Shown in pieces: positions 1-64,000 of a DNA stretch of 64,000 nt. How positions within the stretch are numbered: position 1 is the stretch's first letter; each line of letters starts with the position of its first letter. A program made the position numbers and the translations under genes. Under the pieces are notes generated by a model. That model was not told the DNA's origin. It saw nothing but the letters and a program-made list of their open reading frames with translations, and ran no database searches. The stretch comes from Nocardioides sp. S5 (GTDB taxonomy: Bacteria > Actinomycetota > Actinomycetes > Propionibacteriales > Nocardioidaceae): contig NZ_CP022296.1 in NCBI RefSeq assembly GCF_017310035.1, forward strand, positions 4,402,001-4,466,000, read 5' to 3'.

Positions 1-272
1 ACCTGATGGCCGACCTCGCCGGGCACCCGGTGGTGGTCGTGGGACCGGCTTCGGCTCCCGCGCGCGCCCACGCGGTGCCGCGCGTCGACGCGCTGCTCGC
101 CGACCTCGCCGAGGCCTTCGGCGTCCCCTACGTCGCCACGAGCGACCTCGAGCTCGACTACCTCGCCGACCGGCTCCACCTCACCGAGGGCGGCCACGAG
201 GAGTTCGGGGCCGTGGTCGCCGAGCGGATCGCCGACGTCGAGCCCACCCGGCCGGCGGTCCTGCGGGGCTGA
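1..272 (+). CDS. SGNH/GDSL-type hydrolase, C-terminal fragment (5' end outside window)
   Basis: The frame is already open at the first base and stops at 270-272, so only about the last 90 residues are present. The ATG at position 6 is probably internal. The fragment carries a D-R-L-H-L-T-E-G-G-H block near its end. This fits block V of SGNH hydrolases, where an Asp-x-x-His pair completes the Ser-Asp-His triad, followed by a short closing helix. The catalytic Ser block lies upstream of the window, so neither substrate nor secretion can be judged. The gene ends 18 bases before the convergent end of the M3 peptidase gene. Family assignment rests on one block plus length, so it is moderate. Confidence 0.6.
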   Translation, partial: LMADLAGHPVVVVGPASAPARAHAVPRVDALLADLAEAFGVPYVATSDLELDYLADRLHLTEGGHEEFGAVVAERIADVEPTRPAVLRG

Positions 273-290
273 GGCCGCGCCGGCCCGCCC

Positions 291-2231
291 TCACTCCGCC
301 AGCCACGCCTCCCAGGCGTCGAAGGAGTAGGGCCGGCCCAGGAAGTCCTCGACCAGCTCCGCGGCATCGCGGCGACCACCCGTCGCGAGCACCTTGTCGC
401 GATAGGCGTGCGCGACGTCGGTGGCGAAGAGGTCGGCCTCGTCGAAGGCGCTGAACAGGTCCTTCGCGATCACCAGCGACCACATGTAGGTGTAGTAGCC
501 CGACGAGTAGCCGTCGAGGTGGCCGAAGGCGCAGTGCATGTGCGCGCCCTCCAGCGGCGGGAAGACCGAGTAGCGGCGCTGGAGCTCGTCGCCGTAGGCC
601 GTGAGGTCGTCGTGCGGGCCGGCGTGGAAGAAGTAGGACCGGGCGGCGTACGCCATCTGCTGCGCGGCGTGGGTGCCCTTGCCGAAGTGGTCGGCACGGC
701 GCATCGCCGCGACCAGCTCGGCCGGGATCGTCTCGCCGGCCTCGTTGCGGGCGAAGGTGGCCAGGACGCCCGCGTCCCAGGCCCACTCCTCCAGCATCTG
801 GCTCGGCGCCTCGACGAAGTCCCACTCCGTCGCGACGCCCGAGAAGCGCGCCCACGCGCCCTGCCCGCCGAGCACGTGGTGCACGAGGTGGCCGAACTCG
901 TGGAAGAGCGTCACCACCTCGTCGTGCTCCATCAGGCCTCGGCTGAAGTTGCAGACCAGCACGCCCTCGGGCAGCTGCTGCCCCGCGATGCCGGTGACCA
1001 TGTCGAACTGAGCGGCGTGCTTGAACTTGCCCTCACGCGGGTGGAGGTCGAGGTGGATGCGCCCGATCCGTACGCCGTCGAGGCCGACGTCGTAGCTCGC
1101 GACGTCGTCGTGCCACGTGCCGGCCTCGGCCTGCGGGACCGGGGTCCAGTCGAGGCCGAAGAGCCGTCCGGTGACGTCGAGGAGGCCCTGGCGCACCTGC
1201 TCGAAGGCGAAGTAGGTGCGCACGACCTGGCCGTCGACGTCGTACTGCTCGCGGCGCACGAGCTCTGAGTAGTAGCGCGAGTCGTAGGTCTCCACCGTCT
1301 CCGCGTCGGGCTCGTCCTGGCGCTTGCGCCCCAGCAGCACGGCGAGCTCGCGGCCCGCGCGCTGATGCGCGGCGTCGCTGATGCGGTCGATGAAGTCGGC
1401 GACGGCGCGGCCCGAGCCGATCATCTTGACCTCGGTGTCGTAGTCGGGCCACGAGTCGTGGCCCAGCAGGGCGGCGGTCTCGCGCCGCACCGCGAACAGG
1501 TCCTGGAGGACCTGGTCGTTCACCGGCCAGGCGACGTTGTTGGCCGCCAGGGAGAGCTCGCGACGGGCCGCGCCGTCCGCCCCGAAGGTCATGAACGGCA
1601 CGAGGTCGGGGTAGTCGGTGGTGATCGTGACCAGGCCGTCGTCGTCGGCCGGGTGGGCGGCGAGGTAGTCGTCGGGCAGCCCGGCGAGCCGCTCGGGATT
1701 CAGCCGCACCGAGCGCACGTCGTCGCGGATGTGGCGGCCGAAGTCCTGCGAGAGCAGCACGCTGCGCTCGCTCAGCGCGCGCAGCCGCTCCCGCGTGGCC
1801 TCGTCGCGGTCGACGCCCGCGCGGCGGAAGTCGCGCAGCGTGTGGTCCAGCACCCGGCGGGCGTCGGCGTCGAGGGCCTCGGCCTCGGGCGTGGCGGCGA
1901 GGTCGGCGAAGACGGCGTACAGGTCGCGGTCCAGGCCCAGCTCGGTGACGTACTTCTGCACCTCCTGGCCCAGCTCGTCGGCGCGGTCGCGGACCGCGGC
2001 GTCGGGGTGGACCTCGGCCCACAGCGCGACCGACCCGGCGTTGCCGATCGCGGTCTCGGCGGCGTTCCAGGCGCCCAGCACGTCAGCCGCGCCCGAGGCA
2101 GCCTTGACCTGCTCGACCCGGCGCCGCGCCTCGTCGAGCTGGCCCTCGCAGCGATCGGCGACCCAGCCGAGCCAGTCACCCGCCCCGGGGAGGTCGATCG
2201 GCGCGGGTTGGGCGTGGGTGTCGTGGGTCAC
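291..2231 (-). CDS. M3 family zinc oligopeptidase (thimet oligopeptidase-like)
   Basis: This 646-residue protein has the M3 family's full length. The zinc motif HEFGH is at residues 444-448, and the third ligand is Glu474 in the V-E-A-P-S-Q segment 26 residues further on. The long helical N-terminal half is typical of thimet oligopeptidase/Dcp enzymes, which cut short peptides inside a closed channel. No signal peptide is visible, so it is probably cytoplasmic and takes part in peptide turnover. The start ATG lies 74 bases from the divergent aldo/keto reductase, so the two share a promoter region. Nothing is missing from the catalytic core. Confidence 0.95.
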   Translation of the reverse strand: MTHDTHAQPAPIDLPGAGDWLGWVADRCEGQLDEARRRVEQVKAASGAADVLGAWNAAETAIGNAGSVALWAEVHPDAAVRDRADELGQEVQKYVTELGLDRDLYAVFADLAATPEAEALDADARRVLDHTLRDFRRAGVDRDEATRERLRALSERSVLLSQDFGRHIRDDVRSVRLNPERLAGLPDDYLAAHPADDDGLVTITTDYPDLVPFMTFGADGAARRELSLAANNVAWPVNDQVLQDLFAVRRETAALLGHDSWPDYDTEVKMIGSGRAVADFIDRISDAAHQRAGRELAVLLGRKRQDEPDAETVETYDSRYYSELVRREQYDVDGQVVRTYFAFEQVRQGLLDVTGRLFGLDWTPVPQAEAGTWHDDVASYDVGLDGVRIGRIHLDLHPREGKFKHAAQFDMVTGIAGQQLPEGVLVCNFSRGLMEHDEVVTLFHEFGHLVHHVLGGQGAWARFSGVATEWDFVEAPSQMLEEWAWDAGVLATFARNEAGETIPAELVAAMRRADHFGKGTHAAQQMAYAARSYFFHAGPHDDLTAYGDELQRRYSVFPPLEGAHMHCAFGHLDGYSSGYYTYMWSLVIAKDLFSAFDEADLFATDVAHAYRDKVLATGGRRDAAELVEDFLGRPYSFDAWEAWLAE

Positions 2232-2304
2232 CGGGCGAGCCTATGACGGCCCCCTCCGGGTGGTCGCGCGGAATACCTCGCGCCGCGTCGCTGTAGGAAT
2301 CCAC

Positions 2305-3147
2305 ATGACTGTTCCGAACATCGCGCTCCCCGACGGCACGTCCATCCCGCAGCTCGGCTTCGGCGTCTTCCAGGTCCCGCCGGAGGACACCGCGGCCACG
2401 GTGGCCCAGGCCTTCGAGGCCGGCTACCGCCACATCGACACCGCCCAGATGTACGGCAACGAGGCGGGGGTCGGCGAGGCGATCAGGACCTCCGGCCTGG
2501 CCCGCGACGACCTCTACGTCACGACCAAGCTCAACAACTCCTTCCACCGCCCCGACGACGCGCGGCGCGAGATCGACGCCTCGCTCGAGAAGCTCGGCCT
2601 CGACCAGGTCGACCTGTTCCTCATCCACTGGCCGCTGCCGACGCAGTACGACGGCGACTTCGTGCAGACCTGGCGCGCGCTCATCGAGGCGCAGGAGGCC
2701 GGGAAGACCCGCTCGATCGGCGTCTCGAACTTCCAGCCCGCCCACCTCGACCGGATCGTCGAGGAGACCGGCGTGGTGCCGGTGGTCAACCAGGTCGAGG
2801 TGCACCCGTTCTTCACCAACGAGGACGTGCGCGCGGCCAACCAGCGCCACGGCGTGCTCACCGAGGCGTGGTCGCCGATCGCCAAGGGCAAGGTGATGGA
2901 CGACGACACGATCGGCGAGATCGCCTCGCTCGTCGGGCGCACGCCTGCCCAGGTGACCTTGCGCTGGCACGTCCAGCGCGGCGACATCGTCTTCCCGAAG
3001 TCGATGAACCCCGACCGGATGCGCCAGAACTTCGAGATCTTCGACTTCGAGCTCGAGCCGACCCACATGTCGGCGATCGACGAGCTCGACCGCGGCGAGG
3101 AGGGGCGCACCGGCCCGAACCCGGACACCTTCGACTGGATCCCCTGA
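2305..3147 (+). CDS. Aldo/keto reductase (2,5-diketo-D-gluconate reductase type)
   Basis: This is a 280-residue (alpha/beta)8 NADPH-dependent reductase. The catalytic tetrad is visible as Asp45, Tyr50, Lys75 and His108, and the cofactor-binding P-K-S-M-N-P-D-R-M segment lies near the C-terminus. Sequence style matches the AKR5 group (2,5-diketo-D-gluconate reductases and general carbonyl reductases), but the natural substrate cannot be read from sequence. The ATG at 2305 follows TAGGAA at 2294-2299 with no Shine-Dalgarno, so the message may be leaderless. The frame stays open upstream, but that part overlaps the M3 gene's 5' region and is not AKR-like. It is divergent from the M3 peptidase and 93 bases from the next gene. 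Confidence 0.95.
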   Translation: MTVPNIALPDGTSIPQLGFGVFQVPPEDTAATVAQAFEAGYRHIDTAQMYGNEAGVGEAIRTSGLARDDLYVTTKLNNSFHRPDDARREIDASLEKLGLDQVDLFLIHWPLPTQYDGDFVQTWRALIEAQEAGKTRSIGVSNFQPAHLDRIVEETGVVPVVNQVEVHPFFTNEDVRAANQRHGVLTEAWSPIAKGKVMDDDTIGEIASLVGRTPAQVTLRWHVQRGDIVFPKSMNPDRMRQNFEIFDFELEPTHMSAIDELDRGEEGRTGPNPDTFDWIP

Positions 3148-3178
3148 GCCGTCGGACGCGGCGGAGCGGTGAGTGAGG

Positions 3179-3202
3179 CAGGTTCCGACCGCCGAGAACC
3201 TG
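3179..3202. promoter_or_regulatory. Inverted repeat upstream of MFS gene (operator or hairpin)
   Basis: CAGGTTC and GAACCTG form perfect 7-base arms around a 10-base spacer. The repeat sits between the aldo/keto reductase stop and the -10 hexamer of the next gene. It could be an operator about 40 bases before that start, or a weak hairpin ending the upstream message; there is no T-run. Confidence 0.4.
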
Positions 3203-3228
3203 TTTCACCCACCGCCCACCCCGGCCCG

Positions 3229-3241
3229 TAGCGTGTCGGCG
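3229..3241 (+). promoter_or_regulatory. Leaderless promoter -10 element of the MFS gene
   Basis: TAGCGT at 3229-3234 lies 6 bases before the GTG start at 3241, and no Shine-Dalgarno is present. In actinobacteria this spacing puts the transcription start on the first base of the start codon. Confidence 0.6.
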
Positions 3242-4458
3242 TGAGCACCGGGGCGACCGAGCAGGAGTTCCGCTTCCGCGACATCTGGCTCGTGGCGTAC
3301 GGGCCCTCGATCGTCTCCGCGATCGGGCACGGCGCGATCATGCCGGTGCTCGCGCTGCGGGCCCGCGACCTCGGCGCCGACGTCAGCACGGCCGCGTTCA
3401 TCGTGGCGCTCACCGGCGTCGGAATGCTGCTGGCGAGCCTGCCCGCTGGGGCATTGGTCGCGCGGATCGGTGAGCGCCGCGCGCTGGTGGCGGCCGGCTT
3501 CGTCGACGCGGGCGCGATGGCGCTGGCCGCGCTCACCGACTCGGTCCTCGGCCTCTCGGTCGGGGTGCTGCTGAGCGGGGTGTGCTGGTCCCTCTTCCTC
3601 ATCGCGCGGCAGGGCTTCATGATCGACGTCGTCCCGGTGACCCACCGCGCACGGGCGATGTCGCTGCTGGGCGGCTCCTACCGGATCGGGGTGCTCATCG
3701 GGCCGCTGATGGGCGCGGGCCTGATCCGGCTCACCGACCTCACGAGCGTCTTCTGGCTCGGCGCGGTGATGTCGGTGCTCGCCTCCCTGCTCGCGGCCAC
3801 GATGCCCGACCTCGGGGAGGAGCAACGGGCCCACGCCCGCTCGGCCGGCCACCTCGGCGTCTGGACCGTCATCGCCGCGCACCGCCGGGTCCTCGCCACC
3901 CTCGGGTCGGCGGTGGTCATCCTCGGGATGAGCCGCTCGCTCCGGCTGAGCCTGCTGCCCCTGTGGGCCGACCACATCGGGCTGTCGGCGTCGACGACCT
4001 CGCTGATCTTCGCTGGAGCCGCGGCGCTCGACGTCGCCTTCATGTGGCCGGGCGGCTGGCTGATGGACACCCGCGGCCGGATGGTCGTCGCCGTCCCGGT
4101 CGTGCTGTCCATGGCCGTGGCGTGCCTGCTGCTGCCGCTGGCCACCTCGGCGCTGGGCGTCGCGCTGGTGATGGCGCTGATCGCCGCCGGCAACGGCCTC
4201 AGCTCGGGCATCGTGATGACGCTCGGCGCGGACGCGTCGCCCGACGAGGGGCGCTCGCAGTTCCTGGGTGCATGGCGGCTGTGCGGCGACATCGGCAACA
4301 CCGGCGGCCCGCTGCTGGTGGGCGCCGTCGCCGCGGTCGCGCCGCTGGCCACCGCCTGCCTCGTGGTGGGCGCGCTGGGCGTGGCCGGCACCGGGTGGGT
4401 GGGCCACTGGACGCGCCGCGTCGACCGTGACCGGGTGGCCGTGGTCAGCCGACGGTGA
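3241..4458 (+). CDS. Major facilitator superfamily transporter, 12-TM
   Basis: This 405-residue protein has about twelve hydrophobic segments in two six-helix halves. An Arg/Glu-rich A-R-I-G-E-R-R loop between helices 2 and 3 corresponds to the MFS signature loop. It is an integral membrane permease or exporter; substrate unknown. The GTG start at 3241 fits the leaderless -10 just upstream. The last 14 bases overlap the convergent gene at 4445-4975, so the two transcripts run into each other. No regulator is adjacent. Confidence 0.9.
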   Translation: MSTGATEQEFRFRDIWLVAYGPSIVSAIGHGAIMPVLALRARDLGADVSTAAFIVALTGVGMLLASLPAGALVARIGERRALVAAGFVDAGAMALAALTDSVLGLSVGVLLSGVCWSLFLIARQGFMIDVVPVTHRARAMSLLGGSYRIGVLIGPLMGAGLIRLTDLTSVFWLGAVMSVLASLLAATMPDLGEEQRAHARSAGHLGVWTVIAAHRRVLATLGSAVVILGMSRSLRLSLLPLWADHIGLSASTTSLIFAGAAALDVAFMWPGGWLMDTRGRMVVAVPVVLSMAVACLLLPLATSALGVALVMALIAAGNGLSSGIVMTLGADASPDEGRSQFLGAWRLCGDIGNTGGPLLVGAVAAVAPLATACLVVGALGVAGTGWVGHWTRRVDRDRVAVVSRR

Positions 4459-4975
4459 CGGTGACCTCGTTCGAGACGGCCTCGGAATCGGTGTCGACGA
4501 CGCGGAACTGGTTGGGCCCGGTGCGACCGGTCAGGACGTACGTCGCAAAGGTGCCGCCGCTGACCGACACGGTCACGGGGAAGTCGGCCCACGCACCGTC
4601 CTCGAAGCGCTGCACCTGCAGGATCGAGCCCTCGCCGGCCTGGTAGGTCCCGGTCAGGTCGATCTGCTGCATCGGGCTCACCGACTGTCGGCTGGTGGTC
4701 AGCGAGATGGCCTCGGCGGGTGCCTCCGACGTCGGCTCCCCCGAGGTGGGCTCGACCGTCTCCTCCGGCGCGGCGTCCGTGCTGCCGGTGTCGCTGGGCC
4801 GGGGCAGGTTGAAGGTGGCGGGCGCCTCCTCGGAGGAGCTCGAGCTCGACGCGCCGCCGATGCCGGTGGCCTTGACGCCGACCATCACGGCGAGCCCGCC
4901 CAGCAGACCGATGACCACGGCGACGCCGACCAGGGCGACGAGCCCGGTCAGGACGGGACGCTTCTCGGTGTCCAT
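4445..4975 (-). CDS. Membrane-anchored protein with Ser-rich linker and extracellular Ig-like domain
   Basis: This predicted 176-residue protein has a short cytoplasmic N-terminus and one transmembrane segment at about residues 9-35. A Ser run (GGASSSSSSEE) and a Pro/Thr/Glu-rich linker to about residue 85 follow, then a beta-rich C-terminal domain of about 80 residues with Gly/Tyr/Val spacing like bacterial Ig-like folds. The ATG at 4975 was chosen because AAAGG sits about 8 bases upstream and the hydrophobic segment then lies near the N-terminus; a longer upstream frame is only an open frame. It probably faces the cell exterior. No enzymatic motif was seen and function is unknown. Confidence 0.75.
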   Translation of the reverse strand: MDTEKRPVLTGLVALVGVAVVIGLLGGLAVMVGVKATGIGGASSSSSSEEAPATFNLPRPSDTGSTDAAPEETVEPTSGEPTSEAPAEAISLTTSRQSVSPMQQIDLTGTYQAGEGSILQVQRFEDGAWADFPVTVSVSGGTFATYVLTGRTGPNQFRVVDTDSEAVSNEVTVTVG

Positions 4976-5091
4976 GGAGACCTTTCGACCGCGGGGTGGG
5001 AGCCCCGCCATTGTCCGGGACAGCGGGTGGCAAGGCCAACCAGCGCGCCCGGGGCGGACCCCAGCAGGCAGGCAACAGGCAGGATGGACCC

Positions 5092-5874
5092 ATGCAGTCA
5101 CCGTTGCGACACGGCAAGGCAGCCATCGGCACCACCCTCGCCGGGGGTGCCCTGGCCGCGCTGTCCCAGGCACCCGAGCGCGCCTCGCGCCTGCTGCGCC
5201 ACCGCTACCCGACCGTGGCGGTGACCGGCATGACGGGTGTCGGCAAGACCCGGCTCGCCGACCGGCTCTCCCGCCGCGCGAGCGCCGAGGGCGGGCAGGA
5301 CGTCGGCTCGGCGGTCATGGAGCGGCGTACGCGTCGCGACCCGCGGCTGCGCGGCTACCGCTTCCGGGTGGTGCCGGGCGAGAACGCCGCCACCCGCCTC
5401 GGCGCGCTCGACGAGGTCTTCCACGACGAGCCCGTCGACGGGGTGCTGCACGTGGTCGCCAACGGCCACGCCACCCCGCGACGCACCGGCGGCACCAGCG
5501 GCGCCGGGGTCGCCACGCGCGAGGAGCAGCTGGCCGCCGAGCTCGAGGACTGGTCGATCACCGCCCACCGCATCGCGAGCATGGCGGTGCGCCGCGAGCG
5601 GCCGACGTGGCTGGTGATCGCGGTGACGAAGGCCGACCTGTTCGCCGACGACGTCGACGCTGCCGTGCACTACTACTCACCCGGCAGCGGCTCGCCCTTC
5701 GGTGACAAGCTCGACGAGCTGCGGGCGCTCGCCGGCGGGGCGAAGCTGTCCATCGACGTGCTGCCGGTCTGCGCGCAGGGCGGGGGCCGGAAGTCGGCCA
5801 TGCCGGACAAGGCGTGCGCCGACCTGCTCGGGCGCCTCGAGCTGCGGCTGGCCCAGCTCTCCGGGCACGTCTGA
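5092..5874 (+). CDS. P-loop GTPase-like protein
   Basis: This 260-residue protein has a Walker A/G1 motif G-M-T-G-V-G-K-T at about residues 46-53 and a G4 motif T-K-A-D at about residue 182 preceded by a hydrophobic strand, together the signature of a TRAFAC-type GTPase. The N-terminal 40 residues hold an Ala/Gly-rich hydrophobic stretch that could associate with membrane. No second domain is seen. The ATG at 5092 is the only Met start near the domain; CAGGAT 6 bases upstream suggests a leaderless or very short leader. It lies 76 bases before a WXG-like two-gene unit in the same direction, so it may belong with it. The role is unknown. Confidence 0.75.
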   Translation: MQSPLRHGKAAIGTTLAGGALAALSQAPERASRLLRHRYPTVAVTGMTGVGKTRLADRLSRRASAEGGQDVGSAVMERRTRRDPRLRGYRFRVVPGENAATRLGALDEVFHDEPVDGVLHVVANGHATPRRTGGTSGAGVATREEQLAAELEDWSITAHRIASMAVRRERPTWLVIAVTKADLFADDVDAAVHYYSPGSGSPFGDKLDELRALAGGAKLSIDVLPVCAQGGGRKSAMPDKACADLLGRLELRLAQLSGHV

Positions 5875-5950
5875 GCAACCACCCGCCCGGCGTCGTTCAC
5901 AGTTTCACCACTTCTGGTTTCGACCCCGTCCACCGGGGCAGAAGACCGGC

Positions 5951-6247
5951 ATGAGGATCGCGATCAGCCAGCGGGCGCTGCGTGGCGCCCGGGAGGAGCT
6001 CGACTCCGCCCGTGAGGACCTGCGAGCCGCGCTCCGCGACGTCGACCACCCCGCGGACGACTTCCCGTGGCGTGACCTCCTCGTCGAGGGCGTACGCAGC
6101 CTGGTCGAGGACGCCGAGCAGGTCGCCCGGCGGTGCCGCACCATCGCCGGCGCGATCGACGACTCGGTGCTCGACTTCGACGAGCTCGACCTGATGGTCG
6201 GCGAGGCCGCCCAGGTCGCCGCCCGGCTCGAGCAGGTGAAGCCGTGA
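5951..6247 (+). CDS. Small WXG100-like helical protein, first gene of pair
   Basis: This 98-residue protein consists of two long amphipathic helices rich in Glu, Asp, Arg and Ala around a central break (H-P-A-D-D-F-P-W). Length and layout match WXG100/ESX-type proteins, but the W-x-G turn is absent. Its stop overlaps the next start (GTGA), so the two are translationally coupled. This small helical protein upstream of a longer one resembles type VII secretion chaperone/substrate pairs. No ESX core genes are in the window, so secretion is inference. Confidence 0.65.
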   Translation: MRIAISQRALRGAREELDSAREDLRAALRDVDHPADDFPWRDLLVEGVRSLVEDAEQVARRCRTIAGAIDDSVLDFDELDLMVGEAAQVAARLEQVKP

Positions 6248-7227
6248 CGAAGGCCGTCGTCGACCGCATCGAGGCCCAGCAGGACGGGCTGCGCTTCGGC
6301 GACCCGATCGGCTGCCACTACCACTGGATCGAGCCCGACGCGGTCGACGCCTACGGCGACACCGTCCGGCGGGTCGGGAGCAAGGTCGAGGCCGCGGCGG
6401 AGGCCTTCGAGCGCACCGCCTCGCTGTCCGAGGACGTGTTCTCCGGCGAGGCGGCCGACATGCTCCGCACCCGCGCCGGCCACCGCCACGAGGAGTCGGT
6501 GGTCGTCCGTGACGACCTGCGCGGCCTCGGACGGGCGATCAACGCCTACTCCGACGTCCTGCGTCGTCACCGCGACGGTCTCGAGCAGCTGCGCGCCTAC
6601 GCCGTGTCGGCCGGTCTCGAGGTCCGCGACCACCGCATCTGGCCGCCCGTCGAGACCCTCCCCGGCGACGCCCCGCAGAAGGAGGCCGACGCCTGGGAGC
6701 GGGACTGGAAGACCTACCAGCAGTGCTTCGACGCCAAGATCGAGCTGCGCGACGCCCGCCGGGCCGCCACCCGGGAGCTGGTCAAGGCGCTCGCCGACCA
6801 CGCCGGGGTCCACCCCGACAAGGACGGTGCCAGGGCGGTCGCCGCCCACCACCGCCGGGTGGAGTTCGGCGAGCTGCGGCGCGAGGCGGCCGAGGAGGCG
6901 ATGGAGGCGGTCCAGGCCAGTGACGCCGCCGAGACCGCGCGCCACACGGTCGAGGTGCTCAAGCGCCGCGAGCAGGCGGCGCTGGGCGACCTCGAGGAGC
7001 TGGTGCTGGCCGAGCGCCCGCCCGCGGAGATCCAGGCCCAGGCCGAGAAGGTCGCGGCGCTGCACCGCGAGCTCACCGAGGCGCGCGCCGAGGCCCGCGA
7101 GGCCGAGGCCGTGGCCGAGCGCGAGGAGGCCCAGGCCAACCGCGCCGCCCGCGACCTCCGAGCGGCCGAGGAGGGTCGCCCCCGGGTCGTCGCCCGGCCC
7201 GCCGACCTCAAGGACCGGCTCGGCTGA
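6244..7227 (+). CDS. WXG-like N-terminal domain plus long coiled coil
   Basis: This 327-residue protein begins with a GTG sharing 4 bases with the previous stop. The first ~120 residues are helical with an F-S-G-E-A-A-D-M-L-R segment that mirrors the W-x-G turn region of WXG/LXG proteins (a related W-T-G-R-A-A-D-E-F-R occurs in the effector at 50913-52625). Residues ~150-310 are almost continuous Ala/Glu/Arg heptads, a long coiled coil. There is no enzymatic C-terminus, so it is not an evident toxin; a structural or scaffold partner is likelier. Its neighbours are the 98-residue partner and the GTPase. Confidence 0.65.
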   Translation: MTKAVVDRIEAQQDGLRFGDPIGCHYHWIEPDAVDAYGDTVRRVGSKVEAAAEAFERTASLSEDVFSGEAADMLRTRAGHRHEESVVVRDDLRGLGRAINAYSDVLRRHRDGLEQLRAYAVSAGLEVRDHRIWPPVETLPGDAPQKEADAWERDWKTYQQCFDAKIELRDARRAATRELVKALADHAGVHPDKDGARAVAAHHRRVEFGELRREAAEEAMEAVQASDAAETARHTVEVLKRREQAALGDLEELVLAERPPAEIQAQAEKVAALHRELTEARAEAREAEAVAEREEAQANRAARDLRAAEEGRPRVVARPADLKDRLG

Positions 7228-7230
7228 GCG

Positions 7231-8532
7231 TCACGACTGGGGCGTGCCGCCCGCCTTCGAGGTACGCCGCTCGCGCTCCGCGACGGCGTGGGGGTCGGTG
7301 CGGGAGTCGTAGGACCAGAAGTCCCGCAGGGCCACCGCCGTGAGCAGGACGCCGCCGACGCACGCCGCGCCGCCGCTGACGATCGCGCCGCGCACCGACC
7401 AGGCGTCCGCGACGAAGCCGGCTCGGGTCTCACCGACCGTCGGGCCGATCGAGTAGGACAGCATCTCGATCCCGGCCAGCCGCCCGCGCATGGTGTCGGG
7501 GATGGTCTGCCCCCACACGGTGGCCCGGAAGACCGCCGACACCATGTCGGCGGCACCGGCCAGCGCCAGGAAACCGCAGGCCAGCCAGAACGACGGCATC
7601 AGCCCGGCCATCGCGATGAAGGCGCCGTAGAGGCTCGCCGCGATGACGATCGCGCGGCCGTGGTGGTGCACCCGGCCGACCCAGCCGCTCAGCGCGGTGG
7701 CGACGAGCGCGCCGACGGTCTCGGCGGAGTAGAGCAGGCCGAGCAGCTCAGGGCGCTCGAAGACCTCGTGGGCCAGCGCCGGGAAGAGCACCACCGGGAT
7801 CGCCAGCATCATCGCGGCGATGTCGACGACGTAGGTGCCGAGCAGGTCGCGGCGACGCAGGGCGTAGGTCAGGCCCTCCTGGATCCCGCGCAGGCTGGGC
7901 GGGGTGGTCTCGCCGTCGTGCGGGTAGGGCCGCATCGCCGCGAAGAGGAGGGTCGCCACGACGTAGCCGACCACCGCGACCACGAAGCACCAGCCCACGC
8001 CGGCGTAGGCCACCAGTAGCCCGCCGACCAGCGGGCCGACCAGCACGCCGAGCTGCATGGCGAAGCTGCTGAGCGCGTTGGCGGCGGCGATCTGGTCGTG
8101 CCGGACCGTGCGCGGCTCGAGCGCCTCGCGCGAGGGGCGCTGCAGCGAGCTGGCTGCGGCGTAGACGCCGGCGAGGACGAAGATCACCCACACGCGCGGA
8201 CGCTCGGCGAAGGCGTTCGCGGCGAAGAGCACCATCAGCACGACCTGCACGACACCGGTCGCCACCAGCAGCCGTCGACGGTCGACGTGGTCGGCCAGCG
8301 CGCCGCCGTACAGGCCGAAGACGACCAGCGGGACCAGCTCGACGAGGCCCACCAGACCGACCATGAAGTTGGACCCGGTGAGGTCGTAGATCGCGAACGG
8401 GACCGCGACGTAGGCGACCATGCTGCCGAGGTAGAACACGCTGCCGGCGGTGAACAGCAGGCGGAAGTCGCGCGACTCGCGCAGCGGCGAGACGTCCATC
8501 CGCATCGCGCGGAAGCGTTCGGTCCAGGTCAC
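7231..8532 (-). CDS. MFS exporter, EntS-like
   Basis: This 433-residue protein has about 12 transmembrane helices and the loop L-A-D-H-V-D-R-R-R between helices 2 and 3. It resembles the enterobactin-exporter EntS/multidrug branch of MFS (R-x-x-R-x-x-F and multi-drug-like C-terminal half). It is last in a minus-strand series (two sucraseferredoxins, Asp/Thr-repeat peptide, cupin oxygenase, this gene) and begins 45 bases after the ferredoxin gene. That setting suggests export of whatever the cassette makes, or drug/siderophore efflux. An internal Met 11 codons in (M-D-V-S-P-L) is an alternative start. Confidence 0.85.
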   Translation of the reverse strand: MTWTERFRAMRMDVSPLRESRDFRLLFTAGSVFYLGSMVAYVAVPFAIYDLTGSNFMVGLVGLVELVPLVVFGLYGGALADHVDRRRLLVATGVVQVVLMVLFAANAFAERPRVWVIFVLAGVYAAASSLQRPSREALEPRTVRHDQIAAANALSSFAMQLGVLVGPLVGGLLVAYAGVGWCFVVAVVGYVVATLLFAAMRPYPHDGETTPPSLRGIQEGLTYALRRRDLLGTYVVDIAAMMLAIPVVLFPALAHEVFERPELLGLLYSAETVGALVATALSGWVGRVHHHGRAIVIAASLYGAFIAMAGLMPSFWLACGFLALAGAADMVSAVFRATVWGQTIPDTMRGRLAGIEMLSYSIGPTVGETRAGFVADAWSVRGAIVSGGAACVGGVLLTAVALRDFWSYDSRTDPHAVAERERRTSKAGGTPQS

Positions 8533-8577
8533 GAGGGGTCAGTCTCCCAGCGCCGGGGGGTGCGCGGCACCGGGTTT

Positions 8578-9468
8578 TCAGCCCTCGGGCATGACCTCGA
8601 AGCGCGGCACCGGGTTGTCGCGCACCGCGCCGCAGGTCAGCCGACCCGGGTCGCCCAGCAGGCGCCGCACCCGCACGCGGGCCGGACGGCCGGCCGCCTC
8701 GAGCGACACGGTCGTGAGGTCCGCCTCGGTGCGCGCCGCGGTCGGCCGGACGTCGTCGAGCCCGGTGAGGCCGAGCCGACGGCGTACGTCGATCTCGGCG
8801 GCCTGCACCGGCATCGCGACGTCGGAGCGTCCGCGCAGGTGGTCCAGCGCGATCCGCCCGTCCGCGACGGCGTCGGCGACCTCGATCGCCGAGTCCGGGT
8901 CGAGGCGGCCGTAGTAGTGGCCGCGCGGCAGGACCAGCAGGTTGCCGGCGAAGCGGTCGCCGCCGATGTGCGAGCACTCCCACGTCGCCTCGGCGTGACG
9001 GCTCGCGGCGAGCGCCAGGGCGACGGGCCGGCCCCGCTCCGCGCAGCAGGCGTCGTGGCGGCCATGGGTGCAGACCGCGAGGACCGGCCCCGGGTGGTGC
9101 TCGAGACCGGTCGGAGGACCCTCGCGGAAGGCGGCGAGGTCGAGGTCGGCGACCTCGTCGACCCGGTGGAGCACCGCCGTCGCCAGCCAGGAGTCCGGAC
9201 CTGCGACCCACGCGGCGAAGACGCGGGTGCCCTCGGTGTCGGCGGACCGCCTGCCGGGTCGCCGCACGAGCAGGACCCGTACGCCGGCGCGGCGGCCCGC
9301 GTCGGCCAGACGGGCGCCGAGGCCGTCGGGCAGGCGGGCGTCGCGCAGCGCGTCCGCACCCCAAGGACCGGCGTGCTCGACCAGGAGGAAGCTGCGCACG
9401 GTCGAGGCGGTGCCCGCGAGGTCGTCGGCCCGCTCCAGGCTCGCGGCGGCACAGCGGAAGCCGGTCAC
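8578..9468 (-). CDS. Sucraseferredoxin-like [2Fe-2S] protein (copy A)
   Basis: This 296-residue protein has a C-terminal thioredoxin-like ferredoxin domain of the sucraseferredoxin family, the family of yeast Apd1. Cys133, Cys141 and Cys142 lie in the C-T-H-G-R-H-D-A-C-C block, followed by S-H-I-G-G-D and an N-L-L-V-L-P-R-G strand. In Apd1-type proteins Cys and His residues hold a [2Fe-2S] cluster; here the second position of the H-x-G-G-H pattern is Asp. The GTG start at 9468 overlaps the cupin stop (GTGA), so the pair is coupled. It probably delivers electrons to the adjacent Fe(II) oxygenase (inference). A paralogue lies at 10948-11703. Confidence 0.85.
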   Translation of the reverse strand: MTGFRCAAASLERADDLAGTASTVRSFLLVEHAGPWGADALRDARLPDGLGARLADAGRRAGVRVLLVRRPGRRSADTEGTRVFAAWVAGPDSWLATAVLHRVDEVADLDLAAFREGPPTGLEHHPGPVLAVCTHGRHDACCAERGRPVALALAASRHAEATWECSHIGGDRFAGNLLVLPRGHYYGRLDPDSAIEVADAVADGRIALDHLRGRSDVAMPVQAAEIDVRRRLGLTGLDDVRPTAARTEADLTTVSLEAAGRPARVRVRRLLGDPGRLTCGAVRDNPVPRFEVMPEG

Positions 9469-10514
9469 CGCGCGACCTCGAGCAGGCCCTCCCGCACGAG
9501 CCGCCGGCTCAGCACGAGGGCGCTCGCGGGGTCGAGCGGGAGGTCGGCCGGCGTGAGCTCGGTGCGCCCCGCCACGACCTCGAGCGCCTCGCGGATCCGC
9601 GACGGGACGCGCAGCACCCGGTCGCCGAGGAGCAGGCGGAGCGTGTCGCCGTCGTCGACGACCCGGCACGGGTGGCCCGCGCGACGGCGCAGCACCGTGT
9701 CGGACGCCAGGTCCCGGGCGAGCGCCTCGCGGTCGAGCAGGGCCCCGGCCAGGCGAGACGGGCGCTGGACGAGGAAGCGCTCGACCTGGTCGTCGGCGAC
9801 GGCGGGGGCGTCGAGGCGGCGTACGGCGTCGGCGAGCGCAGCGACGTGCCCGGCGAGCCCCTCCGATAGCCGGACGGGGTCGTTGAGGTAGCCCGCCGGC
9901 AGGTGGGCGTCGGGCACCTCGGCGAGGAGCCGGCCGACCTCGCGGGTCAGCAGGCTGCGCCAGGTGAGCTGGTTGATGCCGATGGTGAGGTGGAGCGACA
10001 CCGCCTCCTGCGCGCGGGCGGCATGGGGAGTGCCGGTGGGGAGGTAGGCGACGACGCCCGGCTCGAGGAGGAGGTCCCCCGGGCCGCCCTCGCCGTGGAT
10101 CTCCCAGAGCTTGGTGCCGTGCGTCTGGAGCACGAAGACGTCGTGGGAGTCGGAGTGCACGGCGAAGCCCTGCGCGCCGGGCGGGGTGAGATACGCGTTG
10201 GCCTGGCAGGGGTGGCCCAGCTCGAGCTCGAGCTCGGCCACCAGGTCCGCGACGGGGGTCCAGTAGCGCTGGAGGCCCTGGAGCACGATCGTGGCGCCCT
10301 CGTCGAGCAGGCGCATCAGCCTCACCGGGTCGACCAGCCCGGTCAGCGGCTTGCCGGCGAGGCTTCCGCCGCGGGTGAAGGCCGACTCCGGCAGGACCGA
10401 GCCGTTGCGGGCCACCCGGACGGCGGGGGCGCGGATGGCGGTCTCGGTGAGGAGGTGGTCGACGTCGGCGAGCGACAGGACACTCGCGCCGTACGCCGGG
10501 TCGGTGCGGTGCAC
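9465..10514 (-). CDS. JmjC/cupin-fold Fe(II) oxygenase (Cupin_4 type), start uncertain
   Basis: From the GTG at 10514 the protein is 349 residues. The iron-binding triad is His120-x-Asp122 (H-S-D-S-H-D) and His164, in the arrangement of Cupin_4 ribosomal-oxygenase-like 2-oxoglutarate enzymes, which hydroxylate protein side chains. The C-terminal third is a winged-helix-like region. The same frame stays open to a stop at 10599-10601, and the extra ~24 residues (including F-T-D-K-V-W-A-S-S-V-H-V) look like the normal family N-terminus. No ATG/GTG/TTG exists there; the only candidate is CTG at 10584-10586, overlapping the TGA of the upstream repeat gene. So initiation by coupling, or a frameshift fusion, is possible. 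Confidence 0.8.
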   Translation of the reverse strand: MHRTDPAYGASVLSLADVDHLLTETAIRAPAVRVARNGSVLPESAFTRGGSLAGKPLTGLVDPVRLMRLLDEGATIVLQGLQRYWTPVADLVAELELELGHPCQANAYLTPPGAQGFAVHSDSHDVFVLQTHGTKLWEIHGEGGPGDLLLEPGVVAYLPTGTPHAARAQEAVSLHLTIGINQLTWRSLLTREVGRLLAEVPDAHLPAGYLNDPVRLSEGLAGHVAALADAVRRLDAPAVADDQVERFLVQRPSRLAGALLDREALARDLASDTVLRRRAGHPCRVVDDGDTLRLLLGDRVLRVPSRIREALEVVAGRTELTPADLPLDPASALVLSRRLVREGLLEVAR

Positions 10515-10582
10515 GTGGACCGACGACGCCCAGACCTTGTCGGTGAAGGTCCGGGCGTCGCCGGTCAGGTGGTCGAGAGCGC

Positions 10583-10843
10583 TCAGGAGGCCGACCCGTC
10601 AGTGCCGTCGGCGTCGGTCGAGTCCCCGTCGGTGGCGTCGGTGCTGTCGCCGTCCGTGGCGTCGGCGTCGGTGCCGTCGGCGTCCGTGGAGTCCCCGTCG
10701 GTCGCGTCGGTGCTGTCGCCGTCCGTGGCGTCGGCGTCGGTGCCGTCGGCGTCGGTGCTCGGCCCGGCCGCGACCCCCGTCGGGTCGACGCCCTCGGTGG
10801 TCATCTCGTCGTCGTTGAGCGGGTTGTCAGGAGTCGACGTCAT
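10583..10843 (-). CDS. Small Asp/Thr-rich repeat protein, possible modified peptide precursor
   Basis: This 86-residue, very acidic protein has an excellent GAGGAGGA ribosome site 6-7 bases before the ATG at 10843. The first 29 residues are non-repetitive, like a leader. The rest is 2.3 copies of a 23-residue unit built from T-D-A-D-G-T-D-A-D-A and T-D-G-D-S steps, ending G-S-A-S. Its stop overlaps the upstream extension of the cupin oxygenase frame. The neighbours are an oxygenase, two [2Fe-2S] proteins and an exporter. Asp/Thr repeats would be plausible hydroxylation targets, but nothing in the sequence proves modification. It could instead be a disordered linker of a frameshifted oxygenase. 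Confidence 0.65.
   Translation of the reverse strand: MTSTPDNPLNDDEMTTEGVDPTGVAAGPSTDADGTDADATDGDSTDATDGDSTDADGTDADATDGDSTDATDGDSTDADGTDGSAS
10602..10757. repeat. 69-bp tandem repeat inside the Asp/Thr-repeat gene
   Basis: Near-identical 69-bp units lie at 10602-10670 and 10671-10739, followed by an 18-bp partial unit at 10740-10757. Copies differ at only a few bases, so the array is recent or homogenised. The period is 23 codons, so copy-number change keeps the frame. Confidence 0.9.
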
Positions 10844-10947
10844 GGTTCCTCCTCGTCAGGTCCGGCGGGCGGTCCGTCGGCGCTCCGCCAGTGTGGGCGG
10901 CGGCGCGACCACGGTCCCACACCCCTCCGGGCGGAGGAAGGCTCTTA

Positions 10948-11703
10948 TCAGGGCGTCCGCACCTCGTAGCGCGTGGTGGCCTTGACCTTGTCGTCCCCGC
11001 AGGACTGGCGGCGTACGGGTCCCGGGACGGCCACCAGCTCGTCGCGCGGGTCGCCGCCGGTGAGCACGTGGAGCTCGCGCGCCTGCTCGACGCCCGGCCG
11101 GCCGGCGCGGCCGCGGGTCACCTCGACCGGCACCTCACCCCGCGTCACGGCCTCGCACGCGGCCAGGGCGTTGGAGGTGTCGAGGCGCCCGAGCGTGAGG
11201 CCGCTGGGCAGGGCGAGCAGCGTCCCGGAGAACCGGTGCCCACCGAGGTGGGTGGTCTCCCAGGTGCCGTCGGGCCACTCCTGCGCGAGCAGGTCCGCGA
11301 TCGGGCGGCCGAGCTCGGCGCAGCAGCGGTCGCGCTTGCCGTTGGTGCACACCAGCCACAGCGGGTCGGCGTACGCCGGCAGGGTGCGCAGGTCGAGGTC
11401 CAGCAGGTCCTCGGGCCGGTCGAGGACCGCGGCGCCGACGTCGTAGCCCTCGTCGGTCGCGCGGGCGTGGAAGACGTGGGTGCCGGGACCGGCGCTGCCG
11501 TCGTAGCGGCGCAGCAGGAAGACCTTCAGGTCGAGCCCGGCCAGGTGGGTGCGGACGACCTCCGGCAGGCGGTTGTCGGCGACCGCGTCGCGCCCCCAGG
11601 GACCGGGGCTCTCGACCAGCAGGACCTCGGGATCGGTCGGTGCGGTGCCGGCGATCGGCTCCTGGTCGTCGACGCTGGCGAAGGAGCACCGGAAGTCAGA
11701 CAT
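10948..11703 (-). CDS. Sucraseferredoxin-like [2Fe-2S] protein (copy B)
   Basis: This 251-residue paralogue of the protein at 8578-9468 shares the F-R-C-S/A start, the P-G-P-W-G/A-G-P-W-G block, C-T-N-G-K-R-D-R-C-C (Cys119, Cys127, Cys128) and a later T-H-L-G-G-H-R-F-S-G segment. Unlike copy A it keeps both His residues of H-x-G-G-H, the expected cluster ligands of Apd1-type ferredoxins. A C-terminal Cys (R-Q-S-C-G) is an extra conserved-looking site. It is the first gene of the minus-strand cassette, 104 bases before the repeat-peptide gene. It is a cytoplasmic electron carrier by family; its partner is unknown. Confidence 0.85.
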   Translation of the reverse strand: MSDFRCSFASVDDQEPIAGTAPTDPEVLLVESPGPWGRDAVADNRLPEVVRTHLAGLDLKVFLLRRYDGSAGPGTHVFHARATDEGYDVGAAVLDRPEDLLDLDLRTLPAYADPLWLVCTNGKRDRCCAELGRPIADLLAQEWPDGTWETTHLGGHRFSGTLLALPSGLTLGRLDTSNALAACEAVTRGEVPVEVTRGRAGRPGVEQARELHVLTGGDPRDELVAVPGPVRRQSCGDDKVKATTRYEVRTP

Positions 11704-11742
11704 GACGTGCAGTCTGGCTGACCGGTGGTCCTCGCCCGGCGG

Positions 11743-12819
11743 TCAGTACCTCTGGTTCTGCCAGAGGAGGCCGGCGGCGGCGTACTCGGCGGGGTTGCAG
11801 TAGCCGCCGTAGGTCCGGTAGCGCTCGGGAGAGATGAGCTCCTTGGCGCAGTCGGCCGCGTGCTCGAGGGGGGACCACGCGGGCGCCATCGGGACGGTCG
11901 CGACGTTGGGGTCGGGGTTGTCGTCGGCCACGAAGACCTCGGCGGAGCGGGCCACGAGCGCGCTCCAGTCCTGGTTGGTGCCACCCCAGTTGTAGAACTG
12001 CTTGGCGTGCGCGCACTCGTGGATCGAGATGCCGAGCTTGCTGACCTCCGGCTCCTGCGTCAGCGTCGCCAGGGTCGCGGCGTCGATCGTGATGCCGTAC
12101 TGCCAGTCGAAGACGCCGGTGTGGTCCTCGGTGATGCCGGCCGTGTCGATGGTGACGCTGGCGTTCGGGCACAGGTTGGCGATGGGGGCGTAGAAGCGGG
12201 CCTGGTCACCGGTGTACATCGCCTGGTTCTCGAAGCGGACGGTCACCGGGTCGGAGGCGACGCTGCGCCGCGCACGCTTCGGGCCCTTCGTGATCTTCTT
12301 CGTCCTGAGCCGGTAGTCGACGGTCTGCGCGACGATGCCGGCGGGGACGACGTGGTCGGGGATGCGGGCGGTGACCAGCGTGCGGCCGACCTTGCCGCGG
12401 GCGCCGGCGACCCGGGTCCACTTCCCGCCGTCGACCCGGGCCTGGACGAACACCTTCTTCGGCAGGATCGGCTTCACGCCGCGGTAGGTCTTCCACGCGG
12501 CCTGCACCTGGATCCCGGTGCCCGAGCCGCGGACCGCGGTGGTGAAGCCGAAGCCGTCGAGGCGGTTGTACTTCTTGCCCCAGAAGGCGAAGAGCGGGCG
12601 CCGGTAGGACCGCGCAGCCGCCTTGGCGGAGTCCGGGGCCGAGCGCACGAGCGGGGCCGGCGGGGCGAGCGGCTGCACGTCACGCGTCGACACCGCGGAG
12701 TCGGGGGTCCTGCCCTCGGCCGAGGGAACGGCCCCGGCCGGGGCTGCCGCGACGAGCGTCGGCGACACGATCACCGCCGCTGCTGCCAGTGCGGTGGCGA
12801 GACGGCGACCTGCGCTCAT
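11743..12819 (-). CDS. Secreted protein with HExxH-like zinc site (putative metallopeptidase)
   Basis: This 358-residue protein has a signal peptide at about residues 1-30 (R-R-L then an Ala/Val core, A-G-A cleavage region). A linker and a basic beta-rich region (residues ~75-200) precede a C-terminal domain with H267-E-C-A-H271. A second acidic/His segment, P-L-E-H-A-A-D-C, about 50 residues downstream could supply the third ligand. The HExxH helix suggests a secreted neutral zinc metallopeptidase, although the surrounding fold is not one I recognise. Four Cys in the C-terminal domain may form disulfides. It ends 39 bases before the sucraseferredoxin start and begins 91 bases after the LuxR-type regulator. 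Confidence 0.7.
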   Translation of the reverse strand: MSAGRRLATALAAAAVIVSPTLVAAAPAGAVPSAEGRTPDSAVSTRDVQPLAPPAPLVRSAPDSAKAAARSYRRPLFAFWGKKYNRLDGFGFTTAVRGSGTGIQVQAAWKTYRGVKPILPKKVFVQARVDGGKWTRVAGARGKVGRTLVTARIPDHVVPAGIVAQTVDYRLRTKKITKGPKRARRSVASDPVTVRFENQAMYTGDQARFYAPIANLCPNASVTIDTAGITEDHTGVFDWQYGITIDAATLATLTQEPEVSKLGISIHECAHAKQFYNWGGTNQDWSALVARSAEVFVADDNPDPNVATVPMAPAWSPLEHAADCAKELISPERYRTYGGYCNPAEYAAAGLLWQNQRY

Positions 12820-12910
12820 GGGGTGGCTCCGTGATCTGTGGCTGTGGGGTGGGCTGGCCCCTGCCTACCCGGCGGGGGTGGTCGGCAAACGCCGGCACCC
12901 CGAGCAGGCC

Positions 12911-15838
12911 TCAGAGCAGACCGCGGCGCCGGGCGACGGCTGCCGCCTCCGTGCGAGACGCCGCGTCGAGCTTGGCCAGGATGTTGGAGACGTGGACCGA
13001 GACGGTCTTGGTGCTGATGAAGAGCTGCTTGCCGATCTCGCCGTTGCTGCGTCCCTCTGCGACGAGGGCCAGGATCTCGGCCTCGCGGGGCGTGAGCACC
13101 GCAGCCGGGGCCCCTGTCGCCGGGGCCGGGGCGGACCCCTGGGCGCGCAGCTCGGCGAGCAGCGGCTCGGCCCTCATCGCGTGCGCCGCCTCGCGCGCGA
13201 GATCGGCGGCGGCGCGGGCGCCCGCTGCATCGCCGGTGGCGCGCAGCACGCCCGCCAGCCGCACCCGGGTCTGGGCGAGCTCGGGCACGCTGCCGAACTC
13301 CACGGCCGTCTCCTCCGCGTGGCGCCAGGCCGACACGAGCTCGTCGGCCGACGGCGGGTCGAGCTGCGCGAGCCAGCGCCAGCGCAGGTGCTCGGCGGCC
13401 CGCCGGGCCACCCACATGCGGTACTCCGGACCGTGGCTGCCGTCGTAGGGGGCGTAGAAGTCCATCACCCTCCCGCCGTCGGCGATCATGCGGTCGACCT
13501 CGGCGCCGGCTGATTGCCGCTCGTCGGCGGACAGGTGGGGTGCGGCGCTGGCCACCGCCGCCACGACCAGCGTCGCGAGGCGGAGCCTGGCCTGGAACCA
13601 GTCGTGCCACAGGGGGACCACCGTCGCGACCACCTCGTCGTAGACCGCGACGGCACCCTCGGCGTCGCCCACTGCCGCCGCCCGCAGCAGTCCGGCGCTC
13701 GCCGACGAGATGGCGGTGAGGCCGTCGGTGCCCCAGTAGTCACGCAACCGCTCGAGCGCCTGGGGCTTCGACTCGCCGCGGATGCCGATCGTGATCAGCA
13801 TCTGGTGCGCGAAGTAGAGCCACTCGAAGACCATCGGCGGGTTCTGCCCGCTCACGTCGAGCAGGCCCCACGCCTCGTCGAGGCGACCCTGGTGGGTGAG
13901 CGCGACGGCCAGCAGCAGGCGCGCCTCGGCGGGATAGGGCGACCAGGTCAGTCCGGCGACCTCACTGCGTGCGATGACCTCGCGGTAGACCTCGATGGCG
14001 GCATCGAGGTCGCCGTCGTCGTGGTGCAGTCGACCGAGGAGGTAGAGCGCGCGCAGCTCCGGCTCGACCAGGCCGGCTCGCCGCGCGCGGTCGGCGGCCG
14101 CCCTCCAGCCCGCGCTCGGGCTGGCGCTGCCGGCCGGATCGAGGCCGGCGACCGTGGTGTGCAGCTCGACGGCCAGGCTGGTGAGGTCGTTCCGCTCGGC
14201 GATCTCGAGGGCCCGGAGGGCGACTGCTCGTGCCTCGTCGGCGTGCCACCCGCCCAGGCTCTGTGCGTGGACGAGGAGCGCGCGCGCCAGCAGCCTGGGC
14301 GGGGCGCCGCGCAGCAGCGCGACGGCCTCCGCCGCGATCTCGCTGGGGGACTCGGTCGTGTCGGTGAGCATCAGGGCCGCGGCCAGGGACGTCAGGAGCT
14401 GGCCTCGGTCGACGTCGGAACCCTCGGTCCCCAGCGCCGCGAGGCGCGAGCGCAGGACCTTCACCGCCTTCGGCACCCGGCCCGAGGCGATGAGCGCCTC
14501 CGCGCAGCGCCGCGCGAGCGCGAAGGCGTCGACGTCGGGCACCGGGGTGCGCGCGGTGTCGACGAGCTCGAGGGCGTCGAGGAAGTGGGTGGCCGCCTCG
14601 GACGGACCGCCGACGGCGAGCGCCTCCTCGCCCGCCTCGATGGACGCCCGCACCGCGACGGGGCGGTCGTCGGCGCGACGGGCGTGCTGGGCGAGCTCGG
14701 CAGCCGTGCCGACGGCCCGGCCCTCCCCCAGCGCGGAGACGAAGTCGGCGTGGAGACGCATCCGTTCACCCGGCAGCAGGTCGTCGTAGACCGCTTCGCC
14801 TAGCAGCGCATGGCGGAAGGCGTAGGTGCCGCCGCGCGAGGCGACGAGGACGTGCGACTCGACGGCGTTGCGCAGCGCGCCCTCGAGCTCGGTCGCGGAG
14901 AGGTCGGACACCGCGGCGAGGAGCTGGTGGCTGACCTGACGACCTGCGACGGAGACGAGGCGGACGACCTGGCGCGTGGTGTCGTCGAGCCGGTCGAGGT
15001 GGACGAGCAGCACGTCGGCGAGCTCGCCGGGCACCTGGCCGGACCAGGCGGCGCCGACGAGCTCCTCGATGAAGAACGGGTTGCCCTCCGCGCGGTCGAC
15101 GATGGAGGAGTACTCGGCCTCCGACATCGTCGAGGGGTTCAGGGCACGCACGAGGAGTCGTACGTCGTCATCGGTGAGCGGCTCGACCTGGAGGCGGTCC
15201 ACGCCGCGCAGCCGCATCCACTCCGCGACCTGGCGGCGCAGCGGGTGACGGCGATGCAGGTCGTCGGAGCGGTAGGACACGACGAGGGAGACGCCGGGGA
15301 CCGGGCGGGAGAAGAGGAAGCTGAGCATGTCGCGCGTCGACTCGTCGGCCCAGTGGGCGTCCTCGACGACCACGAGCACCGGCGCCTGCTCGGCGACGGC
15401 GGAGAGGAGGTCGCCGAACGCGTCGTAGACGTTGCCGCGGTCGAGGGCCTGGTCGCCCGACGCGGTCTCGCTGCTGCGGATGCGGCGCCCCGGCTGGAGC
15501 CGCGCGAGCGTGGGGTGGCGATCGAGCACCCGCCCGGCCACGTCGGGCTGGTCGGCCATGACCCGGCCGAGGACCTCGGAGAAGGGGAGGTAGGGCAACG
15601 AGCTGTCGGCGAGGTCGAGACAGTGGCCGGCGACGACCTGCCAGCCGGCCTCGAGCGCGGTGTCGCGCAGCGCCATGATCAGCCGAGTCTTGCCCACACC
15701 TGCGTCGCCGGCGACGAGCATCGCGCGCACCGTCGCCCCGGCTCCGGACGCACGGATGCCGAGCTGGGCACTCAGCTGCTCCAGCTCGGCATCGCGTCCG
15801 ATGAGATCGGTGGTGCGCAGGGCCGGCACGGACGACAT
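12911..15838 (-). CDS. Large ATP-binding LuxR-family regulator (LAL type)
   Basis: This 975-residue protein has an N-terminal AAA/STAND ATPase with Walker A at residues 44-51 (G-D-A-G-V-G-K-T) and a Walker B strand V-L-V-V-V-E-D-A-H-W. A long helical TPR-like middle follows, then a C-terminal LuxR helix-turn-helix beginning L-T-P-R-E-A-E-I-L and containing S-N-G-E-I-G-K-Q-L-F-I-S-T-K-T-V. Domain order is that of MalT/LAL regulators, which switch on ATP and an inducer bound to the TPR region. The ATG at 15838 was preferred over an upstream in-frame start because GGGAGG lies 8-9 bases before it. A microprotein gene lies just upstream on the same strand, so the two may be co-transcribed. Confidence 0.92.
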   Translation of the reverse strand: MSSVPALRTTDLIGRDAELEQLSAQLGIRASGAGATVRAMLVAGDAGVGKTRLIMALRDTALEAGWQVVAGHCLDLADSSLPYLPFSEVLGRVMADQPDVAGRVLDRHPTLARLQPGRRIRSSETASGDQALDRGNVYDAFGDLLSAVAEQAPVLVVVEDAHWADESTRDMLSFLFSRPVPGVSLVVSYRSDDLHRRHPLRRQVAEWMRLRGVDRLQVEPLTDDDVRLLVRALNPSTMSEAEYSSIVDRAEGNPFFIEELVGAAWSGQVPGELADVLLVHLDRLDDTTRQVVRLVSVAGRQVSHQLLAAVSDLSATELEGALRNAVESHVLVASRGGTYAFRHALLGEAVYDDLLPGERMRLHADFVSALGEGRAVGTAAELAQHARRADDRPVAVRASIEAGEEALAVGGPSEAATHFLDALELVDTARTPVPDVDAFALARRCAEALIASGRVPKAVKVLRSRLAALGTEGSDVDRGQLLTSLAAALMLTDTTESPSEIAAEAVALLRGAPPRLLARALLVHAQSLGGWHADEARAVALRALEIAERNDLTSLAVELHTTVAGLDPAGSASPSAGWRAAADRARRAGLVEPELRALYLLGRLHHDDGDLDAAIEVYREVIARSEVAGLTWSPYPAEARLLLAVALTHQGRLDEAWGLLDVSGQNPPMVFEWLYFAHQMLITIGIRGESKPQALERLRDYWGTDGLTAISSASAGLLRAAAVGDAEGAVAVYDEVVATVVPLWHDWFQARLRLATLVVAAVASAAPHLSADERQSAGAEVDRMIADGGRVMDFYAPYDGSHGPEYRMWVARRAAEHLRWRWLAQLDPPSADELVSAWRHAEETAVEFGSVPELAQTRVRLAGVLRATGDAAGARAAADLAREAAHAMRAEPLLAELRAQGSAPAPATGAPAAVLTPREAEILALVAEGRSNGEIGKQLFISTKTVSVHVSNILAKLDAASRTEAAAVARRRGLL

Positions 15839-15882
15839 TGTGTCGCCTCCCGCCGACAGCCGCGGGTCGATCGCGGTGCGGG

Positions 15883-15999
15883 TCACTTCCGGGTGTCGGT
15901 GGCGCGGACCCGCGTCCAACGGCGTACGCCGTAGTCCTGGCGGACCTTGTCCTGGCGGTAGGCGATCTCGGCACCCAGGAAGCTGTCGGTGGTGAACAT
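15883..15999 (-). CDS. 38-residue basic microprotein
   Basis: A short frame of 39 codons starts with ATG at 15999 behind a strong GAGGAGAAGGA ribosome site and ends TGA at 15883-15885. The peptide begins M-F-T-T-D-S-F, has a central E-I-A-Y-R-Q-D-K-V-R helix-like stretch and an Arg/Lys-rich tail. It has the same plan as the 30-residue peptide at 59058-59150 (aromatic start, E-x-I-A-x-R-x-x-x-V-R core, basic end), so the two look like one family. It precedes the LAL regulator by 44 bases on the same strand. Function unknown. Confidence 0.6.
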   Translation of the reverse strand: MFTTDSFLGAEIAYRQDKVRQDYGVRRWTRVRATDTRK

Positions 16000-16055
16000 G
16001 TCCTTCTCCTCTTCTCAGTAGGCCTCTTCCGGGCCATGAGGAGAGAGTGCGTCCG

Positions 16056-16152
16056 TGAGGTAGGCCCGGACATCGGGCGCGTGCCCTATCCGGGAGTGGG
16101 TGGCTACCTCAGATGGGGCGCGCAGCGGCGTGGGGGTGGGTCTGAGGTAGCC
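16056..16152. promoter_or_regulatory. Three TGAGGTAG boxes upstream of the microprotein/regulator unit
   Basis: TGAGGTAG occurs at 16056-16063 and 16143-16150, and inverted (CTACCTCA) at 16104-16111. The last two sit in a perfect 12-bp inverted repeat, GGCTACCTCAGA at 16102-16113 and TCTGAGGTAGCC at 16141-16152. They lie 57-150 bases upstream of the microprotein start, just outside the insertion sequence, so they are candidate operator sites for the LuxR-type regulator or remnants of a transcript end. Confidence 0.4.
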
Positions 16153-16161
16153 CGCGGAGCG

Positions 16162-17506
16162 GGTAGTCCACCGGGAAATGGCTGTCCGGGTCCCCTCGAG
16201 TTCAAGGGGCTAACGCAACACCTCTCATGAGGAGGTTGTGATGGCTTACTTGATGGCGGCACGTCGAGGGTTGTGGGAGTGCATCGCGGCGGGCTGCTCG
16301 GTGGAGGAGGCTGCCTCACGTGTCGGTGTGCCGGTCACGACGGCACGCCGGTGGTTTCGTGAGGCTGGCGGTGTGAAGCAGTTACCCAGCCGCAGGCCGG
16401 CCACGTACCGACGCTTGTCGATGCTCGAGCGTGAGTGGATCCATGCCGCGATGGAGCGTGAGGAGTCGATCCGCGAGATCGCGCGATCCTTGAGCCGGTC
16501 GCCCTCGACGATCAGCCGCGAGATCGCGAAGAACCTGTGCAACCAAACTACGGCCGCCCGGCCCGCGATGGCAGACGACGCTCCACGCCGTGGAACTACT
16601 CCCCGCACCTGGCACAGGTCGGTGCGGAGCGTCGGGCTCGCGGCAAGGGCCGCCCGGCGAAGCTGACGCTCAACGAGCGACTGCGTCGGGAGGTGCAGTC
16701 CAGACTGGCCCGCAAGCACAGTCCCGAGCAGATCGCCCGGCGGCTGCGTAAGAAGTTCCCCGACCAGCCGGAGATGTGGGTGTCACACGAGACGATCTAC
16801 CAGTCGATCTACGTCCAGGGCCGCGGCGCTCTCAAGCGTGAGTTGGCGGTGTGTCTACGCACCGGGCGCGCCATCCGCAGACCCCGCCGCAGTGGCGAGG
16901 CACGCCGCGGCCGGATCAAGGACATGGTCAACATCAGCGAGCGTCCCGCCGAGGTCGAGGACCGGGCCGTGCCCGGACACTGGGAGGGCGACCTGATCAC
17001 CGGCAAGGAGAACAAGTCCGCGATCGGCACCCTGGTCGAGCGGACCACGGGCTTCCTGATGCTGTTGCACCTGCCCGAACGCCACGGTGCAATCGAGGTC
17101 CAAGAAGCGATGATCCAGACCCTCGCCCAGCTCCCCGATCGGCTTCGGGGCAGCGTCACCTGGGACCAGGGCATCGAGATGGCCAACCACGCCCAGATCA
17201 CCTTGGCCACCGACGTGAAGATCTACTTCTGCGACCCCGCTTCACCCTGGCAGCGCGGCCTGAACGAGAACACCAACGGGCTCCTGCGCCAGTACTTCCC
17301 CAAGGGCACCGATCTGTCCGGATACCACCCCGACTACTTGGCCTACGTCGCGAACGAGCTCAACGACCGACCACGCAAACGTCTGGACTGGGACACCCCC
17401 ACCGAAGCCCTCACCGCCCTACTGTCGAAACCAACAGATCCAGACGGTGTTGCGCTAGCAGGTTGATTTCGCCCCCGGCTGTCGAGCCACTTCCCGGTGG
17501 ACTACC
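16162..17506 (+). mobile_element. IS30-family insertion sequence, 1345 bp
   Basis: Terminal inverted repeats of 22 bp with one mismatch are at 16162-16183 and 17485-17506 (core TAGTCCACCGGGAA). A second inverted pair, TAACGCAACACC at 16211-16222 and its near-complement at 17446-17457, lies inside. Direct copies of GCG flank the element (16159-16161 and 17507-17509), fitting a 3-bp target duplication. The inner region encodes an IS30 transposase split by a frameshift. The right end lies at the 3' end of hutI and supplies its last two bases of Arg and its stop codon. Confidence 0.85.
16241..17466 (+). pseudogene. IS30-family transposase, frameshifted
   Basis: The first frame (from ATG 16241 behind AGGAGG, stop at 16666) encodes the N-terminal helix-turn-helix region, including R-S-P-S-T-I-S-R-E-I typical of IS30. 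The rest, from about 16537 to 17466, is in the -1 frame. It carries the catalytic DDE domain, with Asp in G-H-W-E-G-D-L-I, Asp in T-W-D-Q-G-I-E-M and Glu in R-G-L-N-E-N-T-N-G. Joined, the two give about 408 residues, normal for IS30. The switch falls around 16530-16540, with no classic A-rich slippery site seen. IS30 elements normally use one frame, so a single-base loss is likelier than programmed frameshifting. Confidence 0.8.
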
Positions 17507-18677
17507 GCGCGACGACCGGGCGCCCGGCCTGCCAGACCCCGGCGACGAGGGGCACGCCGGGACGGTAGGCGAGGTGGACGTGGGACGGCGCGTCGAGCAG
17601 GACGAGGTCGGCGGCCTTCCCGGGGGCGAGCACCCCGACGTCGTCGCGGCCGAGGGCGGCCGCGCCCGTCGCGGTGGCCGCGTGCAGCGCCTCGGCCGGG
17701 CTCATCCGCATGTCGCGCACGGCCAGCGCGATGCAGAGCGCCATCGACGAGGTGAAGCAGGAGCCGGGGTTGCAGTCGCTGGCCAGCGCGACGCGTACGC
17801 CGGCATCGAGGAGGCGGCGGGCGTCGGGATAGGGCTGGCGGGTGGAGAACTCCACCCCCGGCAGGAGCGTCGCGATGGTGCCGCTCGACGCGAGCGCGTC
17901 CACGTCGGCGTCGGAGAGGAACGTGCAGTGGTCGACCGCGACGAGGCCGAGCTCGCAGGCCAGGCGCACGCCGCCGCCGTACGTCAGCTGGTTGGCGTGG
18001 AGGCGTCCGCGCAGGCCGCTGTCGGTGCCGGCCTGCAGGATGGCTCGTGCCTGGTCGACGTCGAAGGCGCCGTCCTCGCAGAACACGTCGATCCACCGGG
18101 CGTGCGGTGCAGCCGCCGTGAGCATGGGGCCGGTGACGAGAGCGACGTAGTCCTCCGGGGCGGTGTCGGCGGGGACGACGTGGGCGCCGAGGAACGTGGT
18201 CTCGTCGGTGAACTGGCGGGCCACCGCGAGACCGCGTGCCTCGTCGTGGACCGAGAGCCCGTAGCCGCTCTTGATCTCCACGGTGGTCGTGCCCTGCCCG
18301 CGCATCTCGGCGACCAGGCGCGCGACGTGGGAGGTCAGCTGCTCGTCGCTGGCGGCGCGGGTGGCGGCGACGGTGGTGCGGATGCCACCGGCGCTGTAGG
18401 GCTCGCCGGTCATCCGGGCCTCGAACTCGCCCGACCGGTCGCCGGCGAAGACGAGGTGGCTGTGGGAGTCGACGAAGCCCGGGATGACGGCCCGGCCGCC
18501 GGCGTCGACGTGCACGTCTGCGGCGGGCGCCTCCGCGGCCGGACCGACCCAGGCGACGCGGCTGCCCTCGACCACGACGGCGGCGTCGTGGACCAGCCCG
18601 AGCAGGCCGCCCTGCTCCGCGCGCGCCGGGTCGTTGGTGACGAGCTCACCGATGCCGGTGATCACCGTGGTGATCAT
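17502..18677 (-). CDS. hutI: Imidazolonepropionase
   Basis: This 391-residue amidohydrolase-superfamily enzyme opens 4-imidazolone-5-propionate to N-formimidoyl-L-glutamate, step 3 of histidine breakdown. Metal ligands are visible in D-S-H-S-H-L at about residues 70-75. Other family blocks include [17 protein letters not shown] and A-S-D-C-N-P-G-S. It overlaps hutF by 4 bases. The TAG stop at 17504-17502 lies inside the IS30 right inverted repeat, so the insertion replaced the original end. The protein reaches the usual family length and all catalytic blocks are intact, so it is probably active. First-listed metal ligands and length make the call firm. Confidence 0.95.
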
Positions 18678-19978
18678 GTCCAGATCCTCCCGATGGCCTC
18701 GTCGAGCTCGCGCCCGATCGCGGCGCGGTCGCCGTCCTCGACGATCCAGCGACCGTCAGCCATGACGCGGCGTACGTCCTCGGCGGCCGCGGCGAAGACG
18801 ACGGTGTTCTCGTCGCGCCCGGTGCCCGCGGTGCGAGGCGTCGCGGGGTCGATCACGACGAGGTCGGCGCGCCGGCCGACGGCGATCGCGCCAGCGTCAC
18901 CCCATCCCAGCGAGGCGTGGCCGTCGGTCGTCGCAGCCGTGAGCAGCTCGGCCGCGGCCCAGTGGCCGCGCTGCTGCGTGGCCAGCCGCTCGTCGAGCTC
19001 GACGGCGCGCATCTCCTCGAAGGGGTCGATGACGGCGTGGCTGTCGCTGCCGAGGGTCATCCGGGCACCGGCGTCGTGGAGCTGGCGCGAGGGCCCGATG
19101 CCGTCGCCGAGGTCGCGCTCGGTGGTCGGGCAGAAGGCGGCGTACGCCCCCGCCCCGCCGATCAGCGCGATGTCGTCGTCGCTCAGGTGGGTGGCGTGGA
19201 CCAGCGACGTCGTGGGTCGCAGGAGGCCGTGGTCGGCGAGCAGCCGCGTCGGGGTGACGCCGTACGCCTTGAGGCAGGCGTCGTTCTCCGCGACCTGCTC
19301 GGAGACATGGGCGTGCAGGGGGCGGTCACCGACCCAGCCCGACACTGAGTCGAGCGCCTCGCGCGGGACGGCGCGCACGGAGTGGACGGCCGCGCCGACG
19401 CGGGCGTGGGGCTCGACGACCAGCCCGTCGACCCGCTCCAGCCATGCCTCGACCGACCCGTCGCTGTAGCGCGCCTGCGCGCCCTCGGGCGGCGCGCCGA
19501 AGCCGGACGAGAGATAGAGGGTGTCGAGCAGGGTGAGCCGGATGCCGGCCTCGCGGGCCGCGTGCACGAGCGCGAGCCCCATCTCGTTCGGGTCGGCGTG
19601 GGGCGTGCCGTCGGGCTGGTGGTGGAGGTAGTGGAACTCCCCGACGCATGTGATCCCGGCGGCGGCCATCTCGCGGTAGGTCGCGAGCGCGAGGGCGAGG
19701 TAGGTGTCGGGGTCGAGCCGCGCGGCGACGGCGTACATCTGGTCGCGCCAGGTCCAGAAGGAGCCGCGCTCACGCTGGGTGCGCCCGCGCAGCGCCCGGT
19801 GGAAGGCGTGGCTGTGGGTGTTGGCGAGGCCGGGGACGACCAGGCCGCGGACCGGGATCGCGCGCGGCGGGTCGCTGTCGGGCGTGACGGAGGTGAAGCG
19901 GCCTGCCTCGACCTCGACGAGCACGTCGTCGGCGAAGCGGTCGCCGAGCCAGGCGCGTTCGAGGAGGTACGCCGTCAC
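18674..19978 (-). CDS. hutF: Formimidoylglutamate deiminase
   Basis: This 434-residue amidohydrolase-superfamily protein converts N-formimidoyl-L-glutamate to N-formyl-L-glutamate and ammonia. Zinc-site blocks are A-N-T-H-S-H-A-F-H near residue 55, H-A-H-V-S-E-Q, and L-G-S-D-S-H-A. The Q/H-rich F-H-Y-L-H-H block is typical of HutF rather than guanine deaminase. The GTG at 19978 overlaps the stop of the upstream M20 gene (GTGA), and the end overlaps hutI by 4 bases, so the three genes are one coupled unit. Having HutF rather than HutG-type formiminoglutamase means a separate N-formylglutamate hydrolase is needed. Confidence 0.93.
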
Positions 19979-21168
19979 CGGGCGAGCTCCTCGAGCACGT
20001 CGGCGAGCGCGTCGACGCCGGCCAGGCAGTCGGAGGTCTCGGCGTGCTCGTCGGGCGAGTGCGAGACGCCCGTGGGGTTGCGCACGAAGACCATCGCGGT
20101 GGGGATCCCGGCGTCGGACAGGATGCCGGCGTCGTGGCCGGCCTGCGTCGGGATCACGGGCCAGTCGCCGAGCCCTGCCAGCCGCGCGGCAAGGTCCGGG
20201 TCGAAGGCGACCGAGCCGGAGACCGACTCCGCGGTGACGGTGAGCGAGGTGCCGTCGCGACCGGCGCGGTCCTGCGCCTGACGTCCGACGGCGTCGACCA
20301 TCTCGGCCAGCGCGTCGTCGGAGGAGGCGCGGGCGTCGAGCCAGGCGGTGACGAGCGAGGGGACGGCGTTGGTGCCGTTGGGCTCGACCGAGATCCGGCC
20401 GAAGGTCGCGCGCTGGCCGGCGAGCCGGGCCTGCTTGTTGGCGGCGAGGACGGTCATCGCATAGGTCAGCATCGGGTCGTGGCGGTCCTCCATGCGGGTC
20501 GTGCCCGCGTGGTTGGCCTGGCCGGCGAAGTCGAAGCGCCAGCGCCCGTGCGGCCAGATCTCGCTGGCCAGCCCGACCGCGACGTCGCGGTCGACGAGGT
20601 CGCGGCCCTGCTCGACGTGGAGCTCGACGAAGGTGCCGACCCTCTCCAGGGAGAGCAGCCCGGTCGACGGGTCGAGCCCGGTGGCCTCGACGGCGTCGGC
20701 GAGGAAGACGCCGTCGCGGTCGCGCAGCTCGCGAGCGTCGTCCCAGGACGTCGCGCCGGTGACGAGGCGCGAGCCGAGGCAGGCGCGGCCGAAGCGCGAG
20801 CCCTCCTCCTCGACGAAGACCCCGATCCCGATTGGCCGGCCCGGCTCGAAGCCACGCCCCCGCATCGTGTCGACCGCGGCAAGCGCGGAGACGACGCCCA
20901 GCGGACCGTCGTACGCCCCGCCGTCGAGGACGGAGTCGAGGTGCGAGCCGGTCAGCACGCCCTTCCCGGTCGCCGAGGCGGGCGCCCACCAGGCGACCTG
21001 GTTGCCGATGCCGTCGGTCTCGACCGTCAGCCCGCGCGCGGCGCACTCCTCCGCGAACCAGCTGCGGAGCTCGGACTCGGCCGAGGCCCAGGGCTGGCGG
21101 AAGTAGCCACCGGACGCGGCCGATCGCCCGACCGGCGCCAGGTCACGCCACATCTGCTCGAAGCCCAT
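19975..21168 (-). CDS. M20 family amidohydrolase (allantoate amidohydrolase-like), likely Hut pathway
   Basis: This 397-residue protein is of the allantoate amidohydrolase/N-carbamoyl-L-amino-acid hydrolase subfamily. Metal-binding blocks are G-S-H-L-D-S-V, D-G-P-L-G-V, V-E-E-E-G-S-R-F and E-L-H-V-E-Q-G, with a late S-H-S-P-D-E-H. It is first in the hut operon with hutF and hutI. HutF yields N-formylglutamate and no classical HutG is visible, so this enzyme is the natural candidate for the last step (formate release to glutamate); that is inference from context. A Hut-type palindrome lies 54 bases upstream of its ATG. Ordinary annotation would call it AllC. Confidence 0.88.
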   Translation of the reverse strand: MGFEQMWRDLAPVGRSAASGGYFRQPWASAESELRSWFAEECAARGLTVETDGIGNQVAWWAPASATGKGVLTGSHLDSVLDGGAYDGPLGVVSALAAVDTMRGRGFEPGRPIGIGVFVEEEGSRFGRACLGSRLVTGATSWDDARELRDRDGVFLADAVEATGLDPSTGLLSLERVGTFVELHVEQGRDLVDRDVAVGLASEIWPHGRWRFDFAGQANHAGTTRMEDRHDPMLTYAMTVLAANKQARLAGQRATFGRISVEPNGTNAVPSLVTAWLDARASSDDALAEMVDAVGRQAQDRAGRDGTSLTVTAESVSGSVAFDPDLAARLAGLGDWPVIPTQAGHDAGILSDAGIPTAMVFVRNPTGVSHSPDEHAETSDCLAGVDALADVLEELAR

Positions 21169-21221
21169 GCCGCCAGTCCATCGTCAACGCCCACCGGGGT
21201 CAACGCGGCGCGGCGGGGGTG

Positions 21222-21239
21222 CGTCTCGGATCCGAGACG
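21222..21239. promoter_or_regulatory. Hut-type operator palindrome (locus 1)
   Basis: CGTCTCGGATCCGAGACG is a perfect 18-bp palindrome 54 bases before the M20-hutF-hutI start codon. A near-identical 16-bp copy (one base different) lies 45 bases before hutH at 44599-44614. The 14-bp core TCTCGGATCCGAGA resembles, from memory, the TCTG...CCAGA-type site of the IclR-type HutR of corynebacteria. Confidence 0.75.
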
Positions 21240-21259
21240 GGCCTCGCGCCCGGCCCGCT

Positions 21260-21335
21260 GCTGTAACGCCGGGTTAGTACCTGTACCCACCCGGATATAT
21301 CCAGGGGGGTACAAGCAGTAACCCGGCGTTACAGC
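21260..21335. promoter_or_regulatory. 76-bp hyphenated palindrome between divergent operons
   Basis: The stretch is symmetric about 21297/21298. Outer arms GCTGTAACGCCGGGTTA (21260-21276) and its exact complement (21319-21335) match over 17 bases, each also holding a TAAC-N5-GTTA box. TGTACCC and GGGTACA pair next, and the centre is the AT-rich palindrome GGATATATCC (21293-21302). It lies between the hut M20 gene (minus) and the nitroreductase gene (plus), so a dimer-of-dimers operator over back-to-back promoters is the simplest reading. Confidence 0.8.
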
Positions 21336-21377
21336 GGGAGTACCCGCGCCGCGGAGGAGAGTGGGAGGCTGGCGGCC

Positions 21378-21992
21378 ATGGAGTTCCGCGAGGTCGTACG
21401 CCGTCGCCGCATGGTGCGCCGCTACTCCGACGCCCCGGTCGACCCGGAGGTGGTCGACCGGATGCTCGCCCACGCCCAGCGCGCGCCGAACGCCGGCTTC
21501 AGCCAGGGCTGGGCCTTCCTGGTGCTCGACACCCCCGCCGACGTCGGCCGGTTCTGGGAGTCCACGGGCGCCGACCCGGAGACGCACAACGCGTGGCTCG
21601 ACGGCATGCGGACCGCACCGGTCGTGATCGTCCCGCTGGCCAGCAAGGACGCCTACCTCGACCGCTACGCCGAGCCCGACAAGGGCTGGACCGACCGGAG
21701 CGAGGACCGGTGGGCGGTGCCGTACTGGTGGGTCGACACCGGCATGGCGGCGCTGCTGGTCCTCCAGACGGCCGTCGACGAGGGCCTGGGCGCGTGCTTC
21801 TTCGGCATCCCGAGTGAGCACGTCGCCTCCTTCCGCTCGGCGTTCGGCATCCCCGACGACCACGCCCCCGTCGGCGCGATCACCGTCGGGCACCGGCTCG
21901 CCGACACCGGTGCGGCGGGGTCACCGGTGCGACGGGAGCGGCGTACGAATCTGGTCCATCGCGGCCGCTGGAGCACTACGGTCAGCCCATGA
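21378..21992 (+). CDS. Nitroreductase family flavoprotein
   Basis: This 204-residue protein starts M-E-F-R-E-V-V-R-R-R-R-M-V-R-R-Y, the FMN-phosphate Arg block of the nitroreductase fold. It continues A-P-N-A-G-F-S-Q-G-W, then a G-L-G-A-C-F-F-G-I-P block that lines the flavin. Members are FMN-dependent NAD(P)H oxidoreductases acting on nitro compounds, flavins, quinones or enamides; the substrate is not evident. A GGAGGAGAGTGGGAGG purine-rich ribosome region precedes the ATG. Its stop shares 4 bases with the next start (ATGA). It is first gene of a three-gene unit with an M20 peptidase and an MFS transporter, transcribed away from the hut operon and probably controlled by the 76-bp palindrome. 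Confidence 0.9.
   Translation: MEFREVVRRRRMVRRYSDAPVDPEVVDRMLAHAQRAPNAGFSQGWAFLVLDTPADVGRFWESTGADPETHNAWLDGMRTAPVVIVPLASKDAYLDRYAEPDKGWTDRSEDRWAVPYWWVDTGMAALLVLQTAVDEGLGACFFGIPSEHVASFRSAFGIPDDHAPVGAITVGHRLADTGAAGSPVRRERRTNLVHRGRWSTTVSP
21977..21989 (+). promoter_or_regulatory. Internal leaderless -10 element for the M20 peptidase gene
   Basis: TACGGT at 21977-21982 lies 6 bases before the ATG at 21989, inside the 3' end of the nitroreductase gene. It could give a leaderless message for the downstream two genes independent of the upstream operon promoter. Confidence 0.45.
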
Positions 21993-23338
21993 CCGCTCTG
22001 CCCATCGAGAGACGTGCGGTGGGCGCCCTGCAGGCCCTCGTCCGCATCCCGACCGTCAGCGACCGCGACCCGTCAAGGGTCGACGCCGACGCCTTCGAGC
22101 AGCTCCTGGCCGAGCTCGCCCACCAGTTCCCGCTGCTCCACGAGCGGCTCGAGGTGATCCGCGTCGGCACCCACGGGCTGCTCGCGCACTGGGCCGGCGT
22201 GAGCGCCGAGCGACCGGTCGTCCTCATGGCCCACCTCGACGTCGTACCCGTCGACCCGGACGCGCCCTGGCAGCACGACCCGTTCGGTGGCGAGATCCAC
22301 GAAAGCCCCACGGGGCCTGCGATCTGGGGTCGCGGCACCCTCGACGACAAGGGCTGCGTCGTCGGCATCTGCGCGGCGGTGGAGCAGCTGCTCGAGGCCG
22401 GCCACGTCCCGGCCCAGGACGTCTGGCTGTCCTTCGGCTGCGACGAGGAGGTCAGCGGCACCGCGGCGATCGAGGCGGTCGGCGTCCTGCGCGAGCGGGG
22501 CGTGACGCCGTGGCTGGTGCTCGACGAGGGTGGTGCGATCGCCGGTGGCGCGTTCCCGGGCGTGAAGGCGCCGCTCGGCGTCATCGGCGTGACCGAGAAG
22601 GGCACCACCTCGCTCGAGCTGGTCGCGGAGGGACGCGGCGGGCACGCCTCGACGCCCGCGCCCAACGGTCCGACGGCCCGCATCGCGAGGGCGATCCTGC
22701 GGGTGGAGAAGTCACCCTTCCCCGCCTCCGCACCGGCGCCCACCCTCGAGCTCATGCGCCGCCTGGCCCCCCACGTCCCGCTCCCGCTGCGTCCGCTCCT
22801 GTCCCGTGCCGACCGCATGGCGCCAGTGGTGACCCGCGCCCTCCTCGCCGCCGGCCCCGAGGCCGCCGCCATGACGCGTACGACCGTGGCGACCACCACA
22901 CTCAGCGGGTCACCCGCCCTCAACGTGATCGCCTCGACGGCCCGCGCCGGGCTCAACATCCGCGTGATGGTGGGCGACACCGTGGCCGGGGTGGTCGAGC
23001 ACGTCCGGAAGGCCGTCGCCGACGACTCGATCCGCATCGAGGTCGTCGAGTCGGGCGAGCCCTCGCCGCTCTCCCCGATGGACGAGCGGTTCGAGCTGCT
23101 GGAGGACTGCATCGGCGCGGTCTTCCCGGACGCGGTCGCGACGCCCTACGTGATGATGGCGGCCACCGACTCGCGCCACTTCACCGCCATCAGCGAGCAC
23201 GTCTACCGCTTCGCCCCCTTCAGGATGACGAAGGCGCAGCGCGAGGCCATCCACTCCTACGACGAGCACCTCGGCGTGGCCGACCTGCTCGACGGCGTCC
23301 GCTGGTACGCCCTGCTGATCGAGAGGCTCCCCTCATGA
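21989..23338 (+). CDS. M20 family metallopeptidase (dipeptidase/carboxypeptidase-like)
   Basis: This 449-residue protein has a di-zinc centre visible as M-A-H-L-D-V-V-P-V, W-G-R-G-T-L-D-D-K-G and G-C-D-E-E-V-S-G, plus a dimerisation domain between. Late in the sequence, A-T-D-S-R-H-F supplies another His. It is closer to the PM20D1/carboxypeptidase S group than to the AllC-type protein at 19975-21168. No signal peptide is visible, so it is cytoplasmic. It overlaps both neighbours by 4 bases (ATGA), between nitroreductase and MFS, so all three likely act on one compound, perhaps an imported or exported N-acyl amino acid or dipeptide (inference). Confidence 0.9.
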   Translation: MTALPIERRAVGALQALVRIPTVSDRDPSRVDADAFEQLLAELAHQFPLLHERLEVIRVGTHGLLAHWAGVSAERPVVLMAHLDVVPVDPDAPWQHDPFGGEIHESPTGPAIWGRGTLDDKGCVVGICAAVEQLLEAGHVPAQDVWLSFGCDEEVSGTAAIEAVGVLRERGVTPWLVLDEGGAIAGGAFPGVKAPLGVIGVTEKGTTSLELVAEGRGGHASTPAPNGPTARIARAILRVEKSPFPASAPAPTLELMRRLAPHVPLPLRPLLSRADRMAPVVTRALLAAGPEAAAMTRTTVATTTLSGSPALNVIASTARAGLNIRVMVGDTVAGVVEHVRKAVADDSIRIEVVESGEPSPLSPMDERFELLEDCIGAVFPDAVATPYVMMAATDSRHFTAISEHVYRFAPFRMTKAQREAIHSYDEHLGVADLLDGVRWYALLIERLPS

Positions 23339-24786
23339 CCACCACCCGGCCCCCGGCCCAGACCGCCGCGAGGAGCCTGGCGGCCATCGTCGGCTTCCTC
23401 GTCCTCGTCGAGGTGGCCAGCGGGATCCTCCAGGGCTACTACACGCCCATCTACCCGCAGATCGCCGAGCACCTGTCGATCAGCGAGGGCGACATCAACT
23501 GGTTCGAGGCGGCACAGCTGATCGTCAGCGCGCTGTGCATCCCGCTCCTGGCGCGGCTCGGCGACCTCGTCGGGCACAAGACCGTGCTGCTCGTCTCGAC
23601 CGCCGTGACCGCCCTCGGCTCGTGGTGGCTGGCCTTCGCCCCGGACTTCACCACCTTCCTCATCGGCTGGGCGATCCAGGGCGCCTACGTCGTGTGGCTG
23701 CCGCTGGAGATCGCCATCATCCACCGCCGCACGCGCGACTCGGGCCGCCAGCAGCTGCTGACCCGCCGCGGGGCGGCGATCCTGGTCGGGGCGCTCGAGC
23801 TCGCCGTCATCATCGGCGCGGTGACCAGCGGCGTGCTCGTCGAGTCGCTCGACATGAACCTCCTCCTCGCGATGCCCGCCGTGGTCGTGACCGCCGTCTT
23901 CTTCGTGATCCTCGTTGGGGTCGAGCAGGCACCCGGCGACGACACCGGCGGCATCGACTGGACCGGCCTGGCCCTCGTCACCGTCGCCCTCGGCGTGCTG
24001 ATGGGCGGCCTGGTCTGGCTGCGCCTCGACGGGGCCGGCTCCCTGCGCGGCTGGGCGACGATCCTGGCCTCGGTCGCGGTGTTCGCCGCCTTCTGGCGCT
24101 TCGAGCAGCGCCATCCCGAGCCGATCGTCGACGTACGCCTGCTCTCGAGCCCCGCGCAGTGGCCGGTGCAGGTGACGGCCTTCCTCTTCGGCATCCCCGT
24201 CCTCGGCGGCCAGATCCCCCTGTCGACCTACGCCCAGGCCGACCCCGTCGAGCGCGGCTACGGCCTCGGCGCGGAGCCCGCCTTCATCTCCACCCTCATC
24301 GGGCTCTACGTCGTGACGCTGGCGATCGGCGCGTTCACCCTGCCGCTGACGACGCGGCTCCTGGGCGGCGTACGCCGTGCGCTGGTCGTCGCGTGCTGCC
24401 TCGTCGGGCTGGGCTACCTGCTGTGGCTGCCCTTCAACACCGAGACGTGGCAGGCGCTCGTCAACATGGGCATCGCCGGCCTCGGGTCGGGCGCGCTGGT
24501 CGCGGCCCTGCCCGCCGCGGCGGCCGCTGCTGCTCCCCCGGAGCGCACCGGCATCGCGACCGGCATGACCAACGGCACCAAGACCGTCGGCGGCGCGATC
24601 GCCTCGGCGGTCTTCGCGATCGCCCTGACCGCGACCGGCTCGCTCGACGCGACCGCGGAGGAGGTGGCGCCGTTCAGCGGCTACCTCACCGTCTGGGCGG
24701 TCTGCGCCGGCGCGTCCTTCCTCGCCGCGCTCGCGCTGCTGGCCGCGCCGAAGCACGCCTTCAGCGACGCGCCCGTTGCCCCGTGA
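23335..24786 (+). CDS. MFS transporter, DHA2-like with about 14 TM segments
   Basis: This 483-residue protein has about fourteen hydrophobic segments, the count of DHA2-type drug:proton antiporters. The loop L-G-D-L-V-G-H-K after helix 2 matches the MFS signature. The ATG at 23335 shares 4 bases with the peptidase stop; an open frame continues upstream but overlaps the peptidase and is not conserved-looking. It is last gene of the nitroreductase-peptidase-MFS unit and is followed directly by a strong hairpin that starts at its stop codon. Export of a toxic small molecule or amino-acid derivative is the usual role in this family. Confidence 0.9.
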   Translation: MTTTRPPAQTAARSLAAIVGFLVLVEVASGILQGYYTPIYPQIAEHLSISEGDINWFEAAQLIVSALCIPLLARLGDLVGHKTVLLVSTAVTALGSWWLAFAPDFTTFLIGWAIQGAYVVWLPLEIAIIHRRTRDSGRQQLLTRRGAAILVGALELAVIIGAVTSGVLVESLDMNLLLAMPAVVVTAVFFVILVGVEQAPGDDTGGIDWTGLALVTVALGVLMGGLVWLRLDGAGSLRGWATILASVAVFAAFWRFEQRHPEPIVDVRLLSSPAQWPVQVTAFLFGIPVLGGQIPLSTYAQADPVERGYGLGAEPAFISTLIGLYVVTLAIGAFTLPLTTRLLGGVRRALVVACCLVGLGYLLWLPFNTETWQALVNMGIAGLGSGALVAALPAAAAAAAPPERTGIATGMTNGTKTVGGAIASAVFAIALTATGSLDATAEEVAPFSGYLTVWAVCAGASFLAALALLAAPKHAFSDAPVAP

Positions 24787-24815
24787 GGGATCCCCGGCCG
24801 ACCGGGGATCCCTCA
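24784..24815 (+). terminator. Strong hairpin terminator after the MFS gene
   Basis: A perfect 14-bp stem TGAGGGATCCCCGG with complement CCGGGGATCCCTCA surrounds a CCGA loop. The stem begins at the TGA stop itself. There is no U-run, as usual in high-GC actinobacteria. Confidence 0.75.
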
Positions 24816-24868
24816 GGTTGTCGGCCTCTGCACGGCCTGACAACCTCCGGGAGAGCCTGACAACCTCC
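24815..24868. promoter_or_regulatory. Operator-like repeats AGGTTGTC / GACAACCT
   Basis: GCCTGACAACCTCC occurs twice as direct repeats at 24835-24848 and 24855-24868, spaced exactly 20 bases (two helical turns). An inverted copy, AGGTTGTCGGCC, is at 24815-24826. They lie 35-90 bases upstream of the -10 of the next gene, placed like activator or repressor sites. Confidence 0.45.
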
Positions 24869-24902
24869 CGACCGCTGGAGACATCGGCCGCAGTGCGTGC
24901 AC

Positions 24903-24916
24903 TAGATTCGCCGCCA
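24903..24916 (+). promoter_or_regulatory. Leaderless -10 element of the secreted-protein gene
   Basis: TAGATT at 24903-24908 lies 7 bases before the ATG at 24916, with no Shine-Dalgarno between. Confidence 0.6.
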
Positions 24917-25857
24917 TGACTCGGGGGAATCGGGCGCGCCTGGCCGCGCTCACGACGGCACTGCTCACCCTTCCGCTGCTCGCCGCAGCGCCGGCCCTGG
25001 GCGCGGACCGTACGCCCCCCTCCCCGGTCGCGGCCACGGACGGCCGGGTCGCGGAGCGCACGCCCACCCGGCTGCCGGGCGGCGGGAGAACCGTCTTCGG
25101 CAAGAAGCGCTTCCTCACCGCCCACTACGGCACCGCCGGCACCGGCGTGCTGGGCGTCCTCGGGGAGACCGACCCGGACCGCGCGTTCGAGCGGATCGTG
25201 CGCGCCGGCAAGCCGTTCCTCCAGCGCGGCGAGCGGCTCCAACCGGTCTACGAGCTCATCGTCACCGTCGCGGACGGCGCGGACGTCCCCGGCACCGACG
25301 GCGACCACGCCCACGACGTCCTGCACAGCCGGGTGCAGTCCTACATCGACGCCGCCCGCCGTCACGGCGTGCTCCTGCTGCTCGACCTCCAGCCCGGTCG
25401 CACCGACTTCCTCACCACCGCCAAGCGGTGGGAGTGGGCGCTCGAGGACCCGTGGGTCGGCCTCGCGCTCGACCCTGAGTGGCGGGTCGGGCCGGGCGAG
25501 CTCCCAGGGCAGACGATCGGGTCGGTCTCCGCGCGGGAGATCAACCGCACCGCCGGCTGGCTCGCGCGGCTGACCCGCGACAACGGGCTTCCGGAGAAGC
25601 TCTTCGTCATCCACCAGTTCACCGACGGCATGGTTCCCGACATCCGCAGGGTGCGCCGGCGTGAGGGGCTGGCGATGGTGCAGCACGTCGACGGGTTCGG
25701 CAGCCCGGCCGACAAGCTCGCGACCTACCGCAACGTCGCGGTGCCGCGGAAGTTCACGATGGGCTTCAAGGTCTTCTACGACGAGGACGTCCCGCGCATG
25801 CGCCCGCAGCAGGTGCGCCGCGCGCTGCCCGACGTCCGGTTCGTGTCCTACCAGTGA
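24916..25857 (+). CDS. Secreted protein of unknown function, possible TIM-barrel fold
   Basis: This 313-residue protein has a signal peptide at about residues 1-30 (T-R-G-N-R-A-R then a Leu/Ala core, cleavage near A-L-G-A-D). The mature part has alternating hydrophobic strands and helices with L-L-L-L-D-L-Q-P-G-R, L-A-L-D-P-E-W and L-F-V-I-H-Q-F segments spaced like a TIM barrel. Acidic residues sit at strand ends, which would suit a glycosidase-like hydrolase, but no specific family motif was recognised. The single gene is preceded by a leaderless promoter and paired operator-like repeats, so it is probably regulated on its own. Function unknown. Confidence 0.75.
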   Translation: MTRGNRARLAALTTALLTLPLLAAAPALGADRTPPSPVAATDGRVAERTPTRLPGGGRTVFGKKRFLTAHYGTAGTGVLGVLGETDPDRAFERIVRAGKPFLQRGERLQPVYELIVTVADGADVPGTDGDHAHDVLHSRVQSYIDAARRHGVLLLLDLQPGRTDFLTTAKRWEWALEDPWVGLALDPEWRVGPGELPGQTIGSVSAREINRTAGWLARLTRDNGLPEKLFVIHQFTDGMVPDIRRVRRREGLAMVQHVDGFGSPADKLATYRNVAVPRKFTMGFKVFYDEDVPRMRPQQVRRALPDVRFVSYQ

Positions 25858-25923
25858 GGCCCGTCGACCGACGCTGGACGCTGGTCCGCCCCCTCTAGGC
25901 TGGTGTGCACGGAGGTGACCGTG

Positions 25924-26490
25924 ATGCCCGAGCACGACGAGTCCCCGGAGCAGTCCGGGGTCGAGCCCCCACGTCGCGGACCCGAGCGCGACGAGCGCAC
26001 CGGTCGCTCGGCGGCCGCAGCACGCATCGCCCACCAGGCCACCTGGGTCGACCAGCAGATCCGCCTGGCGATGGAGCGCGGGGACTTCGACGACCTGCCC
26101 GGAGCCGGCAAGCCGATCGAGGACCTCGGCGTCGAGCACGACCCCGACTGGTGGGTCAAGAAGCTCGTCGAGCGTGAGCAGATCGCCCTCCTCCCGCCGG
26201 CGCTGGCGATCCGCAAGGAGGACGCCGAGCTCGACGGACGGCTCGACCGCATCAACGTCGAGTCGGAGGTGCGTCGCGAGGTCGAGGAGTTCAACGCCCA
26301 CGTGCGCCGCGCGCTCTACACCCCGCCCGTCGGTCCGTCCGGTCCCCCGGTCATCACCCGCCAGCGCGACGTCGACGCCGAGGTCGAGTCGTGGCGCGAG
26401 CGGCGTACGGCACGCATCGAGGCCCAGCGCGCGGCGCGGGCGGCCGCCCCGCCCGAGCCGACGAAGCGGCGGTGGTGGCGGCGCCGCTGA
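25924..26490 (+). CDS. DUF1992 protein (DnaJ-homologue subfamily C member 28-like domain)
   Basis: This 188-residue protein carries the DUF1992 domain at about residues 40-110, with I-R-L-A-M-E-R-G-D-F-D-D-L-P-G-A-G-K-P-I as its hallmark. The rest is a charged N-terminal tail and an Arg-rich C-terminal tail (K-R-R-W-W-R-R-R) that could bind nucleic acid or membrane. No J-domain is present. The ATG at 25924 follows GGAGGTGA by about 6 bases; GTG at 25921 is an alternative. TAGGCT at 25896-25901 is a likely -10. The biochemical role of DUF1992 is not established. Confidence 0.85.
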   Translation: MPEHDESPEQSGVEPPRRGPERDERTGRSAAAARIAHQATWVDQQIRLAMERGDFDDLPGAGKPIEDLGVEHDPDWWVKKLVEREQIALLPPALAIRKEDAELDGRLDRINVESEVRREVEEFNAHVRRALYTPPVGPSGPPVITRQRDVDAEVESWRERRTARIEAQRAARAAAPPEPTKRRWWRRR

Positions 26491-26606
26491 CCGATCGGGC
26501 ACTCCCCATGGCCCGAACGGACTACTTCAGCCCGATCGCCGGGTGACATCCCTCCGGGGCGCATAGCGTCCGTCAAGTTCGAGTTGACGCGATCCCCGGG
26601 GGAAGC

Positions 26607-29600
26607 ATGTCCACGTCCTGGTCCACCACCGGCACGCGCCGCTTGGTCCACACCACTGTCGCCGCTGCGGTCGCCGCGGTCGCGCTCCAGGCGGTGCCCG
26701 CGAGCGCCGCCGTCTCCGAACCTCGGATCACCGGGCCCTCGGGTGACACCGGTCCCTCGGTCGAGCTCAGCTGGGAGCCGGTCGAGAAGGCCGTCGGCTA
26801 CGAGGTGCGCGTCGACAACGACCCGGCCTTCGGCTCGGCGGAGTGGACGTCTGCCACCGTCAACACCGTCTCGGTGCCGACCAAGCTCCTCGGCAAGGGC
26901 CAGCAGTACATGGGCGTTCGGGCCAAGGACTCGACCGGCGCGTGGAGCGACTGGGCCACATCCGCCTTCACCGTCACCGCCGCCGCCGGGCCGGTGCTCC
27001 TCGGCCCGGACGACGGCATCACCCTCGCGCAGCCCGCGGACCCGCCGCTGCTGACCTGGGCCCCGGTCTCGGGGGCGGCGTCCTACACCGTCGAGGTCGA
27101 CGACGAGCCCGGCTTCGTCAGCCCCAGCACCTACCCCACCGAGGCGACCGCGCTGGTGGTGCCGAACAACCAGGCGCCCGACGTCACCTACTACTGGCGG
27201 GTGCGCGCCGACCTCGCCGACGGCTTCTCCACCGACTACTCCGACGACCGCTCGTATACCGTCGCGCCGATCGTGCAGCCCACCATCATTGGTCCCTCGA
27301 CCGACGAGGACGTCATCGATGTCGTGCTCGACTGGAGCCCGGTGCCGGGTGCGAAGTACTACGAGCTCGAGGTGGACGACGACGTCAACTTCGGCAGCCC
27401 GGTCGATTCGCAGCAGGTGCCGGCGCAGATCTACGGGACCCGCTTCTCTCCCAAGACGACCCTCGGCAACGGCCAGTACTACTGGCGCGTGCGGGCGCGC
27501 GACCTCGACAACAACCCGACGGAGTGGGTGCGCGTCTCGCCCGACGAGCACTACTTCTTCGATCGCCAGTGGCGTGACAAGCCTCAGCTGGTCTACCCCT
27601 ATGACCCCGCGGGCACCCTCCAGCACGTCAGCAACGACCTCTACTACGAGTGGGAGCCCGTGCCCCACGCCTCCAACTACGAGGTCTGGCTCAGCACCGA
27701 CCCGAACTTCACCGACGACCCGCTCGTCAACCCAAAGGTCACATGGAAGTGCGTCGTCGCCGGGACGACCTACACGCCGGGCGAGATCGGCCCGTCGGTC
27801 GACGCCTGCATGCCGTCGGCCGAGGACCGCGTCTACTACTGGAAGGTCCGGCCGATGGACCGTCCCTTCCGGACGACCGGGGTGGAGGGAATCTTCTCCG
27901 ACCGGCAGAGCTTCGTCTACACCGACCAGGACGCGTTCTCGATCTCCACTCCTCAGAACGGCGCAACCGTCGAGGTCCCGACCCTGGCCTGGGCACCCAT
28001 CAACGGGACGGAGACCTACGAGGTCAAGCTGCTCCAGGCCGGTGCGGTCATCAAGGCGGCGTCGACCCACTCGACTTCGTACACGCCCTTCGACCTGAAG
28101 CTCGACCCCGCCAAGGGCGCCTTCACGTGGGAGCTTCGCGCGCTGGACAAGGCACTGCGCACCACCCAGATCGCCTCGCGGACCTTCACGCTTTCGACTC
28201 CTCCTGACACGTCTACTCCGCTCGAGCTCTTTCCGGGGCCCGCAACCTACGACGCGCCCCACTTGCGTTGGGGTGCCATGACCGGTGCGGAGTACTACCG
28301 GATCGACATCGCAGACGCAGCGACCGGCTCGCCGTACGCCGACGGCGTGGCGCCGATCCTCGCTGCCAAGCTCTACTACCCCTCCGCTACCGACACCTCG
28401 GTGAAGTTCCTCGACGAGGGGACCTACCTGTGGTGGGTGACCGCCTACAGCAAGGACAACCAGGTCCTGGGCACGAGCTCGAACGAGAGCTTCGTCGTCC
28501 AGCCGCTCGGGCCCGTCACGGGCCAGCGGCTGGCCCTCAGCGGTTCCAGCCTGGATGCGGGCGCCGCCTGCACCGAGACCCTGAGCAACAGCGGCGCACT
28601 CTGTGACGGCGTACCCGCCACTCCGGTCCTTGACTGGGACCCGGTGCCCTACGCATCCGAGTACCGCGTGCGCGTCTCCCGAGACCCCGACTTCACCAGC
28701 GGTGAGCTCGCCGGTAACCCGCCAAGGACCGTGAACACCCGTTGGGCTCCGCGCGCCGGCTACCCCTTCCTCGCGCTCGAGGAGAGCCAGGCCAACAACG
28801 CCTACTACTGGTTCATCCAGCCCTGCAAGTCGGCCATCCAGTGCGGCCCCGACCCGGAGTCGACCATCAACCCGTCCCGTCACGCGTTCAGGAAGAGCTC
28901 TCCTCAGGTGCAGCTGCTGTCACCCGCCAAGGACGCAACGACGGTGACCACCGAGGTCACCTTCGAGTGGACCGACTACTTCGACACCAACCGCGCCGCG
29001 GTCTACGACGCTACGGACGAGCTGAGCTACCAGTCCGCGATGCGCTACCGCCTTCAGGTAGACGACGACCCAGCCTTTGGTTCACCGATCGACGATGTTC
29101 TCGTCGACCAGACCACCTACACGGCAGCCGACCGGCTCTACCGCGAAGGTCCATTGTGGTGGCGCGTTCGCGCGATCGACGCGAACAACAACGCTCTCGC
29201 ATGGTCAGAAACTCGCGCCTTCGCGACGAAGAGCCCGGTCCCGACGCTGACCTCGCCGGTCGTGACAGACGGGAAGGTCCCCGTCGTCACCGGCGCGGTG
29301 CCGTTCCGCTGGGAGGCACTGCCCTTCGCCGGTGGCTACGACGTGCAGGTCGCGGCCAACGCCGACCGCAACTTCTCCGGCGCCAACCTCAAGGTCAACG
29401 TCCTCGGCGCGAAGCGATCCGCCTTCACGACCGGGTCCACCGTGTCCCCGACGGTCCAGACCCTGCAGGCCGCCGACAGCTCCTACGTGTGGCGCGTGCG
29501 TCGCGTCGACCCGGACGGCAACAGGGGCGACTGGTCCGCGGTCGGCGAGTTCAAGGTCCAGCTCAAGCAGCCCACACTGACGGCCCCCGCTGCCGGCACG

Positions 29601-31823
29601 TCCGTCGGGCCACGCGGCCTGGTGCTGCGCTGGGGTGCGGTCGCCGAGGCGAGCAAGTATCGCGTCGAGCTCCGCGCCCAGGGCTCCTACCCCACCACCA
29701 CGACCACCCCTGCCACCTCCTGGGCGCCGCCGACGGCGATGAAGGTCGGCACGACCTACGAATGGCGCGTCGCGTCGGTCGATGTGGACGGCCGCTACGC
29801 CGACCCCGGCGCGTGGCGCACCTTCACCATCGGCGGCGTGCCCACCGCCACGACCCCGCCCTCCATCGACGGGACCGGCGTCTTCGACACGACCCTGGTC
29901 GCGGTCGCGCCGACATGGAGCACGCCCGACACCACCAACACCTACCAGTGGCGCCGCAACGGCGCACCCGTCGAGGGCGCGAGCGGACCGACGTACGTCG
30001 TCCGCGCGCAGGACGTCGGTGCCTCGATCACCGTCGTGGCCACCGGCACCTCGGCGGAGTTCGGCACCGGCACCTCGACCAGCGCCGCCGTCACCGGCAA
30101 GCCCGGCGCCGGCGCCACCGTCACGACCGCGCCCACGATCTCCGGCACCGGCAGGGTCGGCACCACGTTGACCTCGACGTCCGTCGCCTGGGACCCCGCC
30201 GAGACCGAGACGACGCTGCAGTGGATGCGCAACGGCACCGCGATCTCCAGCGCCACGTCGGCGACGTACACCGTCGCGCCCGGCGACCTCAACGCCTCGA
30301 TCACGCTGCGCGCCACCGGCGCACTGCCGGGCCGCGAACCGACCACTGCGTCGAGCAACGCCATCACGGCGCGTGAGGGGGCGGCACCCACGGCCACGAC
30401 CCCACCGAGGATCCAGGGCATCCCCAAGGTCGGCGCCGTCGTCACCGGCACCCCGCCGGCCTGGGAGCAGCAGGGCGTCCAGCAGAGCATCCAGTGGCTG
30501 CGCAACGGACAGCCGATCAGCGGCCAGACGAACTCGTCCTACACCGTGCGGCCCGAGGACCTCGGCGCGTCGCTGACGGTCCGCTACACCGGAGTGCTGC
30601 CCGGTCGCACAGCGGCCGTCCTCGCCAGTGCACCGGTCACCGGCCTGCTCGGCGACGCACCGCGGGCCACGTCGTCGCCGACGGTCTCCGGCACCCGCAA
30701 GGTCGGCACCACCCTGACCGGCTCGCCGCCGACCTGGAACCTCACCGGCGTCCAGCAGAGCATCCAGTGGCTGCGTGACGGACAGCCGGTCACCGGCCAG
30801 ACGACGTCGTCGTACACCGTGCGCCCCGAGGACCTCGACTCCTCGCTGGCCGTGCGCTACACCGGCACCCTGGCGGGTCGCGCGAGCGGCACCGCGACGA
30901 GCACCGCCGTGGTCGCGCAGATCGGTGACGCTCCCACGGCCTCGGTGCTGCCGAGCGTGTCCGGGCCGCGCAAGGTCGACACGGTGCTCGTCGCCGTGCC
31001 GCCGACCTGGAACCTGCCCGGCGTCGAGCAGACCATCCAGTGGATGCGCAACGGCCAGCCGGTCGCGGGAGGGACGGGCACGACGTACGCCGTCCGCGTC
31101 GACGACGTGAACGCCTCCCTGACCGTGCGCTTCACCGGCACCCTCCCCGGCCGGACCACCGGCACGGCGACGAGCCCGCCGGTGACCGGCGTCATCGGCG
31201 ACGCTCCGACGTCCCCGTCGCTCGCCGCCCCGTCCGGCACCGGCCGCGTCGGCACGGCCCTCCAGGCCGTCGAAGCCACCTGGACGCCGTCGACGGTCAC
31301 GCAGACCCGCCAGTGGCTGGTCGAGGGCCAGCCGGTCGCCGGCGAGACCGGCCCGACGTACGTCGTCCGCGCGGCGGACGCCGGCCGGCGTATCTCGGTG
31401 CGGGTGACGGCGACGATGCCGGGCCACGCTCCGGGAACGGTGACGTCGGCCGCGGTCCTCGCCACGGCGGAGCCCACGACGACCACCACCCCGACGCCCA
31501 CGCCGACCCCGACGCCCGCTCCGGCGACGGTGGCCTCGCGCACCGTGCTGAAGGCTCCGTCCTCGGTGCGCGTCGCGAAGCGGGCGGTCGTGAAGATCAA
31601 GGTGTCGGCCACCGGCATCGCCTCGCCGACAGGCGTGGTCAAGATCTACGCCGGCCGCAAGCTCGTCGCGAAGGTGCGGCTGAAGGCCGGCGCCGCGGGC
31701 GCTGCGAAGGTGCGGCTCGCCAAGCTCGCGGCGGGGCGCTACAAGCTGCGCGCCGACTACGGCGGGATGAGCGGTGCGAAGGCATCGAGCTCGAAGGTCG
31801 TCAGGATCAAGGTCGTCCGCTGA
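26607..31823 (+). CDS. Very large secreted repeat protein (fibronectin-like and Ig-like modules)
   Basis: This 1738-residue protein has a signal peptide at about residues 1-37 (A-S-A-A). Residues ~38-1070 are about nine fibronectin-III-like or carbohydrate-binding-style modules with recurring L-x-W-x-P-V and Y-x-x-x-V-D-x-D-x-x-F and Y-Y-W-R-V-R-A segments. Residues ~1080-1625 are six tandem ~91-residue Ig-like repeats with the hallmark Q-W-x-R-N-G-x-x-I/V and Y-x-V-R-x-x-D. A T-P-T-P-T-P linker and a basic C-terminal Ig-like domain rich in Lys follow. No enzyme or sortase motif is present. It is probably a surface or matrix adhesin. A GGGGGAAGC ribosome site and TAGCGT at 26564-26569 precede it. 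Confidence 0.88.
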   Translation: MSTSWSTTGTRRLVHTTVAAAVAAVALQAVPASAAVSEPRITGPSGDTGPSVELSWEPVEKAVGYEVRVDNDPAFGSAEWTSATVNTVSVPTKLLGKGQQYMGVRAKDSTGAWSDWATSAFTVTAAAGPVLLGPDDGITLAQPADPPLLTWAPVSGAASYTVEVDDEPGFVSPSTYPTEATALVVPNNQAPDVTYYWRVRADLADGFSTDYSDDRSYTVAPIVQPTIIGPSTDEDVIDVVLDWSPVPGAKYYELEVDDDVNFGSPVDSQQVPAQIYGTRFSPKTTLGNGQYYWRVRARDLDNNPTEWVRVSPDEHYFFDRQWRDKPQLVYPYDPAGTLQHVSNDLYYEWEPVPHASNYEVWLSTDPNFTDDPLVNPKVTWKCVVAGTTYTPGEIGPSVDACMPSAEDRVYYWKVRPMDRPFRTTGVEGIFSDRQSFVYTDQDAFSISTPQNGATVEVPTLAWAPINGTETYEVKLLQAGAVIKAASTHSTSYTPFDLKLDPAKGAFTWELRALDKALRTTQIASRTFTLSTPPDTSTPLELFPGPATYDAPHLRWGAMTGAEYYRIDIADAATGSPYADGVAPILAAKLYYPSATDTSVKFLDEGTYLWWVTAYSKDNQVLGTSSNESFVVQPLGPVTGQRLALSGSSLDAGAACTETLSNSGALCDGVPATPVLDWDPVPYASEYRVRVSRDPDFTSGELAGNPPRTVNTRWAPRAGYPFLALEESQANNAYYWFIQPCKSAIQCGPDPESTINPSRHAFRKSSPQVQLLSPAKDATTVTTEVTFEWTDYFDTNRAAVYDATDELSYQSAMRYRLQVDDDPAFGSPIDDVLVDQTTYTAADRLYREGPLWWRVRAIDANNNALAWSETRAFATKSPVPTLTSPVVTDGKVPVVTGAVPFRWEALPFAGGYDVQVAANADRNFSGANLKVNVLGAKRSAFTTGSTVSPTVQTLQAADSSYVWRVRRVDPDGNRGDWSAVGEFKVQLKQPTLTAPAAGTSVGPRGLVLRWGAVAEASKYRVELRAQGSYPTTTTTPATSWAPPTAMKVGTTYEWRVASVDVDGRYADPGAWRTFTIGGVPTATTPPSIDGTGVFDTTLVAVAPTWSTPDTTNTYQWRRNGAPVEGASGPTYVVRAQDVGASITVVATGTSAEFGTGTSTSAAVTGKPGAGATVTTAPTISGTGRVGTTLTSTSVAWDPAETETTLQWMRNGTAISSATSATYTVAPGDLNASITLRATGALPGREPTTASSNAITAREGAAPTATTPPRIQGIPKVGAVVTGTPPAWEQQGVQQSIQWLRNGQPISGQTNSSYTVRPEDLGASLTVRYTGVLPGRTAAVLASAPVTGLLGDAPRATSSPTVSGTRKVGTTLTGSPPTWNLTGVQQSIQWLRDGQPVTGQTTSSYTVRPEDLDSSLAVRYTGTLAGRASGTATSTAVVAQIGDAPTASVLPSVSGPRKVDTVLVAVPPTWNLPGVEQTIQWMRNGQPVAGGTGTTYAVRVDDVNASLTVRFTGTLPGRTTGTATSPPVTGVIGDAPTSPSLAAPSGTGRVGTALQAVEATWTPSTVTQTRQWLVEGQPVAGETGPTYVVRAADAGRRISVRVTATMPGHAPGTVTSAAVLATAEPTTTTTPTPTPTPTPAPATVASRTVLKAPSSVRVAKRAVVKIKVSATGIASPTGVVKIYAGRKLVAKVRLKAGAAGAAKVRLAKLAAGRYKLRADYGGMSGAKASSSKVVRIKVVR

Positions 31824-31850
31824 GGTGGCAGCTGAGCGACCGCCTTCCGG

Positions 31851-32213
31851 TCAGTCCCAGTCGAGCCCGCCGCGACGCCACTCGTAGGCGTAGGCGATGG
31901 ACAGGTTGAGGATGAAGAGGACGGTGGCCAGGTAGCCGAACGTGCCGAGCTGGTCGAAGTGGACCGCCCAGGGCACGAGGAACATGATCTCGACGTCGAA
32001 GATGATGAAGGTCATCGCCACCGTGTAGTAGCGCACCGGGATGGTGCGGTTGGTGCGCCCGGGGTCGGAGACCGGCTGGATCCCGCACTCGTAGGAGTCG
32101 AGACGCGCCCTGTTGTAGCGCTTCGGGCCGACCACCGAGCTCATCAGCACCGAGCCGACCGCGAACAGGCCGGCGATCGCGGACAGCACGACGACGGGAA
32201 GGTAGAGCTCCAC
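31851..32213 (-). CDS. nuoA: NADH-quinone oxidoreductase subunit A, orphan copy
   Basis: This 120-residue membrane protein has three transmembrane segments and the conserved loop D-S-Y-E-C-G between the first and second, plus F-D-V-E-I-M-F-L in helix 2, all typical of complex I subunit A (NuoA/NdhC). Length is normal. It stands alone: no nuoB-N genes follow, and the next gene in its direction is the convergent end of the giant secreted protein. So this is either a second copy or a displaced subunit. The start is 113 bases from the divergent malyl-CoA lyase gene. Confidence 0.93.
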
Positions 32214-32313
32214 CGGTCGCTCCTCGAGTCGGGGACGCGTGCCCCAGTCGTAGCAGCGCGCACCAAGCCGCCGGCCGAGACATGCGTCATATCCACGCCG
32301 GTGCAGGCGGCGG

Positions 32314-32327
32314 TAGTTTTCGCCCCA
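32314..32327 (+). promoter_or_regulatory. Leaderless -10 element of the malyl-CoA lyase-type operon
   Basis: TAGTTT at 32314-32319 is 7 bases before the ATG at 32327, in a local T-rich patch that stands out in this GC-rich sequence. Confidence 0.6.
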
Positions 32328-33409
32328 TGACCCGCCCCGCCAAGGACTTCTTCGCCCCCCTCGCCGTCGGTGCTCCCACCCCGCTGCGCGAGATCCCCGC
32401 CCGGCCGAGCCGCGCCATCCACTTCTTCGACCCCGGCAACGAGAAGATGGCCGCCAAGGTGCCCGACATGGTCGGCACCGTCGACGTGCTGCTCGGCAAC
32501 CTCGAGGACGCGGTCAAGGCCGAGAACAAGGAGACGTCGCGCCAGGGCCTCGTCGACATCGCGAAGGCGACCGACTTCGGTCCGACCCAGCTCTGGACCC
32601 GGGTCAACTCACTCGACAGCCCGTGGGGCCTCGACGACCTGGTCACCCTGGTGACGGAGATCGGCGACAAGCTCGACGTGATCATGGTGCCGAAGGTCCA
32701 GGGCGCCGAGGACATCCACTACGTCGACCGCCTGCTCGCCCAGCTCGAGGCGAAGGCGGGCCTCGACCGGCCGATCCTCGTGCACGCGATCCTCGAGACC
32801 GCGCGCGGCGTGGCCAACGTCGAGGAGATCTGCGGCGCCAGCCCGCGTATGCAGGGCCTGTCGCTCGGCCCCGCCGACCTGGCCGCGGACCGCCGGATGA
32901 AGACCACCCGCGTCGGCGGCGGCCACCCGGGCTACCTCGTGCGCCAGGACCCGACGCGCGACGACCTCGGCGTGCCGCAGTACGACGCCGAGCGGACGAC
33001 GTACCAGCAGGACCTGTGGCACTACACGATCGCCCGCATGGTCGACGCCTGCGCGATGCACGGGATCTACCCCTACTACGGGCCGTTCGGGGACATCAAG
33101 GACGTGCAGGCGTGCGAGGACCAGTTCCGCAACGCCTTCCTGCTCGGGTGCGTCGGCGCGTGGTCGCTCCACCCGGTGCAGATCGCTATCGCGAACAAGG
33201 TGTTCTCCCCCAGCGTCGAGGACGTCACCCACGCCCGCCGCGTCATCGCCGCGATGGGTGACGGCACGGGCGCGGTGATGATCGACGGCAAGATGGAGGA
33301 CGACGCCTCGGTCAAGCAGTGCCAGGTGATGGTCGCCCTCGCCGACGAGCTCGCCGCGATCGACCCCGAGCTGAAGAAGCAGTACGACGCCATCGAGCTG
33401 GAGGCCTGA
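32327..33409 (+). CDS. Malyl-CoA/beta-methylmalyl-CoA lyase-type HpcH/HpaI protein
   Basis: This 360-residue (alpha/beta)8 protein of the CitE-like HpcH/HpaI superfamily has an Arg in [11 protein letters not shown] for CoA binding and Mg-site acidic residues in L-E-D-A-V and A-I-L-E-T-A-R-G-V. The length (longer than CitE) and blocks such as [10 protein letters not shown] fit L-malyl-CoA/beta-methylmalyl-CoA lyase (Mcl1), which cleaves malyl-CoA to acetyl-CoA and glyoxylate. It sits one base from a second CitE-like gene, like the mcl1/mcl2 pair of ethylmalonyl-CoA-pathway bacteria. Exact substrate is inferred. Confidence 0.85.
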
Positions 33410-33410
33410 G

Positions 33411-34280
33411 ATGACTGACTTCACCCCTCTCCGCTCCGTGCTCTACATGCCCGGCTCCAACGAGCGGGCGCTGGAGAAGGCGAAGACGATCGCGTGCGAC
33501 GGCCTGATCCTCGACCTCGAGGACGCCGTCGCCCCCGACGCCAAGCCCGCTGCTCGTGAGGCCGCAGCTGCGGCGGCCGCGAGCGGCGACTACGGGCGGC
33601 GTACGGTCACCATCCGCGTCAACGGCATCGGGACCCAGTGGCACGACGACGACATCGTCGCCGCCAGCCAGGCCGGACCGGCCGCGATCGTGGTGCCCAA
33701 GGTCGGCAGCGCCGCCGAGGTCCAGCAGCTCGTCGCCGCGATGGAGGCGGCCGGCGCCCCGGACCACACGAAGCTGTGGGCGATGGTCGAGACCCCCGGA
33801 GCGATCCTCGACGGCCTCGCGATCGCCCGCGCGTCCGAGCGCCTCGGCGCCTTCGTGCTCGGCACCAACGACCTCGTCAAGGAGCTGTACGCCGAGCACG
33901 TGCCGGGTCGTGCGCCGATCCTGCCCAGCCTGCACACCGCGCTCCTGGCCGGGCGGGCCGCCGGCATCGCCGTGATCGACGGCGTCTACAACGACGTGAA
34001 GGACACCGAGGGCTTCCTCGCCGAGTGCGAGCAGGGCCGGCAGATGGGCTTCGACGGCAAGACCCTCATTCACCCCGGACAGGTCGAGGGCGCCAACGCC
34101 GCCTTCGCCCCCAGCGCGCAGGCGGTCGAGGACGCCCACGGCCTCATCGCGGCCTGGGAGGACGGCAAGGGCGCCGGCGTGGTCACCTGGAACGGCAAGA
34201 TGGTGGAGAACCTCCACGTCGAGTCGGCCCGTCGCACGCTCGCCATCGACGAGGCCGTCAGGGCGCTGGCCGCGGACTGA
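33411..34280 (+). CDS. CitE-like lyase/thioesterase (Mcl2 type)
   Basis: This 289-residue protein is of the HpcH/HpaI aldolase/citrate lyase beta-subunit family. Its blocks are R-S-V-L-Y-M-P-G-S-N, L-I-L-D-L-E-D-A-V-A-P, M-V-E-T-P-G-A-I and a final F-D-G-K-T-L-I-H-P-G-Q. A stand-alone CitE without CitD/CitF partners argues against citrate fermentation. Next to a malyl-CoA lyase-type gene, an (S)-malyl-CoA thioesterase role (Mcl2) or a second lyase is likelier. The ATG follows the previous stop with one spacer base, so the pair is co-translated. Confidence 0.85.
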   Translation: MTDFTPLRSVLYMPGSNERALEKAKTIACDGLILDLEDAVAPDAKPAAREAAAAAAASGDYGRRTVTIRVNGIGTQWHDDDIVAASQAGPAAIVVPKVGSAAEVQQLVAAMEAAGAPDHTKLWAMVETPGAILDGLAIARASERLGAFVLGTNDLVKELYAEHVPGRAPILPSLHTALLAGRAAGIAVIDGVYNDVKDTEGFLAECEQGRQMGFDGKTLIHPGQVEGANAAFAPSAQAVEDAHGLIAAWEDGKGAGVVTWNGKMVENLHVESARRTLAIDEAVRALAAD

Positions 34281-34402
34281 GCCACGTCCCGCGAGCGGAC
34301 TGGACCGCCCACCCCTACGGGCGGACCGACTTTCCTTTTCCGGGCCCCGACGCCACAGTGGACCGGCCGCCCACAGTGGGCTGCTTACTAGGAGGCGAAA
34401 AC

Positions 34403-34546
34403 ATGATTGTCCTCGGACTGATCCTGCTCATCCTCGGGCTGCTGCTGCCCCAGAGCATCCTGACCACCATCGGCCTGATCCTGATCGTGGTCGGCCTGGT
34501 GCTCAACTTCGTCCCGATCGGTGGCTCGAGCCGGCGCGTCTGGTAG
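34403..34546 (+). CDS. 47-residue hydrophobic membrane microprotein (DUF6131-like)
   Basis: A 48-codon frame starts at ATG 34403 behind AGGAGGCG and stops TAG at 34544-34546. The peptide is almost entirely hydrophobic with two membrane spans (I-V-L-G-L-I-L-L-I-L-G-L-L-L-P and T-I-G-L-I-L-I-V-V-G-L-V-L) and a short basic tail (S-S-R-R-V-W). It fits the small actinobacterial DUF6131-type family of unknown function. A perfect hairpin follows 17 bases after its stop. Confidence 0.8.
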   Translation: MIVLGLILLILGLLLPQSILTTIGLILIVVGLVLNFVPIGGSSRRVW

Positions 34547-34562
34547 TTCCACTGCCAGTCAC

Positions 34563-34594
34563 GGACCCCGGTCGCCCCTCGGCGACCGGGGTCC
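34563..34594 (+). terminator. Perfect 14-bp hairpin terminator
   Basis: GGACCCCGGTCGCC and its exact complement surround a CCTC loop, 17 bases after the membrane microprotein stop. No T-run follows. Confidence 0.75.
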
Positions 34595-34640
34595 GCTGCG
34601 TCCGCCCCCTGGGGCTGTGGCCAAACGCCGTCCGTCGGCC

Positions 34641-34653
34641 TACCGTCGCACGA
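34641..34653 (+). promoter_or_regulatory. Leaderless -10 element of the SGNH hydrolase gene
   Basis: TACCGT at 34641-34646 is followed after 6 bases by the ATG at 34653. The same TACCGTCGC string precedes the metzincin gene at 38595. Confidence 0.6.
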
Positions 34654-35449
34654 TGACCAACCGCCCGCTCCTCGGCTCGCTCGTCGCAGCCGTCGCCCTC
34701 GTCACGACCGGCCTCGCCGGACCCGCTCCCGCCGCACCGACCCACGTCCTCGACGGCCTCGGCGACTCGTACGCCTCGGCTACGGCGTAGCCCCGTCCTT
34801 CACCGCGCCGTGCGGGCGCTCCGACGCCGCCATGGCACCAGCGATCGACGGGCGGATGCGCCTGGTCCTCGACGACTTCGTTGCGTGCGGGGGCGCGACG
34901 ACGACCGACCTCGTCCGGCAGGGGCAGATCGCCGCGCTCGACGCGGACACCGACGTGGTGACGCTGTCGATCGGCGGCAACGACATCGGCTGGTCGCAGT
35001 CGGTCGTGGCCTGCCTCGGCGGCACCGACGCCCAGTGCGCCGGCTCGCTCGCCCTCACCCGGGGTCGCGTCACCGGCCAGCTTCCCGCCCTGCTCGACGC
35101 GGTCTACGACCGGATCGACGGGGCCGCCCCCGACGCACACGTCTACGTCACGGGCTACCCGCGCCTGTTCTCCCCGGCCTACGGCGCGGTGCTGGCCGCC
35201 TCGCCGGACGAGCAGGAGGCCCTCAACGACGGCGCCGACCTGCTCAACGCGACGATCCGCACGGCGGCCGAGGCGCACGGCTACACCTTCGTCGACGTGA
35301 CGAAGCGGTTCCTCGACCACGGCGTCAACGCCCCGGAGCCCTGGCTCCTCGGCCCGACGAGCCCCGGCTCGTTCCACCCGAACGCGCGCGGCTACCAGGC
35401 GTACGCCGCTGCGGTGACCGCCGCGATCCGGCCCTCCGACCTGCGCTGA
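34653..35449 (+). pseudogene. Secreted SGNH hydrolase disrupted by a one-base frameshift
   Basis: The gene starts with a signal peptide (L-L-G-S-L-V-A-A-V-A-L-V then A-P-A-A-P) and enters the catalytic block G-D-S-Y-A-S, then hits TAG at 34788-34790. Restoring one base in the CTCGGCTAC region near 34777-34780 rejoins the frame as Y-A-S-G-Y-G-V-A-P. That frame continues to the TGA at 35447-35449 with block III G-G-N-D and a final F-H-P-N-A-R-G-Y, all expected of SGNH lipases/esterases. Total length would be about 265 residues, normal. A single lost G at a GG step could be a real mutation or a sequencing error. Confidence 0.85.
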
Positions 35450-35455
35450 GGCGAG

Positions 35456-35486
35456 GCAGTCGCCGGCGAGGCACGCCGGCGACTGC
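35456..35486. terminator. Bidirectional hairpin between convergent genes
   Basis: GCAGTCGCCGGC and its complement form a perfect 12-bp stem with a 7-base loop. It lies between the stops of the SGNH gene (35449) and M48 protease gene (35487), so it can end both messages. Confidence 0.75.
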
Positions 35487-36512
35487 TCAGGCGCTCTCGC
35501 CGCGACGGAACCGGTCGCCGATCCACGTGCTCGCCGAGCCGACCCAGCCGGCGAGGTCGTGGACCAGGCGGCCGAGGGTGTCCTGGGTGCGCTCGAAGGC
35601 GACGGCGTAGCTCGCGGCCGCCTCCTGCGCGGCCTCGCTGACCGAGGCCTCGTCGTCGTCGCCGCGACGCGGGTAGGTGCCCCCGAGGATCGCGGTGTAG
35701 GCGCCCGAGTCAATCCAGCGACGGAGCTCGGTCGCCCGGACGACGGCGAAGGGGTGCGACTGCTGCTGCAGCAGGGAGAGCTTGATGAGGGACTCGCGCA
35801 CGTCGCCGCCCTCGTCGTACTCCGCTCCCTGGGAGAGGAACGACGTCACGTCGAGCTCGTCGAGGGTGCCGCCGCTGGCGAGCTTCATGTGGGTGCGCAG
35901 CGCCGCGGTCGGGTCCTGTGCGGCGAGCAGTCCGGCGCGATCGGCCGACAGCTCGGCCTTGCGCGACCACTCGAGCAGCCCGACGGTGACCATGCGGATG
36001 CCGATGGCGCCACCGGGGATCGCGTTGAGCAGTCCGCCGAGGCCGAGCAGGCGGACCAGCAGCGTGCGGTAGACCGCGTGGCCGCTGACCGCGTGGCCGA
36101 GCTCGTGGCCGATGACGAAGCGCAGCTCGTCGTCGTCGAGGTGGTGCACCAGGCCCGAGGACAGCACGATGATCGGGCGGTCCATGCCGACGGTGATCGC
36201 GGTCAGCGTCGGGTCCGCCTGGACGTACATCTCGGGCAGGTCGGTGGCGTCGAGGCTGCGGCCGACCTCGGCCAGCAGCCGGTGCAGCCGCGCGAACTGC
36301 CGCTCGTCGACGCGCACCGCTGAGCCGAGCAGCGTCAGGCGCCACGCCCGCTCGCGGAAGACCCCCGACATGGTCTTGAGCAGCACGTCGAAGCCCTTGA
36401 GCTTGCGCAGCGCGACCAGTGCGCCCCTGTCGGCGGGGTGCTCCCACGCCCGCGAGCTGATGTCCGTCAGCACGACGCGCGAGCGCGCCGGCTTCTTCTC
36501 CCCCGATGCCAT
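35487..36512 (-). CDS. M48 family zinc metalloprotease
   Basis: This 341-residue protein has the zinc motif HELGH at residues 136-140 and a downstream Glu in R-K-A-E-L-S-A-D-R about 50 residues later, as in HtpX/Ste24-type proteases. Unlike HtpX, transmembrane segments are weak; one hydrophobic stretch (L-L-G-L-G-G-L-L-N-A-I-P-G-G) follows the zinc helix. The C-terminal tail is charged. Likely role is protein quality control at or near the membrane. It stands alone, convergent to the SGNH gene and divergent from the APH-fold kinase gene 100 bases away. Confidence 0.9.
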   Translation of the reverse strand: MASGEKKPARSRVVLTDISSRAWEHPADRGALVALRKLKGFDVLLKTMSGVFRERAWRLTLLGSAVRVDERQFARLHRLLAEVGRSLDATDLPEMYVQADPTLTAITVGMDRPIIVLSSGLVHHLDDDELRFVIGHELGHAVSGHAVYRTLLVRLLGLGGLLNAIPGGAIGIRMVTVGLLEWSRKAELSADRAGLLAAQDPTAALRTHMKLASGGTLDELDVTSFLSQGAEYDEGGDVRESLIKLSLLQQQSHPFAVVRATELRRWIDSGAYTAILGGTYPRRGDDDEASVSEAAQEAAASYAVAFERTQDTLGRLVHDLAGWVGSASTWIGDRFRRGESA

Positions 36513-36612
36513 GGAGCGATCCTGACGTACGGCGGCACCGAATGTCGCGGGTTCGCGCCAACCACGTCGAAATCGGGTGTCGGACGGGCGGCCGCCCGGT
36601 CATCATCTCCGC

Positions 36613-37914
36613 ATGCCCACCTCGCAGCGCACGCACCACGTCGCCCTCGTCCGCGACGACAGCGTCCGCGTCACCGGCAACGGCGCGCTGCCGAGCTTCG
36701 TGCAGGACCGCGAGGACGATGACGCGCCCGATCCCACGGCGTACGCCACCACCGTCGTCGGCCACGGGGTGCACCTGGCCCCGGTCGTGACGTTGCCCCA
36801 GGAGGACGCCGACAGACCGCCCGACCGGCTGCACGTCCTTGCGCTGCGCGGCGGAGCGCCCTCCGGCACCGACTGGCGACGGGTCGACGACCTCGACGAG
36901 CAGTGGCGGGCACCGGTGCGCGCGGCCCTCGAGCAGTACACCGGCTCCGCCCCTCCGCGACGACCGGACTGGTTCCGTCCCGGGTGGCACGACCGGGTCG
37001 AGGCGTGGGTGGACGACCGGCTGTCCGCGATCGGGAGTCGACGCACGGGCCCGCTCCGCACCCACCGGGTCTGGAGCATCTCAGCCGTGTTCGAGGTCCC
37101 GACCGACCGCGGCACGCTGTGGTTCAAGGCGTGCTGCGACCACTTCATCGCCGAGGCGGCCATCGTGCGCCGCCTCACCCAGCGGATCGGCCACCTGGTG
37201 CCGCTGCTGGTGGCGGGGGACGACCGAGCCGGCTGGCTGCTGATGGAGCCCTTGCAGGGCGCCTCCGACCGCGACCGCGCCGACGGCGCCGCCGACGCGG
37301 CGGCGCCCCGGTGGGCGCGGGCGCAGGTCGCGGCACTCGACTGGCTCGACGAGCTCCGCTCCGCAGGTTGCCCCGAACGGGGTCTGGAGGCCACGCTCGC
37401 GGCGTGGCGCGTGGTCCTGGCCACCAGCCCGGAGCTGGCCCAGCTCACCGAGTCCGAGCGGTGGGAGCTGACGACCGCCGGCGCGGCCGCCGAGGCGCTG
37501 GTGCGCGAGTTCTGGGCGTGCGGACTCCCCGACACCCTCTCCCACGGCGACCTGCACCCCGGCAACGTCGCCTACGACGGACGTGAGGTGCGGATCTTCG
37601 ACTGGACCGACGGCTGCGTGACGCACCCGTTGCTCGACGGCAGCCACCTCGCCCGCGTGCTCGACTGGTACGGGACCGGCGAGGGCGAGGCGGAGCGGGT
37701 GATGCAGGCGCACGCACGGCCGTGGCGCGACGCCTTCCCCGACGCCGACGTCGACCGCGGCCTCGAGCTCGCTCCGCTGGCGGACCTCGTCTTCCAGACC
37801 GTCACCTTCGCCCAGATCGCAGCGGCGGCCGAGGACGGCTCCGGCGACTTCGACGGCGTCGTGGCCATGCTGACCCGCAAGGTCGTCGAGTGGGTGGCCG
37901 TCGAGGACGGCTGA
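36613..37914 (+). CDS. APH-fold phosphotransferase (aminoglycoside phosphotransferase family)
   Basis: This 433-residue protein has the C-terminal kinase core with the catalytic loop S-H-G-D-L-H-P-G-N and metal block I-F-D-W-T-D. These are the Brenner and DFG-equivalent motifs of APH/choline-kinase-like enzymes. The first ~150 residues form an extra domain of unknown type ending in a W-F-R-P-G-W segment. Substrate unknown: sugars, antibiotics or amines are all possible. The ATG at 36613 lies after a weak purine site, and the upstream in-frame start is less convincing. Ends 10 bases from the convergent DUF664 gene. Confidence 0.85.
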   Translation: MPTSQRTHHVALVRDDSVRVTGNGALPSFVQDREDDDAPDPTAYATTVVGHGVHLAPVVTLPQEDADRPPDRLHVLALRGGAPSGTDWRRVDDLDEQWRAPVRAALEQYTGSAPPRRPDWFRPGWHDRVEAWVDDRLSAIGSRRTGPLRTHRVWSISAVFEVPTDRGTLWFKACCDHFIAEAAIVRRLTQRIGHLVPLLVAGDDRAGWLLMEPLQGASDRDRADGAADAAAPRWARAQVAALDWLDELRSAGCPERGLEATLAAWRVVLATSPELAQLTESERWELTTAGAAAEALVREFWACGLPDTLSHGDLHPGNVAYDGREVRIFDWTDGCVTHPLLDGSHLARVLDWYGTGEGEAERVMQAHARPWRDAFPDADVDRGLELAPLADLVFQTVTFAQIAAAAEDGSGDFDGVVAMLTRKVVEWVAVEDG

Positions 37915-37924
37915 GTCCCCCGGG

Positions 37925-38503
37925 TCAGTCCACCCGCCGTGCTGCGGCCTCGATCTCCTCACGCCGCCGAGCCCAGAAGGCGGCGTCGGGCCCGTCGGCG
38001 GCCATCGCCTCCGCGTCGGTCCCGACCGCTCCGTCGAGCCCCTCGCGCAGGATGTCGGCGTGGCCGGCGTGCCGGCTGGTCTCGGCGAGCAGGTGGGTGA
38101 GGACGTTGAAGAGCGGCACCTCGGCGTCCCCCCACCACTCCACGCGGCCGGTGCTGTCGAGGTCGAGCGCCTCGACGGTCGCGTCGCCGTGGGCCCAGAC
38201 CCGGCGGTAGCGGTCGATGACGTCGGCCCGCGACTCGTCCTCGGTCGCCCAGCTGTCGGCGTACTGCTCCGCCTCGTCGTCCCACCGCGGCAGCGGCTCC
38301 GGGAAGGGGCGGCCGAACACCTCACCGAGGTAGCGCGCCTCCCACGTCGCGAGGTGCTTGACGAGGCCGAGCAGGTTGGTCCCGGTGACGGTCAGCGGAC
38401 GGCGTACGTCGTACTCCGAGAGCCCGTCGAGCTTGGCGAGCACCGCCTCGCGCTCGTGCTGGAGGTAGGCGTGGAGGTTGGCCTTGGCGGCGTCGGCGTC
38501 CAT
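37925..38503 (-). CDS. DinB/DUF664 family protein
   Basis: This 192-residue four-helix protein has the metal-site pattern of DinB-like proteins: a His in L-V-K-H-L-A-T-W-E near residue 49, and later S-R-H-A-G-H-A-D-I-L-R-E. The A-R-H-x-G-H-A-D type block is the DUF664 signature, a group related to mycothiol-dependent isomerases and transferases. Mycothiol use would suit an actinobacterium but is inference. Single gene, divergent from the metzincin gene with a 103-base gap. Confidence 0.9.
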   Translation of the reverse strand: MDADAAKANLHAYLQHEREAVLAKLDGLSEYDVRRPLTVTGTNLLGLVKHLATWEARYLGEVFGRPFPEPLPRWDDEAEQYADSWATEDESRADVIDRYRRVWAHGDATVEALDLDSTGRVEWWGDAEVPLFNVLTHLLAETSRHAGHADILREGLDGAVGTDAEAMAADGPDAAFWARRREEIEAAARRVD

Positions 38504-38594
38504 GCCGACACCCTGCCACCGGCCGCGGCTCAGCCATCGGACCGCGACGTTGCGCGATCTTCGGCAATCGCCTGCGGCCGGGCTGCGTGCTGGC

Positions 38595-38607
38595 TACCGT
38601 CGCTCGG
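38595..38607 (+). promoter_or_regulatory. Leaderless -10 element of the metzincin gene
   Basis: TACCGT at 38595-38600 lies 6 bases before the GTG at 38607; no ribosome site is present. Confidence 0.6.
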
Positions 38608-41273
38608 TGCCCGTGCCCCAGCTCCGACGCCTCCCTCGCCGCCTCACCGGGGCCGTTGCCCTCGCCCTCCTCGCATCGACGTCGCCCGTCGGCGCCGTGG
38701 CCCAGTCCGACCCGGCTGCGGGGCGCGGGCAGGACGTCCAGCTCACCGCTGCGCCCCGCCTGCTCGACGGGCCGGCCCGCGGCGAGCGCGCGATCCGCCG
38801 GCTCGGCGACATGCTGCCGGTGGCCGCGGCCCGCAACGACCTGCGTGCCGGCGAGCTGCGCTCCCTGCTGCGCAACGACGCGACCGCATGGGTGGACGTG
38901 GACGGCCGGGCCTACTTCGTCGAGCCCACCCCCGAGGCGACCGGGGCGGGTGCGCCGACGGCGCCCGCGGTGGCGCCCCTGTCCGAGACGTTCACGCTGC
39001 ACAGCAACCCCGGGGCGGACCTGACGATCTTCCTCGACGTGGACGGCGCCGACGTGTCGGGCACGGCGTGGAACTCCATGGGCGTGACGCCCGGCCTTCA
39101 TCCCGCCTGGGACCCCGCCGGCGACGGCGCCGGCTTCAGCGACAGCGAGAAGCGTCAGGTCCAGGAGGTCTGGGCGATCGTCGCGGAGGACTACGCGCCG
39201 TTCGGTGTCGACGTGACCACCGAGGACCCCGGCCATGACGGCCTGGTGCGGACCGACCCCCTCGACACGACGTACGGCACGCGGGTGCTGGTCTCGCCGA
39301 GCAACGACGCGCACACCACGATCTGCGACGGGGCCTGCGGCGGTGTCGCCTACCTGGACGTCTTCGACGAGATCGCGTCCCGCTACCAGCCGGCCTGGGT
39401 GTTCCCGCAGGCAGTCGGCGACGCCAAGGGCGTGGCTGAGGCGGCGTCGCACGAGGCGGGGCACAACCTCGGGCTGCGGCACCACGGCACCACGACCCAG
39501 GGCTACTACATGGGGCACGGGAGCTGGGCACCCATCATGGGGGTGGGCTACTACAAGCCGATCGTCCAGTGGAGCCACGGGTCCTACCCGGGGGCCGACA
39601 ACTCCGCCCAGGACGACGTCGCGGTGCTGACCGGATATCTCGGCCGTCGGACGGACGAGGCACCCGACGCGGTCGACGCGCCCGCCGCGCTGCTCACTGG
39701 GACGACGTACATCACCGACGCGAGCGACGTCGACACGTTCCTCCTCGGCCACTGCACGTCCGGCGCCGTCGTCGCGGTCGCCCCCGCCCCCCTCGCCCCG
39801 AACCTCGACGTGCGGGCGGTCCTCCGCGCCGGCGACGGCAGCGTGGTTGCCACCTCCGCACCCGTCTCCGGGTACGGCGACGGCACCACCGCGACGGGCG
39901 TCGACGCCACGCTCACCGTCCCGTCCACCGGTCCCGGCTGGACCGTCTCCGTCGAGGCGGTCGGCGAGGGCAGCTGGTCCGCCGGCGGGTACGACGACTA
40001 CGGCAGCCTCGGCGCCTACACCGTCACGGCCACGGGATGCGAGGACGTTCCGTCCGGCGCACCGAGCGCCCCGCAGAGCGCCGCCGCCGGGTCCGCGGCA
40101 CTGGGCAGCCTGACCCTGTCCTGGCAGGCCCCGGCGGACCCGGGCAGCAGCCCGGTCACGAGCTACGTCGTCAGCCGTTCGGGGACGACCCAGACCTGGA
40201 CACTGCCCGCAACGGCCCGCAGCCACGTCTTCACCGCGCTGGCCGCTGGGACGTCGTACGCCCTGTCGGTCCGTGCGGTCAACGCGACGGCTGCCGGACC
40301 GGTGGCCACGACTTCGGGCACCACGCTCGCCCCGCCGCCCGCCGCGCCCAGCGCTCCCCGCAGCGTGACCTCCTCGTACGACGCGGGCACCGACACGATC
40401 TCCGTCTGGTGGGCCGAGCCGAGCAGCTCCGGCACCCAGCCGATCTCGGGCTACGCGATCTACCTGGACGGCGTGCGACTGGGAGAGGTGGACCCGGACG
40501 GCCGGAACATCACGATGACCGACGAGTCGGGCTTCACCGAGGGCACCCACACCGTGGGCGTGGCCGCTGTGAACGCCGTCGGCGAGTCGGTCCGGGCAAC
40601 CGCGACGGTCGTCGTCGACCGCCCGGATGCCGTCCCCGCAGCGCCACTCCTCATCATGGTCATGTCGGGCGACGGCACGGCATCGGTCTCCTGGACGGCG
40701 CCCGCGGACAACGGCTCGGTGATCACCGGCTACACGGTGATCGCACGGTCCGCGGGGGAGGTCGACCGCCGGTACGCCGTCGCGGCCCCGGCGCTCGGCA
40801 CCACCCTCACCGGCCTGACGAACGGCGTGACCTGGACGATCAGCGTGACCGCCACGAACGGTGTGGGCACGTCTGCGGAGTCCCAGCCCCTGGCCGTCAC
40901 GCCTGTGGGGGTCGTCGACACCGGAAACCCGCCCGCCCCCACCCCCACCCCTACCCCCACCCCGACACCCCCGCCGGTCCCGGTGTCGACGCCCACCACG
41001 CCGACCGCGGCCGTGCCGCTCCGCATGGCGCCTCCGAGGGTGAAGGTCACCGGGCGCAAGGTCGTCGTGAGGTGGTCGGCTGCGAGCAGCCCCACGAGCT
41101 CGGTCAGGACCTACCGGGTCGACCTCTCCAGGGGGACCGACAGGTCCGCCAGGGGATCGACCCGCAAGCTGGTGCTGAAGCTGCGGCCCGGCACCTACAG
41201 GATCAGGGTCGCCGCGCTCAACGCCACGGGCTGGTCGCGGTCCAGCCGCTGGGTCAGGGTCCGCGTCCGCTGA
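38607..41273 (+). CDS. Secreted metzincin-type zinc protease with fibronectin-III repeats
   Basis: This 888-residue protein has a signal peptide at about residues 1-35. The catalytic domain holds H-E-A-G-H-N-L-G-L-R-H-H, the metzincin zinc motif HExxHxxGxxH, followed by a Met-turn candidate (P-I-M-G-V-G-Y-Y) about 20 residues on. Cys pair I-C-D-G-A-C precedes it. A beta-sandwich domain follows, then three fibronectin-III modules (e.g. L-S-W-Q-A-P-A-D-P, V-S-W-T-A-P-A-D-N), a P-T-P-T-P-T linker and a basic C-terminal module. It likely degrades extracellular protein or binds polymers. GTG 38607 fits the leaderless promoter; a GTG at 38613 is an alternative. Confidence 0.9.
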   Translation: MPVPQLRRLPRRLTGAVALALLASTSPVGAVAQSDPAAGRGQDVQLTAAPRLLDGPARGERAIRRLGDMLPVAAARNDLRAGELRSLLRNDATAWVDVDGRAYFVEPTPEATGAGAPTAPAVAPLSETFTLHSNPGADLTIFLDVDGADVSGTAWNSMGVTPGLHPAWDPAGDGAGFSDSEKRQVQEVWAIVAEDYAPFGVDVTTEDPGHDGLVRTDPLDTTYGTRVLVSPSNDAHTTICDGACGGVAYLDVFDEIASRYQPAWVFPQAVGDAKGVAEAASHEAGHNLGLRHHGTTTQGYYMGHGSWAPIMGVGYYKPIVQWSHGSYPGADNSAQDDVAVLTGYLGRRTDEAPDAVDAPAALLTGTTYITDASDVDTFLLGHCTSGAVVAVAPAPLAPNLDVRAVLRAGDGSVVATSAPVSGYGDGTTATGVDATLTVPSTGPGWTVSVEAVGEGSWSAGGYDDYGSLGAYTVTATGCEDVPSGAPSAPQSAAAGSAALGSLTLSWQAPADPGSSPVTSYVVSRSGTTQTWTLPATARSHVFTALAAGTSYALSVRAVNATAAGPVATTSGTTLAPPPAAPSAPRSVTSSYDAGTDTISVWWAEPSSSGTQPISGYAIYLDGVRLGEVDPDGRNITMTDESGFTEGTHTVGVAAVNAVGESVRATATVVVDRPDAVPAAPLLIMVMSGDGTASVSWTAPADNGSVITGYTVIARSAGEVDRRYAVAAPALGTTLTGLTNGVTWTISVTATNGVGTSAESQPLAVTPVGVVDTGNPPAPTPTPTPTPTPPPVPVSTPTTPTAAVPLRMAPPRVKVTGRKVVVRWSAASSPTSSVRTYRVDLSRGTDRSARGSTRKLVLKLRPGTYRIRVAALNATGWSRSSRWVRVRVR

Positions 41274-41279
41274 GGGCGC

Positions 41280-42977
41280 TCAGCCCTCGGACATCGGGAT
41301 CCGTACGCCGCGCTCCTGCGCGACCTCGGCGGCGCGGTCGTAGCCCGCGTCGACGTGGCGGATCACGCCCATGCCCGGGTCGTTGGTGAGCACCCGCTCG
41401 ATCTTCTCCGCCGCGAGCGCAGTGCCGTCGGCGACCGTGACCTGGCCGGCGTGGAGCGAGCGACCGATGCCGACGCCGCCGCCGTGGTGGAACGACACCC
41501 ACGTCGCACCGGAGGCGGTGTTGACCAGCGCGTTGAGGATCGCCCAGTCGGCGATGGCGTCGGAGCCGTCGAGCATCGCCTCGGTCTCGCGGTAGGGCGA
41601 GGCGACCGAGCCGCAGTCGAGGTGGTCGCGGCCGATGACGATCGGCGCCTTCAGCTCGCCGCTGGCCACCATCTCGTTGAACTTCAGCCCCGCGCGGTGG
41701 CGGTCTCCGTAGCCGAGCCAGCAGATCCGCGCCGGCAGGCCCTGGAACTGCACCCGCTCGGCGGCCATGTCGAGCCACGTGTGCAGGCGGGCGTACTCCG
41801 GCTTCTCGTCGGCCGGGAAGAGCTCCTTGATGGCGCGGTCGGTGGCGGCGATGTCCGCGGGGTCGCCGGACAGCGCGGCCCACCGGAACGGGCCCTTCCC
41901 CTCGCAGAACAGCGGCCGGATGTACGCCGGCACGAAGCCGGGGAACTCGAACGCCCGGTCGTAGCCGCCCTTGCGGGCCTCGTCGCGGATCGAGTTGCCG
42001 TAGTCGAAGACCTCGGCACCGGCGTCCTGGAACTCCACCATCGCCCGCACGTGCGTGGCCATGGACTGCTGCGCGCGCTTGGTGAAGCCGCGGGGATCTC
42101 GCGTGCGCTCGCGCTCCCAGTCGTCGTACGCCGTCCCGGCGGGGAGGTAGAAGAGCGGGTCGTGCGCAGAGGTCTGGTCGGTGACGATGTCGACCAGCGG
42201 GCCGTCCCCCGCCTCGTTGCGGGCGAGGTGCCGCTCGAGCAGCTCGGGCAGCACCTCGGCGGCGTTGCCGAGCAGGCCGATCGACAGACCGCGGCGCTCG
42301 TCGCGTGCCTCGAGCGCGAGCTCGATCGCGTGGTCGAGGTCGCGCGCCTGGACGTCGAGGTAGCGGGTCTCGAGGCGGCGGTCGATGCGGTGCTGGTCGC
42401 ACTCGACGCAGATCGCGACGCCGTCGTTCATCGTCACCGCGAGCGGCTGCGCGCCACCCATCCCGCCGAGCCCGGCGGTCACGGTGATGGTGCCGGCGAG
42501 GGTCCCGCTGAAGCGGAGGTCCGCGATCGCGGCGAAGGTCTCGAAGGTGCCCTGCAGGATCCCCTGGGTGCCGATGTAGATCCACGACCCGGCCGTCATC
42601 TGGCCGTACATCGTCAGCCCGAGGTCCTCGAGCCGGCGGAACTCCTCCCAGTCGGCCCAGTCGCCGACGAGGTTGGAGTTGGCGATCAGCACCCGCGGCG
42701 CCCAGGCGTGGGTGCGCATCACGCCGACCGGCTTGCCGGACTGCACGAGCAGCGTCTCGTCGTCCTCGAGGTCGCGCAGGGTGCGGACGATGGCGTCGTA
42801 CGCCTCCCAGCTGCGCGCCGCCTTGCCGGTGCCGCCGTAGACGACGAGGTCCTCGGGGCGTTCGGCGTTGTCGGGGTCGAGGTTGTTCATCAGCATCCGC
42901 AGCGGCGCCTCGGTCTGCCACGACTTCGCGGTCAGCTCGGTGCCGGTGGCGGCGTGGATCGGCAATCTGTCGTTCAC
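41280..42977 (-). CDS. hutU: Urocanate hydratase
   Basis: This 565-residue protein of the NAD-dependent urocanase family adds water to urocanate to give 4-imidazolone-5-propionate, step 2 of histidine use. Characteristic blocks are [12 protein letters not shown] (NAD binding), [15 protein letters not shown] with the catalytic-region Cys, and [10 protein letters not shown]. Length is normal. Its ATG shares 4 bases (ATGA) with the hutH stop. The end lies 6 bases from the convergent metzincin gene. Confidence 0.97.
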
Positions 42978-44551
42978 TGGAGTTCTCCGATCACGGACTC
43001 GGCGGCGGCGAGGACCGCGCCGGACTGGACGAGACCGACGGCGGCCTCGATCTCGGGCGAGAGGTGGCGGTCGGGCCCCGGGCCCTGGATGCCGGAGGAC
43101 CGCAGGAGCTCGACGACCGCACCGGTGGCGGGTGACGGGGTCAGCGGCGCCCGCAGGTCGAGCGCGCGAGCGGCGGTGAGCACCTCGACGGCGACCACCC
43201 GCGACAGGCCGTCGACTGAGCGGCGCAGCTTGCGCGCGGCGTTCCAGCCCATCGAGACGTGGTCCTCCTGCATCGCGCTCGAGGGGATGGAGTCGACCGA
43301 GGCCGGGACTGCGAGCCGCTTGAGCTCGGAGACGATCGAGGCCTGGGTGTACTGCGCGATCATGTGCCCGCTGTCCACCCCGGGGTCGTCGGCCAGGAAG
43401 GGCGGGAGCCCGTGGCTGCGCGCCCGGTCGAGGAACCGGTCCGTACGCCGCTCGCTGATCGAGGCCACGTCGGCGGCGACGATCGCGAGGAAGTCGAGCA
43501 CGTAGCCGACCGGGGCGCCGTGGAAGTTGCCGTTGGACTCCACGCGACCCTGCCCGTCAGGTCCGACCATGACGACCGGGTTGTCGACCGCACTGGCGAG
43601 CTCGCGGCCCGCGACCGTGGCGGCGTGCTCGACGGTGTCGCGGGCGGCGCCGTGCACCTGTGGCGAGCAGCGCAGGGAGTAGGCGTCCTGCACCCGGTTG
43701 CACTCCACCGAGCTGTCCGGCCCGGTGCGGTGCGAGGCCACGATCGCGGAGCCCGCCATGAGCGCGGTGAGGTTCGCCGCCGACAGCGCCTGGCCGGGGT
43801 GCGGGCGGATGGCCTGCAGCTCCGGCGCGAAGACCCGGTCGGTGCCGAGCTGGCCCTCGACGCTCATCGCGGCGGCGACGTCGGCGGTGCGCAGCAGCAT
43901 CCGGAGGTCGGCGATCGCCATGACCAGCATGCCGAGCATGCCGTCGGTGCCGTTGATGAGGGCCAGGCCCTCCTTGGCCGCGAGCTCGACCGGGGCGAGA
44001 CCAGCGGCGGCGAGCGCGTCGGCGGCCGGCACAAGGGTGCCCGAGGCGTCACGCACCTCGCCCTCCCCCATCAGCGCCAGCGCGCAGTGCGACAGCGGCG
44101 CGAGGTCGCCCGAGCACCCGAGCGAGCCGTACTCCCGCACCACCGGCGTGATGCCGTGCGTGAGCAGGTCCGCCAGCAGCTGCGCGGTCCCACGGCGTAC
44201 GCCGGTGCGTCCGGTCGCCAAGGTCGAGAGGCGCAGCAGCATCAGCGCCCGGACGACCTCCCGCTCGACCTCCGGACCGGAGCCGGCCGCGTGCGAGCGG
44301 ACGAGCGAGCGCTGGAGCTGGGCGCGCATCTCGGTCGGGATGTGGCGGGTGGCGAGGGCGCCGAAGCCGGTGCTGACGCCGTAGGTCGGCGTCTCGCCGG
44401 CGGCCAGCGCCTCGACGACGGCCCGGGCGCGGTCGACGGCCTCGAGGGCGTCGCTGGTGAGCTCGACGGCGGCCCCGTCGCGGGCGACCCGCACGAGGTC
44501 CTCGAAGGAGACGGGACCGACCCCGACCTGGATGTTCTGCATGCTCATCAT
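42974..44551 (-). CDS. hutH: Histidine ammonia-lyase
   Basis: This 525-residue enzyme deaminates histidine to urocanate. The MIO cofactor site reads [14 protein letters not shown], so the cyclising triad is Cys-Ser-Gly rather than the usual Ala-Ser-Gly; this variant is, I believe, seen in actinobacterial enzymes. Other blocks: Y-G-V-S-T-G-F-G and [10 protein letters not shown]. Several starts exist (TTG 44554, ATG 44551, ATG 44548); GGGAG about 4-7 bases upstream favours ATG 44551 or 44548. The Hut-type palindrome lies 45-48 bases upstream. First gene of the hutH-hutU pair. Confidence 0.96.
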
Positions 44552-44598
44552 CAAACTCCCGGCGCAGGGTCGTCACCACCCCATGACGAGGCTCTGGT

Positions 44599-44614
44599 GT
44601 CTCGGATCCCAGAC
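44599..44614. promoter_or_regulatory. Hut-type operator palindrome (locus 2)
   Basis: GTCTCGGATCCCAGAC is a 16-bp palindrome with one mismatch, matching the perfect palindrome at 21222-21239 in 15 of 16 positions. It lies between hutH (minus) and the membrane coiled-coil gene at 44733 (plus). Confidence 0.75.
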
Positions 44615-44732
44615 CTCGCGACGATCGGGGGGCCTCACCCGTACGGATGACGGGCGCGGGCGCGCCACCGCGACCTGTGGCACGGTGAAGGATGGACGAC
44701 CCGTCCGGGGTCGCCGGAATGGGAGGAACGCC

Positions 44733-45167
44733 ATGGGAACGACCGGTTGGATCATCGTCGCGGTCGTCGTCCTGGTCGCGGTGGCGCTCGCCGCCTGGCT
44801 GGTGACGCAGCAGCGCCGCAAGAAGCAGCACCAGCACGCCGAGCACCTCCGGGAAGAGGCGCACGCGCACGCGTCGGAGGTCCCCGAGGCGCAGGTGCGT
44901 GCCCAGGAGACTGCCGCGCAGGCCGAGCGGGCCCGACTCGAGGCCGAGCGCGCCCAGCAGCAGGCGCGCGAGGCCGAGGTCGCGGCCACGCAGCAGCAGG
45001 CCGTGACCGAGGACAAGATGCGGACCGCCGACGCCGTCGACCCGCGGGTCGACACGTCGTCGACGGACTACACCCCGGGCCACGGCACGGGCACGAGCAC
45101 CACCGCCGACCCGGTGGACGGATCGGCGCGGCACCGCGGCGACGCCGGGGAGACGCCCCGCACCTGA
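44733..45167 (+). CDS. Single-TM coiled-coil protein A
   Basis: This 144-residue protein has an N-terminal transmembrane helix (W-I-I-V-A-V-V-V-L-V-A-V-A-L-A-A-W-L) and then an Ala/Glu/Gln/His-rich coiled coil to about residue 95. A conserved R-T-A-D-A-V-D-P-R-V-D motif and a disordered tail with D-Y-T-P follow. GGGAGGAACGCC precedes the ATG at 44733. It is a paralogue of the next gene, and both sit between hutH and the IclR regulator. It would face the cytoplasm or the exterior depending on topology; no catalytic motif. Confidence 0.75.
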   Translation: MGTTGWIIVAVVVLVAVALAAWLVTQQRRKKQHQHAEHLREEAHAHASEVPEAQVRAQETAAQAERARLEAERAQQQAREAEVAATQQQAVTEDKMRTADAVDPRVDTSSTDYTPGHGTGTSTTADPVDGSARHRGDAGETPRT

Positions 45168-45304
45168 CGCCGGAGCCCGCCGGGCCCGACGCCCCGCGCG
45201 CCGGGCCCGGCGTGGTCGACACGGCCACACCGGGACATCACGCTGGACACGACCGTCACGGGTGCCAGACTGGGGCTCCGTCGTCGTCGTGAAGAAGGAA
45301 ACCT

Positions 45305-45904
45305 GTGACCACGTTCATCGTCATCGCCGTCATCGCCGTCATCGTCCTCGTCGTGCTGGCCGTGGCGTTCGTCGTGATCCAGCGCAAGAACCGCGAGGCC
45401 AACATCGAGCGCGCCGACGAGCTGCGCACGAAGGCCGCCACCGAGGCACAGGGCACCATCGCGCCCGCCCAGGACCGGGCGGCGACCGCGGAGGCCGAGG
45501 CCGCCGAGGCACGCGCCGTCGCGGAGAAGGCCGAGGCCGAGGCGGAGGCCGCCCGCCTGGAGGCCCAGCAGGTCGAGGCCGCCCACGAGGCCCAGGTCCG
45601 TGCCGCCGACCGGCTCGACCCGCGCGTCGACCACAAGGCCGACGACTACGCACCCCAGGTCGCGGGCACCGTCGACCAGCAGCCGACGTCGCCGTCGGAG
45701 GTGAACGTGGAGCCCGCCTCCGAGACCACCGCCCAGACCACTGCCCAGACCACCGCCGCGGAGCAGCCCGCCGACACGGAGCAGCCCGCCACCAGCCCCG
45801 GACTCCCGCGCCGCACCCCGGGTGCCCAGGAGATGCCGGGCAGGCCGATCGAGACCGACGGCTCCGGCGGCTGGTTCACCCGCAAGGACAGCGAGCAGTC
45901 CTGA
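45305..45904 (+). CDS. Single-TM coiled-coil protein B (paralogue of A)
   Basis: This 199-residue protein has a GTG start at 45305 with GAAGGAAA upstream. It has the same plan as protein A: N-terminal transmembrane helix (I-V-I-A-V-I-A-V-I-V-L-V-V-L-A-V), Glu/Ala coiled coil, then R-A-A-D-R-L-D-P-R-V-D and D-D-Y-A-P, then a long Thr/Pro/Gln-rich tail. The shared D-P-R-V-D...D-Y-x-P motif in otherwise diverged sequence suggests a common binding partner. Ends 28 bases before the IclR gene. Function unknown. Confidence 0.75.
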   Translation: MTTFIVIAVIAVIVLVVLAVAFVVIQRKNREANIERADELRTKAATEAQGTIAPAQDRAATAEAEAAEARAVAEKAEAEAEAARLEAQQVEAAHEAQVRAADRLDPRVDHKADDYAPQVAGTVDQQPTSPSEVNVEPASETTAQTTAQTTAAEQPADTEQPATSPGLPRRTPGAQEMPGRPIETDGSGGWFTRKDSEQS

Positions 45905-45932
45905 CGCTGCTGCGCGCCGAGCAGGCCCGCCG

Positions 45933-46700
45933 GTGAGCCAGGTCCCCGCCGCCACCCGCACCCTGCGGGTGCTGCGGTTCCTGGCGACCCAGGCGGACCC
46001 GGTGCCGCTCGACCGGATCGTGCGCGCCTGCGACCTGCCGCGCAGCACGGCCTACCACCTGATCAACACGATGATCGACGAGGGCTTCGTCGTGCACCTG
46101 CCCGACGAGCACCGCTACGGCCTCGGCGTGGCCGCCTTCGAGGTCGGCAGCGGCTTCACCCGTCAGGAGCCGCTGGCCCGGCTCGCGCGACGTCCGCTGG
46201 CCGAGCTGGTCGACCGGACCGGGCACGGGGCGCACCTCGCCGTGCTCCACGGACGCGACGTGCTCTACGTCGTCGAGGAACGTGCGCCCGGGCGTCCGCC
46301 CCTGGTCACCGACGTCGGCGTACGCCTGCCCGCGCACCTCACCGCCTCGGGTCGCACCATCCTCGCCGCGCTCCCGGCCAGCCAGGTGCGGGCGCTCTAC
46401 CCCGACCGCAGCGCCTTCGTCGACCGGCATGGCTTGGGACCGACGTCCCTCAGCGCCCTGCGCACGCTCCTCACCGAGACCCGCCAGCGCGGGCACGCCA
46501 CCGAGGACGGCGAGGTGACTCCGGGCCTGCAGAGCGTCGCGGTGGCCGTGCTCGACCACAACGCACACCCGGTCGCAGGTGTGGCCGTGACGTTCCCGAG
46601 CGACGAGGGTGCCGACGTGGCCGACATCGCGGCAGCCGTCGCGGCGACCGCTTCCCGGCTGAGCCGACGCGTCAGCGGCCCGGCCCCGCGCTCCTCGTGA
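45933..46700 (+). CDS. IclR family transcriptional regulator, candidate HutR
   Basis: This 255-residue protein has an N-terminal winged helix-turn-helix with L-D-R-I-V-R-A-C-D-L-P-R-S-T-A-Y-H-L-I as its recognition region. A C-terminal IclR effector domain follows with R-P-P-L-V-T-D-V-G-V, H-L-T-A-S-G-R-T-I and a late G-L-Q-S-V-A-V-A-V. It is adjacent to the hut genes, and both hut promoters carry one palindrome. IclR-type HutR regulators are known for corynebacterial hut clusters, so this protein is the best candidate for that role here. GTG at 45933 is used; a longer upstream frame overlaps the previous gene. Confidence 0.88.
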   Translation: MSQVPAATRTLRVLRFLATQADPVPLDRIVRACDLPRSTAYHLINTMIDEGFVVHLPDEHRYGLGVAAFEVGSGFTRQEPLARLARRPLAELVDRTGHGAHLAVLHGRDVLYVVEERAPGRPPLVTDVGVRLPAHLTASGRTILAALPASQVRALYPDRSAFVDRHGLGPTSLSALRTLLTETRQRGHATEDGEVTPGLQSVAVAVLDHNAHPVAGVAVTFPSDEGADVADIAAAVAATASRLSRRVSGPAPRSS

Positions 46701-46752
46701 CGTAGCCCGCCACGGGGGCGGCTCGTTGAGCCCGCGACGACAAGGAGCCGCC

Positions 46753-49320
46753 GTGACCCCGACCCCCCGCCCCGTGCAGCGCATCGTGATCTCCGTCCTG
46801 GCAGCGGGCGGCCTGGTGGTGGGCGGCGTCCTCGCCGCCGGCCCGAGCGGCACCGGGGCACCGAGCCTGCCGTCGACGTACGACGCCCAGGCCCGCCAGC
46901 GCGCCGAGGTCACGGCGGAGCAGCGTCCCCACACGCACGCGACGGAGGGAGTCGAGACGATCGGCGACGGCTCGGTCGACGACGGCCACGGTCACGTGCA
47001 CGACCCCGCGACGAAGAACGCGATCAGCCGCTCCGGCGAGGCGGCGAGCGCTCCCGACCCCACCACGTCCCGGCAGCGCGCCGCGAGCCGCGAGCAGGTC
47101 GCACGACAGCGCACCCAGCGCGGCCCGCGCCTCGTGGGCGTGCCGCTGCGCAGCCCACGGCGGCTGGTGCCGGAGAGCCGATACGCCATGGCCGGCGGCT
47201 GCTACCGCCTCGGCGGCCGGCCGCTGACCTTCCAGGCCACCGGCCTCGGGACCTACCTCCTCCACGCCACCGACCGCACCTTCCTCGCCGCGACCGGCTC
47301 GGGCACCACCTGGGCGAGCGCTCCCTCGCCCGCGGCCGACTGGACCGTACGCCGCACCCGCACCGGCCGCTTCACCTTCACCCTCGCCGACGGCCGCGGC
47401 CTGGCGCGGAGCGCCGGGGGATTCACCACTGGCACGGCGGAACCGCTGCGCCTGCGCCGCACGAGCGGCTGCACGGCCTTCCCCGAGGTCGGGACCAACG
47501 TCAGCGGACGCCCGTTCGGCGGCGTGACACCGTTCCAGGAGGTGCGCGGCTGGGCCGACCCGCACGTGCACGGCCAGACCCACGAGTTCCTCGGCGGGCG
47601 CGTCATCTGCAGCCCGCCCTTCCACCGCTACGGCGCACCGGCTGCGCTCGTCGACTGCCCCGACCACCAGCTCGCCGACGGCCGCGGTGCGCTGCTCGAG
47701 GACGTGCTGGCCGAGCAGACCCCCGGCACGGGCCACGACCCGGTGGGGTGGCCGACCTTCTCCTACTGGCCCAACCCGCACTCGCTGACCCACCAGCAGG
47801 TCTACTACACGTGGCTCGAGCGCTCGTGGCGCGCGGGACTGCGCCTCCACACCAGCCTGCTGACCGAGAACCACGTCCTGTGCACGGTCTACCCGCTGAA
47901 GAAGAACTCCTGCGACGACCGCGACGCCGTACGCCTCCAGGCGCAGCGGATGCGGGAGATGCAGGACTACGTCGACGCCCAGCACGGGGGACCCGGCCGG
48001 GGTTGGTACCGCATCGTCACGGACCCGTTCGAGGCGCGGCGTGTCATCAACCAGGGCAAGCTCGCCGTGGTGATGGGCATGGAGACCTCGGTGCCGCTGG
48101 GGTGCAACGTCCAGCTCGGCCGGCCGACGTGCACCGAGGAGCAGATGCTCGCCGAGCTCACCGAGATGCGCCGGCTCGGGGTCAGCCAGATGGAGTTGAC
48201 CAACAAGTTCGACAACGCCTTCACCGGGGTGGCCGGCGACGCCGGGACCACGGGCACGCTCACCAACAGCGCCAACTTCCTCAGCACCGGCTCGTTCCTG
48301 CGGATGGAGCAGTGCCCGCGGTCGTACCCCACGGGCACGGAGGACCGGCTCCAGTCGCCGAACCTCGGCGACCTGACCGGACGGGAGCCGTCGACGCCGG
48401 AGCAGGACGCGATCTTCGGGGCGATCTGGAAGCTCTTCGGCGACACCGGCGTCCAGGCGGCCCCGCTCTACCCCGCCGGCCCGCACTGCAACCGGCTCGG
48501 GCTGAGCCCGCTCGGGGAGCGGCTGCTGTCGGCGATGATCGACCAGAAGATCCTCTTCGACCCCGACCACATGAGCGTCGCCGGTCGCAACGCCGCGCTC
48601 GACTACCTCGAGCAGCAGCAGGCCGCCGGCCGCCCGGTCGGCGTGGTCTCCTCGCACTCCTGGTCGACACCGGACGCCTACCCGCGGATCTACCGCCTCG
48701 GCGGCTTCGTGGCTCCCTACGCCGGCGACTCGACCGGCTTCGTCGAGAAGTGGCGCCAGCACCTCGGCTGGACCGACGACCGGTTCTACTTCGGCTTCGG
48801 GTTCGGCTCCGACATGAACGGCTTCGGCGCCCAGGGCGACCCCCGCGGGGCCGACGCGCCCGCCCCGGTGACGTACCCCTTCACCGGCCTCGGCGGCGTC
48901 CGCGTCGACCGGCAGCGCAGCGGGGAGCGGGTCTACGACATCAACACCGACGGCGTCTCCCACTACGGCCTGTACGCCGACTGGGTCGAGGACGCCGAGC
49001 ACGTGGCGGGCGCCGACGGCGCCGCCCTCGGCACCGACCTCGCGCGCGGCGCGGAGGCCTACCTCCAGACCTGGGAGCGCGCGTGGGGCCTGGCGCCGGA
49101 CTCCTGCCGCAACCCGGGGCTGCGGCTCCCGGTGCGCGCCTTCACCAAGACGGCGGACGCCGGCCTGCGGGCCCGCGCGCTGATGCGGCGCGTCGGCCAG
49201 CCGTGGCAACGGCTGGGCCGCGAGTTCACCTACTGCGCGAAGGCACCCGGCAAGCAGCGGGTCCTGATGACCGTCGAGCTCTCGCGGGGCGGCCGCGTGG
49301 TCGGCGTACGCCGGGCCTGA
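46753..49320 (+). CDS. Secreted M19-like amidohydrolase/dipeptidase
   Basis: This 855-residue protein has a signal peptide (V-I-S-V-L-A-A-G-G-L-V-V-G-G-V-L-A-A). A His/Asp-rich and basic region precedes a ~100-residue beta domain, then a TIM-barrel hydrolase from about residue 270. Metal-site candidates are W-A-D-P-H-V-H, M-G-M-E, E-L-T-N-K-F-D-N, F-D-P-D-H-M-S, S-S-H-S-W and F-G-S-D-M-N-G. These match the order of ligands in M19 membrane dipeptidases (G-S-D-x-D/N-G at the end), but it is twice the usual size. Six or more Cys suggest disulfides. GTG at 46753 follows AAGGAGCCG. Substrate is unknown. Confidence 0.8.
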   Translation: MTPTPRPVQRIVISVLAAGGLVVGGVLAAGPSGTGAPSLPSTYDAQARQRAEVTAEQRPHTHATEGVETIGDGSVDDGHGHVHDPATKNAISRSGEAASAPDPTTSRQRAASREQVARQRTQRGPRLVGVPLRSPRRLVPESRYAMAGGCYRLGGRPLTFQATGLGTYLLHATDRTFLAATGSGTTWASAPSPAADWTVRRTRTGRFTFTLADGRGLARSAGGFTTGTAEPLRLRRTSGCTAFPEVGTNVSGRPFGGVTPFQEVRGWADPHVHGQTHEFLGGRVICSPPFHRYGAPAALVDCPDHQLADGRGALLEDVLAEQTPGTGHDPVGWPTFSYWPNPHSLTHQQVYYTWLERSWRAGLRLHTSLLTENHVLCTVYPLKKNSCDDRDAVRLQAQRMREMQDYVDAQHGGPGRGWYRIVTDPFEARRVINQGKLAVVMGMETSVPLGCNVQLGRPTCTEEQMLAELTEMRRLGVSQMELTNKFDNAFTGVAGDAGTTGTLTNSANFLSTGSFLRMEQCPRSYPTGTEDRLQSPNLGDLTGREPSTPEQDAIFGAIWKLFGDTGVQAAPLYPAGPHCNRLGLSPLGERLLSAMIDQKILFDPDHMSVAGRNAALDYLEQQQAAGRPVGVVSSHSWSTPDAYPRIYRLGGFVAPYAGDSTGFVEKWRQHLGWTDDRFYFGFGFGSDMNGFGAQGDPRGADAPAPVTYPFTGLGGVRVDRQRSGERVYDINTDGVSHYGLYADWVEDAEHVAGADGAALGTDLARGAEAYLQTWERAWGLAPDSCRNPGLRLPVRAFTKTADAGLRARALMRRVGQPWQRLGREFTYCAKAPGKQRVLMTVELSRGGRVVGVRRA

Positions 49321-49347
49321 GGCCTCAGCGTCGCTGCCACCAGCGGC

Positions 49348-49683
49348 TCAGTCACGTCCGGCCTCGAGGCGGGCGAGCGTCTCCGCCGCGCGCGCCTGCA
49401 TGCGCTCCCGGACGGCGGCCCGCTCGTCGGCGTCGATCGTGCGCGTCGGCTGCAGGAGGCGCCTGCGGAGCTCGATCACGACGTCTGCCTCGGAGGCGAA
49501 CTCCTCTAGGCGGTCGTCGTCTCGGGTCCGCCCCAGCTGGCGCAGGACGACACCGTCGACCGAGGCCGCCCAGACGTAGGTGCCCTCGTCCCACGACGTC
49601 ACGTCCGGGCCGCGTTGCACCTGGGAGGGGTCGATCCCTGCCGCGGCGAGCTCGGCGCGCAGGTCGTCGATCGTGTCCGTCAC
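49348..49683 (-). CDS. Small acidic protein at the end of a type VII effector operon
   Basis: This 111-residue acidic protein has a GTG start overlapping the previous stop by 4 bases. It has a short helical N-terminus (D-T-I-D-D-L-R-A-E-L), a central beta region T-Y-V-W-A-A-S-V-D-G-V, then a charged helical end. No known domain was recognised. As the last gene of the effector unit (effector, two immunity-like genes, this), an immunity or accessory role is plausible but unproven. Confidence 0.6.
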   Translation of the reverse strand: MTDTIDDLRAELAAAGIDPSQVQRGPDVTSWDEGTYVWAASVDGVVLRQLGRTRDDDRLEEFASEADVVIELRRRLLQPTRTIDADERAAVRERMQARAAETLARLEAGRD

Positions 49684-50522
49684 GGTCGCGGATCAGGGCC
49701 AGGGACGAGCTCGTTGGTGACGCCATGCCTGTCCGCGAGGTCGGCCGGCGAGACGGTCACCTCGAAGACGCCCGGCTCGACGGTGTCGGCACCGAGGACC
49801 GCGGCGTGATCGGCGTCGTCGATGAGGAGGAGCACCCGAGCACCGGCGGGCCCCGAGGAGAGGACCCGGACCGGTACGCCCTGCCAGGTCGCTGTGAGCA
49901 CCACCTCGAAGAGCTCGCACTCGGACGCCGGGACGGCCGCGACCCAGGTCTGCGGACGGACCTGCTCCCAGCCCTCGGGACCGGTCTCGCCGCGCATGCT
50001 GAGGAGCACGCTTTCGCCGACGACGTCGGCGGCGAGCTCCGACCCACGCCACCGCGCACGCGGACCGACGAGGAGGCTCCACGGACGCCAGCCCTTCGCG
50101 CCGCGCCAGCCGCGGGCGGCGCCCTGGTAGGCCGAGAGGCACCGCTGCTCGCCATCGGCGCGGATCCGCCAGTACTCCGCACCGTAGGAGTAGCGCGTCC
50201 GGGTCAGCTCCCACACAGGCACGACCTCGTCGCTGCGGAGGAAACCGGTTGGGTAGAGCGGTTGCCGACCGGTGTCGGGCGCCACGGGGTTGGTCAGCGA
50301 CGCCAGCGGCGGAAGCTCGAAGCGCACGACGTCGACGAACTCCTGACCGTCCTCGAAGCCGTACGCCCGGAGCAGCTGGTCGGGAGTGCGCAGCGCCGCG
50401 GCGTCGCTCGCGAGCACGACCACCCCGCCGACGTGGTCGTAGCCCTCGTCGACGATCGCGGTGCCCAGGCCGTGCGTCAGCAGCTTCTGCAGCACCGGAC
50501 GCTGCTGGTCGGCCTCAGACAT
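49680..50522 (-). CDS. Immunity-like protein with repeated beta domain (280 residues)
   Basis: This 280-residue protein has an N-terminal region (D-H-V-G-G-V-V-V-L-A-S-D) that is hydrophilic alpha/beta and a C-terminal ~130 residues rich in strands. The last part, T-A-T-W-Q-G-V-P-V-R-V and the V-S-P-A-D-L-A-D end, follows the same pattern as the 132-residue neighbour (V-L-W-Q-G-E-E-F-G-L ... V-P-V-E-E-L). This suggests one domain used twice. Starts inside the neighbour's last codons (8-base overlap). Not a recognised family; candidate immunity or effector-binding protein. Confidence 0.6.
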   Translation of the reverse strand: MSEADQQRPVLQKLLTHGLGTAIVDEGYDHVGGVVVLASDAAALRTPDQLLRAYGFEDGQEFVDVVRFELPPLASLTNPVAPDTGRQPLYPTGFLRSDEVVPVWELTRTRYSYGAEYWRIRADGEQRCLSAYQGAARGWRGAKGWRPWSLLVGPRARWRGSELAADVVGESVLLSMRGETGPEGWEQVRPQTWVAAVPASECELFEVVLTATWQGVPVRVLSSGPAGARVLLLIDDADHAAVLGADTVEPGVFEVTVSPADLADRHGVTNELVPGPDPRP

Positions 50523-50913
50523 CGATCTCCTTCTCGCGTACGTCGACCACGGTCAGCTCTTCGACCGGGACGGTCGCGCGGAACCCGTTGTACTGGTCGC
50601 CCTCGAGCCCCAGCCTGTCAGCCACGGTCGGCGAGCTGCCGTGGATCTCCGCGCGGTCCCCGGTGGTTCGGCCGAGGCCGAACTCCTCTCCCTGCCACAG
50701 CACGGTCACGTGGCGGGTGAAGTAGCGCTCCAGGCTCGACTTGCGGACCCTGGCCCAGCGGTCACCATCTCGCCGGACACCGCCCTCGAGCTGGTCGGGC
50801 AGAGGGCCCGGGTCGCCGGGCACGCGCAACGTCACCGCGTCCGCGGCCGCCGAGGCCACCTCGTAGGTCACCCCGCCCCGGACCGCGAAGGTCCCTCGAT
50901 CCGGCAGCGCCAT
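50515..50913 (-). CDS. Immunity-like small protein (132 residues)
   Basis: This 132-residue protein starts at ATG 50913, which shares one base with the effector stop (TGATG), so translation is coupled to the effector. It is mostly beta with an N-terminal G-T-F-A-V-R-G-G-V-T-Y strand pair and a C-terminal domain W-Q-G-E-E-F-G-L-G ... D-Q-Y-N-G-F-R-A-T-V. Position directly after a WXG-type effector is where immunity genes usually sit. It overlaps the next gene by 8 bases. Confidence 0.65.
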   Translation of the reverse strand: MALPDRGTFAVRGGVTYEVASAAADAVTLRVPGDPGPLPDQLEGGVRRDGDRWARVRKSSLERYFTRHVTVLWQGEEFGLGRTTGDRAEIHGSSPTVADRLGLEGDQYNGFRATVPVEELTVVDVREKEIDV

Positions 50914-52625
50914 CAGTTGCCCTGCGGGATCCACGAGGGCACACCGTCGACCGTGCGCAGGACGGCGACGAGGCGCTGCGTCCCCGAGTCGGTGATCTCC
51001 CACATCTCGGCACCCTCCCTGATCGTCACGGTCTCGCCCCGCGGTACGGCGTACTCGGGAATCACATCATCCGCTGCACTCGTGAAGCCATTGCCGGTGA
51101 AGGGCTGGTTCCAGTCGTCGTAGCTGGAGGGGGATCCCGTCATGTCCTGGTTGCGCGGCACCTCGAAGTCGGGTTGGTCGGACTGGAACCGGATCACGTG
51201 GGTCGAGGCGTCGTCGGGCGTGTGGTGGGTGCCGTCGTAGTCGAGGCGCAATCTCTCGTTGATGTCTCGCGGATTGCCGAGGTGTGCGGTGTCGTCGGCC
51301 ACCGTCACGGCGCCACGCACCTCGTCGGGCGTGTACCGGTCCAGGACGTAGTTGTCCGAGTCGCCCCACCTGAGCTCGCCGGTCTTCTCGTCGAAGTAGG
51401 GCTGGTCGATGACCTTCTGCATCACCGTGTCGGGGGTGGGCGCGGGGAGGTCGTTGCGCACCGCGTTGATGAGGTCCCGCTCGGAGCTGGTGAGCTGCGA
51501 GGACGGCTTGTTGATCAGGTCGTTGAGCTCGCCGCGGGAGGTGTCGTGCCGGGAAAGGACGTCGTCGACCCGGGAGCTGCCGAGCTGGTCGGGGGAGAAG
51601 GTCGTGCGGTGCGGGACGTCGTCCATCATCGAGTAGAGACGGCCGTTGCTCAGGTCGTCGAGGTGGCGCAGCTTGCCCATGTCGGAGAGGGCGTCGAGAC
51701 CGTCCGTCGCGAGCTTGCCGCCCCGCGTCGCGAGCGCGCCGGCGCCGCCGGTCGCGACGGCCGCGATGGCGTCGGGCACGAGGTGACCGATCGCTCGGGC
51801 CGGGTCGTCGGCCCAGGTGTCCCAGTCGAGCAGGCTCTTGCCGAGCTCCTTGCCGAACCCGATCGGGTCGGTGGTGAGGCCGGTGTAGATGCCCTGCGCC
51901 ATGTCGACGGCGTTCTCCACGTCGAGCTCGTAGGTCTTGGCCAGCTCCTCCGGCGTGAGGTCGCCGGTGGCGAGCTTGTAGGCGTCGATCACCAGGTTGA
52001 CCGGGCTGAACGGAACCATCGTCAGCAGGTCCCACACCGCCTCGCCGGCGCCCTCGAAGATGCCGCCGACGAACTTCAGGCCCGACTCGAGCCAGTTGGG
52101 CTCCTCGGGCGCGTCGGCGCAGCCGGCCCGGACCTCACCCGCGCACACGTGGGCGGCGTTGTCGAGGTCGGCGCGGACCGCCTGCATGGCCCGCAGTGCC
52201 TCCTGCTGGATCGGGTCGCCCCAGTCGACGAACGGCTGGGCCTGGTCGGTGCCACCGCTGCTCCAGTAGGCACGCATCCGGTCCATGTAGGACCCGTACT
52301 GCGTGCGGGCGTTCTCCGACTCCTGCTGCCCGCGTTCGTGCTCGGCCTTCGCCTCCGCCGCGCGCCGCTGGGCGTCCTCCAGCACGCCGGCGTACGTCGT
52401 GAGGCCTCCGGCGGCCTTCTTGAAGCCGTTGCCGGCCTTGATCCAGCGGTCCGGCTCGAGGTCGTGCGCCTCGCGGAACTCGTCGGCGGCCCGGCCGGTC
52501 CACCCGGACACGTCGATCCTCGACAACGCGTCGCCGGTGTCGTAGAAGAGCTGGCCCTTCTGCTCCATCAGCACGGCCCTGGAGCGGATGTTGCCGGGGT
52601 GGCCCTCGACCTCGAAGTCCGGCAC
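50913..52625 (-). CDS. WXG-domain effector with candidate C-terminal toxin domain
   Basis: This 570-residue protein starts at GTG 52625, one base after the WXG100-like partner's stop. The N-terminal ~170 residues are a helical WXG-type domain with S-G-W-T-G-R-A-A-D-E-F-R. The middle has a hydrophobic segment (A-I-A-A-V-A-T-G-G-A-G-A-L) and helices. The last ~200 residues, from about S-S-E-R-D-L-I-N-A-V-R-N, form a globular domain with T-V-M-Q-K-V-I, D-T-A-H-L, R-L-R-L-D-Y-D-G-T, T-H-V-I-R-F and G-A-E-M-W-E-I. I could not name this domain; the conserved-looking Arg/Glu blocks are reminiscent of ADP-ribosyltransferase toxins, which is weak inference. Type VII export and cis-encoded immunity are inferred from context. 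Confidence 0.7.
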   Translation of the reverse strand: MPDFEVEGHPGNIRSRAVLMEQKGQLFYDTGDALSRIDVSGWTGRAADEFREAHDLEPDRWIKAGNGFKKAAGGLTTYAGVLEDAQRRAAEAKAEHERGQQESENARTQYGSYMDRMRAYWSSGGTDQAQPFVDWGDPIQQEALRAMQAVRADLDNAAHVCAGEVRAGCADAPEEPNWLESGLKFVGGIFEGAGEAVWDLLTMVPFSPVNLVIDAYKLATGDLTPEELAKTYELDVENAVDMAQGIYTGLTTDPIGFGKELGKSLLDWDTWADDPARAIGHLVPDAIAAVATGGAGALATRGGKLATDGLDALSDMGKLRHLDDLSNGRLYSMMDDVPHRTTFSPDQLGSSRVDDVLSRHDTSRGELNDLINKPSSQLTSSERDLINAVRNDLPAPTPDTVMQKVIDQPYFDEKTGELRWGDSDNYVLDRYTPDEVRGAVTVADDTAHLGNPRDINERLRLDYDGTHHTPDDASTHVIRFQSDQPDFEVPRNQDMTGSPSSYDDWNQPFTGNGFTSAADDVIPEYAVPRGETVTIREGAEMWEITDSGTQRLVAVLRTVDGVPSWIPQGN

Positions 52626-52626
52626 G

Positions 52627-52950
52627 TCACATCACCTTGATGCCGGCGACGGTGCCCTTGAGCGCCGAGAGGGCGTCGTAGCCGGCCTTGTCGGTCTCGA
52701 AGTAGTTCATCGCGATCTTGCCGAGGCGACCGGCCATCTCCTCGACGTCCTGGCAGAGGTTGTTCACGCCCTCCTCCCAGCGACCCTTGAACTCGTCGAG
52801 GGCACCCCAGACCACGTCGCTGCCGATGTCGCCCTTGCCGGGGACGAGGTCCTCGACGTCCTTGTCCTTGAACAGCTGGACGGTCTCGCTGAGCCCCTGG
52901 GCGGCCTGGCCCATGCTCTCGAGGTCGACCTCGAAGTCGTACGACGGCAT
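52627..52950 (-). CDS. WXG100-like partner of the effector
   Basis: This 107-residue helical protein starts at ATG 52950, eight bases after GGGAGCCC. A central turn F-K-G-R-W-E-E-G separates two helices (W-x-x-G rather than W-x-G). Size, position directly upstream of the effector and one-base spacing all fit an ESX-type small partner or chaperone. The upstream in-frame start (12 codons longer) lacks a ribosome site. Confidence 0.75.
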   Translation of the reverse strand: MPSYDFEVDLESMGQAAQGLSETVQLFKDKDVEDLVPGKGDIGSDVVWGALDEFKGRWEEGVNNLCQDVEEMAGRLGKIAMNYFETDKAGYDALSALKGTVAGIKVM

Positions 52951-53069
52951 GGGCTCCCGATTCCCCCGGGGACCGCTGCTCAAACCGTCCCGAGCCGGCG
53001 GACCGGTGTGTGAGATCGCCGCGCAGGGGGTAGGAAGGTCGCGATCGACCCGAGCGAGAGGGGGCGGCC

Positions 53070-53390
53070 GTGGCCGTCGGACTTGTCTACTCCGAGATGC
53101 AGGCGGCGGCGCAGGCCGTCGCCGACGCGGTGGAGCCGTTGCAGCAGACGCTGCAGGCGCTGGGCGCCACCATCGAGACCGAGGCCGGCAAGGGCTTCAG
53201 CGGGCAGGCGGCCGCCGGCTTCGGCGAGGCCATCAACGCGTGGTTCGACGTCGCGATCACGCTCGGCCCGATCCTCGACGGCTACTCGCAGAGCCTGATG
53301 TACGTCGCCCAGGAGCACGCCACCAACGACGTGGCCCAGGCCGAGCGCTCGGGCCAGCTCGCCGACCGGCTCGGCGGTGGTCCCCGGTGA
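53070..53390 (+). CDS. WXG100-like small helical protein
   Basis: This 106-residue protein starts at GTG 53070 behind GAGAGGGGGCGG. Two helices surround a turn containing G-K-G-F-S-G-Q-A-A-A-G-F, the F-S-G/W-S-G-type turn of ESX proteins. It is divergent from the effector operon (120 bases between starts) and coupled (GTGA) to the next gene, giving a second small-protein pair. Together with 52627-52950 it suggests one locus with heterodimer partners. Confidence 0.7.
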   Translation: MAVGLVYSEMQAAAQAVADAVEPLQQTLQALGATIETEAGKGFSGQAAAGFGEAINAWFDVAITLGPILDGYSQSLMYVAQEHATNDVAQAERSGQLADRLGGGPR

Positions 53391-53683
53391 CCCGCGGCCT
53401 GGTCGTGCACCAGGGCTCGCTGTCGACGCTGGAGACCGCCCTCGCCGACGCCACCGAGCAGATCACCACGCAGATCGACGACCTCCTCGAGCAGGTGGAG
53501 TCGCTCACGCCTGGCTGGGACGAGACCAGCGAGTCGCACCTCGCCCACCTCGAGCACCAGCAGAAGCTGCGCGACGGCGTCACCCGACTCACCGACGCGC
53601 TGGACCAGGTCAGGACGAAGCTCGCGACCCACCGCGAGGACGCCCGCGAGATCGAGGTCGAGAACGTCGCGATCGTGAACTGA
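53387..53683 (+). CDS. Small helical partner of the WXG100-like protein
   Basis: This 98-residue protein starts at GTG 53387 overlapping the previous stop. It is two long amphipathic helices with a central T-P-G-W-D-E-T-S-E-S turn, the W-x-x-T/S variant of the WXG turn. The arrangement of two adjacent helical hairpins of about 100 residues is the EsxA/EsxB pattern. It ends 130 bases before etfD. Confidence 0.7.
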   Translation: MTRGLVVHQGSLSTLETALADATEQITTQIDDLLEQVESLTPGWDETSESHLAHLEHQQKLRDGVTRLTDALDQVRTKLATHREDAREIEVENVAIVN

Positions 53684-53720
53684 TCACGACGGCTCCTCCG
53701 GGTTTCAAGTTACCTGCGGG

Positions 53721-53820
53721 TAGGATTCTTCTCACTCGCTCGAGCCCTGCCGTCCTCACCCGGGACGGATCTATGCTCCGGCTCTGTACGCCCCGACCGA
53801 GGAGCACCCCTTCATGCAGA
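53721..53820 (+). promoter_or_regulatory. Promoter and ribosome site of etfD
   Basis: TAGGAT at 53721-53726 is a good -10 in an A/T-rich patch, with TTTCAAG about 18 bases upstream as a poor -35. A GAGGAGC ribosome site lies 8-12 bases before the ATG at 53814. An overlapping TACC-N4-GGTA inverted repeat covers the -10. Confidence 0.45.
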
Positions 53821-56800
53821 TGATCGCGATCGTCGTCTCGTTCGCACTGACCGCCGTCGCCGTGGCCATGCTGGTCCCGGCCGTACGCCGCATGCTGGGC
53901 GTGATCCGCGCGGGCCAGCCGGCCCCGGGGCGCACGGACAACCCGGCCGGGCGCACGACGACGATGCTCAAGGAGACGTTCCTCCACACGCGGATGCTCC
54001 AGTGGCACTGGGTCGGCATCATGCACTGGTTCGTCTACGCCGCGTTCCTCTTCCTCAGCACGGCCGTGCTGGCGGCGTACTTCCAGCTCTTCGAGCCGTC
54101 CTTCGCCTGGCCGCTCATCGGCCACTGGTACCCCTACGAGTGGTTCAGCGAGCTCATCGGCCTGCTCAGCACCGTCGGCATCATCTACCTCATCCTGGTC
54201 CGCCAGCGGCACCACCCGCGCTCCGAGGGCCGCCGCAGCCGCTTCTTCGGCTCGAACTTCTGGCAGGCCTACTTCGTCGAGGCGCTCGCGCTGCTCGAGG
54301 GCGCGGCGATCCTCTTCGTCCGCGCCGCGGAGTGGAAGCTCGACGAGGACGCCGGCCGCAGCCACTACCCGATCGCCTCGTGGATCGGTGACGCGCTCTA
54401 CCCCAACGACACCCAGACGCTCGAGAACCTCATCTACGGCATCGCCGCCTTCAAGATCTCGCTGGCGATGATCTGGCTGATGGTGATCGCCCGCAACATC
54501 ACCATGGGCGTCGCGTGGCACCGCTTCACCGCGTGGTTCAACATCTGGTTCAAGCGCGAGTCCGACGGCAGCACCGCTCTCGGTGCGATGAAGCCGCTGA
54601 TGTCGGACGGCAAGGCGGTCACGCTCGACGATATCGACGACCTCGACGAGGACTCGGTGCTCGGCGTCGGCAAGGTCGAGGACTTCGCCTGGAAGGGGAT
54701 CCTCGACTTCACCACCTGCACCGAGTGCGGTCGCTGCCAGTCGCAGTGCCCCGCGTGGAACACCGAGAAGCCGCTGTCGCCCAAGCTGCTCATCACCGCG
54801 CTGCGCGACCACGCGTACGCCAAGCACGACGGTGACCCTGCCCACGCCGAGCGCGAGCTCGTCGGTGTCGGCGCCAAGGGCGAGAGCGGCGGCACCGCCG
54901 GCGCGGACGTCCTCGACTACTTCTACAACCCCGAGGACGCGCCGTTCGTCATCGACGAGGACGTGCTGTGGAGCTGCACCTCGTGCGGCGCCTGCGTCCA
55001 GCAGTGTCCCGTCGACATCGAGCACGTCGACCACATCATGGACATGCGGCGCTACCAGCTGCTGGTGGAGTCGAACTTCCCCGCCGAGCTCAACCAGCTC
55101 TTCAAGGGCCTGGAGAACAAGGGCAACCCGTGGAACATGTCGAGCACGGCTCGCATGGACTGGGCCAAGGGCCTCGACTTCGAGGTGCCGGTCGTCGGCG
55201 AGGACCTGGAGTCCCTCGAGTCGGTGGACTGGCTGTTCTGGGTCGGCTGCGCCGGGGCGTACGAGGACCGCGCGAAGAAGACCACGCGTGCGGTGGCCGA
55301 GCTGCTCGACATGGCCGGCATCTCCTTCGGCGTGCTCGGCAACGGCGAGACCTGCACCGGTGACCCGGCCCGTCGCGCCGGCAACGAGTTCGTCTTCCAG
55401 GGCCTGGCCCAGCAGAACGTCGAGACGTTCAAGGAGTACAAGGTCAAGAAGGTCGTCTCGACCTGCGCCCACTGCTTCAACACGCTCAAGAACGAGTACA
55501 AGGACTTCGGCATCGAGCTCGAGGTCGTCCACCACACCCAGCTGCTCAACCGCCTCGTGCGCGAGGGCAGGCTGACGCCCGTCACCGACGGCGCGGGTGC
55601 GGCGAAGCGCTCGATCACCTACCACGACCCGTGCTACCTCGGTCGCCACAACGAGGTCTACTCGCCGCCGCGCGAGCTGCTCCAGGTGCTGCCCGGAGCC
55701 GAGGTCATCGAGATGGAGCGCAACTCCGAGAAGTCCTTCTGCTGCGGCGCCGGCGGCGCGCGCATGTGGATGGAGGAGAACATCGGCGAGCGGATCAACA
55801 TGAACCGCACGAAGGAGGCCGTCGGCACCGGCGCCGACCAGATCGCCGTCGGCTGCCCCTTCTGCCGCGTGATGCTCTCCGACGGCCTCACCATGCAGCA
55901 GAGCAAGGGCGAGGCGCGCGAGGAGGTCGAGGTCCTCGACGTCGCGCAGATGCTGCTGGCATCGGTGAAGGGCGAGCAGGCGACCAAGGCCGCGCCCGGG
56001 TCCTCTGCTGCTGCGGCTCCCGCCGCCGCCGTCGCCGACACCGACGTCGCCACCAAGGACGAGCCGGAGGCCGGTGACGTCACCGTCACCGAGGACACCG
56101 TCACCGAGACCGCCGACGTCGGCCCCGCCGCCAAGGCGTCGGGCGGCTCGTCGCTCTTCGACACGCCCGCCCCCGAGGAGCCCGCTCCCGCGGAGCCGGC
56201 GTCGGCCGCGAAGCCCGCCGAGTCCGGCTCGCTCTTCGACACCCCCGCGCCCGAGCCCACCCCTGAGCCCACCGTCGAGGCTGAGTCTCCCAGCGACTCA
56301 ACCGGGAGTGTGCCCGCCGAGACGCCGGCCACCGACCTCGGCGCGGGCGGATCGCTCTTCGACCTCGGCACCCCCAGCGAGCCGGAGACCGCGGCCGCAG
56401 AGCCCGCCGTCGCCGTTGAGTCTCCCAGCGACTCAACCCCCAGTGCGCCCGCCGAGACCCCCGCCCCGGCTGACCTCGGCGGCGGCGGATCGCTCTTCGA
56501 CATCGCCGCGCCCGAGGCGCCTGCACCCAGGGCCGCGGAGCCGACGCCCGAGGCCACGCCCGAGCCCGAGGCGAAGGCCGCGCCGGAGCCCGAGGCCGGG
56601 CCGGAGCAGTCGGTCGCGGCTGCGCCCGAGCCGGTCGCGGAGGCTGCCCCGGCGCCGAGCGGTACGACGTCCACGCCGACCACCGATGCCGACCTGTCGA
56701 GCCTCGGCTCGCTGTTCGACCTCGAGGCGCCGGCCACGACAGCCGCCCCTGCTGCGAGTGCACCCGCGCCGGCCGCGGAGCCCGAGGTGGAGGCGACGCC

Positions 56801-57377
56801 CGAGGCAGAGGCGGAGGCGGAGGCGGAGGCGCAGCCCGAGCCCGAGCCGGTCGAGGCCGAGCCCGAGTCGGTCGCCTCCGAGGAGCCGGCAGCTGCCGCG
56901 CCGAGCGCGCCGGCGTCCAGCGGTGCGACCTCGACCCCGACCACCGACGTCGACATCTCCGGCCTCGGCTCGCTGTTCGACCTAGAGGCACCGGCCACGA
57001 CGGCGGCGCCCGCCGCCAGCGCACCCGCACCTGCTGCGGAGCCGGAGGCCCAGGTCGAGGCCGAGCCAGCGGCATCGACTCCCAGCTCACCGCCGAGCGG
57101 CGCGGACCTCAGCCGGGCAGCGACCTTCGCCGACCCCGAGGACCCCGCTCCCGAGGCCGAGCCTGCCGCGGAGCCCATCGCCGAGGCGCCCACCGTGGAC
57201 GACCCGGAGACGGTGCTCGACGCGGACGACGTCCCAGCGGACGAGCCGGCGGCCGAGGAGCCCGAGGAGCCGGCGACCAAGCCGGCGACCAAGCCGGCCC
57301 CGTCCACCGACGGCCCGGCCCACACGCCGCGTACGGACGTCGACATCAGCGGTTCGGGCTCGCTCTTCGACCTCTGA
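53814..57377 (+). CDS. etfD: Membrane iron-sulfur ETF:quinone oxidoreductase with long repetitive tail
   Basis: This 1187-residue protein has about five to six N-terminal membrane helices (residues ~1-240). Two [4Fe-4S] sites follow, at C302 (C-T-E-C-G-R-C-Q-S-Q-C-P) and C388 (C-T-S-C-G-A-C-V-Q-Q-C-P), then two Cys-rich CCG domains (C-A-H-C-F-N-T and S-F-C-C-G-A-G-G-A-R). This matches mycobacterial EtfD (Rv0338c), which passes electrons from electron-transfer flavoprotein to the quinone pool during fatty-acid oxidation. Residues ~722-1187 are a Pro/Ala/Glu-rich disordered tail with seven S-L-F-D motifs, the last at the C-terminus. Electron-transfer flavoprotein genes are not in the window. 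Confidence 0.85.
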   Translation: MQMIAIVVSFALTAVAVAMLVPAVRRMLGVIRAGQPAPGRTDNPAGRTTTMLKETFLHTRMLQWHWVGIMHWFVYAAFLFLSTAVLAAYFQLFEPSFAWPLIGHWYPYEWFSELIGLLSTVGIIYLILVRQRHHPRSEGRRSRFFGSNFWQAYFVEALALLEGAAILFVRAAEWKLDEDAGRSHYPIASWIGDALYPNDTQTLENLIYGIAAFKISLAMIWLMVIARNITMGVAWHRFTAWFNIWFKRESDGSTALGAMKPLMSDGKAVTLDDIDDLDEDSVLGVGKVEDFAWKGILDFTTCTECGRCQSQCPAWNTEKPLSPKLLITALRDHAYAKHDGDPAHAERELVGVGAKGESGGTAGADVLDYFYNPEDAPFVIDEDVLWSCTSCGACVQQCPVDIEHVDHIMDMRRYQLLVESNFPAELNQLFKGLENKGNPWNMSSTARMDWAKGLDFEVPVVGEDLESLESVDWLFWVGCAGAYEDRAKKTTRAVAELLDMAGISFGVLGNGETCTGDPARRAGNEFVFQGLAQQNVETFKEYKVKKVVSTCAHCFNTLKNEYKDFGIELEVVHHTQLLNRLVREGRLTPVTDGAGAAKRSITYHDPCYLGRHNEVYSPPRELLQVLPGAEVIEMERNSEKSFCCGAGGARMWMEENIGERINMNRTKEAVGTGADQIAVGCPFCRVMLSDGLTMQQSKGEAREEVEVLDVAQMLLASVKGEQATKAAPGSSAAAAPAAAVADTDVATKDEPEAGDVTVTEDTVTETADVGPAAKASGGSSLFDTPAPEEPAPAEPASAAKPAESGSLFDTPAPEPTPEPTVEAESPSDSTGSVPAETPATDLGAGGSLFDLGTPSEPETAAAEPAVAVESPSDSTPSAPAETPAPADLGGGGSLFDIAAPEAPAPRAAEPTPEATPEPEAKAAPEPEAGPEQSVAAAPEPVAEAAPAPSGTTSTPTTDADLSSLGSLFDLEAPATTAAPAASAPAPAAEPEVEATPEAEAEAEAEAQPEPEPVEAEPESVASEEPAAAAPSAPASSGATSTPTTDVDISGLGSLFDLEAPATTAAPAASAPAPAAEPEAQVEAEPAASTPSSPPSGADLSRAATFADPEDPAPEAEPAAEPIAEAPTVDDPETVLDADDVPADEPAAEEPEEPATKPATKPAPSTDGPAHTPRTDVDISGSGSLFDL
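56283..56437. repeat. Two copies of a 20-bp palindromic repeat inside the etfD tail
   Basis: GAGTCTCCCAGCGACTCAAC is exact at 56283-56302 and 56418-56437, 135 bases apart. With the bases before it, the second copy forms GTTGAGTC-N7-GACTCAAC, a perfect 8-bp inverted repeat. Both encode E-S-P-S-D-S-T in the same frame. Confidence 0.8.
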
Positions 57378-57389
57378 TCCCGGCCCAGC

Positions 57390-57429
57390 GTCATGCGGAC
57401 CCGCACCCATCGGTGCGGGTCCGTATGAC
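57390..57429 (+). terminator. Long hairpin terminator after etfD
   Basis: An 18-bp stem with one mismatch (GTCATGCGGACCCGCACC and its complement) and a CATC loop begins 12 bases after the etfD stop. Confidence 0.8.
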
Positions 57430-57453
57430 GTCCGGGCCGGCCAGCACGCGCAG

Positions 57454-57521
57454 GTGACGTCACGCCGATGTCAGATGACATCATCTTTCCGTTGACGTGA
57501 CGTCATGATGGTGTCATCATG
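57454..57521. promoter_or_regulatory. Dense operator region upstream of the RHH gene
   Basis: GTGACGTCAC (57454-57463), GATGTCA-GA-TGACATC (57467-57482), TGACGTCA (57498-57505) and CATGATG-GTGT-CATCATG (57504-57521) are all inverted repeats. The last one covers the start codon at 57519. So many palindromes around one promoter point to autoregulation by the encoded ribbon-helix-helix protein. Confidence 0.65.
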
Positions 57522-58073
57522 GTGCGCATGGACATCACGCCGTACGTCGACTCCCTCCGCCGCGACCTCCTCGCCGCGGCCGAGGCCGGTGGCGAGGAGC
57601 TCAAGCAGGCCGCGGAGCGCCTGGCCTACGCCCTCGACCCGAGCGCACGCCTCGCCCTGATGGAGGCCATCTCCCACGCCGCGGCCGAGATCACCGCCGA
57701 GCTGCCCGACGGCAGCGTCGACGTACGCCTGGTGGGTCGCCAGCTCGACTTCGTCGTCGAGGTCGCGCCGCCGAGCGCCGTCCCGGCACCGCCTCCCCCG
57801 CCCGCGGCCCCGGCACCGCCGGAGGACGAGGACGGCGACCTGGCCCGGATCACCCTCCGCATCCCCGAGGCCGTCAAGGCCCGCGCCGAGGAGCGGGCCG
57901 CGGCCGCCGGGCAGAGCCTCAACACTTGGCTGGTCGGCGTCGTGCGCGCCGCCTCCAACGACCACGCGATCAACATCGACGTCGACCTCAGCAGCATCCC
58001 GTTCGTCGGCTACGACCCGTTCGCGGCCACCCGGAAGCAGGGCAACGCCAGGCGGATGACCGGCTGGCTCTGA
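57519..58073 (+). CDS. Ribbon-helix-helix regulator with N-terminal helical domain
   Basis: This 184-residue protein ends with a ribbon-helix-helix fold: a strand A-R-I-T-L-R-I-P followed by E-A-V-K-A-R-A-E-E-R-A-A-A-A-G and N-T-W-L-V-G-V-V-R-A-A, the Arc/HicB-type DNA-binding unit. The first ~90 residues are helical with a short beta pair, then a Pro-rich hinge. Start ATG 57519 or 57528 (the second gives nine fewer bases). The operator region contains four inverted repeats, one over the start, so it is probably a self-repressor. It leads a unit with a DUF4097 protein and a microprotein. Confidence 0.85.
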   Translation: MVRMDITPYVDSLRRDLLAAAEAGGEELKQAAERLAYALDPSARLALMEAISHAAAEITAELPDGSVDVRLVGRQLDFVVEVAPPSAVPAPPPPPAAPAPPEDEDGDLARITLRIPEAVKARAEERAAAAGQSLNTWLVGVVRAASNDHAINIDVDLSSIPFVGYDPFAATRKQGNARRMTGWL

Positions 58074-58173
58074 CGGCCAGCCGCACCGCAGCCCACCACC
58101 ACACCGCACCACAGCGGACCGGCACCGGCCGGCCCGTCGGACGAGCACACCCTCACACCGACCGGAGACACCG

Positions 58174-59022
58174 ATGAGCCAGCACCTCGACCTCAGCTTC
58201 GACACCCCCGAGCCGATCGACCTCTACGTCGAGAACGGCCGCGGCCTCGTCGACGTCACTGCCACCTCCACCACCGAGACGACCGTCCGGATCACCGGCG
58301 AGCGCGCGGAGGAGTACGACGTCCGTGACCTGTCCGAGGGCCACGGACCGCGCCGCATCGCGATCATCGCGCCGCAGCGCAGCGGCGGCTTCTTCGGCAA
58401 GGACCCCCGCGCCGAGGTCGTCGTCGAGCTGCCGGTCGCCAGCCGCGTCGACGCCAAGGTCGGCAGCAGCGACGTACGCCTGCACGGGCGCTTCGACGAC
58501 ACCCGCGTCGACGCCGGGTCGGGCGACATCTCGCTCGACGTCGTCGACGGCGACACCGTCGTCCAGTCGGGCTCCGGCGACCTCGTCGCCGAGCACCTCG
58601 CCGGCGAGGCGCGGGTCAAGACCGGCTCCGGCGACGTCCTCGTGCGGCGCGCCGACTCCAGCCTGGTCGTCACGACCGGGAGCGGGGACGTGCGCGTCGG
58701 CGTGGTCGGCGACGAGGTGGCCATCAAGACCGGCTCCGGCGACGCCCAGGTGGGCACGCTGGGCGGCGAGGCCGTCTTCACCACCGGGTCGGGCGACCTC
58801 GTCGTGGGCGAGACGGCGTCGGGTCGGGTGACCGCCCGGACCGCCAGCGGCGACGTCCGCATCGGCGTACGCGCCGGGACGCCGGTGTGGACCGACGTCC
58901 GCACCGCGAGCGGACGGCTCTCGTCCAGCCTGCCGCCCACGGGCGAGCCCGCCGCCGACCAGCCCTACCTCGAGGTGCGGGCCACCACCGCCTCGGGCGA
59001 CGTCACCCTCCACCAGTGCTGA
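58174..59022 (+). CDS. DUF4097 family beta-helix-like protein
   Basis: This 282-residue protein has a central region (~residues 100-240) of repeated steps such as T-G-S-G-D-V and S-G-S-G-D-L, each 18-23 residues, as in a parallel beta-helix. It matches the DUF4097 pattern of putative adhesin or polymer-binding domains. No signal peptide, so probably cytoplasmic or attached to the inner face. It lies 100 bases after the RHH gene and 35 bases before the microprotein. Confidence 0.85.
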   Translation: MSQHLDLSFDTPEPIDLYVENGRGLVDVTATSTTETTVRITGERAEEYDVRDLSEGHGPRRIAIIAPQRSGGFFGKDPRAEVVVELPVASRVDAKVGSSDVRLHGRFDDTRVDAGSGDISLDVVDGDTVVQSGSGDLVAEHLAGEARVKTGSGDVLVRRADSSLVVTTGSGDVRVGVVGDEVAIKTGSGDAQVGTLGGEAVFTTGSGDLVVGETASGRVTARTASGDVRIGVRAGTPVWTDVRTASGRLSSSLPPTGEPAADQPYLEVRATTASGDVTLHQC

Positions 59023-59057
59023 CGCACTCCCACCACCGAGCAGAAAGGAGCACGACC

Positions 59058-59150
59058 ATGTACGAGTCCTTCACCGACATCGAGCTGATCGCCCGGCACC
59101 GCATCGCCGAGCGCGTGCGCTTCTCGCCGCGCGCCCCGAAGCGCCGCTGA
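59058..59150 (+). CDS. 30-residue basic microprotein
   Basis: A 31-codon frame starts at ATG 59058 behind GAAAGGAGCACG and stops TGA at 59148-59150. The peptide begins M-Y-E-S-F, has E-L-I-A-R-H-R-I-A-E-R-V-R and ends Arg/Lys-rich. It shares the plan of the microprotein at 15883-15999. Last gene of the RHH-DUF4097 unit; it ends 21 bases from the convergent siderophore-interacting protein gene. Confidence 0.6.
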   Translation: MYESFTDIELIARHRIAERVRFSPRAPKRR

Positions 59151-59171
59151 TCCTCGCGCAGGCGTCGCGGT

Positions 59172-60110
59172 TCAGGACCGCATCGCGACGCCGCGGCGCC
59201 AGTAGCCCATGAAGGCCACGCGGCTGCGGTCGAAGCCGAGCTCGTTGACCAGGTGCCGCCGCAGGCCGGTCACGACCTTGGACTCCCCCGCGATCCAGGC
59301 GTAGGTCCCGCCGACACCGCTGGCGTCGTCCGCGACCTCCTCGCCCGAGGACGAGTAGGACGGCGTCTCCCACAGGTCGGGGTCGACCTCGTCCGGGGCG
59401 ACGTCGACCGTCGCGCCGGGGATGCCGAGGTGAGCCACGACCGCGTCGTGCAGGCCGAGGCCGAGCTCCGCGCCATCGCGCGCCAGCCACACGACCTCGA
59501 CGCCCGCCGGACGGCGTACGTCTTGGACGTCGGCGGCCACGGGCACCTCGAGGAACGCCGTGCCGCGGGCGTCGTCGGGCAGCTGCTCGAGCACCGAGCA
59601 GACGGCCGGCACCGCCGTCTCGTCGCCCACCAGCAGCAGGTCCGAGCCCGGGGTCGGGTCGAACTCGATGCCGCCGTAGGGGAACCCGCGGCGCGGCGCG
59701 AGCACCACGATCCGGTCGCCCGGAGCGGCCGTGGAGGCCCAGAGCGACCCGGGTCCGACGAGGTCGCCCTCGAGGTGCAGCACCATGTCCACGACGAAGG
59801 TGGTCTGCTCGCCCGAGCCGCGCACGTCGCGGATCGTGTAGGTCCGCATGTGGCCGCGCTCGGCGGCGGGGCGGTCAAGCCAGGTGGCCAGCCACGTCTC
59901 GTCCGCGCCCTCGGTCGAGGTCATCCCACCCGTCTCCGGGTCAGGGAAGACCAGCTTGATGCGCTGGTCGTAGCGCGGGCCGTCGACGCCGAAGTGCGCC
60001 AGCTCGGGACCGCCGAGCTCGACGCGGGCGAAGGTCGGGCTGATCCGTTCGACCGAGACCACCTCGACGTCGGCGAGCAGCATGGGGAGCACGGAGGTGG
60101 TCACGGTCAT
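59172..60110 (-). CDS. Siderophore-interacting FAD/NAD(P)H reductase (SIP family)
   Basis: This 312-residue protein has an N-terminal FAD-binding beta barrel with R-T-Y-T-I-R-D near residue 95 and a C-terminal NAD(P)H half ending W-R-R-G-V-A, both usual for ViuB/YqjH-type siderophore-interacting proteins. They reduce Fe(III)-siderophores in the cytoplasm to free Fe(II). The ATG at 60110 shares 4 bases with the ATPase stop, so it is translated right after the importer genes. Confidence 0.93.
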   Translation of the reverse strand: MTVTTSVLPMLLADVEVVSVERISPTFARVELGGPELAHFGVDGPRYDQRIKLVFPDPETGGMTSTEGADETWLATWLDRPAAERGHMRTYTIRDVRGSGEQTTFVVDMVLHLEGDLVGPGSLWASTAAPGDRIVVLAPRRGFPYGGIEFDPTPGSDLLLVGDETAVPAVCSVLEQLPDDARGTAFLEVPVAADVQDVRRPAGVEVVWLARDGAELGLGLHDAVVAHLGIPGATVDVAPDEVDPDLWETPSYSSSGEEVADDASGVGGTYAWIAGESKVVTGLRRHLVNELGFDRSRVAFMGYWRRGVAMRS

Positions 60111-60955
60111 CGGGTCTCCTTGACGGGGCTGGCGGGGACGGGCACGGGGGTGTGCCGTCCCACGGGTACGACGAGCGGGGTGTGCGACACCGGGTCGTCG
60201 ATCACGCGGTTGTCGAGGCCGAACACGGTGCGCACGACCTCTTCGGTGACCACCTCGCGCGGCGTGCCCTCGGCCACGATGCGGCCGTGGAGCAGGGCCA
60301 CGAGGTGGTCGGCGTAGCGCGCGGACAGGTTGAGGTCGTGAAGCACCATCACGATCGTGGTTCCGCGACGGGCGTTGAGCTCGGCGAGCAGGTCGAGCAT
60401 CTCGACCTGGTGGGCCACGTCGAGGTAGGTGGTCGGCTCGTCGAGCAGCAGCAGGTCGGTGCCCTGGGCGAGCGCCATCGCGATCCAGACGCGCTGGCGC
60501 TGGCCGCCGCTGAGCTCGTCGACCATGCGGTCGGCGAGCTCGAGGGTGTCGGTGAGCACGAGCGCCTCGGCCACCGCCTGCTCGTCCTCGGCGGTCCAGC
60601 GACCGAAGGGGCCGTGGTGCGGGTGGCGTCCGCGGCCGACGAGGTCGGCGACCGTGACGCCCTCCGGCGTGATGGGGTTCTGCGGGAGCAGCCCGAGGGT
60701 GCGAGCGACCTGCTTGGTGGGCAGCCGGTGGATCGCCTCGCCGTCGAGCAGCACGGCCCCCGACCGCGGTCGCAGCAGGCGGGCGAGCCCGCGCAGCAGC
60801 GTGGACTTGCCGCACGCGTTGGCCCCGACGACGACGGTGACCTTGCCGTGCGGCACCCGCAGGTCCAGGTCGCGTACGACGTCGGTGTCGGCGTAGCCGA
60901 GCGTCAGTCCGCTCGCCGCGAGGCGCGCGCTGCTGGTGGGGTCGGCGGTGTTCAT
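60107..60955 (-). CDS. Iron-siderophore ABC transporter ATPase (FecE/FepC-like)
   Basis: This 282-residue ATPase has Walker A G-A-N-A-C-G-K-S-T (about residue 43), signature L-S-G-G-Q-R-Q-R-V, Walker B L-L-L-L-D-E-P-T and the H-loop V-L-H-D-L-N. This is the FepC/FhuC subfamily of siderophore importers. It overlaps both neighbours by 4 bases. Works with the two permeases below. Confidence 0.95.
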   Translation of the reverse strand: MNTADPTSSARLAASGLTLGYADTDVVRDLDLRVPHGKVTVVVGANACGKSTLLRGLARLLRPRSGAVLLDGEAIHRLPTKQVARTLGLLPQNPITPEGVTVADLVGRGRHPHHGPFGRWTAEDEQAVAEALVLTDTLELADRMVDELSGGQRQRVWIAMALAQGTDLLLLDEPTTYLDVAHQVEMLDLLAELNARRGTTIVMVLHDLNLSARYADHLVALLHGRIVAEGTPREVVTEEVVRTVFGLDNRVIDDPVSHTPLVVPVGRHTPVPVPASPVKETR

Positions 60956-62022
60956 GCCGCCCTCCTTCCACGGAGTCCGTGACGGGGGCCGCGGGCGAGC
61001 AGCCAGAGCAGGAACGGTGCGCCGAAGGCGCCGGTGACCACGCCGACGGGCAGGTTGAGGTCCGGGACGGCGTAGGCGCCGACGTGGTCGCCGACCAGCA
61101 CGATCACGGCGCCGACGAGCCCGGCGGCGGGCAGCGTCGTACGTCCGCGGTTGAGCGCGCGGGCGATCGGCCCGGACAGGAAGGCCACGAAGGCGACCGG
61201 GCCGGCCGCCGCGACACCGACGGCGACGAGGAGCACGCCGAGCAGCATCAAGAGCTCGGTGCGCGCACGACCCACGCCGAGCCCTGCTGCGGCGTCGTCG
61301 CCGAGCTCGCTGACCGGGAGCGAGCGCGCGGCGCACGCCGTGGCGGGGAGCAGGACCGCGAGGGCGCCGGCGAGCAGGCCGATGCCCGTCCAGGCGACAC
61401 CGTTGACGCTGCCGGTGAGCCAGCGCAGGACCAGCTGGACGTCGTACTCGTCGACGCGGGTGAAGACGTACTGGATGACCGACTGCATGGCGGCGGCGAG
61501 GCCGATGCCCGCGAGCACGAGGCGGAAGCCGCCGTGGTCGCCGGCGACGGCGCGGACCACGAGTGCGACCCCGAGCGCGCCGAGTACCGCGGCGGCCGAG
61601 ACCGGCCAGCCCGACCAGCCGGCGAGGGCGATCGCGGAGACCGCGGCGGCGCTCGCGCCGAGGCTGACCCCGACGATGTCGGGGCTGGCGAGCGGGTTGC
61701 GCAGGGTGGTCTGGAAGATCGCGCCGCCCACGCCGAAGGCGACGCCGACGAGCACCGCCAGCACCGCGCGGGGCAGCTTGGACTCCATCACGATGTAGGT
61801 CGCGCCGGGGATCTGCTCGCCGCCGAGGATCCGCACGAGGTCGGGGATCGTCACGGTGTAGTCGCCGAGCAGGACGCGCACGGCGAAGGCGCCGACCAGG
61901 GCGAGCACGAGGCCCGCCAGCAGGCGGCGGTGGTGGACCCGCGGTGCGCGACGCGCACGACGTACGACCTCGACGGCGTCGGGAGCGGTCGGCGTCCGGC
62001 GGCGCTCGAGGGTGAGGCTCAC
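60952..62022 (-). CDS. Iron-siderophore ABC transporter permease (FepG-like)
   Basis: This 356-residue FecCD-family permease has about nine to ten membrane helices and the R-N-P-L-A-S-P-D-I-V-G-V block typical of the family. GTG start at 62022 overlaps the first permease stop. An Arg-rich cytoplasmic start (R-R-A-R-R-A-P-R) precedes the first helix. Forms a heterodimer channel with the next permease. Confidence 0.95.
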   Translation of the reverse strand: MSLTLERRRTPTAPDAVEVVRRARRAPRVHHRRLLAGLVLALVGAFAVRVLLGDYTVTIPDLVRILGGEQIPGATYIVMESKLPRAVLAVLVGVAFGVGGAIFQTTLRNPLASPDIVGVSLGASAAAVSAIALAGWSGWPVSAAAVLGALGVALVVRAVAGDHGGFRLVLAGIGLAAAMQSVIQYVFTRVDEYDVQLVLRWLTGSVNGVAWTGIGLLAGALAVLLPATACAARSLPVSELGDDAAAGLGVGRARTELLMLLGVLLVAVGVAAAGPVAFVAFLSGPIARALNRGRTTLPAAGLVGAVIVLVGDHVGAYAVPDLNLPVGVVTGAFGAPFLLWLLARGPRHGLRGRRAA

Positions 62023-63053
62023 AGGGCCCTCCCGGTGCGGCGGACGAGGGCGATGAAGACGGGTACGCCGACGGCCGCGGCCATGATCCCGACCTGCACC
62101 TCCGACGGAGGCAGCACGACGCGACCGACGGTGTCGGCGACGACCACGAGGGCCGCGCCGGCCAGCATGGAGAAGGGCAGCACGCGCACGTGGTCGGGAC
62201 CGACGAGGCTGCGCACGACGTGCGGGACGACGAGGCCGACGAAGGCGATGGGGCCCGCGAGCGCGGTTGCGGTGCCGGCGAGCAGGACGACGGCGAGGCC
62301 GACGACGATGCGGTCACGGGTCGTGCGGCGGCCCAGCCCGCGGGCGAGGTCCTCGCCGAGCGCGAGGGTGTTGAGCAGGCGGGCGCCGGCGAGCGCGAGC
62401 ACCGCGCCGAGGAGGAGGAACGGGAGGCCGGTCAGCAACACGTCGAGGCCGCGGCCCCCGATGGTGCCGACCTGCCAGAAGCGGAAGGACTCCATCGTCT
62501 TGCGGTCCGCGAGGAGCAGGCCGGTGGTCCAGCTGCTCAGCCCCGCGGTGAGCGCGGCGCCGGTGATCGCGAGCTTCATCGGGGTCGCGCCGTCACGCCC
62601 GATGGAGGCGATCGCGTGCACCACGAAGGCGGCGACGGCGGCACCCACGAAGGCCACCGGCAGCAGCTCGGCCAGGCCGCTCGTGCCGGTGAGCGTGAGG
62701 GCCACGACCATCGCGAAGGTGGCGCCGGCGTTGACGCCGAGGATGCCGGGGTCGGCCAGCGGGTTGCGGGTCAGGCCCTGCATGAGCGCGCCCGCCAGCC
62801 CGAGGGCGGCGCCGACGGCCAGACCCAGGAGGGTGCGGTCCAGGCGTGCCTGCACGACCGGGTGGAGCGGGTGGCTGCCGTCCCAGACCGCGTCCAGCGG
62901 CACCGCCCGCGCCCCCACGAGGAGCGACAGCACCGCGGCGCCCACCAGCGCCGCGACCGCGATCGCGACGCTGGCGGGCAGTGCGGGGCGCCGCCGCCGG
63001 TCTCCCCCCAGAGGACCGGCGGCGACATCCCGCGCCAGGGGAAGGGTGCTCAC
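62019..63053 (-). CDS. Iron-siderophore ABC transporter permease (FepD-like)
   Basis: This 344-residue FecCD-family permease has about nine to ten helices, the R-N-P-L-A-D-P-G-I-L-G-V-N block and a C-terminal R-V-V-L-P-P-S-E-V-Q-V-G-I segment, both typical. GTG start at 63053 follows the binding-protein stop with no spacer. Heterodimer partner of 60952-62022. Confidence 0.95.
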   Translation of the reverse strand: MSTLPLARDVAAGPLGGDRRRRPALPASVAIAVAALVGAAVLSLLVGARAVPLDAVWDGSHPLHPVVQARLDRTLLGLAVGAALGLAGALMQGLTRNPLADPGILGVNAGATFAMVVALTLTGTSGLAELLPVAFVGAAVAAFVVHAIASIGRDGATPMKLAITGAALTAGLSSWTTGLLLADRKTMESFRFWQVGTIGGRGLDVLLTGLPFLLLGAVLALAGARLLNTLALGEDLARGLGRRTTRDRIVVGLAVVLLAGTATALAGPIAFVGLVVPHVVRSLVGPDHVRVLPFSMLAGAALVVVADTVGRVVLPPSEVQVGIMAAAVGVPVFIALVRRTGRAL

Positions 63054-64000
63054 TCAGGCGCCCTCGATGGCCTCGACGACGTGGGGCACGAAGTCGCTGA
63101 TGATGACCGGGATCGACAGGGGCGTCGGGTTGGTCGACGCCATCGCCGTCGCCTTGTCGGCCTCGGCGTAGAAGCGGCCCTCGGCGATCGCCGGGATCGC
63201 ACCCACGAGGCGGTCCTTCTCGATCTCCGCCACGTCGTCCTGCGACTCGACCCACGTGATGAAGACGTCCGAGCCCAGCTCGCTGGCCTGCTCGGCGGAG
63301 ACCGTGCCGTAGAACTCGCCCGGCTTGATCGCGTCTGCGACCGCGGGGGCGTCGACCATGCCGAGGTCACGCATGAAGGACACGCGCGGGTCGGCCGGGG
63401 CGTAGATGCCGACCGTGGAGAGGTCGGCGGGAGTCAGGTAGCCGTAGATCAGCTCGGCGCCGTCGAGCTCGGGGTTGGCGGCGCTCGCCTCCTCGATGGT
63501 GGCCTCGGTCTCGGCAGTCACCTCCTCGGCGAGCGCGGTGCGGCCCAGCGCCTGGCCGATCATCTCGAGCGAGGTCTGCCAGTTGGTCGTCCACGGCGCC
63601 TCGGGGTAGGCCACGACCGGCGCGATCTTGGAGAGCTTGGCGTACTCCGCCTCGGTGATGCCGGAGTTGGTCGCCAGGATCAGGTCGGGCGCGAGCTCGG
63701 CGATCTCGTCGATCGGGGCGCCGTCGGCGTCGTCGTACCTCACCGGCGCCTCGGCGCCGGCCTCCTCGAGCGCGGCGTCGAACCACGACGTCGAGCCGGC
63801 CTCGTTGCCGCCCCAGGTGATCTTGGTGGCACCGACCGGCACGACGCCGAGGGCGACCGCGCTGTCCTGGTCGGTCCAGCCGAGGGTGGCCACGCGGGTG
63901 GGCTCGGCCTCGATCGTCGTCTCGCCGAGCGCGTGCTCGATGGTCACCGGGAAGGCGTCGGGGTCGACGCTCGTCGTCGTGGTCGGGTCGGCCGCGTCGG
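63054..64000 (-). CDS. Iron-siderophore substrate-binding protein, 5' end outside window
   Basis: The frame is open through 64000. The visible ~315 residues hold the FecB/BtuF-type solute-binding fold: P-V-T-I-E-H-A-L-G-E-T-T-I and R-V-A-T-L-G-W near the start, A-P-D-L-I-L-A-T-N-S-G-I-T as the canonical half, and a C-terminal V-V-E-A-I-E-G-A. The signal peptide and probable lipobox Cys must lie upstream of 64000. It is the first gene of the five-gene import unit; any iron-regulated operator is outside the window. Confidence 0.9.
   Translation of the reverse strand, partial: DAADPTTTTSVDPDAFPVTIEHALGETTIEAEPTRVATLGWTDQDSAVALGVVPVGATKITWGGNEAGSTSWFDAALEEAGAEAPVRYDDADGAPIDEIAELAPDLILATNSGITEAEYAKLSKIAPVVAYPEAPWTTNWQTSLEMIGQALGRTALAEEVTAETEATIEEASAANPELDGAELIYGYLTPADLSTVGIYAPADPRVSFMRDLGMVDAPAVADAIKPGEFYGTVSAEQASELGSDVFITWVESQDDVAEIEKDRLVGAIPAIAEGRFYAEADKATAMASTNPTPLSIPVIISDFVPHVVEAIEGA

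Follow-up and report, generated by a model that had tools for sequence, protein, structure and literature searches.

Two separated hut loci of Nocardioides sp. S5 probably form a single regulon under a local IclR-type HutR regulator

Two palindromes, one ahead of each of the separated hut loci of Nocardioides sp. S5, are best read as operators of the local IclR-type regulator HutR, which would jointly control both loci; we put the probability of this reading at roughly 0.88. Both lie in the window, by which we mean the whole stretch of 64,000 nucleotides that was analysed. The local IclR protein is very probably HutR because the sites are unique in the genome, the protein and the motif co-occur in relatives, the sites resemble the published HutR site, and intermediate forms exist. 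The proposal of the initial annotation, that one operator read by this protein makes a single regulon of the two loci, is supported here on the basis of sequence. Such a regulon represents a known kind of control, conserved in relatives.

The first locus, on the reverse strand, comprises hutI for imidazolonepropionase (17502-18677; TIGR01224), hutF for formimidoylglutamate deiminase (18674-20020; TIGR02022, NF006681) and a gene for an M20-family amidohydrolase (19975-21168; NF006770 and TIGR01879 above cut-off). The second, on the same strand, comprises hutU for urocanate hydratase (41280-42977; TIGR01228) and hutH for histidine ammonia-lyase (42974-44542; TIGR01225), whose open reading frame is listed from 44554 and whose start, by promoter comparison, is likely the leaderless ATG at 44542. 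On the forward strand, hutR (45933-46700, in an open reading frame from 45822 and with a probable GTG start at 45933) encodes a protein whose Pfam domains HTH_IclR and IclR_C both score above cut-off, in keeping with the IclR fold. The two loci had been said to encode the whole pathway, and this holds for hutH, hutU, hutI and hutF, but the genes scanned in both loci include no canonical hutG. The M20 enzyme, whose gene immediately precedes hutF in 48 of 54 genomes, is probably the N-formylglutamate deformylase of the pathway and would take the hutG step.

The predicted operator 1, the 16-mer GTCTCGGATCCGAGAC (21223..21238), precedes M20-hutF-hutI and belongs to a full 18-base palindrome, CGTCTCGGATCCGAGACG (21222-21239). 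The predicted operator 2, the 16-mer GTCTCGGATCCCAGAC (44599..44614), precedes hutH-hutU; neither is assigned to a strand. Reading of the sequence confirmed both palindromes where they had first been placed, with 15 of 16 bases identical between the 16-mers. The gap from operator 1 to the listed M20 start at 21168 is 54 bases, as annotated, while that from operator 2 to the listed hutH start at 44554 is 44 bases rather than the 45 originally given, or 56 bases if ATG 44542 is the true start. The gene hutR itself has no operator of its own within one mismatch in Nocardioides sp. S5; a candidate site at 45255, GTCACGGGTGCCAGAC, carries two mismatches and was set aside.

In the 4.75-Mb genome, the two operators are the sole matches to TCTSGGATCCSAGA at up to one mismatch (reversed control pattern, one match), and they are likewise the sole exact matches to GTCTSNNATNNSAGAC (control, none). 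The motif is therefore not a common one, near-exact matches occurring only at the two hut loci, and the comparison with the reversed controls places the palindromes beyond chance. Allowing one mismatch in GTCTSNNATNNSAGAC adds three further places in the genome (control, one), which we set aside as sites. A reading of the palindromes as chance occurrences, or as repeats without regulatory function that share a GGATCC core, is scarcely credible: within the window, matches at up to three mismatches show no surplus (7 found against 12.2 expected), which would favour that reading, but the near-exact sites occur nowhere else in the genome and turn up again at hut promoters in 38 of 39 genomes with HutR.

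Relatives of HutR are present in 39 of 58 genomes. A site was counted where the motif, with at most one mismatch, lay no more than 320 bp ahead of a hut gene, and hut genes were those with at least 45% identity. On this count, 38 of these 39 genomes have the motif at a hut gene, versus none of the 15 hut-bearing genomes without HutR (Fisher p 1.8e-12, with shared ancestry left uncorrected), which bears out the expectation that it would precede hut genes in relatives. The exact motif occurs in 34 of the 39. The genome G046 has HutR, with a hutH site only at two mismatches and a distant lyase paralogue (27% identity) that falls below the 45% gene threshold. Around HutR in named genomes, some of whose contigs overlap the 58-genome set, 63 of the 70 loci where a hut start could be tested have the motif, and 1.45 Mb of such sequence held 72 exact matches versus none for the reversed control. 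Half of the 12 motif misses in this survey bear GTCCGGGATCCCGGAC or a one-base variant of it, both arms being changed symmetrically; in the family of G095, three of 25 testable loci (L239, L244, L247) have HutR and hutH with no recognisable site. HutR-like proteins from 2-3 Mb genomes of that family are 41-45% identical to the HutR of the window. Most mapped loci have hutR near hutH; in G001 and G011 it lies instead at the hutU-hutF locus, and in G013 its distance is 14 kb to the hutF unit and about 350 kb to hutH. In family f3, sites of the GTCTGACATSTCAGAC type stand ahead of a glutathione peroxidase gene at the three loci annotated; they probably belong to another regulator and were rejected.

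HutR of Corynebacterium resistens DSM 45100, reportedly assigned to the IclR family by Schroder et al. in 2012, is an IclR-type regulator encoded with hut genes, as here. The Corynebacterium HutR site is given as GTCTGWWATWCCAGAC in Table 1 of PMC8222616, so the likeness to it that the initial annotation had named was right. As in Nocardioides, where the frame is found at the hut promoters, the C. resistens site in that table is a 16-bp operator with the frame GTCT..AT..AGAC, but the inner bases are G/C in Nocardioides sp. S5 and A/T in the published C. resistens consensus (PMC8222616). We do not take the inner A/T bases as family-defining, the consensus having been reported for one species, and intermediate operators bridge both forms (that of locus L232 fits the published consensus, and that of L234 is one base off). 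Unlike those of C. resistens, the hut genes of Nocardioides sp. S5 are divided between two loci separated by 20 kb, and they include hutF and the M20 amidohydrolase where C. resistens has hutG. In the limited collection of literature searched, Corynebacterium is the one group for which HutR is described as regulating hut genes.

The palindrome might instead be bound by another regulator, such as a GntR-type HutC, with HutR a mere passenger, and a Tsukamurella plasmid that has hutC between hutR and hutU and the palindrome between hutC and hutU could be read in this way. We consider this very improbable, since HutR and the motif co-occur, the arms are identical to those of the published HutR site, and no GntR domain was found among 20 window proteins scanned, a subset of the window ORFs. 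HutC, whose inducer is urocanate, is a repressor and belongs to a different protein family from HutR. In Pseudomonas and relatives it provides, according to PMC12977541, an example of one hut regulator (GntR family) that answers histidine or urocanate.

HutR operators track the starts of transcription units: in the stretches fetched from eight genomes of the genus with contiguous hutHU-M20-F-I there is one operator, at hutH, and where hutU is separated from hutH (G008, G010) it has an operator of its own. Unlinked operators also stand upstream of a HutD gene (G014, G034) and of an NCS1 permease gene (G005, G021). The second operator is not universal, since 9 of 20 HutR-bearing genus genomes with a separate M20-hutF-hutI unit (G004, G008, G009, G010, G013, G016, G024, G026 and G032) have no motif at up to one mismatch within 320 bp of M20. 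Eight of these nine have a site about 0.7 kb away, which in five cases stands directly before an M20 dipeptidase-like gene.

The position of the operators relative to the promoters bears on the sign of regulation. An operator-anchored comparison of 11 genomes points to a promoter for M20-hutF-hutI at 21175..21203 (reverse strand; TTGACC, a 17-base spacer, TGGACT and 6 bases to the ATG), starting 20 bases past operator 1. The predicted hutH-hutU promoter at 44550..44578 (reverse strand; TGGTGA, a 17-base spacer, TTTGAT and 7 bases to ATG 44542) starts 21 bases past operator 2, with weaker support than that for M20. A geometry that is new here recurs at many promoters of hutH, M20, hutU, hutD and NCS1: about 19 bases separate the operator from the -35 box downstream of it, which puts the operator near -63 relative to starts that look leaderless. 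The fraction with T at position 20 past the operator is 0.86 of 7 M20, 0.71 of 99 hutH and 0.60 of 20 hutU promoters, with 3/3 for NCS1 and 1/1 for HutD, against a background of 0.15 and 0.13 of 55 in the hutR direction. M20pep promoters lack this operator-to-(-35) spacing, and the generic promoter scan was noisy for hutU, hutD and M20pep. No peak at shift 0 was seen for hutD with the hutH-derived profile or for NCS1 with the M20-derived profile.

An upstream operator position alone is no proof of activation. Nonetheless, because the operator stands upstream of the -35 box at a distance that hardly varies and leaves the promoter uncovered, HutR would most likely activate rather than repress the hut promoters, and the position near -63 suits activation better. 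Many members of the IclR family are repressors, and HutR might bind and repress, blocking the polymerase from upstream or by dimer pairing until histidine or urocanate releases it. Of the 64 distinct loci that carry an operator close to hutR, 56 have it 9-64 bases ahead of the hutR gene, an arrangement compatible with autorepression, and tandem operators 20 bp apart before hutH, present in 10 of 30 loci compared, are as expected for a tetramer. Repression nevertheless seems unlikely to us, as the operator tends to keep a clearance of ~19 bases from the -35 box, a regularity that blocking would not require. Within the IclR family, PcaU and PobR are activators. Like HutR, they have palindromic sites, which PMC8222616 places in one motif group with that of HutR, and they differ from it in their substrates.

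With activation as the preferred reading, one may propose that HutR, as a dimer or as two paired dimers, would read the inverted GTCT/AGAC arms. A single operator ahead of each -35 box would bring hutH-hutU and M20-hutF-hutI under joint control, and two separated loci would become a single HutR regulon, both promoters being activated when histidine or urocanate, the presumed inducer, is present. We are evenly divided on a wider model, in which HutR is an activator with a fixed geometry, its operator ~19 bases before the -35 box of seemingly leaderless promoters that serve unlinked genes (hutH, M20-hutF-hutI, split hutU, hutD and NCS1 permease) in many actinobacteria. According to this model, the regulon would gain or lose units through a moving operator-promoter cassette, operator and regulator would change in step (in Pseudonocardia, from GTCT/AGAC to GTCC/GGAC), and relatives lacking HutR would keep the -10 box and the start without the operator.

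For Nocardioides, Streptomyces and other actinobacteria, our analysis identifies a regulator and an operator of histidine use that can be put to experimental test. It offers a geometric prediction, that activation would occur from about -63, and it points to the M20 enzyme as the probable deformylase of the pathway.

Inspection of the sequence bore out the positions that the initial annotation gave for a palindrome at both separated hut loci, at 21222..21239 (operator 1 being its inner 16 bases, 21223..21238), before the unit comprising an M20 amidohydrolase gene, hutF and hutI, and at 44599..44614 (operator 2), before hutH-hutU. The genome of Nocardioides sp. S5 is one contig of 4,749,522 bases, with the window at 4402001-4466000, and a search for TCTSGGATCCSAGA with at most one mismatch found these two places only (reversed control, one place); GTCTSNNATNNSAGAC, with no mismatches, occurs only at the same two places in the whole genome (reversed control, none). 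A palindromic match appears on both strands in such a search. Matches with up to three mismatches are not in excess within the window (7 observed vs 12.2 expected), so the signal resides in the near-exact sites. A nested inverted repeat (21261-21334), made of CTGTAACGCCGGGTTA, an inner GTACCCACCCGGATATATCC stem and TAACCCGGCGTTACAG, lies in the interval from operator 1 to the nitroreductase gene. It is one of seven similar copies in the genome, all with 55 bp from one arm start to the other, and the element adjoins the M20 gene in the relative G030 too. An Rfam search gave no family above the gathering score and a plasmid search no match; the element resembles a small hairpin of a mobile or REP-like kind.

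Family models identify hutI, hutF, the M20 amidohydrolase, hutU and hutH in the window. The amidohydrolase (19975-21168, minus strand) passes the cut-offs for NF006770 (allantoate amidohydrolase) and TIGR01879. It is probably the N-formylglutamate deformylase of the hut pathway, because its gene immediately precedes hutF in 48/54 genomes and PF05013 (the FGase family) is present in only 9/58; the single FGase match in the S5 genome (73 bits, at 248847) lies apart from hut. The regulator gene, hutR (likely start 45933, to 46700, plus strand), encodes a protein with HTH_IclR and IclR_C domains that has no second match in its own genome at E <= 1e-30, and the HutR of the same-genus relative G007 is 98% identical to it.

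Across 58 genomes of the genus and order, hutH and hutF were each found in 53, the IclR in 39 and the exact motif somewhere in the genome in 41. When a site was counted if it had at most one mismatch and stood no more than 320 bp ahead of a hut gene (identity 45% or higher) in the fetched regions, the motif is present in 38 of 39 IclR-bearing genomes vs none of the 15 hut-bearing genomes without the IclR (Fisher p 1.8e-12, a value that overstates independence since the genomes share ancestry). G027, G029, G037 and G050, in which the limits applied gave no hutH and no hutF, were excluded. The respective counts are 34/39 and 0/15 for exact sites, and 39/39 and 1/15 with up to two mismatches; the sole miss at one mismatch, G046, has a two-mismatch site at hutH. 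For the reversed pattern, the best match had three mismatches in the IclR genomes and two in the others. In G036 and G018, which lack HutR, a different palindrome-like sequence of the TGGTCCGGACCA type lies upstream of hutH (L029, L032); a regulator that replaces HutR may bind there.

The association extends beyond the genus. HutR was found in at least 16 of 296 genomes sampled across the phylum (E <= 1e-60, at most nine candidates scored per genome). Named loci around HutR relatives (80 of 577 confirmed, some on contigs shared with the 58-genome set) came from Nocardioides, Streptomyces, Nonomuraea, Pseudonocardia, Frankia, a Cellulomonas MAG and others, and the motif is present in 63 of the 70 with a testable hut gene start. 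It was likewise found in 9 of 11 testable loci in a phylum sample of 17, and in 22 of 25 testable among the 30 loci listed for the family of G095 (37 genomes matched). Exact matches in the named and phylum sets number 72 in 1.45 Mb vs 0 for the reversed pattern. Among 12 misses, four (L192, L194, L196, L203) carry GTCCGGGATCCCGGAC, L209 carries GTCCGGGATACCGGAC and L182 GTCCGGTATCCCGGAC, each a symmetric change in both arms; L181 carries GTCCCAAATATGGGAC, with the arms the same, and variant sites leave five unaccounted for (L180, L187, L239, L244, L247). Tandem operators 20 bp apart, an arrangement to be expected of tetrameric HutR binding, precede hutH in 10 of the 30 listed loci of the G095 family (L235-L238, L240-L243, L245, L246).

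The motif goes with units rather than with genes. Where the five hut genes are contiguous, in eight genus genomes (G006, G014, G015, G020, G025, G033, G034, G035), the fetched stretches hold a single operator, before hutH; where hutU is separated from hutH (G008, G010), it has its own. G001 and G011 have the IclR and operators at a hutU-hutF locus, and their distant hutH has none. An operator precedes M20 in 11 genus genomes. No motif was found within 320 bp of M20 in 9 of the 20 HutR-bearing genus genomes with a separate M20 unit, and the second operator is not universal. Eight of these nine have a site about 0.7 kb off, which in five (L050, L052, L061, L069, L110) immediately precedes a gene for an M20 dipeptidase-like protein, a relative of window 21989-23338; in L052 the intervening gene is a nitroreductase. 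The other annotated neighbours are, in L047, an AMP-binding enzyme and, in L041, a DnaJ-like protein. Outside hut clusters the motif stands before HutD (PF05962) in G014 and G034 and an NCS1-family permease (PF02133) in G005 and G021.

HutR-type operators also stand before a distant second lyase resembling HutH (PF00221; identity 27-32% overall and 27-30% in f3) in six genomes of one family, f3, and in G011 (for example L101 8829-10091, with PF00221, and L068 3215-4483). G005 has a second HutR-like protein (L085 5790-6533), 53% identical to that of the window, with a GTCTGGGATGGCAGAC site just upstream of its gene and a further one at 8217; this locus yielded no hut gene. In f3, a GTCTGACATSTCAGAC-like palindrome adjoins a glutathione peroxidase gene (L103 4901, L104 4865, L105 4825, the last as GTCTCTGATGTCAGAC) and is probably a similar site of another regulator.

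Promoters aligned on the operator share a spacing. TTGACC occurs in all 11 M20 promoters, in 10 starting 20 bases after the operator, and is followed by a 17-base spacer, TGGACT (10/11) and, six bases later, the start codon. Recurrent features of many hutH promoters are a T at position 20, a box at around 43-49 and, 6-7 bases on, ATG; the window hutH box lies one base farther from the operator (21). With near-identical sequences removed, T occupies position 20 in 0.86 of 7 M20, 0.71 of 99 hutH and 0.60 of 20 hutU promoters, in 3/3 NCS1 and in 1/1 HutD promoters (background 0.15), and in only 0.13 of 55 sequences towards hutR and 0.20 of 5 promoters of M20 dipeptidase-like genes. A hutH-derived profile has its maximum at the same position in promoters of M20, hutU and NCS1, though not of hutD, and an M20-derived one in those of hutH, hutU and hutD, though not of NCS1.

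This spacing places the window operator centre at about -62 to -65 relative to a start that appears to be leaderless, leaving the -35 box free. From such a place HutR would act as an activator upstream of the -35 box, a reading to which we give odds of roughly two in three because the operator lies clear of that box; HutR may instead act as a repressor. In 4 of 5 HutR-lacking genomes inspected, a box of the TTGGAT or TTCGAT type still stands 6 to 7 bases ahead of an ATG, and no operator was found in those four. Since hutR in the window lies 1.3 kb from operator 2, as the initial annotation had noted, and lacks its own site at a limit of one mismatch, autoregulation through the operator looks lost there.

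PMC8222616, citing Schroder et al. 2012, gives the C. resistens HutR site as GTCTGWWATWCCAGAC, and PMC3350403 places an IclR-type hutR, 'probably involved' in control, in every one of the hut clusters of ten corynebacterial species. Within the G095 family, L232 carries GTCTGAAATACCAGAC, which fits the published consensus, L234 has GTCTGAAATACGAGAC, one off it, and further loci have GTCTCGGATCCGAGAC, the window site; the series from consensus to window site is continuous. Within the literature library searched, nothing further was found on HutR at hut genes: in the portions available, PMC9413887 concerns HisR, PMC13273656 names HutR among motif groups, PMC9927256 and PMC4401554 merely cite it, PMC12772271 reports hut enzymes of one Streptomyces without a hut regulator, and PMC2830990 describes a corynebacterial hut cluster without naming hutR. 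The proposal that a local IclR protein controls both hut loci through a putative common operator thus holds on sequence comparison, by which the window system would be a member of the HutR kind. What it adds to the known HutR is a wider regulon and a promoter spacing.
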